Shown here: positions 1 through 64,000 of the stretch, piece by piece
How positions within the stretch are numbered: position 1 is the stretch's first letter
How the letters are laid out: every line of letters begins with the position of its first letter
Assembly: GCF_019649055.1 (NCBI RefSeq)
Contig: NW_026570262.1
Location: forward strand, 558,001 to 622,000
Source of the DNA: Paramacrobiotus metropolitanus
Lineage: Eukaryota > Tardigrada > Eutardigrada > Parachela > Macrobiotidae
Direction of reading: 5' to 3'
DNA length: 64,000 nucleotides
The notes under the pieces: generated by a model
What the model saw: the letters and a program-made list of their open reading frames with translations, nothing else
The model's database searches: none
Told to the model about the DNA's origin: nothing
Position numbers and translations under genes: made by a program

Positions 1-3000
1 ACAGCACAGCTGACCGCTGTGCTTACTGGGCTCGATTATGTTATTTTTGCACCGGACACCGTCCTCTTCAACAGCGTGTTTCCCGTCTCCGTGGTGGTGT
101 GGAACAGCACATCGGCTGCGCAAATCAATATATCCCTCATCCTACAACGGTATGAGCATTTTCACTGTTCGTACATTGCGAAAACAGTTGCTTAAGCAAC
201 CCGGTGTTTTCAGCCCAGTAGAGGAACCTTATGACGACTCGTTCACGTTCTCAACGTCGGCCATTATCCAACCAAATGAACTGGCCCAGCTCCAAATTTA
301 TGTAAGTCTGCGTAGATTAGGCATTCAATGGCAAATTGTAGTTGCGGGAATCGTCCCGAATTGCGGGATACACAAACAAAGCATTAACAGTTTTACGGTT
401 AGATGAATGCAGTTTTCCGTGGCAAGCAATTTGCAACGGTACACGCAGCGCGTTGAGATGATTTGTCCTGCCAATCTGGTTTGACCCAGAAATGGCAGGG
501 CTTCTTATTTTGATCGAAAAGGCTTACCAAAAATTACTTTGATCTTATCAGTTATGTGGTTTCGCCAGACTGTTTTTACGTGTTGTATAGTATAGACTTA
601 TTCATAGTCGCTAAAAATACACGTGCATATTGCACAGTAGAGTTATGTACGCTTATAATTATTATGAAAAAAGCGTTTAATATAAGTGTATGTTATGAAA
701 TCGTAATTCTGTTAATTAATATTTTCGGGTAACTGCTGTAAATTACGTAAAATATAATTATGATGTCTACACGTTGTATAACATTGTCCATGTTTCCATG
801 CAAAAAATAAGTATAGACCGAATACAGGCTGGCGCTTACCGTACAAGTCAGACATTCAAAATACTGTATATAATGGACCACTGTAACTGTGTGCGTGTAA
901 AAAACAAGCAGTACTGCCAAACTATGGCTCCTTTACCTTGTCGCCACTTGTAGTGTTGATAACTTGATAGTGGTCGATAGAATCATAGAAACCAGAAGGT
1001 ACAGTTGAAAGTCATAGTATCGATGCAGAAAATCAGTGGCAGGCAGTAAAATAAAAGCACCTTTCGTGTTCACAAGCCATTTGAAAGCAGTGGTACATTT
1101 TGAGTAGGATAGCTTCTGGTTATGATTAACAATGATTAGTGCATCTACAGGCGGTAAGGTAGTGTACTGACAACGTATTGCAGATGGACACTGACTAATA
1201 ACATATTCTTAAATTTTTGAATATCAACACAATGGCCGAATTCGGGGATTTCTGTCCGCCTGCCAGTGTTTCAATGCACGCTGGTTTTTTCTGCACAACG
1301 CGGAGCTTCTTCATAGATACCGACGCGTACGGGTAGTTGACAATTTGCGTGTTGGTAAACTGCCAGAGTTTACGCACTCACGCCAAAGACTTTCTGTAAA
1401 CGCTCCGGAAGTCAATCACAATAGACAACAACCGAAGGTCAGACAACAACTCTCCTTCGGTTATGTATGTTCCTTCCTGTTTTTTTGTTAAATGTTTCAG
1501 CTTGGTAGCGGCTTGGTCAAGTCATGGTAGTTTTGAAATTATTAGGTCTGGCAGTACTTTTATAGGTCACGGACTGGTCGAAAAATCAGCTTTCCCTTGC
1601 AGGTCCCCCAGGTCACCATTTTGGCAAAACATACCGGTTAGGCCATGGTGGCACGGGAGTGAACGGGACGAAAATTCCGGACATTTTTGCCAGTCACACA
1701 TGGCATCCAGGGTGACCAGTCATATGAATTTACTTTTTTTATTGTGTTATTTAAAACACCACAGTAATTTTCCATTACAGCCATGGAAGCTAACTTCAGT
1801 CTGCAACTCTATTGCGTTCCGGCCTGCTAATGCCCCGTTCGGTGCATTTTCCTAATTTACACTGAGAAATTATTATTCTAAGGCAATATTATTACTGTGT
1901 CACGAGTACGACTAGTAGAAGTACATTATGTATGGACAGTCATACTGTGATTTGGTTTGCAACGGAAGGAAGTGGCCAGAAAGTATCAGCCAATTAGTAT
2001 TGTGTTAAGTGTACGGTACTTTGATCCTTCATAAAACAATCAATAAATTGTTGACTCATGGTTTGTCTATGAGTGCTTTTGAGTTGAAGGCGTGTTCTCT
2101 CATCTTTCATATTTTGGATCAGAAATCGCTTCTGAGTGCTTGAGGGAGAAGAACTCCTTGTGAATGAATTAATGTCATCTTGCATGGCTAGCAGCTCTGG
2201 AATATCTGGTCTTAGAAAGTTTTCTCTAGAATGTCTTCATAGCCTTGATGTTGTTGCAGTGTTAGCTTCAATCAGTTTACATAAAGGTCAACGTTAGCAG
2301 AACGATTGGGTTAGCGTCGTGTCTGTAGTCGTTAGTCAGTAAAGGTCACTCACCACCATAAACCATCAGTAGCTTTACGCTATCTGACAACTGAGTAAGT
2401 TATCTTCTGTCTCTGGCGTTAAAGAACTCATTGTCTGAGTGTAAAACACCTGTCCGCCATAAAGAACGTTACTACCAAATGAAGTTGAAGAAATTAGCCG
2501 GGCTATGTTTACAGAAATAATAATTTATGCATTTCTGCTACGCCTCGGTCATGCACCGCCCGCCAATAGTGAGTGCACTTTCTTGGTAATGACATCTACT
2601 GTATTTGTCGTCTGAATGTTTGCGCCTGTATTAAAAAATTGTAATCAGACAATTACACAAAGCACTTAGGAAAGTTTAAATATTTCTTACGGGAAAGAAA
2701 TCTAACGGGATTCAGGGCTTTGTGAGCTGGGACACAGAACTTTTTCACTCAATTTCAATTAACTTAATGGTTACAATTTGAATTAGGTGTCACTTTCTCA
2801 AAGCAAACTTTTGTATCCAGTAAAGTTGCCTTTCAAATGAGTTTCAAGCCATTTCCGGTACGGCGAGTGGCTTATGCGAAACAACCGGACAAGAGTAGAC
2901 GCCCATTTACATAGTTCAGCCACCCGGTATGTCATGTCCAAGGATGATTATGATTCGTGAATGCTTTTTCATAGAACTGTTTTCAACACCGCCGTAACAG

Positions 3001-3423
3001 AAGTTCGGCAACGGACTGAATTATCCCCAATAATTCATTTCCTACAAGAAAGGCAATGGAATGTAACAAAGTAATTGTCACTTGAGGTGGCGGCATAATA
3101 CATATATTATGAACCACCACTGAGGGCGCAAACAACCAACTGATTGTCGACAACATAACAACAATGGCATGCTGCTACTGCAGTTGCCATGCTGGACACC
3201 AAGGTCACAGAGGACAGACAATCTCGTGGCATCGGTGCCACTGCGCTACGCTACAGTAATAAATACCAACGAGTCAAAAGCCCTGCTTATTCCCGAGTCA
3301 AAACAATAACGCTCCAACAAAAAAATCTTGACTATTCCAACGTAAAAACGAACTGTTGCAGATTCAGAACAACAAGATCTATGTACACGCGTTGCCGAAC
3401 CGCAAGCTGAATGGTGGCTCCGG
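1..3423. other. Region with no recognisable gene
   Basis: AT-rich DNA with only short open frames that show no domain, signal peptide or splice-linked partner. It contains one copy of a 45-bp motif shared with 17,820-17,864 (listed separately). No tRNA, array or complete transposon was recognised by eye. Confidence 0.5.
2546..2590 (+). repeat. Copy 1 of a 45-bp dispersed motif
   Basis: This stretch matches 17,820-17,864 with about seven differences; the core GCCCGCCAATAG is identical. A second short match, GAAATT-A/G-GCCGGGC, lies upstream of both copies (near 2,488 and 17,431) at different distances. This suggests two copies of one dispersed repeat, the second carrying extra DNA. Family unknown. 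Confidence 0.45.
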
Positions 3424-6035
3424 TTAGATAACGTGCAGGTAGGCTTCTTGAACGATCCACTCGTCGAGGCGATCGTTGATGCGGAACCAACACTCGTACA
3501 GTCCGGCGTCTCTCCATGTGACACGGTCGATCTTCAAGGTGGAGTTGCAGCGACCCTGTTGATCCTTGCCGAAGTCAACACGCCCATAAAATCCCCACCA
3601 TGACCCGATCTTATCGGCCACCTCCGGAATGGACTTAGCCATCAGCAAGTAGTTTCCGGCGCGCCACAGGAACCGGTTGGTGAGATACCCTGGGAGGAAA
3701 TTGAAGCGCACCGCGCAGACCAATTCCGCCGGGTCGCCGTATCGGATCGTGAGGTTCTTCATGGGCGGATCGAAGACCTTGTTGCGGAAGAGGGTCGCAC
3801 TAACCCAGTAGCGCTGCGTCACCACCAGCTGGTGCCCATTGGAGTGCAGGCACTCGTACAGTCCCGTGGCCGCGTACGAAAATTTCGGTAACGCAATGGA
3901 AAAGGCACTCGTGACCAGATCGTACACTTTGCCCTCCACTCCGTATTCCAGCGGATTGTTACCATTCGTGCGGTTGCAACAATAGTTCACTTCTTCGAAC
4001 CCTCTTCTGGCTATCTCAAAATCTGAAAGGGGGATCAGCACTCCGTTGCGTCTGAAAGCCGGCGGAATGTCGGAGTGGAAAACCTGCTCAAAATGAAGAC
4101 AGTTACACCACAGTTACAGTCAGGTCAGTCGCGAGGGCGCTCTCCCTCAGAAAAAAGTGTTAAATTTCTTAGACAAAAGCCGGAGAATCGGGAACTGGCG
4201 CAACGGCAACACTGTTCTTGCTCGGGGCGAACAATGGCGCGCTTCCTCCCATCCGAGCTCGCGACGGTCCAGTACAAACCTCTGTGTTGTTCGTGTTGTG
4301 GCTGTTGTTGCAGAAGATGACCAGTGTGCCACCCTCTGGCGCGCGAATAATCTCAGTCCCCGGCGGCCATTCCGCTATCGGATATTCCTGGGACGTCGGA
4401 CCGCGGCCGTAACCCTGAAGATGCATGGTTCCGTTCCCGTTACGTTGCTTCGCTTCGTTCAAGATCCGATTAACTACAACAAAAAAATAAGCTGCATTTG
4501 TTAAAATTAAATAAAATGAGCGTACCAGAAGCAACTGAATGATCCTCAAGCTACACGAAGCAGGGAAATCGGCGGTTATAATCGTATTTTGTACTGCACA
4601 TGCATTTTGTGTGTTATCGAATGTGTTTTGTGTATTATTAACTTCTCGAATGTGCAAGATTAAAAAAATTGAAATCTGTTGAGAAAATGTTAGAGGGGTC
4701 TGCCGAAATATAAATTCGTATTTTTATTGAAATTTCTGAATTTTTTAAGGCAAAATCTGCCGTCGTCTTCGCGCTTCGCGCGACCTGATATAAAATACTA
4801 CATCGCACTTTGACACATTGGTCGTCGCGCAATAAAGCCGCCCTAAAAAACCCTCATTTTTTGAAACTGATGACTCTGCTGGTTGAAATCTGAACATGCC
4901 TTCGGTTTGCCTGCATCTTTGGTAAAAACCCAACTTTAAAAACCGGCCTTATCAGCAATAGCCGGTTCATTTTACGTGAATCGGTATATATACCTGTACT
5001 TTTACCGGCATTAATGCATTGGATCCAAGAGACAGGAGACTCGTCGCTTTTCTGCCGTTATCAAAACGAAACTCTGCACCAAAACCCCAGCAAAACAATA
5101 TTTTAAACGATACTTTAGCAAAATAGTTCGTCGGCTTCGCGCTACGCGCGAAAGCTTTTTTCTCCACGTATCACGAGGTTACTTGTGTGAGGTTCCTTAA
5201 ATGCGCAGCTAGTAGCTACTTAACAAAAACATACTGGCCCCCTATCCCAGTCATCTGGGGGTTCCTGGGACAGTCCCCCTGGGGTGCGGGGGAGTGTGTA
5301 TTATTAAATTTCCAGACTCAGTATTTTCCCAAAATTTCAGCGCGATCTTCTCTCAAATTTCACCGGTGCACCGGTGAAAAATGGTTAAGAAAGACAAACA
5401 TCGCACCGTTAACAAAATAACAACCCCAGTGCTGCTGATGTGAGGCAGCTGGAGTCGGACGTTGCTAACGTAATTAGTAATGCCTGCAAATTGAAATATG
5501 GCTAAACCTGGCGCGACACAGAAGCGCCATGTATGGCCGCAACGTCATACTCCAGCTAGCTGAAACAGCAGGACACTGATTACTGATCCGGTTTTCTACC
5601 TCTACATAATGAGCAATGTTACGCGCTCCACTTCCACATCCTTCGGCTCCCCAGCTATTTTCTCGTTACACGAAAGCTTTATCTCCTTTATTTTAGCATA
5701 ATTTTTAGCATAATAATAATCTACAAAAAAATCTAATGATCACTGCATCATTTATGAACTGTTCGAAGTTCAATCCGCGATTCTAACTGAGTGCCTGTTT
5801 TACTCACTGTTACACGACAATTCTTCGCACGTAAGATCCACGCAAACTTCGTGCGCATTCTGACACAAACCAAAGTCGTATGCGTAATTTTATGTCAGCA
5901 GAGAAGAAAAAGCAGGACTGCAAAATTACCAAACTTACTTTTCTCCACGCTGAGTCCAGTTTTAGCACACGTGAGGGTGCCAGGTATGCAGCAGGCCAGC
6001 ACAACCGCGGCAGAAACCAGGAGAAGATGACCCAT
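3424..6035 (-). CDS. Secreted protein with two Ig-like domains (three exons)
   Basis: I infer a spliced gene on the minus strand. Exon 1 is 6035-5939: ATG, then a hydrophobic signal peptide beginning MGHLLLVSAAVVLACC and ending near TLTCA, with donor A/GTAAGT. Exon 2 is 4473-4280, with a T-rich acceptor ending GTTGTAG and donor GAG/GTTTGT. Exon 3 is 4083-3424, with acceptor GAGCAG and stop TAA. Exon phases agree and give about 316 residues. Two Ig-like folds are suggested by Cys-to-Cys spacing and by the motifs ATGLYEC and DAGLYEC, the usual D-x-G-x-Y-x-C of an Ig F strand. No transmembrane segment follows, so a secreted product is likely. The first intron is about 1.5 kb and the second 196 bp. 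Ligand and pathway are unknown. An in-frame ATG further upstream exists, but the chosen start gives the best signal peptide. Confidence 0.72.
4761..5151. repeat. Pair of 23-bp GC-rich direct repeats in the first intron
   Basis: 4761-4783 and 5129-5151 match at 21 of 23 positions and each is nearly self-complementary around CGCGC and GCGCG. They lie inside intron 1 of the Ig gene and stand out from its AT-rich background. They could mark the ends of a small inserted element of about 390 bp or be independent hairpins; I see no coding content between them. Confidence 0.4.
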
Positions 6036-6227
6036 TATCGAAGATTTGCCAGGAATAAAAGAAGGAAACATTCCGAAACAGTAAAAATGAAACACTCGTG
6101 TCTGACAGTTCAATGAAACGATAATTGTATAGTTTCAATTTTTCATCCACTTTAACTCTTGAATCGCGATTTTAGAATTAATCGAATGGAGTGGAGCGTC
6201 TGACAGGGACCGAAATCGTGTCTATGC

Positions 6228-6904
6228 ATTTTGTTCACCGTTCATTTTGTCCACCGTTCATTTTGTCCACCAATCATTTTGTCCACTAGTCATTTTGTCC
6301 ACCATTCATTTTGTCAACCGTACACTGCGTTCACGATACAATTCGAAAAGTACGGTATTTTTATTTTTTTATAAGACAAAGCTAGTATGAATGTAATAAA
6401 CTCGCATAGTAATCCGATAAGTATTACGTACTATGAGAGCGTGTACACACATTCAAAACTATGATTTCAGTTTGTATGGTAGATATTACAATCTTTTATT
6501 GCAAAATTCTGCGCCATTGCTGCAACAATATCGAGTGCGGTAATTTGCATGTAATACAGTAATACTGCTGCTCTGTCTAGACTTCTGCACAGCTGTTATG
6601 TTATGCGTTTCGAAATTCAGCGGGTAAATAAGCAAACGGTAAGCAAGCGATACCGATGAGCTCGATTTATGCACATAATACAGCGCGCATCTAACTGCTT
6701 ACATCTTACGCCCACACCGTGTGTATTGTGTGTTTAATTTTATTGTAACTAATATTAAATTTTGGTAAGTGGTAATATTGTATTTAAATTTAACAGCGTA
6801 GATCAGATGAATGGTGGACAAAGTTATCGGTGGACAAAATGATTAGCGGACAAAATGAATGGTGAACAAAATGAACGGTGGACAAAATGAATGGTGGACA
6901 AAAT
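6228..6904. mobile_element. Foldback-like non-autonomous element, 677 bp
   Basis: The left arm (6228-6320) holds about five tandem copies of a unit near 19 bp, ATTTTGTCCACCGTTC with small changes. The right arm (6809-6904) holds the inverted complement, GGTGGACAAAATGAAC, also about five times. The centre of about 490 bp is AT-rich with no ORF. Long inverted repeats built from tandem subrepeats are typical of foldback-type DNA transposons and some MITEs. It encodes no transposase. Flanking bases allow a TA target duplication, but this is weak. A stray half unit (GGTGGACAAAACTAAT) lies near 8,634. Confidence 0.7.
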
Positions 6905-9396
6905 AATAGGACGCCGTTTTTTTCTGCGCCGAATATGCAGTCCGGCAGTTCATTAAACCTGAGTCTAGAGTGACACGCCCGCTACTTACTATTCTTCTGC
7001 AGTTCCTGCTGCAGAGTTCGGCCACCCGGTATTTACTGTTTAGTACACAAATCTTACGTGACCAAAGATGGATACCGAAACCGCGTGGTGTAAATCTCAG
7101 CCATCAAGGACTGGCCGCGTGTCACAAGCTCGGTGACATTCAGTTTTACACGGATTCGACAATCCCCTCATTCAAATTTCAACAAAAATCTCCCGACAAA
7201 CATGCAAAACAAAGAAAACTCCACGAGTAATATTTTCAGCAAGTAATATTTTCAGCAAGCAAGTTGCTTGCTAGTATTTAAAGCGAAAAAGATAAATTAT
7301 GCACGGTTGTGATTTCTCGTGCAAGCCGCATACATGCTGCCGGTTGCCGCATGTGCGCGCGTGCCAGACTGCCAGCCAGACGCCGCAACAGGATGGCGCC
7401 ATTCGCGTAAATCACTGATTCCCACAATTCCTAGCAAGCCTTATGCGAACGGCAAGGTCATGTTTACATATTATTGACGCGAATCGTTACAAAGTCACAA
7501 CGTATGGAATGTCGCAAACTCGCAAGTTCGCAACAGCTGTTTTTCGTAGATTCAAACTGTGAGCGTTTACTGTTTGCTGGGAAATGGGAATGAACATTGT
7601 ACAGTCCGCCTATTTTGTACGAATGTTCCTTTCACGCCGGATGGAAAGGATACTGGATTTTTGCCGGTCATGTACGTAAGTGTATCGCTTGTAAATGCTT
7701 TGCAATGACAAACTACATAATTATTACATCGAATCTGCGTTTGAGCTTGTTATCCGTTGATCATTAAAATAATGTTAACAGCCACTAAAATATATTTATG
7801 TGCAATGCAATGTACGTACCAGTCTAACACTCGTAGACAGTATAGGGTCCGTGCCACGAGCCGTTGAAGGACGATCCTGTGCTGTGTCTAGGAGAACCCA
7901 CCGCTTGATATCAAGCCAAGGCCCAAGCTGACATGTCTACCTTGAAACCAGAAACCGCATTCACTTCGAAGACTGAGCGCTCACATGATTAGTGATTATC
8001 AGTCTATTGGCTACAATGAAGATAACTTTAATCAGTGTGTTTAACAAACGGCAACGCCTTGCGTTCGCATGATCTAAATGAAGAATCCTTTCCAATTACC
8101 ATGGGACGGAACAGTTCCTAAATACGCTGAGCATTAATACGTTGAATCTCAAGACTTAATCGCTGAAAAAGAAAACAGATAGAGCGGCTTTTACTGGCTA
8201 AATTATGCAGCTAGCTATTGTTAATAACATTTCTAGAACTTAGTACATCAACAAGCACTAACAGAACCATAACTCCCGTTTAGCTAGCTTAAAAGCAAAA
8301 AGCAGCTCGCATGTCGAGACAGTGATAGTTATATTCTGTGCGCCACCGCCATGCGCATTTTATGTAGCTGTAGGAACTGCCGTTATAAATGTTGAAATAA
8401 ATCTAATGGCGACAGTTTTTTTTTAAAAATTAACAACCAAGTGGTATTTTACAATTAATAGCGGCCTTGCAGTAGTACAGTACAATGAGTCTTGCGGGAT
8501 TATTACGTATCCGACGACATCGTACGGGGGAGCTTCTGTGCTGGTTCCGGAGTAGCGTTCCAGATCCTCAAATACAACCTTTTTTGGTTTTATTGCTTAG
8601 CCAATTTGGCTTTAATATTGTAGAACAAAGTGACGGTGGACAAAACTAATTGCAAACTGGTATGGGATAAGCAGCAAATTACTCGTAGACAAAACACCGA
8701 TGCCACTTGAACTTTTTTGAGAGTGAAACTATGAATTGTATCAGGTTTCTGTAATCGTATAACTTGATAAGCTGTACCTTTATTTTTATGTACAGATACT
8801 CGGTAGTACTTACTTAATTAGGAGCTAGCTGTATCTGGAGCTTTGACGTCAAAATTAATTTTGGTATCTTTGTACTACACTATTTTGATTTACTTTCATG
8901 CACGAACGAATTGTTTACCTGCGATCCTGCATAGTAATAGGGTTTTCTTCGGAAGCTGTAAAGTCTACATGTCTACATGCTAAGTTGTCTAATACATTTA
9001 CAGTTGTCTAATACATACATCTAATACATCTGTACATTACGCTAAATTCTGATTTATTTTTGACATCCATTTACGACATTGATTTTTCGAAACATTTAAT
9101 AGTTTGAGAGGGAATAATTTTCAGTGTTGAATACTCGTTGATACTGACAATGTGGGGGCGCCATTTAGTCCATCCTATGCCTTTTCCTGTCAGCGCGGTA
9201 CATCGCCGACGACCTTATTCAGTTCGCCTGCTGAGTCTGCTCGACAGCGGACGTGAATGCAATGCGCAGTATTGTCTTGGAATTGGACGGCGTGGGCTGG
9301 GGATTACTATAACTGGCCAAATGCAAGCCGGTATTTTGGGACCGTGCTGGGCGCGTAGGGCAGTGGGCTCACCGACATTTCGCAGATTAACACCCG
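6905..9396. other. Non-coding stretch upstream of the GPCR exon
   Basis: About 2.5 kb of AT-rich DNA without a convincing exon. A GC-richer island covers roughly 9,150-9,450 and has overlapping open frames on both strands that encode nothing I recognise. Confidence 0.4.
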
Positions 9397-9426
9397 GTCG
9401 ACTGTCACAACGAAGTGACGGTCGAC
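9397..9426. repeat. 12-bp-stem hairpin
   Basis: GTCGACTGTCAC (9397-9408) pairs with GTGACGGTCGAC (9415-9426) over 12 positions with one T-G wobble, leaving a six-base loop. It lies in the GC-rich island just upstream of the GPCR exon. Role unknown. Confidence 0.6.
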
Positions 9427-9681
9427 GAAACGGCGGGTTACCGGTGTAGTGGTCCATTAGAGTTTCCGTACTTCTCTAACCGTTTTACTTGTTATGAAAT
9501 ATCAACAATAGCTAACAACGAAATCCATAAGGAAATTTGCTACACTCCAAGACGTTAGTGTTTTTCTTCGAGATTTAAGTGTTACCTGTGCTCACAATAA
9601 ATGTGGATATCTGTGACCCATGACAGTACTCAGCACGCAGCAGCATAGTTAATTTGTGGATTTGTACCACTACCCGTAAAG

Positions 9682-9781
9682 ACACTTAAGTGGGCCACTA
9701 TGATAAGTGAATAGGCAACATACACTTAAGTGGGCCACCTTCAGTTATTTCTCTCCCAAACCGTATTTCTCTCCCAAACCG
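9682..9781 (+). repeat. Two small tandem duplications at the GPCR exon
   Basis: A 17-bp word, ACACTTAAGTGGGCCAC, occurs at 9682 and 9722. An 18-bp word then occurs twice head to tail at 9746-9763 and 9764-9781. The second pair keeps the reading frame and doubles the peptide FLSQTV just ahead of the first GPCR helix. Confidence 0.75.
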
Positions 9782-10044
9782 TGATAATATTATCAACTAT
9801 CATCGGCCTCATTGCTGTCGGTACAGCTGTCTACAACGGCACAATAATTGTCGCCTTTATCACATTTCGCAAACTCATCACGCCCTTTAACTGTTACATT
9901 CTAAACCTTTCCGTCATTGAATTATTAGTCGCTATGGCGGCAATGCCGTGCTACATTCTACGCGTTCTGGACGTTCCGATGGTTTCGTTACTATATCAAG
10001 GCGGGACCATCGAAGGCCATTTCGCCACCAAAAGCGTCAGCTGA
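9730..10044 (+). pseudogene. Rhodopsin-family GPCR exon (TM1-TM2), cut off by element A
   Basis: The frame encodes two hydrophobic helices in the rhodopsin-family pattern. TM1 reads IIGLIAVGTAVYNGTIIVAF, with the conserved helix-1 Asn in YN. A short loop ending TPFN follows, then TM2 reads CYILNLSVIELLVAMAAMP, matching the usual N-x-x-x-x-N-L-x-x-x-[DE]-L-L pattern and a Pro in TM2. Similarity stops near 9,990, where sequence matching the element B family begins. No TM3-TM7 exon was recognised beyond element A. It may be a real first exon whose gene was split, or a dead fragment. The upstream part of the frame has a duplicated hexapeptide. A true start codon is not clear; the frame's first codon is GTG. 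Confidence 0.6.
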
Positions 10045-10090
10045 CCAAAGCCAAGTAAGAACGGGCCCAACGGCCGCCGTTCCGACAGCA

Positions 10091-10836
10091 TTGACAACCA
10101 TGCCAGCCAAAGTAGATGACATACCTGTTGGCCAACCCGTGACTTTCCCTATATCAGGGACATTAGAAAATTTAGCGTTTGGCGCATCGGTGATCTACTC
10201 GGCTAACTCACAACGAGCTAAGCAGCCGAGAAAGGCCAAGAAGCAAGAGAGGGCCAAACCGGCCTCTCGCCCACCCTCCCCTCGACCGAGTGGGAGTCAG
10301 GCGCAAAAACCACGGCCCGTGGAAAACCCGGAGGTCAAACGAAACCGCCAGAAGAAACTGGCGGCCAAGGATAAAGAGAGCTGCGATGCTGAGATCGCCC
10401 AGCTCGAGAAGCGGCTGTCAGGCGACGAAGATGTCCTAGTCCTATCGGACACTCCGGACAAACCTGGGCCATCACAAACCTGGGCAATCTAGGATCATCA
10501 CAACCGCTAGGCAGAGACCACCATAACCCGTTATGGAGAGACGAAGATTTTGAACCGGTCCCCGAGGGAGACCCGCCCTCGGAGGAAGTCATGCTCCCAT
10601 CACCCTGGGACGATGAAGCTGTACTTCCCGATCCCGGACCGGAATCCACCCATGTCGAAATCTCAACAGGTTACGTGCGCCAATGGGAATCAGCCGTCAG
10701 GATCATGAGGAGAGAAACGGGCCGAGACCTATACCAGTGTCTCGTCAGCGTCCTCCGAGCCTGCATGGCGCTCGGTGAAGAATTCAGAGGATTCCCGCTA
10801 CCGGACCGTGTACATACGGCACCCTTTATGCGGTGA
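10091..10836 (+). pseudogene. Element A remnant matching B's 670-codon accessory ORF
   Basis: Basic, Pro/Lys-rich sequence (RKAKKQERAKPASRPPSPR) followed by an acidic stretch and a helical tail containing RDLYQCLVSVLRACMALGEE. The tail aligns with the end of the B frame at 27,811-29,823 (VDIYQYLVRDLMTNIQAGGE). Function unknown; the conserved tail suggests a folded helical domain after a disordered charged region. Broken in A. Confidence 0.55.
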
Positions 10837-11009
10837 GTGGTCACTCTCATCCTCAACTTAGGCCTTCTGGTCCGCACCCACCGTGATTCGACCAGCATGA
10901 CAGAAATCCACGTGGCCCACCGGCCAGCTGGACTCTCGCGCAGTAGCGACACATCTTTCCAACAGATCTGCCGGACCATAGGTATTTACATGACCCAAGA
11001 GGCTCCAAC

Positions 11010-11330
11010 TTGCTGGACATCTCCAGGACAATTGGCGCCCTTTATTATAAGGGACAGATCGATCCCGTCCAATTAACAAATCAACTGGCAGACGAACTGA
11101 TAGCGCTGGTCAGAGAAGGAGCTCAGGAAACCGCCAACGCCCATCGTGCCGAACCTATACGCTCCGCTGTCCCAGGATTTATCCCACAGAAGGTCCAACG
11201 ATTTCTGTATGTGCCGCACGACATAGGCACAAAATGGGACTCGGGCAGGAAGAAAACCGTAGGACCGAAGGGAGACACCTTGAAAGGCAGGGCCAAAGAG
11301 GCATACGACATGGCCCAATTGGCCAACTCC
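11010..11330 (+). pseudogene. Element A remnant matching B's 137-codon ORF
   Basis: The segment around LADELIALVREG and SAVPGFIPQKVQRF corresponds to AGRIASLVEEH and YTVPSFIPEQQRREF in the B ORF at 27,376-27,789. This is one of the best conserved accessory domains between A and B. It is mostly helical and of unknown function. Confidence 0.55.
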
Positions 11331-11427
11331 CGGGTAGTTACCGAAGAAGTTACCCCAGGAGAAACCCACTCGACCATCGGTCACTCGGAGGGAAGTCGCT
11401 TTCCGAAAGGAACAGGAGGAAGAACGA

Positions 11428-12036
11428 ATGCGTGCGACCAGAACCCGGCCCTCGCCTCGGGACACTGTGTCACTGCCCAACGCAGCTGCCCAGTCCCGAC
11501 CTCCTTCACCGGCCCCGTCAGCCAGTTCAACAAAGAGCCGAAATGCTACGGCAACGAAGGGGCGTGGGAAGAAACCACCCACACCACCACCTAGCGACTC
11601 GGACTCTGAGGGCTCTCGACCTGAGAATTCAGAGTCAGAGGAAGAAGAGGAGGACGAGGAGGACCAGGAAGTGGAATCCCAAAAGTCCGACTCTGGCGAC
11701 TCCGATGATGATGACCAGAGCCCTGGTAAACTGACCACGGATGTCCCACCGGACCACAGCATGGAAATCTCTCCAGGCGACGAAAATCAGGTACCTACCG
11801 GTGACCAGAGCATGGAGGATCAGGGCGGCGGTGAAATTGCCCAACCCAGCGACCAGGGTGGTGCGCGGGCCGACTTGGCCAACGTGAGGGACACGTTTCC
11901 CCAAAATCGGACTATGGTGAAATCAACCATACCCTGCCAGACCCATGCCCGGAAAAGCCGCGCATTGAATATGTCTCGCCGCCAAGATCAACGGTGGCCA
12001 GGAAATACCCAAGCGGAGCTCCTTCCCAACGGATGA
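11428..12036 (+). pseudogene. Element A remnant matching B's 234-codon acidic ORF
   Basis: Low-complexity acidic sequence with a long run rich in Ser, Glu and Asp, then HSMEISPGDENQ, which matches SPMEISPEPEDL in B at 26,585-27,289. A P/S/D/E-rich disordered protein is likely. Function unknown. Confidence 0.5.
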
Positions 12037-12690
12037 AGATCTCCAGAACGGACAAAGGATGGGCATACGTCAAGGCCGCCCTACAGGCGCTGTCCCAAGC
12101 GGGTACAACTTACGCCACGGGAACATTGGCCTACCAGCTCATCTTGAAGTGGCAGGGCCCATGGTTGTCCAAGTCCAAAGTGATGAGGGACATCCAGATG
12201 GCCTACAGCGAGGGTGAAATCTCAGGACCAACACGCCCAACGGCGAAATCTTCTACACGTTCCCACCGGAAAATCGTGCGGCGGCTCCTCAAGGATATTG
12301 GGAATGGCGTAACGCTATTCTCACCGTGCTGACCACAACACAGCACCCCCTCGGCCTCACACGAGGCAAAATGGCCAACCAACTCCAAGGACGCTACCAG
12401 TTGGAATACTTGGCGCACCACCCACAACTGGTCAATGAAACGGGATATGTCTCGGCCAGGGCCGGGACATGGGATTGTTCTCCATCTTCGAAGACGTCAG
12501 ATATGTCGTTAAAAAGATGTTGCGCGAACGCTGGCTTGAACAGACTGTCGACGAGCCAGAGGCCCAGCAGCGGTATCGGATGCTGCGTAATCCACCAGAC
12601 CGTTATGGCCCTCGTCCTGCCGATACCCCCACTCTGGCCTCAACCAAGAAGAAGCAGAAGCGGAGGCTATGTCACCAGTGACCAGCGCAT
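11994..12690 (+). pseudogene. Element A remnant matching B's 232-codon helical ORF
   Basis: WAYVKAALQAL, then GTLAYQLILKWQG and MRDIQMAY, parallels MMYTFAALKAL, PRIAFKLLQHWK and LVRQYC in B at 25,890-26,588. A later piece, FEDVRYVVKKML, parallels LEDDLEFVLSKAL. The same alternation of helices in both elements shows one protein family of unknown fold. Broken in A. Confidence 0.55.
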
Positions 12691-12832
12691 AGAAGTTGCA
12701 TATGGTCTAGGGGGGGACGGGTTGTAAATTTTATAGGGACATAATTTAATAGGGCGCAATTACCATATGGACCTGTCCTAGAAGTGGAATCCATCATTTG
12801 TTCTGCATATTTCATTTCTGCTACCACATAGA

Positions 12833-13069
12833 ATGGAACTGACACCGCAGCAGAAGTACGACCCCGGATGCCGAGACTGCAAACACAACACTACGGACCA
12901 GTCAGGCCGGAAGAACAACTCTCAACGTGAGTTGTTCCCTTGCACATACCATCTGCGACCCGGCTTCTGCGTTGAAAATGAAAGCGCGTATTGCTTCTAC
13001 CTAGAAGTAGTCAGAAGCAACTTCGACGCTTATCGCCACACGACGGCCGCCACCTGTTCCCCTTATTGA
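12833..13069 (+). pseudogene. Element A remnant with a small Cys pair
   Basis: Contains CRDCKHNTTDQ, a Cys-x2-Cys pair, and a later Cys. A similar CQQCRNNATR word can be read on the minus strand of B near 25,690, so this is probably another conserved accessory piece, perhaps zinc binding. Too short to classify. Confidence 0.4.
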
Positions 13070-13677
13070 GGGACCACGAGCAGATCGAAATCTACGACCG
13101 TACATGCAACGCTCTGGCGCCCGACTTCCCGGCTGGAGCAACCCTGAAATCCAGGAGCCCCTTCTCACCCTAACGGCGCGAGAACGGAAGACGGAACGGG
13201 ACCAGGAACGTAATAGTCGGCCTCGTAGTACGGGTGCTGACCAGTCTGCAGTTCGCGGCCCAACGGCCGTGCCGAAAACTTATGGACAGCAGTCGCACCA
13301 GCAGCGGCCATCGTCACGCACTAAGCCCTACGGGTATGAGTTGCCACAACAGACGTCGTACGACCAGATCATGGCCAACATCAATAAGACCATGGTTGAT
13401 CAAGTGGCCAAGCAGCGAAAGGAGGGTGGACTGTTGGAAGCCTTAAAAGGCTAGTATGACCCGGCAGTACGCGCCACCGGCACCGCTACCGCGGCAGCCA
13501 GATGACCTACGCCATTACATCGACAAATGACACCAGGACCAGACCGGCCACCAAAATCGTAGCCGTCCTCAGGAGCACCCGCAACAAACGCGGATCTCAC
13601 CCGAAAAGCGGAATGAGGAAGAACCGAGCCTGGTTGTCCACCCAACCAATAAGAGGCCCGAGCGAATCATCAGCTCC

Positions 13678-14760
13678 GTGGTCCAGAATGCCATCATCCA
13701 TGTCCCTAGGGACACGGATACCGCACCGCCGTCATCGGACCCACCGGCCCGACGTGACGCAGGCACCAGTGCGACAGACTTTGACCCATATAAATATGCC
13801 CAGGACCAGGGCATAAACATCCGTCCGCGTCCCCATCGGGAAGTCACGGACTATATCTTGTCGGCCATCCCATACCCAAGGGATAAATGGGCCCAGATCG
13901 ACGTCCTTATCCAAGACCTGCAGAACTTTGTCAGGTCGTTTGGACTTGAACGGGACTTCCAGCGGAAGGACTGGCCCCACACCTTTAACATGGCAGACCA
14001 CACCGAGAATCGCGAAGGCTACCCGATTGTCCGTGACAATGCACTATCGTGCACGACGGATGTCAATTGTTGGGAGAGCCGATTACACGTCCGGACTGGA
14101 ATGACTTGTGCCAACTGCACATTGCGGATGACCAACTGGACCATATCAAGTACCTGGCTCAGTTCGTCCTACCGGAAGCGAACGCCAGTTTTCTGGTCAC
14201 AGCCGCAAGGGCCGCAATGCGAATCCCGCGAAGACCGGAAAATTACCAGAAGGCCCCAAGGAGGACCTACATATACACATGGAGCGGTACGGTCATTCGT
14301 ATCTTCGCAGCCAGACTCGGCCACCTACGGTGCCATTGGGAACTGTAAGTCGCCTACCGGCAAGGGAAGATTATCCCCCAACTCATTACCCATGTGGCCC
14401 TGCTTGGAAACCAGATCCACGAGATAGAAGCAGGAGTCAAGGTCCAGAGCACCCTCAACTTTTATAGGGGCCGAGCGAAGAGGTACTGTTACCGCCAGCC
14501 GGACGATTACGAAGACGGAGCGGAGGCGCTCGTTAACCGAACGGCCGTGCGAAACTTCCAAAACAGTTCCGCACTCAGCGCTCAGAAACATCGTCTTCGC
14601 GTAACCAGACCCCGGCCGAACAATCCGGTAAAGAAGCCCACCCGGCTGGCACTTCCAGCCACCAGGATCAAGAGACCGAACGGGAACTGGCGAACATGGA
14701 AGAAAGCGTCGTCGACCCACTACACCCAGAAGGGGGCGACGAGTACGATGATCATGAGCA
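13678..14760 (+). pseudogene. Element A remnant matching B's 228- and 135-codon ORFs
   Basis: The stretch containing YAQDQGINIRPRPHREVTDY, IQDLQNFVRSFG and FNMADHTENREGYPIVRDNA corresponds to the B frame at 24,046-24,732 (HARQQGIEVVMQHPTDRTNH, VENLRQFLARSG, FNMNAHTAQ, PYIRSNA). The last third resembles the final B frame. The conserved FNM-x-x-HT and [VI]R-[DS]NA words argue for a real, selected protein domain in this lineage. Confidence 0.6.
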
Positions 14761-14899
14761 TGCGCAGTAATAGGCCAACGGCCATTCCTGCATGTCGGCC
14801 TAGAAGTGGTCCGACATTGGCCTAGAAGTGGCACTGTCGCTAGAAGTGGGACCATAATGCGGAAGCGGAACTTGACCACCTTAATGGGTACAATCCATC

Positions 14900-16727
14900 G
14901 GTTGATACCCTCGCCCAACAAACGTGGCCTACGGCCATGTAACGTCTACCTCATCGGATTCCCTGAGTCTCAACCGGATTCCCCGGAATTGCTCTGGCTT
15001 AGCGGCTGGGACCATGAATTTGGCCTGGCCATCCCAGACCATCCGACGGAGTCCACCGGACCGAACATGGCGCAAGGCCCAGGTCCCCGGCACGGAAGAA
15101 ATTCAGCGCCCAGAAGGCGGCGACGGCTAGCATAGAAGTTGCGACAAGCCGTGGAGAAGCCCCGGTTCATAGAAGTTGGACCAGGCCCCCTATGTGTCCA
15201 ACGGACCATAGGCGGCTCACAGACCAAGTTGCCGTACCAGGTAACTCTGATCAGTGAATTTATGGGAGCCACATAAAAGTTGTGGCACACCCTTGGACGG
15301 GCACACCGCATTGCCCCGGTGATGCAGTCAGAAGGACCAGATCGCCCAGAGGCATTGTCAGAAGGACAGCGGACCCGCCAGGTGACGTTAGAAGTACGTC
15401 TGCACGCCAAGCCCGAAGACCTTACCGACCGCCCAGAAGCAAAACCGAAGATTTCCAGGACCGGCTCCTCGTGGTAAACGTTTACGGGCGCCCACAACTT
15501 AATTTTGGGAGTTTGGCCCGGCCAACCTGATGTTTTCGTCGGAGCCAGCGTTTGGACACGAGCCACCACTTTGGTCTCGACCAGCGTTTAATTTTCTGGC
15601 CACGGTCCTGGAAAGAAAAAGTCAGAAGACCAAACCGGCATGCAAGGCCAAACCGGGAGGCATGACCCAACCGGGGCGCATGACCTAACCGGCATGCAGG
15701 ACCAAACCGGGATGCATGACCAAACCGGCAGCCAGGACCAAACAGGCAGCCATGACCAAACCGGCAGCAAAGACCAAACAGGCAGCAAAGACCCAACCGG
15801 TATGCATGACCCAACTGGAGAATCTAACCGGAAGACCAAACCGGCATGACCAAACCAGCCATTTTGGTCCATCATCCACTTTGGTCCATCATCAACTTTG
15901 GCCCACCAACCGGTGTGGTCCACCAAAACGACAAGTTCATTTGGAAAGAATCCAATAGGACTCCTACTCCCGCCACAGTATGGACCGCCCCAACGGGATT
16001 GGTTCATTACACCATCTTGGCTACAGGAGCACCACTCCTGTTCAGAGGCATTACTCATAAACCTCTTATGGACCACCCAACCGGGACCGGTCCATCTTAC
16101 TCGTGAACCAGGAAGGGGACAACAGTGCCTTCCATAATTCACACAGCTAAATTTACTGTACTGGACACTGTGGACATCTCTGGGAACCGTCGCCCCGGAT
16201 ACACAAGACCAGACCAGTCCAACCGGACCAAACCGTTGACTAGGACCCCTGTGGACAACTTACCCTGTGGACCAAGCCTAGTCGGAATGAGTATTTTTGC
16301 GTCTAGTTTTTTAACCACACCTGGTTTTTCTAGACTTATTAACCAAGGAAATTGCTGTTTTCATCCAGCCTACTAACCAAAGGAATTGGCTTTGGGATCT
16401 CTAACTATGATCTTACTTTAATTCTCATTGGAATTGTAATTGTTTTTTATTTTGATGTTTAACAATGAGCCATATAATACTTTATTTTTCTTACTTCATC
16501 GACCGAAGCCTCACCGGACCACACTGGAACCCCCAGCACACCGAGTGCACTCCAGATTTCGGCCGTTCGGTGCACTGCACCGCGGGTCTGGAGGCAGCGG
16601 CCCTATCGGGTTGAGAGACAAAGTGGCATCCGGCCCTACCGGGTATCGGATCCTGGCACCCTACCGGGTTGGCCAGGGGCAGAGTCGGGAAGGTGCTCGC
16701 AGGAGCTCCCACTCCCGCCCAGAGGCA
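14900..16727 (+). other. 3' non-coding tract of element A
   Basis: Apart from the hexapeptide-like repeat and three hairpins, this 1.8-kb stretch has no convincing ORF. At 15,343-15,365 it contains CGCCCAGAGGCATTGTCAG, which copies the sequence that marks the start of the 3' LTR. A long non-coding tract before the 3' LTR also exists in element B. Confidence 0.5.
15640..15849 (+). repeat. 18-bp tandem repeat encoding xxDQTG hexapeptides
   Basis: About eleven units of 18 bp, consensus near ATGACCAAACCGGCAGCA, form an open frame of repeating hexapeptides such as HDQTGS and KDQTGS. The repeat lies in the 3' non-coding tract of element A, about 0.9 kb before its LTR. It is open in more than one frame, so coding is not proven. 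Confidence 0.75.
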
Positions 16728-17100
16728 TGTCAGAGACCGCACACTCGAGGCGGTAGACACCTCTGTTGGCTTGCTCCGTCGCCCGCACGCAGGTGGCCAC
16801 GCCACTCGTGCCGCGTTATTACGCTGCTTACTCAGCGTTTACTTTATCTACGCTGACCAATCAACGTGGCTGTTGCACTCGTGGGGGCGATACCCAGCGC
16901 TTACGAGCGATTCCATGCTTTGCGGCCTGAGCTGATACGCAGCTGCAGCACGCCGCTAATTATCACGATTTTCCATGAGCTAGCTGGCAGCTACTTTTTC
17001 CTTTGGTTTTCCGCATGGGTTTTCTGTTGGTTTTTGAGGTTGCTTTATTGATACTCAATAAAGGTGGTTGCTCCCTTTTCCTCGTTGCTTCTGTGTCACA
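16728..17100 (+). repeat. 3' LTR of element A (373 bp)
   Basis: It begins TGTCAGAGACC and ends CTGTGTCACA, so it has the usual TG and CA ends. The start matches B's sense LTR start (TGTCAGAGGCG), and the preceding CCCGCCCAGAGGCA is identical to B. A polyadenylation signal AATAAA lies at 17057-17062. No second copy was found, so the insertion age cannot be dated from LTR pairs; divergence from B suggests an old insertion. Confidence 0.75.
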
Positions 17101-17619
17101 TCTGACACTTGTAATGTCTGTGCATTAATCACCGCCACCGAATGCACTATGGACAGTGGTATTTGTTACCGGCGGCACACATGCGGCGTGACCGTATATA
17201 CTCGCAACACATGCACCTGATGGTATCTATCCGTCGGTCACCACATATAAAATTTAATAGCCTTTTATACGCACGGCTATCACCAGCCGTGGTGTCATTT
17301 GTCTGGTACCGATGCCCTTTGGTTCCTTTGCTATACATATTTACAAACTGTATGCAAATCAGAAAGAAGTCATAAATTGTCTGAGATTCTAATTGTGAGT
17401 TCGGCATGAATAACGCTACTGCCACAGCTTAAGAAATTGGCCGGGCAAAATTTACGCAGTTTTAGGAACAACAAAATGTCCACTAGTCCGGGCGGTTTAT
17501 CCGTTATAAATTTTTTATGTATTTCTTAATGTCTACCTTAGCAAGGTAGATGTTACGAAGTACAGCAAAAATCAATAACCGGTAAAAGCACCCGGAAATG
17601 CTGGACTTAGAAATATCGT

Positions 17620-17732
17620 ATTTGGAACTATTTATAGTACTTAATGCTGCAGAGCTGAAGCAATATTATGAAGTCACTTTGCTAAATTGCGGCAGCTCTG
17701 CAGAAGATCAAGTACTGCAAATAGTTCTAAAT
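17620..17732 (+). repeat. Long imperfect hairpin (possible miRNA-like precursor or MITE remnant)
   Basis: The left arm 17620-17657 (ATTTGGAACTATTTATAGTA and on to CTGCAGAGCTG) pairs with the right arm 17693-17732 (CAGCTCTGCAG to TAGTTCTAAAT). The arms are about 38-40 bp with a few mismatches and a two-base offset; some mismatches would be G-U wobbles in plus-strand RNA. The loop is about 35 bases. Size and shape fit a microRNA-like precursor or a tiny palindromic element; expression is unknown. Confidence 0.55.
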
Positions 17733-17819
17733 CGATTATTGTAAACACCTTAGAACGAATTTATTCCCTCAACGACCTAATGCGATTTATCTATCATACT
17801 GTATAGTCCTGCTATGATT

Positions 17820-17864
17820 CGGTCATGCAGTGCCCGCCAATAGCGAGTGCGCTTTCCTAGTACA
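17820..17864 (+). repeat. Copy 2 of the 45-bp dispersed motif
   Basis: Partner of 2546-2590, with about seven differences over 45 bases and an identical GCCCGCCAATAG core. Identity unknown; a SINE-like or small RNA origin cannot be excluded. Confidence 0.45.
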
Positions 17865-18639
17865 ATGCGAGCAAGAAAGGAAGCTACGGGTTTAGGTGTG
17901 CGTTCTAGCGAAGACAGCGAAAACCGGTTTGTACAGCTCATACGCGCACAGACAGCCACACTCATACGCGTGTAAGTGAATGCGAGCGGATTAACCAACT
18001 CGCACACACATGTGCCGATCGATCGATACAACGAGGCAGCATTCCGCTTGCGCTTTCTGGCAGCACTGAAATCCTCTGTCTTCGGTCTATTTATAGTCAC
18101 AACAGAGAGGCTGCATTAATCAATCAGCCTCAGCGGGCAAAAAAGGCTGTTCGCAGGCTTTTTAACATAGACCGTAGCCTCCTCAGTTAGTCAGATTGTA
18201 TGTGTTTGTTTTATGAACAATGAGGATTCTATGAATAGAATTCTATGATACATTTAATTATAAACCTTCTTCGTTTAGTCAGATCTGATTTAAGATAGAA
18301 TAACACAGAGCTTTTTCCGGAGAACAAATTTACAGCTGGCATTCAACGTGTCTGCAGACATTTTGTCTTACAAATTATGCGGATTGAGCGTTGCAAAATG
18401 TTCAGTGAAGAGTAGGTCTGCAAAGTAAAAATCTTGAGGTATGGTCAAAAGCTTCAAGCCTTATTAATTTTTTATCGTTCACAGAGTGTGCTCATCCTGG
18501 AATACCATTTTATCGCAAAATATGCAAAACTACCACGTGGAAATCAACTGTCGATTTCAAAAAGGCGGTTATGTACCATATGATTTTTGTCGGTACAAGG
18601 AGGCGGAAGCGAAACTGCCGATTATGCTTCAAGCAACTC

Positions 18640-19250
18640 TTACCAGTCGCACAAAGATCCTCACACTCCGCCACTTCATTCCCAACCATTGTCAGATTCG
18701 TCAGCTACTCAAGATCTTCAAAAACAATGGTGTATCGTTGCTGTTGTTGTGCCTGAAAGACTGCGAACTGGACACGGAGTACGCCCTGTATCCGTGGTTT
18801 TGGCATCGTATCGAAGAAGAACTACCCGACAACTGGCATCGCGGCAACAGCGGGGAAATTCCTCGAAGTCTGCAATGGGAATGCTGCCGTAATCATAAGT
18901 GCAATATATCGCTGCGGTGGAGCAGTCAGCGCTGCCGTTGGCTGCGGCTGGACAATTACAGGATCCGCAACGTGGCCGATTATGAGACGATAGGCGCAGG
19001 CAGCTGTCACTTTGGCAGTCCTAGCCGTCTTCTGCCCGTAACAATCGTCCGCACTGACGTGGACTGCCATGCGAATCAGAAGGTTACTTTGGCGGATTAA
19101 TTACGGTTCTGAGCAATGGATGCTCCGGGGTCAACGATGACACCCGGCAGAGGGTGACAGCAACGATCAACGGCTGTTTAGACTACTGCCAGAACGGAGG
19201 AGATAGATCGAGCTATCGTGACTTGCTAGTGTTTCGATGTGTCGTCAATG
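18640..19250 (+). pseudogene. Diverged duplicated segment, copy 1
   Basis: This region shares long stretches with 59,617-60,180 in the same orientation, for example the blocks around GTATCGTTGCTGTTGTTGTG and GGCTGCGGCTGGACAA. Each copy has an open frame with VSLLLLCLK, DTEYAL, PWFWHR, HKCN and WLRLDNY. A second frame in both copies gives a Gly/Ala/Cys-rich hydrophobic run, IYRC-[GC]-GA, and ends at the same TAG. In one block several differences fall at third positions of the first frame, which favours it weakly. I do not recognise the protein. It may be a gene family member, a decayed copy or an untranslated repeat. Confidence 0.4.
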
Positions 19251-19329
19251 TGTAAGTAAAGTGTACAGCAAATTTAGGCTCTCGAGATAGGCTCCGCTTG
19301 ACCAGTGTTCGCTTCGCTGTCAAGTGTAA

Positions 19330-19720
19330 TTACGCCGAAAATGTTGTTGAAGGTTTCAAAACCAGTTTACGGAACCCACACTTCTTATATATCGCGGCAA
19401 CTACAACGAATTGCGATCGTTGGATGTGAGTAACTTCAATCGTTTGGCGCTGGCTGTTTTGGATGGAGTCTGCGACCTTATCGCTACCGATCGGTATCGC
19501 CGTTTTGCCGGTGTAGCTTACCAACCCTAATACCGAATACGCGCCGCCTAAGGTCGGATGTCGCAGATGTCCTCCTGGACGGTTGCCAGAGCTGGCCGAA
19601 AGCTGCTGACATATGGAACTGGCAACCTCTACACGCTTTAAAAAGATGTTTTTCATAATATGCTGTACAAGCCTCATTTGCTCTAGAGTTGACTCTGAAG
19701 TTTCGAAGATTTTAATAATG
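19330..19720 (-). pseudogene. 3' part of a host reading frame interrupted by element B
   Basis: An open frame runs leftward from the edge of element B (NIIKIFETSESTLEQ...) to a TAA at 19330. It contains SICQQLSASSGNRPGGHLRH, then YSVLGLVSYTGKTAIPIG, and ends KPSTTFSA. Across the target site, with one copy of the TTCC duplication, the host frame on the far side (49689-49649) is in register and open. This gives a predicted host protein of about 143 residues if the ATG at 49689 is the start. No domain is recognised. The insertion has separated the two halves by 29.9 kb, so the gene should be inactive on this allele unless the element is spliced out. Confidence 0.5.
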
Positions 19721-19724
19721 TTCC
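19721..19724. repeat. Target site duplication, left copy (TTCC)
   Basis: TTCC directly precedes the left LTR and recurs at 49649-49652 just after the right LTR. The fifth base differs, so the duplication is 4 bp, within the range for Ty3/gypsy integrases. Confidence 0.8.
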
Positions 19725-20105
19725 TGTAACAGACAAGCACGAGGAGATCACGAGTGAGCTTTATTGTACAAATAAAGTGGGAACAATGCTGCGTAATAGC
19801 AGGAAAGCAAGAACAAAGCACTGATGGCTAATAGCAAGTTGATCCTAGAAAGGTTCTTGAGCGTCTGATGGCGTGAAAGAAGCAACTGGCGGCAAGCACG
19901 TGCTGTGTGCCATCAGCTGTGTGATGATGCGCAGACTGGACTCTATCCAACGCGAGCGTATGAACGCTGAGTCATACTGCGAGAGAGGAACGAGAGAGCA
20001 AGTGTGGCTCAGTGTATGCGCTGCGTATATCCGCTTCAGCGGATGAGTACAGTGCAGCAGCACACGTACGTACAGCGAGAGAGGCGCAGTCGTACGCCTC
20101 TGACA
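19725..20105 (-). repeat. 3' LTR of element B (381 bp)
   Basis: On the minus strand it runs TGTCAGAGGCGTAC... to ...GTCTGTTACA, with TG/CA ends. It matches 49268-49648 at all but one base. A sense AATAAA polyadenylation signal lies at 19765-19760, about 35 bases before the LTR end, so the R-U5 boundary is probably close to the end. Confidence 0.93.
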
Positions 20106-23100
20106 TGCCTCTGGGCGGGAATCCGAGCTCCTGCGAAGGATGCTCCGACTCGGTACCGCACCAGTACCGCGCAACTCTCCGGTTGGACCCATGTGGGGTC
20201 GCCGGTACGCGTCCTCTGGCAGTGGGAGTCCGGTGTCTGGTCGACCGTCCCTTCTTCACTTCCGAACCCATGAGTGGAAGCCACTCACGGCCGAGAAATC
20301 CGGAAGCCGCTCGGGCGTTTGGTTGGACCGGTGATGCATCTGTTGGCTGGCTTCTTGCTTCTGTTGGCATCGGAGAACAGTGTGAAAAGAAAAATGTAAT
20401 GAAAGTTTATGCAGCGCGAAAGAAAGTAAATAAAGTTTAATCACAATTCTAGTGAGCAAAGGGGTTACAAAACAGATCTGTTAAAGAGATCGAACTAGAA
20501 AAATACAATTCCGTTTGTTAGGAGAAATGCTAAAAAAAATGCAAAAATCTGTCCGGGGGTCCTATTCCGACTAGGATGACGTCCACGGGGTCTCCTGTCC
20601 ACTTTCATCCGGTAAAGTTGGGTCCGGGGCATCGGTTCCCGGGTTACCCGTCGTAACCGGTTACATTCTCCGAGGTCGGATAAGCACGGTTAACACTTAC
20701 TTCCGACTCGTATCCGTCCGTTCGGGATAGGGAGGCACTGTTGCAGATGCAAATGCCGAGGCATCCTCTCTGAATGGGGAATAGGACCGAGGTCGGTTTG
20801 ACCAAGGTCGGCCTGCCGGTAAGTCGACCGGCGGCTGGGGGAAATTCGGCTATGTTCCGAATTGCTAAAGTCCAGGTCGGAAAAAGCTGTATGTAAATCA
20901 TGCGGCCTGTGTGGTCGTCATGTACAGCAGTTCCGTTCGAAAATTGGTCGGTTACAACCGTTGAATCTGCTACCACGAGCCTGGTTTGGAGTAATCCGAG
21001 TCGAACTGGCTCGAAGGTCCGATCGGAAATAATGGGTTTCTTCAACGGGAGTGTCAAGTCGACTTTCACGAGGTTGGCTATCCCGTCCGACCTGTAGTCA
21101 AGGTCGGTCATCCTATCCGCCGGTGGTCGACTAGGGTTAACCTGCAATAACATGCCCATGTGGGGCTAAACAAGTTCCTTGAAGTCAAGTTCGTCCACCG
21201 CGAACAGCTATCAATCTTCTTCCGTCATGTTGACTGAGTTTCCGACTTCCGACTTGTAGTCGGTTATGGTCGACTTCGAAAGGTCGGATGAACTGTGTGC
21301 TCATCCGTCCGAAGGGTAAGTTTTTCCGTCAGGGGGTCGGCTCTCGCCTTCCGCATGCCTTCGCCGACTTGTTGTCGCGTCCTTCCGACTTCTGTTGGGT
21401 CACTTCCGACCTTCGTTTGAGGTCGGCTATCTATATCGAAGTTCCGAGGTCGGCTGATTTCCGACTTCGTCGAGTCGGATGAACTGTGTGTTCATCCGTC
21501 GAAAAGACAAAGTTCTTCGGCTGGGAGGTCGATTTTCTACTTCCGATGGATTTTCCGACCTGTTGTCGTATACTTCCGACCTCCATCTGGTGACTTCCGA
21601 CTTCCGTCCGAGGTCGGTTGTGCCTTCTGCTTGATGGTCGACCTAGACAACTTGTACCGTTACGCCCATTGTGGGGCCAGTCGGCACTTGTCGAGTCAAC
21701 TTCTCTCTGACAAGAACTCTGGGTCGGATCCGAGCTACTGTTGGCTTGTTTATCCGAATGACTTGCCTCTGGGCCGCCAAGTCCTGCGAGGTAGGAGTTT
21801 CCTTGGCATCTGTTGGCCGAGTGACTGGCGCTTCGTCATGCAGATGTGCTCGCTTACGACACTAAGGGTCTGTGTGGCCCCGGTTGTCGAGCCGAGCTCT
21901 TTGGTTTAAAACTTCATGCACATGCACGTCCCTGAGGTCGTCAGATCCGATTCTTCCGTTTTGTTTTGTCGCGAACCTGAGACGCCTAGCCGCTTCTGTT
22001 GGGGGTAGACAACTCACGTCCACGGGGAAATTTTTCTTTGCCGGTGACGCTGGCCAATTGGCCGGTACTGTTGCGGGCAAGTGGTCATCGTCATCGGGGG
22101 TTCGTTAAAGGGGTGCCGGCCGAATATTCTAACTCGCTCTGCCTAGGATGTTCCATTGAAGACATGGGGAAGCAGGTCGCGGCGGAGTCGTTGGAGTGGC
22201 GGCCAAATCACCGTCGCTGTTCCTCTTCAGGGAATGGCAGCACGTTCGAGACGCGCGTAGTCGTGGTCACCGGTGAATCGGCTGGTTTACCCGATGTCAT
22301 CCGGGGGAGACTGCGGTTGGACTCCAGGTACAAGTTCCTAGTTGAGTTCCTGTAGATCTGGGTTCAAACGGAGAATCCGGTTAAGTTGCCACATGACTAC
22401 TGCTAGCTTCCGACCATTCTTCCTGATCGACTTCTGTTGGCCGTTATGGACGACCTGTGTGGTCGGCCCTAATGTCGATTTCCCGTGAGTCGGCTACCAT
22501 ATACTTAGTCGATCTGTGTGATCGGCTAAGGTAGCAAGTCGTGGTTCGGCGATCTGCATCGTTGTGGTTCCGACTTCAACTCTCTGAACAATTCGTTTCG
22601 AGTTTCCCAAAACCGATCTTTGTGATCGGCTTGCACAACCGACCTTTGTGGTCTGTTAGTGCCGCGATATCCGTTATGTCTCCAAGTTATGGGTAAAGTA
22701 CGGAGTCGACCTTTGTGGTCGACTCAAGTACGTATAGTCAAATCCGAATCTTGCTGCGCTGTTGGCGGCTCGGCCGAGGGATATCCGCTGTTTACATTGG
22801 TGAAGGCTGCTCGGCTACCCGGTCCCAAAGTCGGCCACGGGTGCTCGGCAAACATGACGATGAACACGCAGCGATGTATTCAGCGCCATGTTAGCGTAAT
22901 CCTCTCGGTCTATGCTCCGGAGTCGGTTGGCCGGAGTAATCTTCGTAGCCGGTCGTGGTTAATGGTGTGATCTGTACCATGTAACTATCGGTCGGCTCCA
23001 TGTAACGCGGATTGGGGCTTCTGTTGGCTCCGATGGTCGCAGAACGTGGTTGGCGATCTGCTATGTTAGCAGACGTGTTTTACGATCTGTTCGTGCCATG

Positions 23101-23683
23101 CTGGGGAACTGAGGTCGGTTTGCTCAGTTCGATCCAGGGGATTCCTCGGAAGACGTACCAGTACGGTGAAAGAAGCCGGCTTACCAGGTCTAACCATGCG
23201 TGTCCGTGTCCGGGCAAAAAAACTTGGATATGTGTGCCGAGATTTTTGTGGCTAACCATGCTTGGATTCGAACGGTAATGATATGTCCTGAAAGGGTTTG
23301 TCAAACCGAAAAATCCGGCTAACGTTTATAGTCGGCATTACCGGCAAAGTCATCGTTGACGCCCGCTGTACATGGTTGGTCGATTTCTATGAAAAGAACA
23401 AAAGAAAGGTGTCCATTCCGAAGCCGTTTCTCGACGATGCTGTTTCCCAGCCAGACTGTTTCTCAGTCAGGTCGGTTCTCGACCATGCCGTTTCTCGGCG
23501 CCAAGTCCCCCTTGATGTTCCAAGTGGGTGATCGAGTTCCAATGTGGGAACTCGATCTTAATTCAATGGGACTTCGACGGGCTTATCGCCGCCGAAGTAG
23601 TCTTCTTCATCCTAACCGTACGGGCGAGGCCGGTGATGTGGCCGCAAAGTCGGTTCTTTGGGTTTGCAAGTCGCCGGGCCACT
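20106..23683 (-). other. 3.6-kb non-coding tract of element B, dense in GTCGG/CCGAC words
   Basis: Between the last accessory frame and the 3' LTR there is no long ORF on the sense strand. The tract is packed with GTCGG and CCGAC words and with hairpins: 22451-22465, 22510-22524, 22613-22629, 22641-22653 and 22703-22725. The last has a perfect 9-bp stem. The sequence abutting the LTR (sense CCCGCCCAGAGGCA) is shared with element A; a related word (plus strand TGCCTCTGGGCCGCC) recurs near 21,766. There is no classical long polypurine tract. A structural RNA role such as packaging or a long 3' UTR is an inference. Confidence 0.6.
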
Positions 23684-24091
23684 TCATTGGGACATATCGT
23701 CAGTCTCATCCGTTTCCTGACCGGGGCGTTCCGCTTTAGTTTTCTTTTCCTTGGCCGCCTGTCTTCGGAGCCTCAGCACATACGGTTGTGCGCCGGAAGC
23801 TATGGCGTCCGACATCCGAGTTTCGCAAGGCGACGAGTTGAATCCGCTGGGCAAAGTCTTCTTTTCACGGTACCAGCTAATAAATCTAGTCGCGTCGTCG
23901 CAGGGATCTACGTGATCCTCACGGAAGGCATACTTTGTCGCATACCGTTCGTGGGTGTACAGCAAGTCGCGCATCCAGACGGCAAGGATAACACTTCTCA
24001 TCGGCGTGCCAAGTTGGGCCACGAGGGTTTCCAAGGCCGCTGGTATCATCTCAGTTTGGTACAGTCCGTACAGGTATAATGGCAAATGCAA
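23684..24091 (-). CDS. Element B accessory ORF, 135 codons (last before the 3' tract)
   Basis: It overlaps the end of the preceding frame by 46 bases and opens with a TTG, so it may be translated as a continuation of its neighbour or from a non-AUG start; the sequence does not decide. Features: YLYGLYQTEMIPAALETLV near the start, then MRDLLYTHERYATKYAF, and a basic tail with RLRRQAAKEKKTKAE. Its counterpart in element A follows the same upstream partner. No known domain. Confidence 0.5.
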   Translation of the reverse strand: MHLPLYLYGLYQTEMIPAALETLVAQLGTPMRSVILAVWMRDLLYTHERYATKYAFREDHVDPCDDATRFISWYREKKTLPSGFNSSPCETRMSDAIASGAQPYVLRLRRQAAKEKKTKAERPGQETDETDDMSQ

Positions 24092-24732
24092 TTGCCGAGC
24101 CGTGCTGCGAAGATAAATCGCAGGAATGCCGTGATTCCGTCCGGGGCAAGGTCGATCTCTCCTTCTGGGAGATGCGGGGTTAAGTCCAGTGCTGTCCGCG
24201 CCGCGGTGATGACGAAGGCCGGGTGAGCGTCCGTAATGACGAACTGGGAGATGCTTTCCAACACGTCATGGGCGTATTCCCGAGCTCCTGGTTGGCTCGC
24301 ACGCGTTCCGTCTGGGCTGTACAGCGGTACGTTCAGCAATACCGGTTCGGTCATTGACGGTAACGCATTCGATCTGATATACGGATGTTCACTATTTTGC
24401 GCTGTGTGCGCATTCATATTGAAGTCTGGTTGCCACTGATGTTGTTCCAGCAGCGTCTGGTATCCGGAACGGGCGAGGAATTGCCGAAGGTTTTCTACCA
24501 TCCGCCATACTTGTGGGCGTTGTCGTTCCTCGTAATTCATAGTCTCCATAATGTGGTTCGTTCGGTCGGTCGGATGTTGCATGACGACCTCGATTCCCTG
24601 TTGTCGGGCATGGTCGTAACGAGGATCTTCTCGTGCCGGCACTTCCACTTGTGGTAGTTGTGCCATCTGGTCGGCCACCTCAACATCCATTTGCTCTTGT
24701 TGAGCTGCCGGTTCGGCTTGAGCTTCAACCAT
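24046..24732 (-). CDS. Element B accessory ORF, 228 codons, conserved in element A
   Basis: Starts with an ATG and a Gln/Glu-rich leader, then a helical domain with HARQQGIEVVMQHPTDRTNH, VENLRQFLARSG and FNMNAHTAQNSEHPYIRSNA. A C-terminal helical part (FVITDAHPAFVITAARTAL, FLRFIFAARLGN) ends in a Cys/His cluster, CICHYTCTDC. The central words are conserved in A at 13,678-14,350. Conservation between old and young copies shows selection on the protein. The Cys cluster might bind metal. Function unknown. Confidence 0.65.
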   Translation of the reverse strand: MVEAQAEPAAQQEQMDVEVADQMAQLPQVEVPAREDPRYDHARQQGIEVVMQHPTDRTNHIMETMNYEERQRPQVWRMVENLRQFLARSGYQTLLEQHQWQPDFNMNAHTAQNSEHPYIRSNALPSMTEPVLLNVPLYSPDGTRASQPGAREYAHDVLESISQFVITDAHPAFVITAARTALDLTPHLPEGEIDLAPDGITAFLRFIFAARLGNCICHYTCTDCTKLR

Positions 24733-24990
24733 TGGTTCCGCCTGATGGGCTTCCGGCTGCTGTTCGGGTGGGACAAAGTTACGCTTCGACTTATTTGTTA
24801 AGTCGAGCGTAAGTCCGATTCCCGTTTCTCCAGATCCGCTCTGTTTTCCTGGTGGAGGTCTAGTCGGTTCTTTTCCGACTTCGCGGATTGCAGCTCGTTG
24901 CTCTTCGATTCTGTTTCAAAGGTCAACATGACCAATCCTATGTCGAAGGTCGTGTCCCGCGAGATTTTTGTTCGGTCGGCGTTGCTGCTG

Positions 24991-25368
24991 TTAAGTTGCC
25001 GATTGAGTCCGAGTTCCGTGTTGAGGAATCTGCTGGGAAACAGTTGGACGAGCCTGTGTGACTACTGGCGTTGCCCTGTGTGGGACTGCCATCAACTGTT
25101 CCTCAGTCGCTGGAGTAAGAGTAACCAACCGTCGGGTTCCGTCCGGCATATCCATCATCACTTTCATGGATGAATCTTTTATTGGTCGTTGGGGATCTCC
25201 GACGAGGACGTCACGTATATCGTGCATCAGCTGCTCGGTATCCGAGCAACCCTGTGTGGGTGCAAGTGACCGAACCTTTATTTCGGGCTCGTAGCAGGTC
25301 AGTGGGGGATGAACTCGCATTGTAGCCATCCGTTCCTCAACCTCCCTGCTCTTCTTCTGATCTTCCAA
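24991..25368 (-). CDS. Element B accessory ORF, 125 codons
   Basis: Opens at a TTG in the frame shown. Contains charged helix KKSREVEERMATMRVHPP, then CYEPEIKVRSLAP and VMMDMPDGTRRLVTLTPATE. The region just upstream carries a CQQC-containing word also seen in element A, so this may be the end of a longer conserved module. No domain recognised. Confidence 0.4.
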   Translation of the reverse strand: MEDQKKSREVEERMATMRVHPPLTCYEPEIKVRSLAPTQGCSDTEQLMHDIRDVLVGDPQRPIKDSSMKVMMDMPDGTRRLVTLTPATEEQLMAVPHRATPVVTQARPTVSQQIPQHGTRTQSAT

Positions 25369-25889
25369 TTGTCGTTTTAAGTCTTGCGTCTGGCGGTACT
25401 CCCACAGTCGATCTGTTAAGACTGGTGGGACAGTTCCCTCCCATCCTGGGTCGCGACTTCGTTGTCGCTAGATGGTGGCCAGATTGTCCTGTTCATGTGC
25501 CTGCAGCTGATCCACGAGAGTTTCTCGGCGGGCTATTTACCGGTACGCACTCAGGTTTCCAGCGACAACATTAATGTAAAGTGCCGCTGCCTGAGCTCGT
25601 GTCTGCGGTCCAGTGCCGACGGTCCGTTCATTCGTAAAGGAAACAATGTATTCTGCGCAGGGCAATCTGTTGTTGTCCCGTGTCGCATTATTCCTGCACT
25701 GTTGGCAGTCCACCGTGTAAGCTTCCGTACGAGTCTGTCAAAACAAAAGTAAGCAAACCGTTTCTCGGTTGCATCCTATAGTTTACACCCTATGATTACT
25801 ACGGTCGGGCCAGGTCGGTTTTCGAACTGGTCCAAGGCGCCTTTGTGGTTGCCTAATGAGGTAAGTCGACTTCTGTTGGTCTATGACGC

Positions 25890-26588
25890 CTATGTGGTGT
25901 CAATGGGGAAGTCGGTTCTGCAACTCCTCCGACGCGTTCTACGTCTCCTCATTCCCGTATAGGTGCTTCGGTCGGCCAACTCGGTCGGTTGTTTCGAGGT
26001 AGGTCGTTCCGTCGGTAAGTGTCCATGACGGTGAGTTGATGGATTCAAGACTAAAAACCGTTGACCGCCCTGGACTGTATTGGTGTTCGAGGCAAACCGT
26101 TGTTGGTAAAGCGCCTTCGATAGGACGAATTCTAAATCGTCTTCCAGGGAGTATTTCTTCCGTCGTTCGCTCGGGTCCGGTTTCGCTTTATACTTCGGGT
26201 CGGTTAGCTGGGGTTTCTCAGCCTTCCATTCAAACTCGAACCGTGCTGTGAGTTGTTGGAGTATTTCTCCACGGGTCAATCCTTCTGGATGCCAAGACAT
26301 TCCCATGCATGCTTCGATGGCATGTACGTATGTTGAAGGAGCCGGGTCTCTCTGAGCCGGTGGGAACTCGTAGTACATCCGCTTTGTGCTGGTGTACGTA
26401 CGTATCAGTCTTCGTGCATGGTATCCCAAGTCACAGTATTGCCGTACTAAGTTGAGACTTAGTTGTCTCCATCCTCCGCCGATTTTGTTCACCTTCCAAT
26501 GTTGGAGGAGTTTGAAAGCGATCCTTGGTGTGGCAAACTTCGGTACACGTGTCGCAAGGGCCTTCAGGGCGGCGAATGTGTACATCAT
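25890..26588 (-). CDS. Element B accessory ORF, 232 codons, helical, conserved in element A
   Basis: Its ATG overlaps the stop of the upstream ORF in an ATGA arrangement, which suggests coupled termination-reinitiation. The N-terminal half is helical: MMYTFAALKALATRVPKFAT, PRIAFKLLQHWKVNKIGGGW, LSLNLVRQYCDLGYHARRLI. The middle has AIEACMGMSWHPEGLT. A second helical part contains SLEDDLEFVLSKALYQQRF, and the tail is basic and Arg/Thr-rich. Element A carries the same two helical blocks. The fold is unknown; a nucleic-acid-binding or assembly role would be speculation. Confidence 0.65.
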   Translation of the reverse strand: MMYTFAALKALATRVPKFATPRIAFKLLQHWKVNKIGGGWRQLSLNLVRQYCDLGYHARRLIRTYTSTKRMYYEFPPAQRDPAPSTYVHAIEACMGMSWHPEGLTRGEILQQLTARFEFEWKAEKPQLTDPKYKAKPDPSERRKKYSLEDDLEFVLSKALYQQRFASNTNTVQGGQRFLVLNPSTHRHGHLPTERPTSKQPTELADRSTYTGMRRRRTRRRSCRTDFPIDTT

Positions 26589-27289
26589 CCCGGGTCGTAT
26601 TCCGAGATGGCCGGCTTCGGTCGTTGAGCCGTTTTGATGTCGATGTACTTCACGTTTACGTTGGCCAACTTAGGGACGTCATCTGGTAGGACTTCCATTT
26701 GATCTTCAGTCCATTCCGAAAGGAGTGGCCATTGGTTGGAGTCGGGCGTCAGTGGTATCCGTTGACCATACTGACGAGGGACGTATACTCCACCATCTCC
26801 TTCATCCCCTTTAGAATCATCGGCTTTGTCGCCGATGTCTTTTTCTTCAGGTTGTTTGTCCGGTATCTCCGGTTCGCCCTGCTGTTGAGGTGCCGATGGT
26901 GGGGGTTTATCGTTGTCATTGTCGTCGTCGTCCGACCCGCTTTGTGCGGTGTCGAATGTATCGCCCTCGTCTTCCTCTTCGGTTGACGATTCCTCCTTCT
27001 TCTTTGTCGACTTCTTCTTTGTCTTGGTCGACTTCGACTGGCCCTTATGTTGGGTCAAGTCTTCCGGCTCCGGCGAAATTTCCATGGGCGAGGACGGTGG
27101 AAGTGACTGTACGTCCTTCGGTATGAACCGTCCTTTCGCACCCCGAGTCGGTTTTGCCGTACTTGCTCGTCCTGTCGGAACTGAAGCCGTACCGACGTAT
27201 GTTGTCGGTTCAAAAGGTGCTCGAGGTCGGGGTAAAACTTGGACTCGTCTTTGTGACGATTGTCCAGCCGTTCGAGCTATGTGCAGCAT
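26585..27289 (-). CDS. Element B accessory ORF, 234 codons, acidic and disordered
   Basis: ATG start. Lys/Pro-rich beginning, then PPSSPMEISPEPEDL (conserved in A), a Lys/Ser run (KTKKKSTKKKEESSTEEEDE) and an Asp/Asn run (DDDDNDNDK), with a C-terminal block containing PKLANVNVKYIDIKTAQRPK. Probably a disordered phosphoprotein-like linker; no catalytic motif. Stop overlaps the next ORF's ATG (ATGA). Confidence 0.6.
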   Translation of the reverse strand: MLHIARTAGQSSQRRVQVLPRPRAPFEPTTYVGTASVPTGRASTAKPTRGAKGRFIPKDVQSLPPSSPMEISPEPEDLTQHKGQSKSTKTKKKSTKKKEESSTEEEDEGDTFDTAQSGSDDDDNDNDKPPPSAPQQQGEPEIPDKQPEEKDIGDKADDSKGDEGDGGVYVPRQYGQRIPLTPDSNQWPLLSEWTEDQMEVLPDDVPKLANVNVKYIDIKTAQRPKPAISEYDPG

Positions 27290-27375
27290 GTTGGCCGTTT
27301 CATCTGACGGTTGTTCGTTCGAATCGCTATAGACTTCGGTAACTTCCGTACCGGCGGAGGCTTATCCTTGTAGAC

Positions 27376-27789
27376 TTAAGACATCCGGAGGTTGAATTCA
27401 CGCCGCTGTTGTTCCGGTATGAAACTGGGCACAGTGTACCGTAAAGGTATGTCGCGTTTTGCGTTGGTCGTCTGGAGAGTGTGTTCCTCGACCAGGGATG
27501 CGATTCGTCCAGCTATCCTATCGTTGATGATGTCGTCAATATTCCCCTTCTTGTCCATGTACATCACGTTATATACACGGGCAATTTGGACTAAGGTCGA
27601 TCCACGGAGATTCCGAATGTATCCGATGCACCTTGCTATTCTAGTCGGTGTATCGTCCGCGTTCCTTGCGGCAGCACTTTTAAATGCTTTGATGAGATCC
27701 GGTGGGAGCAGCTCAGCCATCCGTCCCCATTGTCGGTGAACGGCCACTGCTAATCCGAAATCCAGAGTCCAGGCGACGATTTGCATCAT
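27376..27789 (-). CDS. Element B accessory ORF, 137 codons, helical, conserved in element A
   Basis: ATG start. Contains AWTLDFGLAVAVHRQWGRM, ELLPPDLIKAFKSAAARN, RIARCIGYIRNLRG, IARVYNVMYMDKKGNIDD and RIAGRIASLVEEH, ending in YTVPSFIPEQQRREF. The last two blocks are recognisable in element A. The composition suggests a compact all-helical domain. Such a small helical protein could bind RNA, but no known family is recognised. Confidence 0.6.
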   Translation of the reverse strand: MMQIVAWTLDFGLAVAVHRQWGRMAELLPPDLIKAFKSAAARNADDTPTRIARCIGYIRNLRGSTLVQIARVYNVMYMDKKGNIDDIINDRIAGRIASLVEEHTLQTTNAKRDIPLRYTVPSFIPEQQRREFNLRMS

Positions 27790-27810
27790 GAGTTGATGCG
27801 TTAACCATGT

Positions 27811-29823
27811 TCAGGTTTCGCCTCCGGCTTGGATGTTAGTCATCAAGTCTCGCACCAAGTACTGGTAAATGTCCACGCCGTTTTTCTTGGCGTTTTCGAT
27901 GCTCCGTACGACTTCGACGTGTACTCGGACGGTACGGATTATCGTGTCGACCGGGTCGTCCTCCTGTTCGTCTGGGAGGCGTTCGCGTACATCGTCTGGA
28001 GCTGACCATTGTGATTCATCAGTGTCTGCTCCGTGCTGGAAGATTCCTTTCAAGTCGCCTTTGAATCCTTCGTAAGGATCGTCTTCTCCATTGTCGGAGA
28101 TTGAATCCTTCGCTTCGATATCCGAAATCTGGTCGGATTCCGTGTCAGACTGTTGCTTCGATGTCGAGGGCTCGGTATCCTTACTCGACGTCGGCGGCTT
28201 GGACGACTTCTGTGGTCGACCCGCTGGAGTTTTGGTCGGCTTTGTGCCGGCCCGCTCCATGACTTCCGGGAATTTACGCTCCACCGCTTCCTTGTCGTGC
28301 GGTTCTTGAGATTTCTCTTTCTGCTCGGTCCTTTGTGGGCCGGCATCTGAGATATCCAAGTCGTCAGACGACTTATGCCGCTTAGCCGGGTTATGCTTCG
28401 GCGTCTTCACCGTGGAATCCGACTTTGGTTTGCTCGACTCCTTGGGTTCCGACTTTACTGGTTTCTTTTGAGTATCCGTCGGTTGCGGTTTAGCGGGCTG
28501 TTTCGCCGCTTCCTTTTTTAACTTTCGTTTATCCTGATGGGACTTCGTTGAGTTTGCCGAGTTGATGACTCGTGCGTCGAGATCGTCCTCGATCTGCACG
28601 GAAGGTTGTCTAGTCGGAGAGGGAACTTTCATCTTGACGACGGGTTGTTGTACCGTTTTCTTAGTTGACTTGGGCTCCGGAGCGGTGACTTTGGGTCGAG
28701 TCGGCGTAGCCACTTGTAGGGCTTTAGGTTGACTCTTTTCCGCTCGGTAATGTCCTCCCATCCGTTTGATAACTTCGGCCATCTTCTCTGTTAGTCGGTC
28801 ATGATCCCGACGGGCTTCCGTAGTATTTCCGACTATACTGACACGTCGGATTCTCAGCGAGTGCCAAAGTTCCTTGTCTTCAGGATATGCCATGTCGATG
28901 CAGACATCCTGTTCCGACCTCGTCAAATCCTTTACGTGTTGTAAGGCGGGGTCGTCATGAAATTCGCGCGACGAGTCCTGCGGTGGTTTCTCCTTTACCG
29001 TACTCCGCTTAGTCGGTATGTTAACCGACTCGTTTGTTCGAGTTTCGTCAATTGTTAGACGTGGGCCGGAGTGTACCGAGGTCGGTTCGTCCCTTTGTGG
29101 TGACGTTTCGACCGTGGTTTCGACTCGTGCTTCTGAAGGAGACGTTGTGTCCTTCTCCTCTTGGGTTTTCTTCGGTTTCGTCGGAGTGTTCCGAGGTGAG
29201 AACCTAAGTGGTTTCTCCATCGTCGGTTGACTCGGCAGCTTAGTCGGCTGGGATGCTGATCGATTCGGCGAAATTTGTTTTACCGGTAAGGTACCGCGTT
29301 TTGGCGTGGATCCCTTCCGTGGTGCCGCTGCCTCTTGTTGAATAGAGTCGTCGGATCCGATACCGTCTTCTTCCTCTTCGCTAATATCCGACATGGTTAT
29401 CGGAATCTTCTCGGTTACCTCTTTTCCAGGCCGAGGTGCGGTTTCCAGTTTATAGGCAGCCGGGTTGGTGGTCGGATGTTGGAGGCGTTGGTTGTTAGTA
29501 TCATGTTCGAATCTAGCGGGAGTTGTCGTAATTCCTGCTTTCCGCACCTCAAGGCCATCAGCCGTCTCAAGGCTTTGGATCGTAGCGTGAATCTTCTGAG
29601 CCATTTGAGTTTGGTGGTCTTCCGACATTGTTCGATCTCGGATACCTCCTTGAAGTTGTGCTTCGTAAAGTATCCGTTGAAGATCCATTGTTCTGGCTTG
29701 GCTGACCAACTTCTGGTGGACGCCAGGAGAGAATAAGGCTTTTGCTCCGGTCACTTTCCGTGACGGGCTCGGCTTTTCTTCAGCCGGAGGTAAGGAGGAA
29801 GGAGTCGCCTTTAACAGTTCCAA
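27811..29823 (-). CDS. Element B accessory ORF, 670 codons, charged and disordered with a helical tail
   Basis: A long frame rich in Lys, Pro, Ser, Thr and Glu, with many short charged words (EEEEDGIGSDD, KRKLKKEAAKQPAKP, KRHKSSDDLDISD). The last 60 codons form a helical block with IIRTVRVHVEVVRSIENAKK and VDIYQYLVRDLMTNI, conserved in element A. The frame's first codon is TTG; the first ATG inside is at MDLQRILYEAQLQ, about 45 codons in. It resembles a viral phosphoprotein in composition only. No catalytic motif. Confidence 0.6.
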   Translation of the reverse strand: MELLKATPSSLPPAEEKPSPSRKVTGAKALFSPGVHQKLVSQARTMDLQRILYEAQLQGGIRDRTMSEDHQTQMAQKIHATIQSLETADGLEVRKAGITTTPARFEHDTNNQRLQHPTTNPAAYKLETAPRPGKEVTEKIPITMSDISEEEEDGIGSDDSIQQEAAAPRKGSTPKRGTLPVKQISPNRSASQPTKLPSQPTMEKPLRFSPRNTPTKPKKTQEEKDTTSPSEARVETTVETSPQRDEPTSVHSGPRLTIDETRTNESVNIPTKRSTVKEKPPQDSSREFHDDPALQHVKDLTRSEQDVCIDMAYPEDKELWHSLRIRRVSIVGNTTEARRDHDRLTEKMAEVIKRMGGHYRAEKSQPKALQVATPTRPKVTAPEPKSTKKTVQQPVVKMKVPSPTRQPSVQIEDDLDARVINSANSTKSHQDKRKLKKEAAKQPAKPQPTDTQKKPVKSEPKESSKPKSDSTVKTPKHNPAKRHKSSDDLDISDAGPQRTEQKEKSQEPHDKEAVERKFPEVMERAGTKPTKTPAGRPQKSSKPPTSSKDTEPSTSKQQSDTESDQISDIEAKDSISDNGEDDPYEGFKGDLKGIFQHGADTDESQWSAPDDVRERLPDEQEDDPVDTIIRTVRVHVEVVRSIENAKKNGVDIYQYLVRDLMTNIQAGGET

Positions 29824-30009
29824 GAGTTGTTCCTTGGTTCTGACCGGTGGTGGTGACTTCGACGGGAAGAGACGCCTTCGTGGTCCGTGCTCTTCTATGC
29901 GTTCACTCTGAGGTTCTCTTGTGAGAGCCCAGGTAAAGTTGTTGGTCGTTCGAGGGGCTAAGGTCGGCTAGCTTCTGTTGCTCCGACTTCCTCCGATGTA
30001 TCCATCGGT

Positions 30010-30870
30010 TCATCTTCGCCTTCGAGTGCCGGTACTGGTAAGTCCCTTCGGCTCGTCTTGGTGACTCACCGGTGGGACTACCTGTGTTGGTTTAACAGGT
30101 TGTACCTTAGGCTTCTTGGCGGAGGTCGGTTTCTTCAGCTTACGCTGTTGCACCGCTTCCTTCCGTTTGTAGAAGTCGTCTACGAAGGACTGAATCATGG
30201 CCGTTAAATTTTGCAGCCGTTCCTGATTCTTTGCCGACCACACTGTTGTTGGTCGTAGGATAAATCGGGCTTCCTTGGCGTTATTCTCCAAGTGTCCGAG
30301 ATTAATGTCGATCTGGCAGTACTGCGGACTCTCTTGGTCGGTCTCGTCCATCATCGCTCGAAGTTCGGAAATGACGGCATCTGCTCGCAGTAACTGAGTG
30401 TTAACTGCTTTTACCCATTCCAGGTCGGGTTTTGCCGGGGGAGCTGGAGGTGGAAGTCGAACCGAGTCGAAGGTCGGTTTTCGAGCCGACTGGATCTTTG
30501 TGATCCGAGACGGCCGACCTTCAGCCATGGCGTTTGTTACCGAGCTGGTCGATTCCTTTTCTTTGTCCCTCTGTTTTTCCTCCTCATACTCGTTTACCCT
30601 TGTTTCCAACCATGAAGTGGTTCGGATCAGGTGTTGCCGAGTCCTAGTCGTTTGTGGGGCGTCCGGGTGACATAGTCGTCGTATGAAACGAGCGTTGTTT
30701 CCCCACGCCAGGACATCTCGATCCAAGTCGTGTGCTTCTTGACTGTTGTCTTCACAGAAATTTTGGCGGGCTTTCATCTCTGTGATGAGTTCCGCAACTC
30801 TAGCCAACAGTTTGACTATATGGGGCGCGACCGTACTCGGCAATTTGTTCTTGTCCGGTATGGCTTCCAT
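30010..30870 (-). CDS. Element B accessory ORF, 286 codons, two helical-hairpin modules
   Basis: ATG start, overlapping the preceding frame. It carries two similar units of about 65 residues. One is around VAELITEMKARQNFCEDNSQ to NNARFIRRL, the other around ADAVISELRAMMDETDQESP to NNAKEARFIL. Each is a helix, a short Asp/Glu/Ser/Pro turn, then a second helix ending in NNA-(3)-RFI/RFIL. Similar units recur in the neighbouring frames. A hairpin with loop TTTGT lies inside at 30492-30506. Confidence 0.6.
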   Translation of the reverse strand: MEAIPDKNKLPSTVAPHIVKLLARVAELITEMKARQNFCEDNSQEAHDLDRDVLAWGNNARFIRRLCHPDAPQTTRTRQHLIRTTSWLETRVNEYEEEKQRDKEKESTSSVTNAMAEGRPSRITKIQSARKPTFDSVRLPPPAPPAKPDLEWVKAVNTQLLRADAVISELRAMMDETDQESPQYCQIDINLGHLENNAKEARFILRPTTVWSAKNQERLQNLTAMIQSFVDDFYKRKEAVQQRKLKKPTSAKKPKVQPVKPTQVVPPVSHQDEPKGLTSTGTRRRR

Positions 30871-31183
30871 AATCCGAGCCTGTGGCCGGGGACATGGGCC
30901 GGTCGACTGTTTCCACTAGTTTCGGTTGAGCCAAGCCTGCTGTTGAGGTCGGCTGGGATTGAGCCGGAGCTGAAGTCGGGGTCGGTTGACTCGAGCTCGT
31001 CGGTTGCTGCGTGCAAACCGAGCAAGAGTTGTTTGGCTTCTTAGTCCGTAGTCTGTTTATCATCCATTTGCGTAAGAGGATTTCGATCTCCGCTTCTATG
31101 TCCTGGACGTGCATCTGAGAGATCCTAAGTTGATCTTTAATTGCCGTCCGAATGTTACGGATGGTCGGATCTGTTTCGTCCAT
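30800..31183 (-). CDS. Element B accessory ORF, 127 codons
   Basis: Begins ATG with a helical unit (MDETDPTIRNIRTAIKDQLR, DIEAEIEILLRKW), then a Thr/Ser/Pro/Gln-rich linker. The word MDETD also appears in the module of the next ORF (MMDETDQESP), supporting internal duplication of helical units. Overlaps the 286-codon frame by 71 bases. Confidence 0.5.
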   Translation of the reverse strand: MDETDPTIRNIRTAIKDQLRISQMHVQDIEAEIEILLRKWMINRLRTKKPNNSCSVCTQQPTSSSQPTPTSAPAQSQPTSTAGLAQPKLVETVDRPMSPATGSDYGSHTGQEQIAEYGRAPYSQTVG

Positions 31184-31216
31184 ATTGTCGACTTGACGTT
31201 TTAAGTCGATAGTAAT

Positions 31217-31900
31217 CTATTTCGCTCGAGCCAACTTCTGGTCCAAGGCAAGTCGTTGTTCCAACGGTCTTGGCTTGTTCGGTTGTTGCGAAGAAGTCGG
31301 CTGTGGCTGAGTGGAGGTCGGCTGAACCCTTTGTGGGTTAGCCTCCAAGATTTTCCATAAATCTTCGACCCGCCTTGAGCAGATGCTATGCTGCTGGTCC
31401 AAGGCGTCGCGCATTTGCTTCTCCACGGCGAATTCCCGGAGTTGTTTTCCGAGCTTCTCCATGACGTCGACCGCTTCACGGTACTGATCTTTGACTTCCC
31501 CAAGGTCGACTTCTTTTTGGTCGACCGCGTTGTCTGCGAATGAGAGTTCGACATCAAGTCCAGGTGATGAGACTGGGGATGTTACCGCTTGTCTTGGCGC
31601 CCCCGCTTTGTTCGGGTTTGCCAAGTACTGTTTAATGTAATCAATCACCGTGTGCAGTGCTTCGTTAAGTCGGTCTCGGTTTGGACCTGGTGGTGGAGTT
31701 CCCCATGAGCCTAGCGTATCGGCCCAATCCAACTCGAGTCGTAAAGCTCGGTCGATCCGGGCGAGGTCGGTTGTCTCCTGATCCGTTAGGGGTTCACCAA
31801 GTCGGTGATTGAAGATTTCGGCCAAGTCTTGTCCGGTTTGGCTGATCATATCCAAATTGCCAGGTAAGTTTTCCATTGACGTCGTGGCTACCAGAGTCAT
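31217..31900 (-). CDS. Element B accessory ORF, about 227 codons, helical
   Basis: ATG at 31900. Helices include LDMISQTGQDLAEIFNHRLG, LARIDRALRLELDWADTLGS and DQYREAVDVMEKLGKQLREF, ending in a Pro/Gln/Ser-rich linker and a final basic helix. Two units of helix-turn-helix type are visible, as in neighbouring frames. The sequence AACCC-TTTGT-GGGTT at 31325-31339 is another loop-conserved hairpin. Confidence 0.55.
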   Translation of the reverse strand: MTLVATTSMENLPGNLDMISQTGQDLAEIFNHRLGEPLTDQETTDLARIDRALRLELDWADTLGSWGTPPPGPNRDRLNEALHTVIDYIKQYLANPNKAGAPRQAVTSPVSSPGLDVELSFADNAVDQKEVDLGEVKDQYREAVDVMEKLGKQLREFAVEKQMRDALDQQHSICSRRVEDLWKILEANPQRVQPTSTQPQPTSSQQPNKPRPLEQRLALDQKLARAK

Positions 31901-31957
31901 CACCGCTGTCGTAGTCGGTGCTGCTCGGCGAGGTGGCGACGGCGTCGCAATCCGAGT

Positions 31958-32407
31958 TTATTCGGGTTCTGCGTTGAGGATCTCTGTGATCCGTTCAACT
32001 GCCGACCTGAGTTGTCGTTCGTCGAGATCGGTCGGTTCTTCTTTGCGGATAAGGTCTCCTGCCTTCTTCAGGTAGGCTGTCAGATCGTTCATCTTCTGCC
32101 GTGCCACTTTCAGAGTTTCGCCGTCCGATGGTAAGTTGTGTACAAAAGATCGCTGGAGGTCCTCCAGTAAATCCCATCCATCTTGGATTATGAATGACAT
32201 CTTTTCCTTGCGGTTTTTCCGCATTGCCGAGTGCATTTCCACCGCCGATGAGGTCGACGGTAATGTTACCGGTGAAATCCTGTTGGACTCCGGTGGGATA
32301 AGACTCCGTTGTGCTCGGTTGAAGTCACGCAGCAGGTCGATACCGTTTTGTACCAATTGGGCATGAGGTCCTGGTTGGACTTTATCTTGTTGCACCAATT
32401 CCTTCAC
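31958..32407 (-). CDS. Element B accessory ORF, 149 codons, helical
   Basis: The frame opens at GTG, with no early ATG. Helical units: LVQNGIDLLRDFNRAQRS and FIIQDGWDLLEDLQRSFVHN, both with the shape x-x-GxDLLxDxxR, then ARQKMNDLTAYLKKAGDLI and SAVERITEILNAEPE. The repeated GxDLL-x-D word suggests duplication inside this frame. Confidence 0.5.
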   Translation of the reverse strand: MKELVQQDKVQPGPHAQLVQNGIDLLRDFNRAQRSLIPPESNRISPVTLPSTSSAVEMHSAMRKNRKEKMSFIIQDGWDLLEDLQRSFVHNLPSDGETLKVARQKMNDLTAYLKKAGDLIRKEEPTDLDERQLRSAVERITEILNAEPE

Positions 32408-32501
32408 TAGGGTTATGTGCCTTGTGAATTCGGAAATTTTCGTTGCTGCATCCGGTTCGAGTCCTCTTACGGCTCGTTGTTGTATCCGACCTAAAGTGTC
32501 C

Positions 32502-33017
32502 TCAGCTTCTCGTATAGCATGTCTGCCCGTCGGCGATCACTTTATCGCTAGCCAACGTCGCTAACAGTGAGAGGTTGACTGGTTGGACTTTCCGTTTTTC
32601 GGACTGGATCAATGCATCCAAGTCGGAATGCCGGTCGTGCAATCCTTTGTACTGCTCCAGTAAGTCCTCGAAGTCCATCGAATAGTTCGCGTTAATCCTC
32701 GGGAGGAGTCGCATTCGTTCCCTCATCTTGTTCGACTGGGCGATGACGTCCTCTCTTTCCCGTTTCAGTACCGTTATTCTTCGCATCCTCAGGTCGTTGG
32801 GCATTTGAGAGTCCAACGCATTCGCCATTTGTATGGACGGTGGTACTGGGGATGATATTGGTGAGGTACCGGCAGACCATGGCGGTAACGTCATTTGTTG
32901 AACGTTAACCGTCGAACCTCCTATGTGTGAGGTTGGGTTTTTCTCTGCCGAGCAAGCCATCCTTACTTTGTCCATGGCGGTTCGAAGTCGGTCTTTATCC
33001 ACCTCTGTGGTGGGCAA
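32502..33017 (-). CDS. Element B accessory ORF, 171 codons, helical
   Basis: Opens at TTG. After a Pro/Ser linker it has a long heptad-like helix, RRITVLKREREDVIAQSNKM, followed by LLPRINANYSMDFEDLLEQY and LHDRHSDLDALIQSEKRK. Same helix-turn-helix style as the neighbouring modules. A hairpin CCACC-TCTGT-GGTGG begins the frame (33013-32999). Confidence 0.5.
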   Translation of the reverse strand: MPTTEVDKDRLRTAMDKVRMACSAEKNPTSHIGGSTVNVQQMTLPPWSAGTSPISSPVPPSIQMANALDSQMPNDLRMRRITVLKREREDVIAQSNKMRERMRLLPRINANYSMDFEDLLEQYKGLHDRHSDLDALIQSEKRKVQPVNLSLLATLASDKVIADGQTCYTRS

Positions 33018-33063
33018 GCCTAATCTCGTCAGATCTTCTGTTAGCCCTATGTCGGCTATGAGA

Positions 33064-34143
33064 TCATTGACTTTCTGGAGCTGTTCTGCTCGATGGGATC
33101 GCTAAGTCCGTTGGCGAGTTTTTCGTAGATCCCAGATCCCTTGGAGGGTCTGTTTGCCGTCCAGGATGGTTTTCCAGACTTCTGTCGCCTGTCCATCCTG
33201 TCCGATCTGCAGTGTGTTCGGCGCCTCGAGTTTCGCTCTGGATTATCTGTTCAATCCGTCGGAAATGCATGTTAAGTCGGTTCGCCTGATCGTCCGAGGT
33301 TTTGCCGCCTCGCTGTATTGCTAGGTGGCGGGCGATCCGTATGCTCCGACCGAGGTAGTTCGCGACTCTTGCTCTGTTGGCAAGAAGTACTAGGTCGTCC
33401 ATGCCTTGTGTCATCCTCACATTATCGAGGACTCTATCTCCGACGGTAGCTAAGGCTTGTACCTCATCCAGTGTGGGTATCGGTACTTGTGTTGCGTTCC
33501 GTCGCTCGGCTGCGTCCAAGTTCTGAGCAAGCTGGGGATATTCTGCTACTCTATTTCGAGCGTTTGTCATCCTCGTCCTAAGTCGAATTACCAACGCTGG
33601 GTCCGTTGGTATTCCGACTCGCAGCGCCTCCCGTAGGTCGTGTGTAAAGTACCTGATGGCTTCCCTGTCGTTCTCGAGGGCCGTCGCTTCGGGAGTTGCC
33701 GTTGGTGTATCTTCTATAGTTGTGCCGATCCGGTGGATGACTATGTCGGTCATCCTTAGGAAGTCATTCAGCTCCTCTATTGTTAGGGGTTGATCTTCCG
33801 GTGGTCCTTGTGGGATTTGTTGAATCGGGCTCGGTTGTGAGGCTGGAGCTATCGCCGGTTGGTTAGGGCTCTGCACGACCGTGGGTGAAAGCTGTACTGT
33901 AGGGACGACTGCTGATGGAGTCATCAGTTGCTCCGCAGCTCGGATTTCATCGTCCTTCTTGACCACGTCGTCATTGTTTCGCTGTATGTTCTGCAGTATC
34001 CGTCCTCGCTCTTGCTGGTAATCCGGTTGATTAGGCGAGAGTTGGCTTAACTGTCGAAACCGAAAGTTCGAGGCGGTTATCGCATCGTTGCGAGTCTCCC
34101 TCATATTGTCTATTTCGGCGAGTCGGACTTCAGCATCGATCAC
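33064..34143 (-). CDS. Element B accessory ORF, 359 codons, three helical modules
   Basis: Opens at GTG, overlapping the previous stop by four bases. Module 1: VRLAEIDNMRETRNDAIT to LSPNQPDYQQERGRILQNIQ. Module 2: FLRMTDIVIHRIGTTIED to LRTRMTNARNRVAEYPQL. Module 3: ALATVGDRVLDNVRMTQG to MHFRRIEQIIQSE. Pro/Gln/Thr-rich linkers separate them. The Pro-x-x-P-[DH]-Y-type turn of module 1 is shared with modules in the 264-codon frame. No enzyme motif; a structural role is likely. Confidence 0.55.
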   Translation of the reverse strand: MIDAEVRLAEIDNMRETRNDAITASNFRFRQLSQLSPNQPDYQQERGRILQNIQRNNDDVVKKDDEIRAAEQLMTPSAVVPTVQLSPTVVQSPNQPAIAPASQPSPIQQIPQGPPEDQPLTIEELNDFLRMTDIVIHRIGTTIEDTPTATPEATALENDREAIRYFTHDLREALRVGIPTDPALVIRLRTRMTNARNRVAEYPQLAQNLDAAERRNATQVPIPTLDEVQALATVGDRVLDNVRMTQGMDDLVLLANRARVANYLGRSIRIARHLAIQRGGKTSDDQANRLNMHFRRIEQIIQSETRGAEHTADRTGWTGDRSLENHPGRQTDPPRDLGSTKNSPTDLAIPSSRTAPESQ

Positions 34144-34934
34144 CTCCTGGTCGGTTTCGATGCGCCCGGGAACAGAGTCCTTTCATGCTTCAATATTTCT
34201 CGCTTCAGACGTTCTGTTGATGCGGCGCTCCGTTGGATTTGTTCGGTTATGTCCCGTAGTTGGTAGGAGTGGTCCGGATGAGATGCCGGAAGGTTGACAA
34301 GTTTCTGCTTCCAATACGCATTCTGTCTAACTGCTTCGCTCTGTGCTCGGCGAAGACGTCCAGCTGCCAATGACAGTGCTCGACCGTTCGTTGTGGCCGC
34401 GGTCGAAGTGGTCGGAATTGGATCCGCCGGTGGAGGCATCGACGTAACGACTTGTGTAGCCGTTGCCGATATGCTTGCCGAAGGAGCAGTCGTCGGTTGG
34501 GCTGCCGCTTGTTGCATGGCGTAAAGCAAGGTGTTAGCATCGTTCAGACGGGTTTCGGGGAAGGGGAGTTGGCCCAGCAGTGTTTGCCGATATTGAGCAT
34601 GGTTCGGGTCCATTTGTGAAGTCGTCAGCTGTGCTTTGCCCAGCGTGTCTATGTGAGAGCGGGCCGTTATCACTTGCTGGCGCAGTTCCGCTTCCGTTCT
34701 CCCACTGGTGTTTATTTGTAGAGAAACCGGGGAAGGTGGAGGCACCGACGTTGCGACCTGTGTGGTCGTCGTCGAAACAGGCACTTGTCGGCTCTGTCCT
34801 CCGACCTGACTCCTTTGCTGGTTTAGCCGGTCCCTCAAGTAAGTCGTCGCATTCGGGTTCATCCATAGATCCTGTTGTCTTGGGTGTCCGAGATGAGTCG
34901 GCGAAATTGGTGGAGTAATCGGGCCCGATATCAA
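34140..34934 (-). CDS. Element B accessory ORF, 264 codons, two helical modules
   Basis: Opens at TTG, overlapping the previous stop by four bases. Two helix-turn-helix units: AELRQQVITARSHIDTLGKA with turn MDPNHAQYRQTLL, and LRRAQSEAVRQNAYWKQKL with turn PASHPDHSYQLRDI. Both turns share the P-[ND]-H-x-x-Y pattern. The linker is Ala/Thr/Pro-rich. The CGACC-TGTGT-GGTCG hairpin at 34754-34768 lies in its first quarter. Confidence 0.55.
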   Translation of the reverse strand: MISGPITPPISPTHLGHPRQQDLWMNPNATTYLRDRLNQQRSQVGGQSRQVPVSTTTTQVATSVPPPSPVSLQINTSGRTEAELRQQVITARSHIDTLGKAQLTTSQMDPNHAQYRQTLLGQLPFPETRLNDANTLLYAMQQAAAQPTTAPSASISATATQVVTSMPPPADPIPTTSTAATTNGRALSLAAGRLRRAQSEAVRQNAYWKQKLVNLPASHPDHSYQLRDITEQIQRSAASTERLKREILKHERTLFPGASKPTRR

Positions 34935-35590
34935 TACTGGCCTTGGTGGTGAGATTGTCCCATCGTCACTGGGGATGTCATTCCGGGCGTCTGCGGAACC
35001 GATACAAACTGAATCGGCGGTCCATTATATACGAAACTACTCGGCGCCAATGTGGGCGTTGTGTAGATCGGACCTGCTGTGTTAGCCATCCCTGGCACCA
35101 TTGTCGGTGTCGGGTACATTGAAACAGGCGCGTTTGCCATTCCTGGCACCAATGTGGGTGCCGGGTAAGGTGCTCCAGTTATCATTGTTGATGCTGAGCT
35201 GATCGGTCTGACTATTGTAGTCGGCACCGACCACTGATAAGGTGGCATTTGACCATGTGGGTCTGCTGCCGTTACTGGAGTCGTTTGACTCGTTCCTGTT
35301 CCGAGGTTCCACAAGCAGCCTGTAGTATCGACTGCTGTGTTCGGTGGCAGAATCTGCGGCGGTATCGTTCCACGTTGGGGCCCGACCGTAAGACCTGCTA
35401 ACACATTAGCTGCTACGTTAGCGCTTGGATTGTCTGCCTGCGGTAATGGCGTCTGTGTGGCCGACCGCGAACTATCCGATCGCGATGTCGAGCGATGAGT
35501 CGGGTAGGGGTGCGATCGGTTCGATCCGCTACTGCTACGTCCGCTGTTCGATCCGCTGGAAGGTGGGTCGTGTCGGTGACGACCAGACAT
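34931..35590 (-). CDS. Element B accessory ORF, 219 codons, low complexity
   Basis: ATG start (MSGRHRHDPPSSGSNSGRSS). The N-terminal third is Ser/Arg-rich; the rest is Pro/Thr/Ala/Met-rich with an internal repeat, AGPIYTTPTLAP, NAPVSMYPTPTMVPGMANTA and ITGAPYPAPTLVPGMANAP. No folded domain is evident. An intrinsically disordered linker or coat-like function would be speculation. Confidence 0.5.
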   Translation of the reverse strand: MSGRHRHDPPSSGSNSGRSSSGSNRSHPYPTHRSTSRSDSSRSATQTPLPQADNPSANVAANVLAGLTVGPQRGTIPPQILPPNTAVDTTGCLWNLGTGTSQTTPVTAADPHGQMPPYQWSVPTTIVRPISSASTMITGAPYPAPTLVPGMANAPVSMYPTPTMVPGMANTAGPIYTTPTLAPSSFVYNGPPIQFVSVPQTPGMTSPVTMGQSHHQGQY

Positions 35591-35729
35591 TGTTGCTTGC
35601 TGTCAAGGAAAGGAAATACGGCGTGTTAGAATTCTACCAACTCCCGTACATTCAACTGAAGATTTTCCGGTCAACTGAAGAGATTCCATTTCGGCACCAA
35701 AGGTCCATCTATACCTAGCTATGGTTACG

Positions 35730-36173
35730 CTACTTAAAACTTATTCTAAGTTTTACACCTATGGCCCTATGACTGAGTCTGTGCTGTTGTGACTGCTGCT
35801 TTGGGTGTCTTGGGTTTTGATGTTTTGATCGGTTTCTCCGAATCTGCCCGTCCTTCCGAAATTCGTTCGAGGATTTCCTTATGGGCTTCATCTTCAGCGA
35901 CTTCAGTTCCTCCAGCATCTGTTGTGCCGTCAGCCTCGGTTTCTTAGCTGTCCCATACTTCCGTTTCGGCTTGGTCGGTTCGACTGCCTGGTCGGCTGCT
36001 TCGACTTCTGTAGTCGGCGCCGGTGTATTAGGTAAGTCGACCTTCCGCTTTGTGTACTTCCGCTTGGGCTTAGTCGGTTGGACTGCCGAGTCGGCTACAA
36101 CGACCTCTGTGGTCGGTGCCGACGGGTCGGTTGTTTTAACCGTCCTCTTTTTTCGAGCTGGCTTAGTTACCAA
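35730..36173 (-). CDS. Element B accessory ORF, 147 codons, very basic, overlapping the end of Pol
   Basis: Overlaps the Pol stop by seven bases and opens at TTG, so it may be reached by readthrough or coupled initiation. It has a clear internal duplication: APTTEVVVADSAVQPTKPKR and APTTEVEAADQAVEPTKPKR, each followed by KY. The PTTEV words are encoded by the hairpins at 36101-36115 and 36002-36016. Rich in Lys/Arg/Pro; nucleic-acid binding is plausible. Confidence 0.5.
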   Translation of the reverse strand: MVTKPARKKRTVKTTDPSAPTTEVVVADSAVQPTKPKRKYTKRKVDLPNTPAPTTEVEAADQAVEPTKPKRKYGTAKKPRLTAQQMLEELKSLKMKPIRKSSNEFRKDGQIRRNRSKHQNPRHPKQQSQQHRLSHRAIGVKLRISFK

Positions 36174-39100
36174 CTTCTTTGATTCCTCCTTAGGTTGGTC
36201 GGCTGGCTGAGCTGGCGTTTCCGACTGTCATCCGACTCCTCAGATTTCTCCATGGTCGGCTGAGCTTCGTTCTCAGCTTCTTCCGAGGTCGGTGCTGGTT
36301 CAGCTGCTACGACGTCTTGCTTCTGAAGTTCTTTTAGTGCTGGTGTTTCGAAGTCGGTCGGAGGTTTCTTCCGAGGTCGACCTCGTTTCTTCTTCACCGC
36401 CGGTTCGGTCTTATCCGCTTCATTCGTCGGATCTGAAGATTTTTCGACGGTTCCTTCCGGTTTTTTCTTCGGCTTCCGAGTAGATTTCCCTTCTGTCGGG
36501 TCGGCTACCGGGCCTGTTGACCGAGTTGCTGGTCGACTTGTCTCGACTCGGCAATGTTTTACTCGGTCGACGGCTACCGTATCTTCACGTCCGTCTTCGC
36601 ATCGAAGGAGTAAGTTGTTTGGGCCAACATAGTTGATGACCGTCCAAACTCCATCGTAACGTTCCTTCCGAGTTGGATCCTTGGTCGGGAATTCCACCGT
36701 TACCTTATCCCTCGGTTTGAAGGTCGGACTCGACTTCTTCTTGTTATAGTGCTCGGCATTTCGTTCGAATGCTTCATCAATGTTGATGCGGGCAATCTCG
36801 TGCGAGCGCTGCAGTCGTTCTTTGATCCGTCGGATGTAATGTTCCTTATCCGTGAAGGTTTCCGGTGTATTCGTTCCGGCCACTACGTCCTGTGGCATGG
36901 TCATTTCTCGACCATACAACATGTAAAACGGTGAGAACTTAGTCGCGGCGTGGACGGCTCGGTTCATTCCGCAGACGACGTAATCCAAGGCTCTGTGCCA
37001 TCGGTGTCCGTCTTTTACGTCGCAGAACTTCCTTATTCCGTCCCAAATCGTTTGCATTTGCCGTTCGACTTGTCCTTGTCCCTCCGGATGATGGGCAGTT
37101 CCAAGTGTATGTTGGATGGCAAAGATTCGTGCGACCTTAGCGAACGTCTTCGCTGTGAAGTGTGTCCCTCTGTCCGAGTGAATGAAGGTCGGCATTCCGT
37201 ATTTCAGTAGGACGTCCTTGACGAAGAATCTTTCGAATTCTCTCGCGGTGTTCGTCTTTGTTGCCCGGGCTACGGTGAACTTCGTCAGTTGGTCGGTTAC
37301 CACTGCGATATACTGGTATCCCTTCGTCTCCGTCCGAGGAAGAGGACCTTTAAAGTCCGCGTATATGCGATACCAAGCTTCACCGACTTCCGTCTTTTGA
37401 AGTTTACCGGGTGGTGGGCATCGTTGCTTGTTCGTCATGATGCACTGTCGGCATTTCTCAATGTAAGCAATAGCATCGCTATTCATGCGAGTCCAAAAGT
37501 ACTGCAGCTTCAGTGCTTCGATCGTTTTCTCCCTGCCGAAGTGGTTTCCGGTTTTTCCGGAAACCACTTCGGCAACAACGAAGCAACGTTCCAACTTTGT
37601 GTTGATCGTCTTCAGTCTGTACAATACTCCTTGTGCCATCTGGTAGTGTTCCAGATGCTTCGACTTGTGGTCGAGTTTCTCTGGATTTTCCAGTTCGTCG
37701 ATGATTTTGCGTAGCTGCGGGTCTCGCAACTGCGCCTTCCGAAGTTCCATGTTAGGTTCGGGTGGAGGTGGGAGTGTCTCTTCGACTTCCAACTCATCAT
37801 CCTCCGCCGTGTTGACGGTCCGAATGGTCAGTTCCGGTGTCTCCGGTGCTGGTATGTTTATGACTCGGACCTCTGTGGTACTCAAGTCATCCCAGTCGGT
37901 TATGACGTTGCATCCGGGGAGAACCGGTGGAAGGGGGATTTTCGGTGGGTTTTCCTTATCCTTCTTATTCCTCTTGGAGGCGTTCGCCTTCAGACGTCTA
38001 AGAGTCCGTACTGTACAGACCTTAACTTCGTCCTTGAAGTCCTCGAAGTTGGGGACTTGGTCCAGCTCTTCGTGTGGATCTTTGTCCTCACTACGTTCGA
38101 GTGGCCATCTCGACAGGGCGTCCGCATTGTCGTAGAATACGCCTGGCTTATACTCAATGGTTATGTCCCGTCCTTGTAAAGCCAGTGCCCATCTCGTTAG
38201 TCGAGGGTTGATGCCAGGTCGGTTCGACTCGCATCGGAGCAGATTCTGCAATGCTCGGTGATCCGTCCGTACGGTGAATGGTCCGTGGTCGATGAAGTGC
38301 TTGAATTTCTGCACGGCCCATACCACGGCCAAACATTCCCATTCGGTAACTCCGTAGTTGAGTTCCGGTCCGCGTAGGACTCGACTGGCGTAGGCAATTG
38401 GATGATCGTCTTGTGAGATCACCGCGCCAAGTCCGGCTCCGCTTGCGTCACATTCAATGACGGTCTTTTTAGTCGGGTCGAACTTCGCCAGTACGGGTGC
38501 TTCTGTTAGCGCCTTCTTGATATCGTTGAACTCAGCCGTGTGGGCTTCCGTCCAATCGAGCTTAATGTTCCTGTCCTTCCGGAGGAGCTCGTACATTTTT
38601 GACGTCTTTTGAGCGTATCCTCGGATGAACTTACGATAGTAGTTGGCCAGTCCGAGGAACGACCTGAGTTGCCGTTCGGTTCTCGGGCAGCTTTGTTCTG
38701 CGATACAGGCCACTTTCTCGTCGTCGGTCTGGACTCCGTCTTTGCTGAGGACGTGTCCAAGGAACAGCAGTCTGTCCGTTCCGATCTCACATTTGGAGGG
38801 TTTGACCGTAAATCCAGCATCGCGGAGGCATTCGAGAGTCGCTCGGAAAGCCTCCAGGAAGTCCTCGAAAGTTTTACCGAAGAAAATGATGTCGTCAATG
38901 TAGGCGAATACACCTTTCTTCCGAGCTGATGCCGTAATTTTATCCATATGCATTTGGAAAGTTGCTGGTCCGTTGCAGACTCCAAACGGCATACGGTTAA
39001 ATCGCCACATGCCTTCGGGTGTTACGAAGGTCGTGTAGTCTTTGGATTGTTTGTCCATAGGAATTTGCCAAAAGCCGGACTGACAGTCTACCTTGCCGTA

Positions 39101-42100
39101 GTATTCCATTCCGGCACATCGATCCAGTAGCTCGTCCGGGTTCGGTAGTGGGTAGTTGTTTTTCTTTGTAACGGCATTCAACTTGATATTATTGATGCAG
39201 AAGCGTGTTCCTACCGTGCCGTCTCCGTTCCGTTTCGCGGCTAAGACGACGGGGAAGCTCCATGCAGCCGATGACGGTTCGATGACTCCTTGGTCGAGCA
39301 TCTCTTGCACGTGTTTCTGGATGAATTCACGTCCCTTCCAGCTTGTCCTGGTGGGGTTCATCTTAATCGGCTGTGCACCTTGGACATCAATGGTATGTGT
39401 TACCCCTTTGACGTCTCCGTAAGGTTTCTTCGAGGTCGGAAATACAGTCCGGTAATCCCATGCAACTGCCTTCAGTTTGGCTAGTTGCTCGTCGGTTAAG
39501 TTTTTACCGAAGTTCATGGAGTCGATGATTCTCCGTCGCTCCTCCTGGGATTCGGCGTCTTCCTTTTCTACCTCAGCCGTGTTGACTCGTGCTTCTTCGA
39601 CCTTCTGGTCGTCCGTCATCATTGTGAATGCTTCGGCTCGGCCCATCGGTGCACCTTTGCGTAAGGTTACCTCTCGATGGGTATGATTTGCCACCATGAC
39701 GGTGAATCGTTTCCCGTCATGCTTGGTTACGCCGTCCATGAATTCGACTCCGTCTCGTTTGGGGTCGGATTCTCCTAGGTACATCAGTTTCTGGTCCGTG
39801 GATACCGGTACGTCCAGGACAACTTCTACCATGGTTACGGCTCGAGGGATGAGTTTGACCTTCCGTTGGGCCCGAACTCCTGTTGCCTCGAAAACTTCGA
39901 ACTGGGGTTTTGGCTTTATTTCCCGAGTAGGGGGCCATGTCTTCGCCACCTTGTGTGGGAGTTCCCATTCGACGAATTCGTTGTTGATTTCCGGTTCATA
40001 GACATCGGCATATTGCATATGGCCGAGTCGTACGCCTTTCTTCAACACCTTTGTGTGGTGAGTCGTATTCTGGACGTTTATCCAGGCCGTGTCGACTTGA
40101 GGTCGGATGTCGATCTTAGCTTCGATTGGCCGAATAGGTCGGACTACCCGTTGTAGGGTAGAGAAGTAAATTCCTCTTCTCGGATCCATTGGTTTGGCCG
40201 TCCGTACCTTGATCGAACATGTTGACCATGGTGGGAGAGAGACTCGTTCGCTGTTAAAGACAACTTGTCGGTCTAACGCTTTCGTCTCTACGTAGGGATC
40301 CAGCTTCAAGTGGTGGACTTCTGGGCATTTGTTGTCCAGGTCCAGCTCGTCAATCGTCTTGACTTTGGCGACTCGTGCCTTCCATGTGTTGAAATGCTCC
40401 GACTTCTGTTGGTCGGTCAAGTTAGCCAAGGTCGGTTGTTCGGTTGACAACTGCTGAATGGCGATAGTTGGAGGTCGGAAATCGTCTTGTTCCGGTTTAC
40501 CTCCTCCGAATTCCCACAAAGCCTTGAGTTGGTCGAGTTCCTCCTGTTGTTCGGAGTCGACCGGCTTCTCCTGTTCGGGCTGTTCCGGTTGCTCGTCTAT
40601 AATTTCTGTGTGAACTATAGACCGCAATGCTGTAGTTAGCCGGACATCGTAGGTCGGTTCTTCGTCCTCCGATGACGAGTCATCCGAGTCGTTTATGCTC
40701 GGTTTATCCGTCTTACAATGTCGGACTGACAGATCGAATTCTTCGTCGTCGTCTTCTTCGGATTCTTCCGAAGGTCGGTTATCGGAGTCCGTGTCCGCCG
40801 AATCGCTCGTACTTTGTATGTCCAAGTCGTCCGACTGATAATCTTCGAATTCGACTTCCGATCCGTTTTCGGGGTCGACTTCTGGCATGTCTTCGAATCC
40901 GACCTTTGTGGTCGGTTCGAGTTGGTCGACTTTATCCGTCGGTTGGGTGGGTCGACTTACTCCGTCCTGATTCTCAAGGTCGGCTGGCTGTGAGCCTATG
41001 TTGCTCAGCCATCGGATGCTCGTCTGTTGGGGCTTCCGAAAGCGATCTACCTTCCGTTCCTGTTGCGGAGGCGACGGTGACGACGGTCTGTCGTCCGACC
41101 AAGTTAGGTCGTGATGAGCTTTTATTGCTCGTACTACCTCGTCAATATTGTCTTGACAGATAGCACACCGATAAGGTTGATCGGTTTCCTCCGGGATTAC
41201 GTTTCCTTGAGGCTTCGCCGGGCTACTCGCAAACTTCACGTCGGTTGGAGTGTGCGGCTTAAGTGGTGGTAACGGTCTAGGAACTTGCCGCGTTATGGTG
41301 GTGTCCTCGCCGTACCGTTGCCAGAATGCAGTCGTTGACGATTCTCCGTGCAACCTTACTCGCTGCATGTAGGCGAAGAGTTGAGAGCCTATTTCTTGGC
41401 ACGGCATCTCCAGCGGGGGTGGTATAGGAAGTCTGTATTCCATGTGCTGTCGATGGATCGGAATTCGCTCGTCTTCCCATTCCCATGCTTCGTCTTCTAC
41501 GTCGGTCATAAGGGCGATTACCGGTTCACACATTTGTTGTGCGTCCAGTATCTGGTCGGGGGTTATCGCTCCGTTCTGTTGCAGAGTGGCCACTATTTCC
41601 GACGTCCGTTGGTCGAGGAAGTGTCGAACTCCCGAGAACCAAGTTCGGTACTTTTGTCGTACTTCTTCTCGGTTCATGGCATCCGCGTCAGCGGATGCCT
41701 CTGGTATCGGGATAGACTTTAGTACAGTCCTAGCCGGTCGTAGTGTACCGTCGCGTATCCGTTTCTGATAGTGCTCTATCACATTATGGAGTGCTAGTTC
41801 CTCCAGCAGAGTACGGTTCGTATCCCGGCAATGGCGGCAGATGTTACGTGTGGAGTTCGCCGGGTGATCAAGCCGACTAATCCGAACTTCGTTTCCTACC
41901 GTGTCCGATGCCTCTGGTATCGGGATAGACTGCACTACCGTCGTTCCTTCTGGTTGTTCCGGAATAGGAATCGGTGTCAGAATGAAGGTGAATTTCGAAT
42001 GCAGGTAGTCGCATCCGAGGAGCACTGGGATGTCCGCTTCGGTCGGCTGGACGTGAAAAGTGTGATGGCTAGTAAAGCCCTGCATTGTTACAGGTGCCGT

Positions 42101-43327
42101 ACAGCAATGAGACACTATGAAGGCGACTTGTCCGCCTACACCAAGTATTTTGGTGTAGTGTCCGAGAGGTTGGATCGTTAAGCCATTCCTCTCGCAGAAC
42201 CGCTGTTCGATGAGCGAGGTCTCCGCTCCGGTATCCAACATCGCCAGTGTGGGCGTGGATCCGACTTGGATTTCGTGTGTCCAAGCTCGAACTGTCTTCG
42301 GTTTCTTGTGTGTTCGCTTCTCAAAGGTTACTTCCCGCACCGTTGGTTTGATGGGGATTAACGACACCGGTCCGTGGTCGGCTGGCTGTTGAGTTGAACC
42401 TTGTGTAGATTCAACTCCGACTTCAACCACCTCTTGTACCTCAGGTCGGTTAGCTACTCCGTCCTCCGGTATTTCGGCGGTTCCGAACCGTTGTGCCTGT
42501 GCCTGTATCCGTTCCTCCATTGAGACTTCTGTTGGCCTCAATGTCGACCACATGTAGTCGAGGTTGAGGAATGTTCGGCAACCAGCTACCGTTCTGGTCG
42601 GCTGTTCCTTCAGTTGGAAGAGGTCCGCTTCCTCCGGCCGAGAGTAGGCAGATACCTGTACTTCCAATGGGACTGTTTCCCACATTTCGACTTCTTCCGG
42701 TTCTTCGGTGAGGTCGATAGCTGCCATTGTTGCAGCGTATCTATCCGTTGTACGGGCGGATGATACATTGGGGAAGTTTCTGTTGCCCCGATGCGTGGAT
42801 CGGCGTCCCGGTCCTCCACGTCTTGGGCCTCGTCTGGGCTGCTCGGTTGAGTTTATCCTCACCGGCAATCCGGTCCAACTTCCGTGGCCGGGCCGTACTA
42901 CGTCACTTTGTGTGACGGACGGCGCAGTCGCATTGTTTGCGCTGCTTGGGTCGGGCAATTCTTGCGTTCCGACCTCCGACGTTCCAACGCCAAGTTGAGG
43001 CGCTGGGTCGGTTGCCTCAAGTGCTTGATGCATCCCGGGCCAGGCTTCGACGGTGCCATTGTTGGCGTACACGCCGAGCTGAGCGGCTAGCTTCCGAGCC
43101 GTCTCGACCTCCTTTGTGGAGGCTGACATTGCTTTTGCAAAGTCGTCTTCTGAACTATTGTGGTTCAGTCCGAGCAGTTGGAGGATGACTTCTATCTGTT
43201 GAGTGCCCTCCTCGATCATCCTGGGAAAGTTCAATTCGTTCCGGTAATTAAGTGGTTGGTTAGTCGGGTTATCCTTGTCCGGTGGTTCGGTTGGATATTG
43301 GAGGTCGAATGAGTCACCGGAGCTCAT
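36167..43327 (-). CDS. pol: Element B Pol polyprotein (protease, RT, RNase H, integrase), 2,386 codons
   Basis: ATG start. Rough order by residue: Arg/Gly-rich patch 165-185; aspartic protease with DTGA at 365; two Cys2-His2-like clusters (CRHC at 497 with His 514 and 519; CAIC at 721 with His 738-739); acidic linker 815-890; reverse transcriptase about 1320-1530 with YIDDI near 1476; RNase H with DASG near 1627; integrase zinc domain near 1929-1962 and catalytic D1991, D2052, E2088 (spacing 35 between the last two). An AT-hook-like RGRPRKK near 2315 closes the protein. Ordinary Ty3/gypsy Pol is 1,000-1,300 residues, so the N-terminal and protease-RT linker regions are unusually long. The element's copy looks whole. 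It should make cDNA from the RNA and insert it. A perfect 17-bp hairpin lies inside the integrase coding region. Confidence 0.92.
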   Translation of the reverse strand: MSSGDSFDLQYPTEPPDKDNPTNQPLNYRNELNFPRMIEEGTQQIEVILQLLGLNHNSSEDDFAKAMSASTKEVETARKLAAQLGVYANNGTVEAWPGMHQALEATDPAPQLGVGTSEVGTQELPDPSSANNATAPSVTQSDVVRPGHGSWTGLPVRINSTEQPRRGPRRGGPGRRSTHRGNRNFPNVSSARTTDRYAATMAAIDLTEEPEEVEMWETVPLEVQVSAYSRPEEADLFQLKEQPTRTVAGCRTFLNLDYMWSTLRPTEVSMEERIQAQAQRFGTAEIPEDGVANRPEVQEVVEVGVESTQGSTQQPADHGPVSLIPIKPTVREVTFEKRTHKKPKTVRAWTHEIQVGSTPTLAMLDTGAETSLIEQRFCERNGLTIQPLGHYTKILGVGGQVAFIVSHCCTAPVTMQGFTSHHTFHVQPTEADIPVLLGCDYLHSKFTFILTPIPIPEQPEGTTVVQSIPIPEASDTVGNEVRISRLDHPANSTRNICRHCRDTNRTLLEELALHNVIEHYQKRIRDGTLRPARTVLKSIPIPEASADADAMNREEVRQKYRTWFSGVRHFLDQRTSEIVATLQQNGAITPDQILDAQQMCEPVIALMTDVEDEAWEWEDERIPIHRQHMEYRLPIPPPLEMPCQEIGSQLFAYMQRVRLHGESSTTAFWQRYGEDTTITRQVPRPLPPLKPHTPTDVKFASSPAKPQGNVIPEETDQPYRCAICQDNIDEVVRAIKAHHDLTWSDDRPSSPSPPQQERKVDRFRKPQQTSIRWLSNIGSQPADLENQDGVSRPTQPTDKVDQLEPTTKVGFEDMPEVDPENGSEVEFEDYQSDDLDIQSTSDSADTDSDNRPSEESEEDDDEEFDLSVRHCKTDKPSINDSDDSSSEDEEPTYDVRLTTALRSIVHTEIIDEQPEQPEQEKPVDSEQQEELDQLKALWEFGGGKPEQDDFRPPTIAIQQLSTEQPTLANLTDQQKSEHFNTWKARVAKVKTIDELDLDNKCPEVHHLKLDPYVETKALDRQVVFNSERVSLPPWSTCSIKVRTAKPMDPRRGIYFSTLQRVVRPIRPIEAKIDIRPQVDTAWINVQNTTHHTKVLKKGVRLGHMQYADVYEPEINNEFVEWELPHKVAKTWPPTREIKPKPQFEVFEATGVRAQRKVKLIPRAVTMVEVVLDVPVSTDQKLMYLGESDPKRDGVEFMDGVTKHDGKRFTVMVANHTHREVTLRKGAPMGRAEAFTMMTDDQKVEEARVNTAEVEKEDAESQEERRRIIDSMNFGKNLTDEQLAKLKAVAWDYRTVFPTSKKPYGDVKGVTHTIDVQGAQPIKMNPTRTSWKGREFIQKHVQEMLDQGVIEPSSAAWSFPVVLAAKRNGDGTVGTRFCINNIKLNAVTKKNNYPLPNPDELLDRCAGMEYYGKVDCQSGFWQIPMDKQSKDYTTFVTPEGMWRFNRMPFGVCNGPATFQMHMDKITASARKKGVFAYIDDIIFFGKTFEDFLEAFRATLECLRDAGFTVKPSKCEIGTDRLLFLGHVLSKDGVQTDDEKVACIAEQSCPRTERQLRSFLGLANYYRKFIRGYAQKTSKMYELLRKDRNIKLDWTEAHTAEFNDIKKALTEAPVLAKFDPTKKTVIECDASGAGLGAVISQDDHPIAYASRVLRGPELNYGVTEWECLAVVWAVQKFKHFIDHGPFTVRTDHRALQNLLRCESNRPGINPRLTRWALALQGRDITIEYKPGVFYDNADALSRWPLERSEDKDPHEELDQVPNFEDFKDEVKVCTVRTLRRLKANASKRNKKDKENPPKIPLPPVLPGCNVITDWDDLSTTEVRVINIPAPETPELTIRTVNTAEDDELEVEETLPPPPEPNMELRKAQLRDPQLRKIIDELENPEKLDHKSKHLEHYQMAQGVLYRLKTINTKLERCFVVAEVVSGKTGNHFGREKTIEALKLQYFWTRMNSDAIAYIEKCRQCIMTNKQRCPPPGKLQKTEVGEAWYRIYADFKGPLPRTETKGYQYIAVVTDQLTKFTVARATKTNTAREFERFFVKDVLLKYGMPTFIHSDRGTHFTAKTFAKVARIFAIQHTLGTAHHPEGQGQVERQMQTIWDGIRKFCDVKDGHRWHRALDYVVCGMNRAVHAATKFSPFYMLYGREMTMPQDVVAGTNTPETFTDKEHYIRRIKERLQRSHEIARINIDEAFERNAEHYNKKKSSPTFKPRDKVTVEFPTKDPTRKERYDGVWTVINYVGPNNLLLRCEDGREDTVAVDRVKHCRVETSRPATRSTGPVADPTEGKSTRKPKKKPEGTVEKSSDPTNEADKTEPAVKKKRGRPRKKPPTDFETPALKELQKQDVVAAEPAPTSEEAENEAQPTMEKSEESDDSRKRQLSQPTNLRRNQRSW
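37536..37574 (-). repeat. Perfect 17-bp-stem hairpin inside pol
   Basis: GCCGAAGTGGTTTCCGG (37536-37552) is followed by TTTTT and then its exact complement, CCGGAAACCACTTCGGC (37558-37574). It encodes residues around AEVVSGKTGNHFG, just at the first His of the integrase zinc domain. Seventeen perfect pairs in coding sequence are far beyond chance and demand compatible codon choice on both arms. Confidence 0.9.
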
Positions 43328-43388
43328 CGACCTTGGGCGTTTCCCGGGGAATTACTCCTAGCCGGCCCATTGTTGGGTGGCGTCGAAG

Positions 43389-45635
43389 TCAACGACTGGC
43401 GGGGCGGCAACGGTTCTCTGTATGCCGGGGAACCCTGTTGGTTCCCGCCGCTGTTCCTGCGGTTCCCGCCATTCCCTTGGCCGGCGACCGGTTTCCGTTG
43501 CCGGAGCTACCCGAGCCACCAGCCTGTTGCTGGCGAAGGCGCGGTGGTGGCACGATGTCCCTCCAGAATGGATTCGCCGAGCCAATCGGGCCATTCGTCG
43601 AGTATCGGCGGTACCAATCGTCGTACCACCGAAGGTTCGGATTGTTATCCGACCCATATATGCAGCGCGACTCGTCATGATTGTTGAACATGCAGTGCCT
43701 GCACCTGAAGGTCTTGTCCTTCGTCCACTGGAGGAAGGCTGCCTCCATTTTGTCGACATATGTCATCGCTTGCCGAGCACTTTGTTGTGCTTGGGGAGGT
43801 CGGTTCCCCTGTTGGTTGCCGCCTCCGCCGCGGTTAGGGAAGTTCCCACGGCCGCGATTCCCGCCGCCGCGTCCCTTTGCGCGACCATAGCCTCCGCCGC
43901 CATATCCTTGTGGGGGATACTGGCCGTATGCGGAGTATCCCTGATTAGGGTTCTGTCCGTAACCAAAACCTATGTTGTTTTGGTTGCCGCCCGAATTGTA
44001 ACCTGGGCCTCCGTAGTTGTTAACGGGGGCTCCAATTCCAGGTGCCGGGGGATTCAGGTTGGCTGCCGCCGCGCCCGCCCAGGTCTGTTGCTGGACTGGT
44101 GCTTGTTGCACCGGTGGCGTCGGCGCCGGACTCGGTTGTCCGTACTGTGCCGTTGGAGTTTGGTATCCCGGCATCATGTGCGGCTGATATCCGGTCTGTT
44201 GCGGTATCGCCGGAGGTGGAGTTGGGACAGGTACAGGTGTTGCTGCCCGAACTCGGATGTAATCGCCATCCCGTGGTTTCCGCACCTCATACATCTCCTT
44301 GCCGTTGACGAAGCTCCGCAGGTAGTCACGGAACTCGATCTTCGTTGCCGGCATCCTGATTTCCAGGGCCTCCCGTAGTTTGGGTTCATGGATGTTCTCC
44401 TTGAGATGATATAGGATTATCTGATCGGTGACTGTAGGGACTTGGGACTTCATGAACATCATTGCATCGTAGTACTGTTCCGGCGTTTCTTCGCCGAAAC
44501 GGAATATCCGTTTGTTAATTCGGGATATCATGCTCACTTCTTTGTTTTTGTTCGCAAATCGCTGCTCGAATTTGGTCAGCCATAAGTTGACTGGCCATCC
44601 GCCGAGTGGTTCTCCAGCGGCTTCGAGGGTATGCCAGTGTTCCGCTTGGCCATCTAGTTGGGCTACCAAGTCGGACATGAAGGTCTGATCGTCTTCATAC
44701 CATTGTTGGGCCTGACGATACAGGCTTCGGATCTGTTTGAGCCACCCATGAAGTTTGGTGTGGTCACCGTCGAACGGCGGTAAGGGTTGCCGACGTCCGT
44801 GGGCCATTGCGCGCACCAAAGCGACGTGTGCTGGGTCTTGTCCCAGAGGGATCGGATGTGCCGCCGGCGCAGCTTGTTGTGCAGCCGGGGCGGGTGGCGG
44901 GTTGGCGTATGGCATGTGACCTTGTTGGTCTTCGTATGCCTCCTGTTGGTAGGCTTCTTCGTCGTAGCCGTCGTATTCGTCCTGTTGCGGATATCGAGCC
45001 TGGGCCTGGTCTTCGTGACGAGGCCGTTGTGGCTGTCCTCCATACTGTTGTGGAGGGGGCGCTCGATTTTGTCTCGGCGCCTGCGGATAGAATCCACTCG
45101 GTTGGTCGTAGACTCTTCCGTACCGGTTGGGCTGTGTTCCCTGAGCCGGCATCCGACTCTGTATAGGTCGGTTCGGAGGCCTCCGGCCCTGTTGGTCGGA
45201 GCTGTCCTCCTGATTTCGTCCGTCCTGCCGCTGGTCGGCCGTGTTGAATGACCGAGCTCGCCCGCGTTCAAAGTCGAGCTGCGGGTTCTGGCGGAGTAAA
45301 TTCGGTTTGTAGTTCGTCCTTGGTGGGCGATATGCCTCCGTGCTAGGTCTCAGTGGCGGGACTGGGAGACGTTCGGCATCTGTTGCCCGGTCTCCTCTCA
45401 CGTTGGGTACCGGCGCGTACGTTGTTGTCCGCGTTGTGTACGAGGCGCTAGTATGCGCGCCGGCAGACGTCGTTGTCGCCACGTTCGACGTGGGCACCCG
45501 TGGTGCCGCGGTCGACGTATTGTGTTCCGGTTCCGGAGCAGCCGGTACTGTTGGTGGTTGTGGGATTGTTCCCACACTCAGATCGGTTGTTACGACTCCG
45601 ACGAAGTAGGAGGTGTTGTTCTCCTTCTTCGCCAT
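43389..45635 (-). CDS. gag: Element B Gag, 748 codons
   Basis: ATG start. Order: disordered N-terminal third, rich in Pro, Gln, Asn and Tyr; capsid-like helical domain with LPPFDGDHTKLHGWLKQIRS, LVAQLDGQAEHWHTLE, WLTKFEQRFANKN and FGEETPEQYYDAMMFMKSQ, matching the retrotransposon gag pattern; Pro/Gln-rich stretch; Gly/Arg-rich stretch (GRAKGRGGGNRGRGNFPNRG); and a zinc knuckle CRHCMFNNHDESRC (C-x2-C-x4-H-x4-C). A Gly/Ser/Arg tail follows. It should form the particle and bind the element RNA, perhaps through the knuckle and Gly/Arg stretch. It looks whole. Longer than most Ty3/gypsy Gags (about 300-500 residues). Confidence 0.88.
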   Translation of the reverse strand: MAKKENNTSYFVGVVTTDLSVGTIPQPPTVPAAPEPEHNTSTAAPRVPTSNVATTTSAGAHTSASYTTRTTTYAPVPNVRGDRATDAERLPVPPLRPSTEAYRPPRTNYKPNLLRQNPQLDFERGRARSFNTADQRQDGRNQEDSSDQQGRRPPNRPIQSRMPAQGTQPNRYGRVYDQPSGFYPQAPRQNRAPPPQQYGGQPQRPRHEDQAQARYPQQDEYDGYDEEAYQQEAYEDQQGHMPYANPPPAPAAQQAAPAAHPIPLGQDPAHVALVRAMAHGRRQPLPPFDGDHTKLHGWLKQIRSLYRQAQQWYEDDQTFMSDLVAQLDGQAEHWHTLEAAGEPLGGWPVNLWLTKFEQRFANKNKEVSMISRINKRIFRFGEETPEQYYDAMMFMKSQVPTVTDQIILYHLKENIHEPKLREALEIRMPATKIEFRDYLRSFVNGKEMYEVRKPRDGDYIRVRAATPVPVPTPPPAIPQQTGYQPHMMPGYQTPTAQYGQPSPAPTPPVQQAPVQQQTWAGAAAANLNPPAPGIGAPVNNYGGPGYNSGGNQNNIGFGYGQNPNQGYSAYGQYPPQGYGGGGYGRAKGRGGGNRGRGNFPNRGGGGNQQGNRPPQAQQSARQAMTYVDKMEAAFLQWTKDKTFRCRHCMFNNHDESRCIYGSDNNPNLRWYDDWYRRYSTNGPIGSANPFWRDIVPPPRLRQQQAGGSGSSGNGNRSPAKGMAGTAGTAAGTNRVPRHTENRCRPASR

Positions 45636-45686
45636 TTCCTGGGTCGGGCTAATTCCCCACAGGATGTCACTGATCGTTCGTGACGG

Positions 45687-47960
45687 CTATTGATCCTGTG
45701 CCATGGACGTTCGATATGAGGGAGGTTCGACTCGGCTTTGTTCCCGGTATGAGGGAAGTTCGACCTGGCTTTGTTCCAGGTGCTTCTTCTCCTCCCTCAG
45801 ACACCGTGTTTCAGTGTCCATTTCGTCCATTTGTCGCATCATCTCCGTGAGATTGCGAGCAGCCTGTTCGCCGAATTCATACAGCTCGGTTTCGCGAGCC
45901 TCCAGGTAAAGGATGCGGCTGTGTTGCGCCTCGTTTACCTTTTGAGCTTCGTTCAGGCTGTACTCTAGTTGAGCTCGGAGCTTCTGTTCCTCCTTAAGGA
46001 CTTTGTTCAGTCCATGAACCTGGTCGGCCAATTGGGCGTTTGCTTCCACCAGGTCGGCATCGGCAGTCCTCTGGTTAGGAAAGTCTGTTTGCCGAGTGTG
46101 TGCGTCAATGAATTGACGACCCATTCTGACGAGGAGGAGTTCCATTTCCGACTCGAGTTCGTCGGTTCGTTGCGTTAGTCGGTCGATCTCGTTATCGGCC
46201 TTCTTAAGTTCCACCACATATCTATCGACTTCGTTTCGATGGACCTCGGCTTCTTCGTTGGCCTGATTGAGTTGCTGGTGGAACGCTCCTGCCGCCATTT
46301 CCGATTCGACCAACGCCGTTTGTACGTCGGCCAGTTCTTTCTTTGCCTCTTCGAGTGCTTTGTGCGCCTCGTCGAGTTCGCGTTTGATTTCAAAAACGGC
46401 TGCTGTTGACCGTTCCAACCTGCCAGTAAGTATGGCGATTTGGTCATCTTCGTATCGACACGGTAAGTCGGCTCGCTTCAATATGGCGTTGAGCCGGTCG
46501 ATCTCCCGTTGTTGGGTGGCGATGCCCTTGTTGGCATCAGCCATGTCTCGTTCCCATTTCCTCCGTTCGAGTTTATGGGTATCCTCCGAGTTTCGGAGGG
46601 ATCCTTTTGCCGAGTCGACGATCTTATCCGCCAAAACGATCTGTGTGATCAGTTTGTGGCATCTCGCTCGGAGTAGGTCGAGATCGGTGATCTTTTCGGG
46701 CGGTGTTGCCGCGATCCACTTTTTCGCCGTGTACTCGAGTGCACTGGCTTGGTATCCGAGGTTTTCCTTATCGGACTTGGGTGGTGTCGTAAAAAATCCG
46801 TCCGCACTACTCGGTCTTGATGCATTTGTTGCCTCAAAGACTTCGTTTGTCGGTGACGGAGTACTACCAAGTTCGCCAGTTCCGAACATTGGTGGTGACA
46901 ACCTTAGGTTCAGGTCGACAGGTCGACTTTGTGTCGCCTTAGTCGACTTCACCGTTTGTTGAGCTTCGGTTGCTCGAGTCGACTCGCTTCCGGTTGGCGA
47001 AGGTCGGCTCAACGGCGGAATTACCCGTTCGTTGGGTGCCGGTATGCTAGTCGGCGATCCGGCTGGATGAGGGCCGCTTCGTGGCGGTACCTCGGAATCT
47101 TTCGTTCCGGTCGGTGATTTGGTCGACTGGACGGCCGCATCCGACTTTGTGTCGGTCGGTTGCCGTTCCAGGCTAGTCGGTTGCTTGTTGCCGACTTCCT
47201 TTTCTCCGACCTCTATGGTCGGCATCTGTTGACCGACCTTCGAGATCGGCGAAATCCTTCCGACCTGTGTGGTCGGTTGGACTTTGCCGACTTCTGTTGT
47301 CGGCTTTTCCATTCCGTTCGAGGTCGGTTGTTCGACCTCTTTCGTTGGCGGTAGGTCGACCTTCTGTTGGTCGACTTCCTTTGCTGAGGGCTGGTCGACC
47401 ATTTGTTGGTCGGCTTCCCTAGTCGGTGATTGTTCGCCGGCTTCTTTAGTCGGAGATTTTCGCTCGACCTGTGTGGTCGGCGATTTCCATCCGACTCGGT
47501 TAGTCGCCATATCCTTGTTGGGCGAGGTCGGCTTCGGCACTTCTTCCGTTCCGTTGGGGGATTGCCGGCCGAGCTCGGTGGCTTTTGTAGCCGTTACCGA
47601 GTCTTGAGCTCTGTGTGAGCTCGACTGTTGGTCGGCATGAGACAATGTGGTCTCTGCCTGCAGCTGTTCCACATCCCCCCCGGTCGGGTGGGACGGGGCT
47701 GCTACGTCAGCTGGGGCTTCCAGGAATGTTTTATCCCTGGCGTCCTCAAAACTGTCATCCGAAGTTGGATTCGAGTCGGCAAGGAGGATCCGTTCGTTAC
47801 GCTTCTCCCTTGCTTCGGCCGACTTAGTCGAGTCGGTTGAGGACGGCTGACTTTTGTCTTGACCGGCGTACCGAAGTGAGTACTTCCCGGTCATGTTCGC
47901 ACGCCGAGAATAGTCCATGTTGAACTTTCTCGCGTACTCGTTCTCTCTAGGATTCGACAT
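45687..47960 (-). CDS. Element B first ORF, 757 codons, repeat-rich head and long coiled coil
   Basis: ATG start, upstream of Gag. The first 400 residues are low complexity, with many variants of PTTQVG, PTKEV, SPTREAD and PTTEVG; these words are encoded by the loop-conserved hairpins at 47141-47622. From about residue 450 on, it is a long coiled coil: RKWERDMADANKGIATQQRE, RELDEAHKALEEAKKELADV, VDRYVVELKKADNEIDRLTQ and similar heptads to near the end. A coiled-coil protein encoded before Gag is unusual for Ty3/gypsy. It might help assemble particles or transport them; that is inference. Looks whole. Confidence 0.7.
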   Translation of the reverse strand: MSNPRENEYARKFNMDYSRRANMTGKYSLRYAGQDKSQPSSTDSTKSAEAREKRNERILLADSNPTSDDSFEDARDKTFLEAPADVAAPSHPTGGDVEQLQAETTLSHADQQSSSHRAQDSVTATKATELGRQSPNGTEEVPKPTSPNKDMATNRVGWKSPTTQVERKSPTKEAGEQSPTREADQQMVDQPSAKEVDQQKVDLPPTKEVEQPTSNGMEKPTTEVGKVQPTTQVGRISPISKVGQQMPTIEVGEKEVGNKQPTSLERQPTDTKSDAAVQSTKSPTGTKDSEVPPRSGPHPAGSPTSIPAPNERVIPPLSRPSPTGSESTRATEAQQTVKSTKATQSRPVDLNLRLSPPMFGTGELGSTPSPTNEVFEATNASRPSSADGFFTTPPKSDKENLGYQASALEYTAKKWIAATPPEKITDLDLLRARCHKLITQIVLADKIVDSAKGSLRNSEDTHKLERRKWERDMADANKGIATQQREIDRLNAILKRADLPCRYEDDQIAILTGRLERSTAAVFEIKRELDEAHKALEEAKKELADVQTALVESEMAAGAFHQQLNQANEEAEVHRNEVDRYVVELKKADNEIDRLTQRTDELESEMELLLVRMGRQFIDAHTRQTDFPNQRTADADLVEANAQLADQVHGLNKVLKEEQKLRAQLEYSLNEAQKVNEAQHSRILYLEARETELYEFGEQAARNLTEMMRQMDEMDTETRCLREEKKHLEQSQVELPSYREQSRVEPPSYRTSMAQDQ

Positions 47961-49267
47961 TGTTGTCGAATCGGGTCGGCTCTGGTGGAGCCTTTAAAAG
48001 GTTTTACCAGTTAGAAAGCGAAAGTCGAACAATCTTCTGTGTGAAGATGTTCGATAAAGTCAGGAATGTCTTTTAGTTCAGGAACTTCCGAGGGTCAGGA
48101 CCGTCCGGTGAAATGTTGTTGTTGTTGTTGATGTGTCTGTTGGTGACTCAGTACACAGGGTATTAATATACAGTACAATGGTACAGTACAGTACGTAATA
48201 GTAGTACGGTGTAGTACGTCCTATGTTACTGTGCTGACCAGTGTGACGTAACAGGTTAAGTGGTCTTGCACTTCTGCCTACGTCACAGAATGCGAGCCGC
48301 GTGCAAAAGTTTAAAAAAATGATGATTCACGCTATGTTAAGCTATGGGAACTTTCCCCTGCACGCTGATTGGCTGCTTCTTAAGTACTGATAAGCGGTCG
48401 TTATGACGTCACAAGGAAGTTCGAGAATTTTCGCGCTATTTCCCGCGAGAAAAACAAATTATTTTTGGTCGGCTAGAAAATTTATCTAGTCGGATTTTTA
48501 AGTTTTTAACCGTTAGAAATTATTTTTATTAATTAAGGAAAATTTTCTGGTGGTCGAAAGACCGTTAGAAATCAAAAATAAGAGAATTTCCGACCTGTTG
48601 CCGGTTAGCCTTTGTCTAACTGTCTAGACAGGTTCGTTGACCTAGCAGGTCGGTTCTCGACCAAAAGCAAAATTCCGAGTCGGTTTCTCCGTCAGAGATT
48701 ACTTTTTAACCGTTAAAAAGTTAAATTTTACGGATAGAAATCGTTTTCTACCGTTAGAAAGTGAAATGCCGACCTAGTTTCGGCTAAAATCGACCTACAA
48801 CCGTGACTTTACCGGTGTCGGTGTCGGTGTCGGTTCCGGTCGATTTCCTCCGTCCGAGGTCGGAAATCCGTCGTTTCCGTGCTGAAAACCGCCGTTAGAG
48901 TTGCGGGTCGGTGTTCAAACCGAAGGCCCCCGTATTATTGGAGTAATCCTTCGCGCTGCAGACTCTCGTTCGAGTCTGATCCGTCGGTTGGGAGAGAAAA
49001 TGTCCGTGCTGTTGGGAATGTGCTCTTCAATGTGGAAGAGACGAAGAAACTGTGCTCACCAGCTGGGCAAGAATCACTTCAGTGATCCCCGTTATTCCTC
49101 AGCTGTAAGACGATGCGATCAATCCGATCAAAGTCAAGGCAGAGATTGCTTCAGCAATCTATCTGACAGTGACTTTCAGGTTCCTCACAAATTCTCCGTG
49201 AATGAAGCCTTCACCGTCTCCTCAAAGGGTTCCGTAGGAAGGAAAACCAGAAAAGATGCTGCTACCA
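47961..49267 (-). other. 5' leader of element B
   Basis: About 1.3 kb between the 5' LTR and the first ORF, with no ORF of note on the sense strand. It holds the hairpin at 48032-48048 and a patch near 48,150-48,230 crowded with GTAC words (CAGTACAATGGTACAGTACA). It should contain the packaging and dimer signals of the RNA by analogy with other LTR elements; none is proven. Confidence 0.6.
49247..49267 (-). promoter_or_regulatory. Primer-binding site of element B (initiator tRNA-Met-like)
   Basis: Directly inside the 5' LTR the sense strand reads TGGTAGCAGCATC. The first nine bases are complementary to the CTGCTACCA 3' end of eukaryotic initiator methionine tRNA; after that the match fails. 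Ty3 itself uses initiator tRNA-Met with a short first contact, so a short site is acceptable. Start with TGG immediately after the LTR is the usual position. Confidence 0.65.
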
Positions 49268-49648
49268 TGTAACAGACAAGCACGAGGAGATCACGAGTGA
49301 GCTTTATTGTACAAATAAAGTGGGAACAATGCTGCGTAATAGCAGGAAAGCAAGAACAAAGCACTGATGGCTAATAGCAAGTTGATGCTAGAAAGGTTCT
49401 TGAGCGTCTGATGGCGTGAAAGAAGCAACTGGCGGCAAGCACGTGCTGTGTGCCATCAGCTGTGTGATGATGCGCAGACTGGACTCTATCCAACGCGAGC
49501 GTATGAACGCTGAGTCATACTGCGAGAGAGGAACGAGAGAGCAAGTGTGGCTCAGTGTATGCGCTGCGTATATCCGCTTCAGCGGATGAGTACAGTGCAG
49601 CAGCACACGTACGTACAGCGAGAGAGGCGCAGTCGTACGCCTCTGACA
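49268..49648 (-). repeat. 5' LTR of element B (381 bp)
   Basis: Same sequence as 19725-20105 except one base (49385 region, G against C). It should hold the promoter in U3; I did not find a textbook TATA box. The sense AATAAA lies at 49308-49303. TTCC at 49649-49652 is the right copy of the target duplication. Confidence 0.93.
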
Positions 49649-49689
49649 TTCCGGTCCGGGAGATGCAAAACTGGGCCGAGAAAAACCAT
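49649..49689 (-). pseudogene. 5' part of the host reading frame interrupted by element B
   Basis: The minus strand reads ATG (49689) then MVFLGPVLHLPD up to the target site. It is in frame with the host sequence on the other side of the element (19720-19330), counting the TTCC duplication once. The frame is also open upstream of this ATG, so the ATG may be internal to an exon. No domain recognised. Confidence 0.45.
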
Positions 49690-50236
49690 TTTAAAGGCGT
49701 TCTTTACTCTCCAGTTTGTAGAGGTTTACAATTGTTGCTTTTGGTTATCTATTATTGTTTTATGATTTTGATTTGTGCATCGCTTCGCTGAAGCGTTGCA
49801 CTGCTGTTAGAGCCGACAAAAACAAAAATCGGACACTGAAATTTATTTCGACTGCGAAATTCTAAAAGAAAAATAAAATGTGCAGATTCTGTACTATGTG
49901 CTAAATGTGCAAACTCTAAAGCATATACAATGTACGACAAAAAGAGGTTGAACCGATCAGTCGGTCCGCGGTTCAAAATAACCTCGCAACGACACGCCAC
50001 CACTAAAACTTGGACGCTTACTCACTACTTTCAGACGCTCGCGCTCCGTGAATATCAAAGTGCAGCTATACTAGTTGCATATCAAAAGGTGTAGAAACAA
50101 ATTTTAAACTTTTTGATACTAAACCTGTGGCTGTTTATGCCGAACAGCACAAATTCTAGCCATTCTGCTTTCTCGTAGGCACAGCATAGGATCTGTGCGC
50201 ATAACCGTTTGGCTTGCAATCAATGCTTAAGTCAGT
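49690..50236. other. Host stretch between element B and the 15-bp array
   Basis: AT-rich, no recognisable coding exon beyond the short host frame noted next to element B. Confidence 0.4.
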
Positions 50237-51262
50237 GGGACGGCACAGCCGGGAACGGCACAGCCGGGAACGGCACAGCCGGGAACGGCACAGCCGGGAA
50301 CGGCACAGCCGGGAACGGCACAGCCGGGAACGGCACAGCCGGGAACGGCACAGCCGGGAACGGCACAGCCGGAACGGCACAGCCGGGAACGGCACAGCCG
50401 GGAACGGCACAGCCGGAACGGCACGCCGGGAACGGCACAGCCGGGAACGGCACAGCCGGAACGGCACAGCCGGGAACGGCACAGCCGGGAACGGCACAGC
50501 CGGAACGGCACAGCCGGGAACGGCACAGCCGGGAACGGCACAGCCGGGAACGGCACAGCCGGGAACGGCATACGGGAACGGCACAGCCGGAACGGCACAG
50601 CCGGGAACGGCACAGCCGGGAACGGCACAGCCGGAACGGCATAGCCGAACGGCACAGCCGGGAACGGCACAGCCGGGAACGGCAGCCGGAACGGCACAGC
50701 CGGGAACGGCACAGCCGGGAACGGCATGCCGGGAACGGCACAGCCGGGAACGGCACAGCCGGGAACGGCACAGCCGGAACGGCACAGCCGGGAACGGCAC
50801 AGCCGGAACGGCACAGCCGGAACGGCACAGCCGGGAACGGCACAGCCGGGAACGGCACAGCTGGAACGGCACAGCCGGGAACGGCACAGCCGGAACGGCA
50901 CAGCCGGGAACGGCACAGCCGGGAACGGCACAGCCGGGAACGGCACAGCCGGGAACGGCATACGGAACGGCACAGCCGGGAACGGCACCACAGCCGGGAA
51001 CGGCACAGCCGGGAACGGCACAGCCGGGAACGGCACAGCCGGGAACGGCACAGCCGGGAACGGCATAGCACAGCCGGGAACGGCACAGCCGGAACGCACA
51101 GCCGGGAACGGCACAGCCGGGAACGGCACAGCCGGGAACGGCACAGCCGGGAACGGCACAGCCGGGAACGGCACAGCCGGGAACGGCACAGCCGGGAACG
51201 GCACAGCCGGGAACGGCACAGCCGGGAACGGCACAGCCGGGAACGGCACAGCCGGGAAAATC
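50237..51262. repeat. 15-bp tandem array (GGGAACGGCACAGCC), about 68 units
   Basis: Roughly one kilobase of the unit GGGAACGGCACAGCC. Many units are 14 bp because one G of GGG is missing, and a few are shortened or read GCATAG or GCATGCC. The unit has no stop codon in any frame, so several frames on both strands are open for hundreds of codons (CAVPG, RHSRE, GTAGN repeats); these are not genes. The array lies within a decayed gypsy-like pol remnant and probably grew there by slippage. Confidence 0.93.
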
Positions 51263-51580
51263 CGAGAAACTTCCAGAGGTAATCGTATAGGAGCAGCACG
51301 GGCAACTCGTCCGTGCTCCGTGCTGCCAGTACGCAGGACGCATGCGGACTGGTTCGGCCTTTTAGATTGAAGGGTGCCGTACAGCTATGAGTGATGGCAA
51401 ACACGGTTATTTTTCCAACGCCCGCGATCTTCCTGCAGTATCCGAGCGGTTCCATTTTCAAGCTTTCCTTCTCTAAGAACTTCGGGGAGATGAGCGAGGT
51501 CATGGCTCTACTATATAGCGTCGCCTTGCTGGTGTCGTTCCGATCACTACTTCGTGTGTCCAAGCCGGCACTTTAACCGG
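51263..51580 (-). pseudogene. Element E: decayed gypsy-like protease remnant
   Basis: The minus strand resembles the protease region of element B's Pol: PAWTHEVVIGTTPA against RAWTHEIQVGSTPT, PLGYCRKIAGVGKITVF against PLGHYTKILGVGGQVAF, and AITHSCTAPFNLKG against IVSHCCTAPVTMQG. It is an old fossil with several breaks. The 15-bp array follows on its downstream side and the DIRS-type element sits on its upstream side. Confidence 0.65.
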
Positions 51581-51716
51581 TCGACGCTGCTCGATCGGGC
51601 CAGTATAGACACCGATCGCATAACGAGTAAGATTCTCTCTGGGGAGAATCTGTTTATTATTGGCCTACACGGATAGCCACTCCTCCTCTCAGCCGGCCAC
51701 CGGTCATCGGTGGCGC

Positions 51717-51730
51717 ATATATAAAGAGCG
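51717..51730 (+). promoter_or_regulatory. TATA-like box in the DIRS-type element
   Basis: TATATAAAGAGCGCAG lies about 210 bases before the Gag-like ATG, a usual place for a core promoter. Three nearby copies of TTTACCTAGAG-C/G-GCA (near 51,777, 51,804 and 51,828) lie between it and the ORF. Confidence 0.4.
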
Positions 51731-51928
51731 CAGCATACCGGCAACTTCCAGTTGCATGCAGCAGCATTAAGCAGTTTTACCTAGAGCGCATGAACTGGTT
51801 ACAGTTTTACCTAGAGGGCACGAGATTTACCTAGAGCGCATGAACTGGTTTATCCGAGAGGGTGTAATAAAAAGAAGAAAAATTTGGAAGCAAAAGATTT
51901 GAGTTGTAATGAGTTATTTCTTGGTAAC

Positions 51929-52435
51929 ATGCAGGTAGCAGTGCAGTTGGCGCAGGACAAAACCGGCAAATACGCAGACACGTTGCATGAATTCCTGCAG
52001 TACATGGAGTTCCTGGCTGGAAGGCGATGCCGGTATGAGGATGAAGCGATTGTCTTGTTCGACGATGAATTTCGCAGTTTCGCAGATATTTATAAATACT
52101 CGCTTGCAGACAAGCATGAGCAGTTTGCGATTGCAGATAATCGCTTAAATGCCGACACACGACGGCAGGACGCATATCGCCGGTTTAATCAACCGGCGCG
52201 GGCATTTCGCAACTCAACCGGATACGCAGTCACGCAGTCGCCGGGCGGTTACACCCACGCGCCCTTTCGTGTCCAGGCAATATGCCTTGACTGGAACCGG
52301 AACAGCTGCCAGCGCAATAACTGCAAGTACGACCATAATTGCGGATACTGCGGTGCAAAACAACACCGCCCTCCAAACTGTCCCGGCAACGGCGCCGGTG
52401 GCAGCCGCATCGGGAATAACAACGGCGGACGCTAA
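51929..52435 (+). CDS. DIRS-type Gag-like protein with Cys/His cluster
   Basis: From the ATG at 51929 (MQVAVQLAQDKTGKYADTL) about 168 residues. A helical N-terminal half (LHEFLQYMEFLAGRRCRYED, SLADKHEQFAIADNRLN) leads to a C-terminal Cys/His-rich end, CLDWNRNSCQRNNCKYDHNC followed by GYCGAKQHRPPNC. This pattern of a CCCH-like unit then CCHC resembles ORF1 of DIRS-type elements. It probably binds the element RNA. The frame is open a little further upstream (to 51884) without an ATG. Confidence 0.65.
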   Translation: MQVAVQLAQDKTGKYADTLHEFLQYMEFLAGRRCRYEDEAIVLFDDEFRSFADIYKYSLADKHEQFAIADNRLNADTRRQDAYRRFNQPARAFRNSTGYAVTQSPGGYTHAPFRVQAICLDWNRNSCQRNNCKYDHNCGYCGAKQHRPPNCPGNGAGGSRIGNNNGGR

Positions 52436-52478
52436 GAGCGGCAGCAGTGCAGTGTGCAGTTTAAAGGAAGTGGGCTGT

Positions 52479-54318
52479 AATATGCAATATCAAAATTCTT
52501 CTGTTAATTATACTATTAATACCAGTACACGGGGTAATATTTCGCAGTTTGTTATTGATAATGACCTTTTATTGCGAAGCAGTTTGACGCGATGTTTTTC
52601 GGTGTGGCTTGATGAATTTTTACATGATTCAGATGCAGTGTTTCTGTTAAGCGGCATCTCTGCCGGCTTCCCTATTGTTTCCGATATAAATGCAGTTTCG
52701 CAGTCCCAATGTCCTAATTATCGCAGCGCATTGAATTCTGACACGAAACCTCTACTTGATAAACTTTTCCGAGAAGAATTAGACGCAGGCAAAATTTCGC
52801 AACAACAAGTCAAACCGCTCAGAGTGCAAGCAATAGGCGCAGTAGCCAAATCTGGGTCAGCTGTCCCTCGTCCCATTACAGACTGTTCTCGTCCCTTCAG
52901 CAATGCATTGAATGACTACATTGAGCCAGACCATTTCCGATTTGAGACCATTGAGGAAGTAATCTCACTCAGCAGTGCAGGCAGCTTCTTCGCGGTAGTT
53001 GATATTAAATCAGCTTACAGACATGTGCCAGTTTTGCCTTCTCACAGGCAGCTGCAGGGCTTCAAATGGGGATTTGGCAGTGACCCAGAAGTCTATTATG
53101 TAGACAATTTTCTTTGCTTTGGCCTGGCAAACGCACCTGCGATATTTCAGCGAATCTCGAGTGCGATCGCGAGAAAGTTGCGGCGGCTTGGTTACAAGTG
53201 TGTATGTTATTTGGACGATTTCTTGTTAATTGCGGATTCCTTTGAACAATGTGCGGCAGCGCAGCAGGCATTAATTGCTCTGTTGATACGGCTGGGCTTT
53301 GCAGTTTAAATGGGAGAAAGTCGTCAGCCCAACAAGAAGAGTTCATTTTCTGGGGCTAATAATCGACTCTTCCACGCAATCAGTGGTTTTACCACAAGAA
53401 AAGCTTGTCAGCCTTGCAAAAATGGCAATGCAGTTTTCGCAGCGTAGAAAAGTTAGTAAGCGCGAATTACAGTGTCTTGTGGGACACATGTCGTTTGCAT
53501 CGCGCGCAATCCTCGGAGCACGGACTTTTACCCGGTATTTTATCGATGTTATGCAAAAACTTAAGGCTCCATCCCATTTGGCAAAAATTACGAAGGCATT
53601 GCAGTACGAATTACAGTGGTGGAGCGGATTCGCAGCGGCAGTTAATGGCCAGGTGCAGTGGCCGGCAGTTTATGGAGCTCGGCAAGACGCCACCATTGCC
53701 ACCGATGCGTTCTTCGGCGGCTTTGGAGCAAGCATGGAAACCGCATGGTTAGCAGGCAGCTGGGACTCGTCGTACGTCCTACCCGATAGTTTGCAGCATA
53801 TGACAGGCAGTTGGCTTCCGTCGCCAGCAGTGGACGGCGCATTAAAAGATAATATTAATTATCTTGAGCTTATCGCAGCATGCATCGCAGTTTTGGTATG
53901 GGCACCATACCTCGCAGGCAAGCATATTGTGGTCGCCTCCGACAACAGCGCTACGGTTCCGTTTTTAACGCGCGGAACTACCAAAAATATTTCCGCACTG
54001 CAGTGGTTGAAGATTTTGTTTTATGCGTCATTACGGTATGACCTCTATGTAACCGCAGTTCATCTTCCGGGAGTAACAAACGTAGCGGCAGACGCCTTGA
54101 GCCGTTTAACACTGGATGTCACAAACGCGGATAAATTCAGGTCTGTATTTCGCAGTTTTCCCGGAGCGCCGTTACCGGCAATCGCAGGACAAGCATACCC
54201 GCTTGATGGATCTGGAGAAACGGCTGAAAAGTTTGCGGCAGTCTGCCACAGCCAGTTCATCTCAGAAAACGAGAAAGGTGCAATGGAGCCGGTACAAGAA
54301 ATTCTGCGCGGCGTGTAG
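52479..54318 (+). CDS. DIRS-type reverse transcriptase and RNase H region
   Basis: The RT part shows PLRVQAIGAVAKSGSAVPRP, then VVDIKSAYRHVPV (catalytic Asp), GLANAPAIFQRISSAI and CYLDDFLLIADS (LDD instead of YxDD, usual in DIRS). The RNase H part shows TRRVHFLGLIIDSS, TIATDAFFGGFGASM, LELIAACIAVLVWAPYL, VASDNSATVPFLTRG and ADALSR. These motifs follow the DIRS order. The protein should copy element RNA into DNA. The region is listed as one unit, and the status of its reading frame is covered under the whole element. Confidence 0.75.
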
Positions 54319-55168
54319 CCTGGAAGCACTACCGGCGTCGGCACACACCGTCAGTTTGTATATAGCAGAGCTTGCGCGCAGTTTGCAGCATACAACGATT
54401 CAGAATTATGTCAGCAGTTTAATTTCTCTTCACCATGAGCACAACATGGCGGCACCAGATCTCACGCATTTTGCAGTAAAAGAAGCACTAGCAGGTGTTC
54501 AGCGTCTCCGCGAGGAGTTGCCGAACAAGCGAGCGGCAATAGATGCGGACCTGTTGTTAACTATCCACAAGCATTTGCATGCAGTGCAGGCAGCGCGCAG
54601 GATGGCCTTCTGGGCCGCTTGCTTATTGGCATTCTTTTCTTTATTGCGGGCATCTAATTTGTTTTGTTCGTTCAGAAAGAGCAGTACTCATGTTAAAGTT
54701 TTGAATGTCCGGCGCATCGAGATGGGGCTGCAATTATCAGCGCCAGCGCTAAAAAGCAACCGCTACAAGGGCGCGGAAGTACATGTAGTTGTTCCAAAAT
54801 TGAGCAGCAGCAGTGTACTGTGTCCAGTAAGCGCAGTGGAAGCATTGTTAGCGACAACGAAAGCGAAAGGAAATGACCCGCTTCTATCGTACCGGTCAGC
54901 CGGGCAGATGGTAGCAGTGACGTCTCACGTGTTCAACCGTTGTTTAAAGCAAACGCTGGCAGATGCCGGAATCGACGGCAGTAAGTTATCCACGCATTCC
55001 TTCCGGCGAGGTGGTGCCACAGCAGCAGCCAAATTCGGAGCATCGGCAGCGGTAATTAAAGCGCAAGGCAACTGGCGCAGCAGCTGTTATGAGAGATATG
55101 TCAGTTTGGATAATCGCAGACGAGAGGAATTCGCACGATGTATGGCAGCAGTCGGATCGCGAGAGTGA
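54116..55168 (+). CDS. DIRS-type tyrosine recombinase, 350 codons
   Basis: ATG at 54116, overlapping the RNase H end by 203 bases in another frame, as is common in DIRS elements. After an N-terminal helical domain (VQWSRYKKFCAACSLEALPA, LYIAELARSLQHTTIQNYVS) the catalytic domain includes an Arg in LLAFFSLLRASNLFC, then HSFRRGGATAAAKFGASAAV (H-x-x-R) and CYERYVS with the nucleophile Tyr. It inserts a circular DNA copy by recombination, so no target duplication is expected. The frame looks whole. Confidence 0.8.
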   Translation: MSQTRINSGLYFAVFPERRYRQSQDKHTRLMDLEKRLKSLRQSATASSSQKTRKVQWSRYKKFCAACSLEALPASAHTVSLYIAELARSLQHTTIQNYVSSLISLHHEHNMAAPDLTHFAVKEALAGVQRLREELPNKRAAIDADLLLTIHKHLHAVQAARRMAFWAACLLAFFSLLRASNLFCSFRKSSTHVKVLNVRRIEMGLQLSAPALKSNRYKGAEVHVVVPKLSSSSVLCPVSAVEALLATTKAKGNDPLLSYRSAGQMVAVTSHVFNRCLKQTLADAGIDGSKLSTHSFRRGGATAAAKFGASAAVIKAQGNWRSSCYERYVSLDNRRREEFARCMAAVGSRE

Positions 55169-55309
55169 TTGGGGGTTTGGAGGCGTACCTACCCTGTGCA
55201 GACGTTCTTTTGAAGTTTGTGCTATGCAGTTGTTGGTTGCAGTGCAGTTGTTTGTTCGTTTCCGGTGGACAAATTCGTCCACCAGGGATTTTGTTAATAA
55301 AATCCACCC

Positions 55310-57830
55310 CCCATGCGCGGCAACGGTTTATCGATATAATACATTGGAGTTAGGCACAATAATCGTGTTCAAAAGTATCGACGAAACTTGGCCGGGATCG
55401 TCATACGCTAGCGATGATCCATTCGACTTGTCGATCCGGCTGTCGTCGCCGCTATTCGACTTATGCGAGCTTCTTCAATCGGTCGCATCGTCATCGTCAA
55501 TATCGATCGCGGGTCCTCCGCGGTCGAAAATCTCAGTTTGGTCGGATAAGGATGCTGCTCACCTCGTGCTATCCAACGCTACCTCTGCAGTAGTCGACGC
55601 CGGCCGTTCGAGGCGAGTTGGGCCCATTACCACTTGCGCCGTATGCCGACCGTACCGGCGGTTGATACCGATGGAGTTGAATCACTCGTCACCACGGCAT
55701 CTCATGTCGGCAGCTTACCGCGATGTTAATTCCTCCATCCCGGCAAGCTGGTAAACTTGTCCCAAGGAACTCGCTTTCCATATTGTCTCCAAACGTTTAC
55801 ATTGCCTGCCTGGCGGTTTGATTGTCTCGTTCCGCTGCCTTTGGTCGAATCCGTCATTCGGCTTAGAGGAAATCCATATTTCTGTCTGGTCAAGCCGCTC
55901 TGCCGCCATCCTGTCGCTCGCGGCTGTCACCCGCTGCACGGAGATGATCTTATCAACTGGCGCTTGTTTAAGATGCACAGGGTCACTCCGGCCACCCGGC
56001 GCTAAGAATCGCTGCACAGGCGCAAGCGTGCCGCCCGGCGTCGTGTTTGTCCATCCCGCTCCATTTATATCCGGCGGTTTTGTAGAGATCGTCGGTCGAG
56101 TAAGCCATCTGCAGTTACTGGACGTTCAGGTGTTTTGTGACCATGCCCCGGTTGCAGGAAGTCTGTCTGGGCATCTGGACGGACGCCATCTGGCCGCTCA
56201 ACTGTCCTTGCTGCAACGGAGCACATATTGGTCCGGACTGGTACATCAGCGGCTGCTGGTAGTCCGGCTGCTGCTGATATGCCATCTGAGCTGGCTGGAA
56301 CGGCGGCGCCGCAAACGCCACCGTCGGGTATACAGGAGCGCTTGATTTCCAAGGCTGCAGTATGTGTTGCTGTTAATAAACTGGGGCACCCGTGCATCCT
56401 GGCTGCACCACTGGCGGCGGCTGCTGAGTCAAAGGCGGCAGTAGCTAGCGCATTGGCTGCATTCTCTAATTGTTTCCGCCAGTATCCCCAAAGCTGCCAT
56501 CGCGGCTATTCCAGTTGCCGCCCACGGCGGCTTCCGTCGTTGCACCCGTCTGTCATCTCCGTTCCCCAGTGTCGTGACGGGCCAGGCCGATTCGGGCCCA
56601 CTAGGTTTCCGAAGTTTTGGCCGAGCCAACCTCCGCCAAAACTACCGCGGCCCCTACCTCGCGGCTGGTTGAAGTTCCCTCCACAGCCGCGCTTCCGCCG
56701 TAGTTCCCGCCGTGTCCTCCAGTCCCTCTACCATACCTGCCTGCCCCCGACGGGCTCGGTTGGGGCTGTCCGTACTGTGGCGGTGATGCAGACGCAGGGC
56801 CGAAAGGTGTCCAGTTTGCGGCAAATGCATGTCCGCGCGACGCGTTTCCTTATGTCGCCTGCACACGCCAGCACGAACATCACCTTTCCGGTCGGCAAAT
56901 CGAGCCGTCAACTTGGCCATCCAGACATCAAATGGCCAACCGTCCTTCGGTTCTTCTGCCGTCAGTTCCTAGTACTAGTCCGCCACATGTCCTGTTAGAG
57001 CCTGATAATGTGCGACCATGAAATCAGCGATTACTGCGCTACCGACTATTTCGTGCCTTTTGTGTAGGTGGCAAAGCTGGTATACCCATCCGTCCTGTTT
57101 TTCATATCGCCGTCGAACTTGACGGGAGATCCGTTATCCGGCTGGCCGATATCAGCGCTCGCCCGAGATATTCGATTTGCTAACAATGCGTCGTGTCCGG
57201 TCAACATCTCGGTTTCTTTCCGGTCATGTCGTTGGTCTCGGTCGGCATCAGCCTGGTCATCCCGTCGACCAGGGCGCTTCGCGTCCGGGCGATTCTCGCC
57301 GGGACAGGCCGGGACAGCTGTCCGGCATGATGCAATACTGGAGCATGAAATTTGGACAGCCGGTCGGCCGCATGTATCAGCAGGCGGTATTGCACACTGG
57401 CTTACTGCAGCTTGGACAGCAACTCGTCTTAGTCGGAGCGCAGCCTCGCCCGGCACATTTGCCAGCTGCCGGAGAACAATGGCAAACCGCGTCCCCACGA
57501 CAACCGGAAAATGAACCCTGCCGACCAGAACGGACGATGCGGCAGCCCACGCTGGCGCGAGCACGACATCGGACCCAGGACCGATGTCGACGAAACCCGT
57601 CGGAAAGTGGAAACCAGACAACGGCGGCCACGACTACGATGACAGGCCGCCGACATAAATCGAGGATATCCTTGCCGCCGACATAAATTGGTCCGGCCAC
57701 AGCGAGACGCCAGAAATACGGCGCCGGAGAAATTGACGTAAGAAGAGTCACGGTATTGACGCAACCGACCGGGTTTGGCAGCAAACCACCGGAAAATCCG
57801 GGAGGCGCCGTGCCGGGCTGATATCGAAAG
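55310..57830 (-). pseudogene. Element E: decayed Gag-like remnant
   Basis: On the minus strand, pieces with retroelement Gag character appear: Tyr/Gly/Arg-rich YGQPQPSPSGAGRYGRG and NQPRGRGRGSFGGGW, like the Gly/Arg region of B's Gag, then a Gln/Pro-rich AQMAYQQQPDYQQPLMYQSG, and an acidic patch (IDIDDDDATD). It is heavily decayed with more than ten breaks and clearly old. Its orientation and order (Gag here, protease at 51,263-51,580) fit one old element split by the DIRS-type insertion. Confidence 0.45.
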
Positions 57831-59283
57831 TTAATCCTGTCGGATGTGCCGCAATCGTCTACAGAGGGTGATTTTGCAATATGCTTCCACTTTCTTTATG
57901 ATTTTATTCCATCCTCTCCGTGCATGTGTTATTCTTAGAGCCGTTAAATTTGAAAGCCCTTCCTCTTAGCGATCATAACAAATTAATTTTAAGAAATAGA
58001 AGACAATTTAGAATACGGTGGGATTTTGCAAACCGACAAGGGTCTGTCCGCAACACTGTAACATTTCGCAAAACGCTTTCCTATGCTTTCCATTAAAACT
58101 TTGCTAAAAAATCGTCATCAATTTATAATCTATGGATGCCAGGTTTAATAAACTGCTACATCATGTGGCCTTCAGAAAACATCTGGCTGCGTGAGATTCT
58201 AGGCACTGGTACGTTGTGTTAGCTTTGTGAACTGGAAGATAGTCATTTTGACCGTTCCCCTTGCGTTCCTCCCCGGGCTGCAAATCCAGATTGCTTTTCC
58301 TGAGAAGTTTTTTAAGCGACTGTTTAGTATAGACATCTGCGGTGGTTTTAACACTGGGAGAGACCACATGCACTGCATTATTGTCCCGGTAAATAATTTC
58401 GGAAAACAAACATCATTCGTTTTCGTTTTTTTCCAAATTTTGATGTTTTGTTATTACGATATTTAAAAGTGGCAGCACGGAATTTCGTATCTCCCGTCCG
58501 AATAAAGAAGCTACATCTGCGCCTCACCGATTGCGATGGTCTGTGTCAAATTTCAGAAAATAAGGAAACTGGCAAAAAGATTTCCTCGTCAAAAATTTGT
58601 TCCAGTTTGGAAAACTGGGCGTTCCGCTTTAAAATCACTTTTGAGTGCCACTTACTTCTTTTTTTGAATTCAACTAATGATGAATTATAAAGCACATATT
58701 AAAGTATTTTTAAGCGACAAGAAGTAAAGGAAAGAACAAGGGAGAGAACTACTGCAACTTTGTGTACGTGCTGGAAGCATATTGCGAAATCTCGCTCTGT
58801 ACCACGTCCATCAAGTTCCTCGTGTCAGCCTGTTCCTTCCGCCGTTGAGATCCATCGCTCAGGATGGGTTGTTGCGGCTGCGGCATTCGATCTTGAAGCC
58901 TCCTATTGAGGCCTGACACCATTACTACCTGCATCAAGCCGGATCGAAAAAACTCTGAGCCGCAAAACAAAAATATTATATAAACAAAAAAAAACACATG
59001 GAAACATATGTCAGAAAACCGGTAGGAAAACCTGCTGTGACTGAATAAAACGTGGGAAACCACAAGATGTTATCACGTCAAAAAATTCGGAAAACGTACA
59101 ACAGAATCAAATCAGCCAAAACGTAAAAGTAAAAAAAACACAAATTAAATTGCCGCGCACGCAGCGAACACCCGTGCCCGAACTCCGTGCACACAGCCAC
59201 CGCCCGTGCAGGCACCCGCAGCCAACACCCGCGTTTCCCCGTGCACGCATCGTCGACCTTTTAATTATCCTATTCCCGTTCAC
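57831..59283. other. Mostly non-coding stretch
   Basis: AT-rich, with no supported gene. A minus-strand open frame at 58,161-58,409 reads YRDNNAVHVVSPSVKTT; the D-N-x-x-V-x-x-x-S spacing is reminiscent of piggyBac-type transposases, but the match is too short to name it. Confidence 0.3.
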
Positions 59284-59462
59284 AGTGCGGCAAAATAGCT
59301 AACGAGCTGTTTTAACGCAGTGTGCGGTAAAATAGCCAACAAACTACTTCGCCCACCATAGTGCGGCAAAATAGCCAACTGGCTATTCCGGCGCAGTGTG
59401 CGGCAAAATAGCCTAAGCGCTATTTCAGACCCCTATTGTTATACTGCGGTAAAATAGCCGTA
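59284..59462. repeat. Tandem repeat with GCGGCAAAATAGCC motif
   Basis: Five copies of GCGG-C/T-AAAATAGC-C/T at about 59,287, 59,321, 59,371, 59,399 and 59,446. Partial complements (GCTATTT) lie between them near 59,384 and 59,419, so each pair can fold. Spacing varies from about 30 to 50 bases. Origin unknown. Confidence 0.65.
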
Positions 59463-59616
59463 GCCATAACTATATGTTCGAGATAGTATGTACTGCAATT
59501 CCATTTCATATTAATATGTATTTATATTTAAATATGCACTCCTAAGCTGTTAATTTCAGGGTTCTTTCCGCATCCTGAGTTTTGTAGGCAGTGCCAGACA
59601 CCAGTTTAAATGCATT

Positions 59617-60180
59617 ATGCAGTCTTCACTCCGCCACTTCATCCCCAACCATTATCAAATTCGTCAGTTAATCGAAAACTTCGAAATCAATCGTGTATCG
59701 TTGCTGTTGTTGTGTCTAAAAGGCTGCGAAGTGGACACGGAGTACGCTCTGCATCCGTGGTTTTGGCATCGTAGTGAAGAAGAAATCTCCCTGTGCTGGT
59801 GCCACCGCAAAGGTTATGGGGAAATGCATCGATCGCTGGGGCGGGGTTGCTGCCATGACCATAAGTGTAATTTATCGCTGCTGTGGAGCATTCGGCGCTG
59901 CCGGTGGCTGCGGCTGGACAACTACACGATTCGCACCGTGGCTGATTACGGTGCGATAGGTGGAGTCATCTGGGAGGCTCCGAATGTGCCTGCTGCCTTC
60001 ACCCGCACCGATTTGGACTGCCGTGTGGACCAGGAGGTCATTTTTCACAGTTTAATAACTGCTGTGAGCTGTAGATGCTCTGCGGTCAGTGATGACACCT
60101 AGGAGAGGGTAACAGCGATGGTCAAAGGCTGCTTAGACTTCTGCGACCGCAGAGGAGGGGCCGAGTTTCGCTTTAATTGC
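59617..60180 (+). pseudogene. Diverged duplicated segment, copy 2
   Basis: Same orientation and same frames as copy 1 at 18,640-19,250. The first frame reads LRHFIPNHYQIRQLIENFEI, VSLLLLCLKGCEVDTEYALH, PWFWHR and HKCNLSLLWS. The hydrophobic second frame reads ISVIYRCCGAFGAAGGCGWT and ends at a TAG shared with copy 1. The protein is not recognised. Copies differ by small insertions and many substitutions, so the duplication is not recent. Confidence 0.4.
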
Positions 60181-61090
60181 CTTCGGATGTTTCGATGTGT
60201 GATCCATGTGTAAGACTCATCCTTGTAGTATTAGTTAACCATAAATCCTTTAAATGCCCTTTGCTTTTATTTCACCACCTGCGGTGCCCTTTTGGTGTGA
60301 GTGCTTTGCCGCTACACGATTCAAACATTGGAATCCGGGGGCGGATCAAAGCAGGGTCTGCGTAAACATACTCACAATCCCTGAACCGTCGTAGAGCAAT
60401 TGTAACTTCGTAAGGATTGCGCATCCTGTGCGGTACGTGTATCGAATATGTATCGAATCGGGCGATTGTGATCGGCCGACAGAAGACAACGCACTCGTAT
60501 TATTTCAAAACATACAGTTTTAGCTCTTATATTTCGTTTCGATCAGCCAGGAATTATTTATCGCGTAATGGAAAACAGAAATGCTTTGTGTTCGTGCAAA
60601 CCTTGTACGCATGTCAGACTCAGTAATTCGTAATTGCAATGATTCCTCCAGACTCCAGTGCCAGTGAAGACACAGAACCGGCGGAAAATCCGGTTTTCCG
60701 CAGCAGATTTGGCTTGCCTTTACAACAAGATTTTTCTACTGTAGCTTTTCACTAGTCTCTGACTTCCTTTACCCACCCCGAACTTTGCATTGCAGAAGTG
60801 CAACAGCGACGCTTCGACGGCGGTTCGGTGTGAGACTTCCAGTGATTATTAATAAAATACAGTACAGCGTCAGTACTTATCCAGTTATTATGCGTAAAGT
60901 ATTTTAGCAGTGCTTGATTTTAGGTAAACTATAATTACCACGAAGTTTGACTTGGTTTAGGTTCCAAAACCTCTCTATTAAGGAACCTACACGTTTTATG
61001 TTACGTGTGTTAGAACTGTTACACTTGGTGGCGTGTATAACGGTCCCGTAATGGGAAGATCGGATGGAAAAGGCAATCGGGAATAAAACT
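60181..61090. other. Region with no recognisable gene
   Basis: Short open frames only. No repeat array or exon pair recognised by eye. Confidence 0.4.
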
Positions 61091-61533
61091 GCGTTTTATT
61101 CGTAAGAGAAAATACAACATCGGACGACAAAATCTGCACGATCGTAATGCACAGGAAAAATCGTAGAAAAATCCGGAAAAATCATAATCAGAATGATATC
61201 ATAATCGGAAAAGCACACTCGACTCGATCGGATAAGCCGACGAGGAGAATCAAAACAGGAAAATGTGCACGATGCGTCATCTACTCTCAAATGGTGGAGA
61301 TGCAGGGAGCAGTCGACTCTGACTGCAGGATCCCCGTTCGAAGAAAAACCAAGAAAAACAGGCAAATACGGTACTTACCATTATGCAGTACATATTAAAC
61401 AAACAAATTAGGCGATAAGTAAGAATGTACGCAAAAATCAAATGCGGCAAAAATGGTTAATTGGGAAAATGCCGGAAATAAATGCGAAAATACCCAGCTG
61501 ATGTTCTCATCGTGTGGCTTGTCCGTTCATTTC

Positions 61534-62103
61534 TCACAGAATTTCCGGAGAACTTTCGTGTCCGGATCCGCGGGGCACATCTGCATGTCCCATCTCCGTT
61601 TCCTCCGGAGGCGGTATCTCGGCCGGTCGTCTGGCGCGCTTGCGCCCTTTAGTTGGCGCATGTCCGGGGGCAACACGGCGCAAGGTGGATGCTGGATGGC
61701 GCACCCCGGCGCTTTGTTGGTGAATGGCGAACGGTGCCTGAGAGGCCACGGTGTTGACAAATCCGTCATTGAGCCGCACACGCTGGACACGTGCGTATTC
61801 CCACTCAGCTCCTCGCGGCCAATCATTTGTAGAGGTCACCTGGAAATGGCTTTCCAATTGAACGACTTCGACGATGTCACCCAGTCGGATGGTGTTGCGC
61901 TTCTCGGGGCGGATTCCGGGGTCAGCCAAAAAGTCGGCGTATGCCATCAGACGGTCCTCGGCGGCGGCAACTTTCGTACCGACGCCCATAATATCGGCCA
62001 GGGTGTAGGTGGGTTGCTCATCGGGAATTCCGCTGCACATGCGGTCAACGACAACGAATCGGCGTCCCGGGCGTGGTTTCGAGTACACGTCAGCCCCATT
62101 CAA
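61534..62103 (-). CDS. Element D downstream ORF, up to 189 codons
   Basis: The frame has an ATG and contains RFVVVDRMCSGIPDEQPTYT, LADIMGVGTKVAAAEDRLMA, IRLGDIVEVVQLESHFQVTS and a basic end, KGRKRARRPAEIPPPEE. The VxxGDxVEVVQLE part looks like a small beta-barrel strand pattern, which in some gypsy Pols ends the integrase, but it lies far downstream here. Function unknown. Confidence 0.4.
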   Translation of the reverse strand: MNGADVYSKPRPGRRFVVVDRMCSGIPDEQPTYTLADIMGVGTKVAAAEDRLMAYADFLADPGIRPEKRNTIRLGDIVEVVQLESHFQVTSTNDWPRGAEWEYARVQRVRLNDGFVNTVASQAPFAIHQQSAGVRHPASTLRRVAPGHAPTKGRKRARRPAEIPPPEETEMGHADVPRGSGHESSPEIL

Positions 62104-62148
62104 AACAACCTGATCGCCCAGGTTAAATCGGTATCCTTCCGCTGGCGT

Positions 62149-63456
62149 CTAAGGCTGTATGGCTTGCAATACGTCGGCATGGTGCTGCTCCAGTGTGCCC
62201 TGGATGTCGTTGAGGCGGCGGGCACAGGCTTCGTTGTCAGCGCTGCAGGCACTCGGGCGCGGTTTGACACTGATCTTGTGCTTTAGTTCCGACAATTCTG
62301 CCGCCAATTGGGCTACCGGATTTTGCGGACATTTGGCCACCACATGACCTGTGTGTCCGCAGCAAAAACACGTCCGCGAGGAGCCTGCAGACGGAAATGG
62401 GGCAGTGATCGGTCGGTGCCGTTTAGGAGAAATGGATGGCATAATGTCACCGTCCATGTCACCGTAGGCGGTCGTTGGACGAAGAAAGTTCCAGCGGGAA
62501 GCATTTCTGGCGGCCGCTGCCTGATGGTCACGGCGTGATGGCTGGCCATATGACGGGGATCGTTCTCCCTCTTCGCCACCATAATCACTCGCGAACCGTA
62601 TCGGCTGACGATCCATGGCGCTCGAATCAACGAGTGTTGATAAAATCGGGTAAGTATAAGGTAAACTTCGGAAAGTATACGGCGACAAACTGGAATTCGG
62701 TAAACGTTTAGAAATTTGTGGACTACTGACTGCTGACTGCACTACTGGACGGTAACTGCAGTGTGCACGCAGTGCGGTAGACTGTCTGGCTTCTTTGTGC
62801 TCGAATGCGATTGGCGCGGTGTTGGGTTGGGGATTTCCACTGGCCGGCACCTTTGATGTGCGGCATCCGTACAGCGGGAAATCGGCCTTCATAGCCAAAC
62901 AAAGGATCGGTAGAGTCGAGATGGCACTTTTCAAAGGGTTTTCACTGGATGTGCTGGATGTGGATAATATCAAGGGAAATACGGAATTAACTGTAACGTT
63001 TTGAACTTGCTGACCAACGTTAATTTCGGGGCTTTCCAGAGATGGAACGGTTCCGGTAATAATGGACATCTTTTTCGGTTTTCGCTGGCGGCGGTTTCGT
63101 ACGGCGTGATCACTTGGGATTTGCTGGTGAATTTCGGCTGCAGGAATTTCGCTACATCCAAACGGTAAGATATCGGCCAATGGTAACGGCGGTGGTATCC
63201 CGTGGTCGTCATCACACTGTGGAGGTGATATCGGTGCGGCTTGTTCTGATGTTACCGGTAACGCATTCGGAATACCGTAATCCGGTTCTTCAGCGGTGGG
63301 AAACGGGCAGTCGATATTATACTCTTGGGGCGGTTGGCCATACCACAGCTGCGGCTTCTTTCTCTCGTAAAACGGTTTCAAACTGGCTCCGCTAACCTTT
63401 TGCATTCGTTCGTTGGTCTGAACATGGACAATCGAAAATAAATTTTCTTTTAACAC
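62149..63456 (-). CDS. Element D post-integrase ORF with zinc knuckle, 435 codons
   Basis: The first 30 residues (NERMQKVSGASLKPFYERKK) look like the end of a gypsy integrase. A Pro/Ser-rich region of about 300 residues follows. Then FASDYGGEEGERSPSYGQPS and a zinc knuckle CFCCGHTGHVVAKC (C-x2-C-x4-H-x4-C) lead to a helical tail (LAAELSELKHKISVKP, DIQGTLEQHHADVLQAI). A zinc knuckle normally sits in Gag, upstream of Pol. Finding one after integrase suggests a displaced Gag-like part or an accessory RNA-binding protein. Confidence 0.55.
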   Translation of the reverse strand: MLKENLFSIVHVQTNERMQKVSGASLKPFYERKKPQLWYGQPPQEYNIDCPFPTAEEPDYGIPNALPVTSEQAAPISPPQCDDDHGIPPPLPLADILPFGCSEIPAAEIHQQIPSDHAVRNRRQRKPKKMSIITGTVPSLESPEINVGQQVQNVTVNSVFPLILSTSSTSSENPLKSAISTLPILCLAMKADFPLYGCRTSKVPASGNPQPNTAPIAFEHKEARQSTALRAHCSYRPVVQSAVSSPQISKRLPNSSLSPYTFRSLPYTYPILSTLVDSSAMDRQPIRFASDYGGEEGERSPSYGQPSRRDHQAAAARNASRWNFLRPTTAYGDMDGDIMPSISPKRHRPITAPFPSAGSSRTCFCCGHTGHVVAKCPQNPVAQLAAELSELKHKISVKPRPSACSADNEACARRLNDIQGTLEQHHADVLQAIQP

Positions 63457-63468
63457 GGCGGTTATTCA

Positions 63469-64000
63469 TTACGGCCCATGGTACTTCGGAAGTAGTTTTT
63501 TCGACAGCACCGGTGGTTTATGCCAAGATTCCAGTAAAACCAGGTCGTTTTCACGGTACAGTGCGGGGTTACATTTCCGGTCGTGACGGTCGCTGGACTT
63601 CTCGTGCATGGCGGAAATTCGGATTTTAGTCTCCTCGTAGATGTGAGCCATTCTATCCGCGAAACGCTGCACATGTTCGGAGTAAGTGGAAAACTTGGCT
63701 GGTGCAATGCCTTCGACAATGGCGTCCACTGGTAAACGGGCTTCACGGCCGAACATCAAGAAGAACGGTGTCCTCTTTGTCGTGGAATGGACGGTGGTGT
63801 TGTACGAAAACACGGCGGCAGTCACATAACTGAACCAATCTCGCTGGTTATCGGTGACATACTTGGCAAGTGCGGCAGATGGAAACGGCATTCTGGCTTC
63901 GATGTTGCCATGCGATTGGTGGTGATGTGTGGTCGTGAAGTGGCGTTTCACTCCAATTAGCTCGGTAGCGTCTCGGAGAGCGGCGGCGGTATAGTGGGTA
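63469..64000 (-). CDS. Element D integrase, C-terminal part (continues past the edge)
   Basis: Minus-strand frame open to the right edge. It reads THYTAAALRDATELIGVKRH, then HHHQSHGNIEARMPF, where E of NIEA is the last catalytic acid, then DNQRDWFSYVTAAVFSYNTT, VHSTTKRTPFFLMFGREARL and DAIVEG. This is the standard Ty3/gypsy integrase ending. The rest of Pol lies beyond the window. Confidence 0.8.
   Translation of the reverse strand, partial: THYTAAALRDATELIGVKRHFTTTHHHQSHGNIEARMPFPSAALAKYVTDNQRDWFSYVTAAVFSYNTTVHSTTKRTPFFLMFGREARLPVDAIVEGIAPAKFSTYSEHVQRFADRMAHIYEETKIRISAMHEKSSDRHDRKCNPALYRENDLVLLESWHKPPVLSKKLLPKYHGP

Follow-up and report, generated by a model that had tools for sequence, protein, structure and literature searches.

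Hairpins that share one short loop are dispersed in element B, by its sequence a young Ty3-type retroelement of 29.9 kb in a tardigrade that protein matches identify as Paramacrobiotus metropolitanus. Where the initial annotation had counted at least 28 fixed-loop sites, 37 perfect hairpins were found, and the observation of dispersed hairpins with a shared loop is confirmed. Selection on the fixed-loop hairpin structure is well supported. New here is a YANC tetraloop code in the related element A, distinct from the ACANA loop of element B. The presence of two loop codes in related elements of one genome suggests element-specific tags that are read by a protein, perhaps for RNA packing.

Organization of element B

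All positions refer to the window, the whole stretch of 64,000 nucleotides that was analysed. The parts of element B are as follows.

19725..49648, minus: element B, giant Ty3-type LTR retroelement, 29,924 bp (from LTRs and Pol domains)
49268..49648, minus: 5' LTR (LTR comparison)
19725..20105, minus: 3' LTR (LTR comparison)
45687..47960, minus: ORF1, 757 aa, coiled-coil-like, Pfam matches sub-threshold only
43389..45635, minus: Gag candidate, 748 aa, one CCHC zinc knuckle
36167..43327, minus: Pol, 2386 aa, with protease, RT, RNase H and integrase
24046..35590, minus: ten accessory ORFs, each 150 aa or longer (mechanical ORF list)

The two LTRs, of 381 nt each and with TGT...ACA termini, show 1 mismatch between them. 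The element is flanked by a 4-bp repeat, TTCC (a short target duplication), which emerged while LTR lengths of 370-399 were tried. The domains of Pol follow the Ty3/gypsy order, and an 18-bp perfect inverted repeat lies within pol of this copy (37534-37574). Directly upstream of pol, the Gag candidate carries a zinc knuckle of the form CX2CX4HX4C; it has no Pfam match of its own, and a sub-threshold match to DUF4939 (E 0.076) occurs solely on its homologue P0005. None of the ten accessory ORFs, listed mechanically with bacterial start codons, has a Pfam match above the cut-off; several contain strongly basic stretches, and a protein search with the one of 228 aa gave no matches. An Rfam scan of 19700-49700 at gathering score likewise gave 0 matches. 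The sense strand of the element is A-rich.

Fixed-loop hairpins and their controls

A hairpin was defined as a loop ACA(A/C/G)A closed by a perfect Watson-Crick stem of at least 4 bp. Scanning of the sense strand for perfect stems located 37 hairpins among 214 such pentamers, listed here with loop and stem length.

48032..48048, minus: ACACA, 6 bp, stem ATCTTC, leader
47606..47622, minus: ACACA, 6 bp, stem GAGCTC
47580..47592, minus: ACAAA, 4 bp
47465..47479, minus: ACACA, 5 bp
47396..47412, minus: ACAAA, 6 bp
47260..47276, minus: ACACA, 6 bp
47141..47155, minus: ACAAA, 5 bp
46924..46936, minus: ACAAA, 4 bp
46638..46650, minus: ACACA, 4 bp
45375..45387, minus: ACAGA, 4 bp
43108..43122, minus: ACAAA, 5 bp, stem CCTCC
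42901..42917, minus: ACAAA, 6 bp, stem CGTCAC; loop and stem identical in 7/7 copies
41529..41541, minus: ACAAA, 4 bp; innermost A-T is A-C in 7/7 copies, so that the perfect stem is peculiar to this copy
40899..40915, minus: ACAAA, 6 bp; 26/26 usable copies keep the loop class and the inner four pairs
39392..39404, minus: ACACA, 4 bp
37592..37604, minus: ACAAA, 4 bp
36101..36115, minus: ACAGA, 5 bp; inner stem kept in 10/18 usable copies
36002..36016, minus: ACAGA, 5 bp, stem CGACT; loop kept in 2/17 and inner stem in 6/17 copies
34754..34768, minus: ACACA, 5 bp
32999..33013, minus: ACAGA, 5 bp
31978..31992, minus: ACAGA, 5 bp, stem GGATC
31325..31339, minus: ACAAA, 5 bp, stem AACCC
30774..30788, minus: ACAGA, 5 bp
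30492..30506, minus: ACAAA, 5 bp, stem GGATC
28237..28249, minus: ACAAA, 4 bp
27245..27259, minus: ACAAA, 5 bp
26937..26949, minus: ACAAA, 4 bp
25249..25261, minus: ACACA, 4 bp
24786..24806, minus: ACAAA, 8 bp
24398..24412, minus: ACACA, 5 bp; loop kept in 24/24 and inner stem in 6/24 copies
23082..23094, minus: ACAGA, 4 bp; loop kept in 16/21 and inner stem in 13/21 usable copies
22703..22725, minus: ACAAA, 9 bp; loop kept in 27/27 usable copies
22641..22653, minus: ACAAA, 4 bp
22613..22629, minus: ACAAA, 6 bp; T-A to C-G compensation in some copies
22510..22524, minus: ACACA, 5 bp; T-A to C-G compensation in some copies
22451..22465, minus: ACACA, 5 bp; kept in 22/22 usable copies
21476..21498, minus: ACACA, 9 bp

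Every one of the widely differing stems named in the initial annotation was located, and there are 24 distinct inner stems in all. The range that it had given, 22451-48048, does hold such sites but leaves out the strong 9-bp site at 21476-21498. The hairpins occur, as described there, in the leader (1/37), in ORFs (24) and in the non-coding 3' tract (7/37); they are sparse in gag and densest in ORF1, where 8 sites form the tightest cluster, and in the 3' tract. More than one codon phase is indeed used, with 15, 1 and 8 hairpins in phases 0, 1 and 2, although phase 0 predominates.

A stem of at least 4 bp is found at 18/81 ACAAA, 12/58 ACACA, 7/75 ACAGA and 0/32 ACATA loops, and in a pattern scan ACANA was the best 5-nt loop pattern (37/246 against 1.78 expected, nominal P 2.6e-35). 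Across the whole window the minus strand has 38/410 ACANA loops with a stem, one of them outside element B at 17166, and the plus strand 0/191. A 15-bp minisatellite at 50240-51258, which trivially yields many hairpins, was excluded from all inference. The same strand bias recurs in 20 other copies (7.0-7.5 kb of each), with 119/1047 on the A-rich strand versus 0/114 on the opposite one. Shuffling, which had been proposed as a check, reached no similar number: 300 dinucleotide shuffles of element B gave a mean of 0.79 hairpins and a maximum of 4 versus 37 observed, and 300 synonymous-codon shuffles of 13 ORFs a mean of 1.54 and a maximum of 7 versus 24 observed (148 pentamers).

Stems of exactly 3 bp stand at 8 of the 246 ACANA pentamers, stems of 4 bp at 12 and stems of at least 5 bp at 25; since 3-bp stems are not in excess, about 4 bp appear to be needed. 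The closing pair is C-G in 29/37 hairpins and G-C in none. The ACA motif is also found in loops of 4, 5, 6 and 7 nt (6, 31, 19 and 19, together 75, versus about 6 in total in shuffles). The predicted closing-pair probability of the 37 hairpins has a median of 1.00, with 33/37 above 0.5, as compared with a median of 0.49 and 64/129 above 0.5 for other 5-nt loops on stems of at least 4 bp. Hairpins with the partner loop TNTGT are absent (0/32), so that the hairpins do not serve for kissing with loops of a complementary class.

Variation among copies and a second loop

Copies were found for 23/37 sites, and 14/37 had at least 10 usable copies. At these 14 sites the loop class is kept in 273/306 site-copies and the inner four pairs, with G-U allowed, in 241/306; 26 gapped or shifted rows were left out of this count. 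The initial annotation had raised the possible loss of pairing in other copies. It does occur at some sites, but pairing is kept at most of the 14 testable ones, two of which (36002-36016 and 24398-24412) fail in most copies. In the non-coding 3' tract the copies diverge by 0.018 at the four fixed loop positions (1, 2, 3 and 5), by 0.132 at N, by 0.070 in the hairpin arms and by 0.141 in the flanks; the fixed loop bases are thus about 8 times less changed than the flanks, with N drifting. At coding sites N varies no more than the fixed bases do (0.029 vs 0.036).

The search for compensatory changes was positive in part. Watson-Crick changes on both stem sides were seen in 19 cells among copies, and a covariation analysis with shuffles gave 7 double-sided Watson-Crick cells vs 2.1 shuffled, but two of five covariation measures were no higher than in shuffles, and the covariation score of a +3 slide control equals that of the true register. 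From the copy alignment RNAalifold recovered the inner 4 or 5 pairs at 4/5 hairpins, predicting at 22613-22629 a stem with a larger loop instead; its covariation term was near zero. A strand test of whether RNA rather than DNA is selected was negative: sense G-U pairs were not commoner than A-C mismatches, with 63 vs 97 cells in varied pairs of copies and 2 vs 7 in shared changes of the inner four pairs.

A different loop was found in element A.

9901..16300, plus: element A, a piece of a giant element related to B, carrying 11 YANC tetraloop hairpins
10068, 10443, 10918, 11018, 11747, 12238, 12264, 13261, 13487, 13834, 14045, plus: first loop base of each YANC hairpin

Three pieces of the A family have 11/255, 17/270 and 10/244 YANC hairpins, with dinucleotide-shuffle means of 0.85, 0.78 and 0.85 in the same order; the third is fully out of sample and shows no detectable similarity to the fragment in the window. 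In the A pieces ACANA hairpins number 0. A third related Ty3 element has neither code in the 5 kb examined (0 ACANA hairpins). When two copies of element A are compared, homologous positions that form a hairpin in only one of them mostly stay in register, and some hairpins were gained or lost through substitutions.

For selection on a hairpin structure with a fixed loop speak the shuffles, loop conservation with a free N in the non-coding copies, some compensation, predicted pairing and the loop of element A, whereas the G-U versus A-C test, meant to show that the RNA form is selected, was negative.

Putative readers of the loops

The hairpins would be structures within the genomic transcript of element B, RNA presumably being the relevant form. 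Each would display a short fixed loop atop a stem of free sequence, four or more pairs long, and together they would represent many copies of one putative protein-recognition site along a 30-kb RNA. We infer that the loops are bound by a protein most likely encoded by the element, and most likely by the CCHC zinc-knuckle Gag, which would collect, condense and selectively package the element's own RNA; on our analysis this reading has an even chance of being right. The single leader site counts against packaging, because retroviral packaging signals usually lie there. Related elements would have switched their loop, ACANA in B and YANC in A, and two loops are expected if loop and putative reader evolve together. 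The wider proposal that giant Ty3 elements of one genome tag their own RNA with an element-specific code, each protein reading only its own, in orthogonal self-recognition with code switching, falls a little short of even.

The closest likeness is satellite tobacco necrosis virus, described as having about 30 dispersed stem-loops with the loop motif AXXA (ACAA in aptamer B3), which occurs in 4-, 5- or 6-base loops, and an assembly indifferent to stem sequence (PMC3593212). Element B shares with this account the dispersed hairpins, the common loop, the free stems and the several loop sizes (ACANA, with ACA also in loops of 4 to 7 nt). The virus, however, is icosahedral with 1239 nt, and its coat-protein-driven assembly has been measured, whereas element B is a retroelement of 30 kb. 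Dispersed packaging signals are also proposed for MS2, picornaviruses and hepatitis B virus (RGAG), again with multiple genome-wide sites and one recognition motif; these involve other proteins and loops, and the accounts consulted mention neither an LTR retroelement nor a second loop code. In retroviruses and Ty1, a cis signal, Psi, is described as the means by which Gag prefers its own genomic RNA (PMC8396678). In retroviruses Psi lies close to the 5' end, where the sites of element B are not concentrated.

It is possible, if rather unlikely, that an accessory RNA-binding protein of the element (Rev-like or CERV-like), and not Gag, coats, stabilizes or exports the long RNA. The basic stretches in several of the ten Pfam-less ORFs would suit such a protein, as would the scarcity of sites in gag and their density in ORF1 and the 3' tract. 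Cer1 of C. elegans, also of Ty3 type, is reported to depend on an extra element protein, CERV, to export its genomic RNA (PMC10309623); the role described is export, and the terms "RNA element" and "stem-loop" are absent from the main text of that article. No RNA-binding domain stands above the Pfam cut-off in the ten accessory ORFs. Export elements, moreover, are usually confined to one region, unlike sites that span the whole RNA.

A host RNA-binding protein that reads the loops for translation, decay or localization of the element RNA is improbable. Host regulatory elements commonly take the form of short loops on stems of free sequence, but two related elements of one genome differ in their loops, the third Ty3 element has neither in 5 kb, and the window holds one ACANA hairpin outside element B.

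Very improbable is a mutational origin, in which perfect inverted repeats arise by snap-back or template switching of RT, with the turning point of the enzyme reflected in the loop. The inverted repeat in pol resembles such an event in this copy, and non-ACA hairpins are also in excess (136 vs 74). Conserved loop bases around a free N, the C-G closing preference, compensation and two codes are not predicted, however, and some A hairpins arise or disappear by substitutions. The spread of a tiny mobile palindrome, named by the initial annotation as the alternative, is hardly credible: GACC (8/37) or GATC (5/37) adjoins the loop in several stems and a gap covers most of the hairpin in 5/355 aligned site-copies, at two sites (23090 and 22460), but 24 inner stems are distinct and homologous A sites that differ in having a hairpin are mostly in register. 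Chance or amino-acid bias, for which the A-rich sense strand and the dominance of phase 0 might be cited, is refuted by the dinucleotide and synonymous shuffles, with the non-coding 3' sites also against it.

In the open-access PMC literature (titles and abstract openings), neither fixed-loop hairpins dispersed in an LTR retroelement nor the giant elements of P. metropolitanus were found described. The Burro elements of planarians resemble element B in being of Ty3/gypsy type with accessory ORFs; they exceed 30 kb and have a very large polyprotein, and loop hairpins are not mentioned in the text consulted (PMC6431247).

Packaging through dispersed recognition hairpins, most likely by Gag, would bear on a wider question. 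Several RNA viruses have been proposed to use such signals, whose degenerate motifs are hard to prove from sequence alone. In element B the excess is about 47-fold over dinucleotide shuffles and the loop is strongly kept, while many genomic copies offer sequence variation and two related elements a natural code swap, which together make the idea directly testable. If true, it would extend dispersed signals to retroelements, whose packaging is generally ascribed to a 5' signal, and it suggests a way in which an RNA of 30 kb might be condensed, and one in which related elements might keep from packaging one another's RNA.

ACANA hairpins along element B

The hairpins are carried by element B, a giant Ty3-type LTR retroelement in the genome of Paramacrobiotus metropolitanus (169.8 Mb, 533 contigs), whose sense strand is the minus strand. 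The features needed here are listed below.

19725-49648, minus strand: element B, with LTRs and Pol domains
Within element B, minus strand: Pol, 2386 aa, with protease, RT, RNase H and integrase
43389-45635, minus strand: candidate Gag, an ORF upstream of pol with a CCHC knuckle
45687-47960, minus strand: ORF1, coiled-coil-like (sub-threshold matches), the next ORF upstream of the Gag candidate

The two 381-nt LTRs have TGT...ACA ends and TTCC on both flanks and differ by a single mismatch; the insertion is therefore young. A match at 49568-49648, extending past a 300-nt exact repeat, is the remainder of this LTR. The ORF at 43389-45635 is taken as Gag because of its knuckle, its place upstream of pol and the sub-threshold DUF4939 match (E 0.076) of its homologue P0005. 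The ORF1 protein matches five proteins, all named Paramacrobiotus metropolitanus, and a Pfam search of the ten ORFs downstream of pol gave no match above the cut-off. A 601-base piece of pol has at least 40 genomic matches (40 of 143 candidates scored). Just beyond the element, a 15-bp unit is repeated 69 times in a minisatellite at 50240-51258, in which several frames stay open on both strands.

On the sense strand, 37 of the 214 ACA[ACG]A pentamers are loops closed by at least 4 perfect Watson-Crick pairs. Dinucleotide shuffles (300) gave a mean of 0.79 such hairpins and a maximum of 4, and synonymous shuffles (300) of 13 ORFs a mean of 1.54 and at most 7, against 24 observed. The loop-matched stems described in the initial annotation thus exceed both controls. 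Its main loop set ACAAA/ACACA/ACAGA is recovered, with ACATA forming such stems in 0 of 32 cases, and the loop stays constant on widely differing stems, the four pairs next to it (the inner stem) taking 24 distinct forms among the 37 hairpins. The first and last loop bases are strict: pentamers with another first base have stems of at least 4 pairs in 0/407 cases, and those with another last base in 3/524. Position 2 can vary: on the minus strand, the frequent stem CCGACC/GGTCGG also carries a loop ATAGA, whose first base is at 47216. Of the 37 hairpins, 29 are closed by C-G, 6 by A-T, 2 by T-A and none by G-C, and at chance-stem sites (1-3 pairs) the corresponding counts are 22, 19, 7 and 10. 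Stems of exactly 3 pairs flank 8 of the 246 ACANA pentamers, stems of 4 pairs flank 12, and longer ones 25; since chance would put 3 pairs far above 5, roughly 4 pairs seem to be the minimum needed.

The hairpin class is broader than the ACANA pentaloop. With stems of at least 5 pairs and loop sizes of 4-7 nt, ACA appears in the loop of 75 of 211 hairpins, compared with 5.95 of 80.9 in shuffles preserving local composition. In 5-nt loops the triplet is at offset 0 (25 vs 0.5 expected), and in loops of 6 nt (15 vs 0.4) and 7 nt (13 vs 0.45) it is at offset 1. Non-ACA hairpins also exceed expectation (136 vs 74), and some general structure is therefore present too. In the 3' tract, half stems (CCGAC, GTCGG) and repeats of CAACAGAAG abound on the minus strand of 21200-22000, which suggests further hairpins with larger loops. 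A different structure lies in pol at 37534-37574 (minus strand), an 18-bp perfect inverted repeat with the loop AAAAA; in the single fetched copy aligned over its full length one arm differs in sequence, suggesting a reverse-transcription snap-back event in the window copy. Another inverted repeat, at 6228-6904, has 97-nt arms, 87% complementary and 483 nt apart.

Conservation and compensation among genomic copies

At least one copy was fetched for 23 of the 37 sites (355 site-copies). Detailed comparison was based on the 14 sites with at least 10 usable copies, that is, 332 site-copies, of which 26 were removed for gaps or insertions. The loop class is retained in 273 of the remaining 306. 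Pairing, which the initial annotation had expected other copies to keep, persists at the four innermost positions in 241 of these 306 when G-U counts as paired, and is mostly lost at 36002-36016 and 24398-24412; at 41529-41541 the innermost pair is missing in 7/7 copies. In the non-coding 3' tract the copies diverge from that of the window by 0.018 at fixed loop bases, 0.132 at N (the fourth loop base), 0.070 in arms and 0.141 in flanks; at coding sites the values are 0.036, 0.029, 0.054 and 0.126. The freedom of N is thus apparent in the non-coding part alone. Counted per column, and only where found in at least 2 sequences (window included), alternative bases in the 3' tract number 1/28 for the fixed loop, 5/7 for N, 18/84 for arms and 34/84 for flanks, and at coding sites 2/28, 1/7, 10/68 and 26/100.

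Compensation in the copies is present but modest, with 19 cells in which both sides changed to another Watson-Crick pair. In an alignment of five hairpins (18 of 30 loci, window copy included; 500 shuffles), 94.8% of cells are paired vs 94.1 in shuffles (3/500 as high), both-sided cells number 7 vs 2.1 (0/500), and the covariation score is 0.066 vs 0.053 (0/500), a score equalled on a +3 slide. The numbers of both-sided pairs (92/500) and of pair types (435/500) are unexceptional.

Moreover, G-U is not favoured over A-C among the copies (63 vs 97 cells), and the copies alone are therefore no proof that sense RNA, rather than DNA, is under selection. RNA as the selected form is favoured by the strand bias, the near-absence of hairpins outside element B and predicted folding. 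Across the window, 0 of 191 plus-strand pentamers form ACANA-type hairpins, and twenty other copies, each covered over 7.0-7.5 kb, have them at 119/1047 on the A-rich strand and 0/114 on the opposite one. A single site lies outside element B in the window, and the predicted closing-pair probability has a median of 1.00, compared with 0.49 where a stem of at least 4 pairs closes a different 5-nt loop. The selection on RNA structure proposed at the outset is thus supported by strand bias and predicted folding but not by the G-U count.

A second loop code in related elements

Element A, part of a related giant element (9901-16300, plus strand), is related to the accessory region of element B in translated search and has 0/31 ACANA hairpins. 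A scan of loop patterns gave YANC as the best 4-nt pattern, with stems of at least 4 pairs at 11 of 255 occurrences (expected 1.29, nominal P 1.3e-7); the same scan on five shuffles reached a best nominal P of 1.3e-4. YANC recurs in L059, another copy of element A about 70% identical to it (17/270, against 0.78 and a maximum of 5 in 300 dinucleotide shuffles), and in L060, an upstream piece of the L059 copy that covers a 590-aa ORF and the greater part of Pol and in which no similarity to the element A fragment of the window was detected (10/244, against 0.85 and a maximum of 7 in 300). The opposite strands hold 0/130 and 0/114. Synonymous shuffles of four A-family ORFs gave 1.47, at most 6, vs 19/392 observed; the Pol ORF alone has just 3 (mean 0.42, maximum 3).

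The 38 YANC hairpins of the three pieces, some of them homologous between element A and L059, have 26 distinct inner stems and a closing C-G in 31 cases. Between these two copies, stems show compensated changes (at 14045, for instance, gcac/gtgc to gctc/gagc), and substitutions at homologous places have created or removed some hairpins. In element B, YANC is slightly under expectation (2/1182 vs 3.5); the Pol of L060 is 66% identical to that of element B over 1090 aa. A third Ty3 element, L061 (5 kb), is 69% identical to A Pol in the best translated stretch; this one piece, a small sample, showed ACANA at 0/30, YANC at 0/117 and no pattern beyond its shuffles.

Element A at 12680-15400, L059 and L060 also share a further recurring motif, TAGAAGT, displayed in loops of 7 nt. 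TANNAGT has stems of at least 4 pairs at 5 of 9 occurrences in L059 and L060, further TAGAAGT copies occur in the window, and these loops are possibly a second recognition hairpin of element A. A 39-bp stretch of element A (16697-16735) resembles the 3' LTR region of element B.

Candidate readers and known systems

The stems vary freely, the loop is fixed and asymmetric, one closing pair is preferred, and a single RNA has tens of copies; together these features point to a repeated protein-recognition hairpin. The many hairpins sharing a loop along one RNA would all be recognised by the same protein. The complementary loop class for kissing, TNTGT, gave 0/32. A single host reader is disfavoured, since related elements of one host use different loops, and the simplest reader would be an element-encoded protein. 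Among the candidates Gag would come first, because of its knuckle and its need to locate its own RNA, with accessory proteins second.

The closest working model is STNV, whose genome has about 30 loops of 4-6 bases with a shared AXXA motif that promotes assembly (PMC3593212). The likeness is an analogy in the proposed mechanism, not membership. Retroviral Psi differs, as the sites of element B cluster in ORF1, at 3.5 per kb, and in the 3' tract, at 1.7 per kb, and are few in the leader (1) and gag (1). Searches of the open-access literature yielded no report of dispersed fixed-loop hairpins in an LTR retroelement. Dispersed packaging-signal-like hairpins are of an already known kind; what is new is a giant Ty3 element as a host class for them, and the occurrence of two loop codes within one genome.
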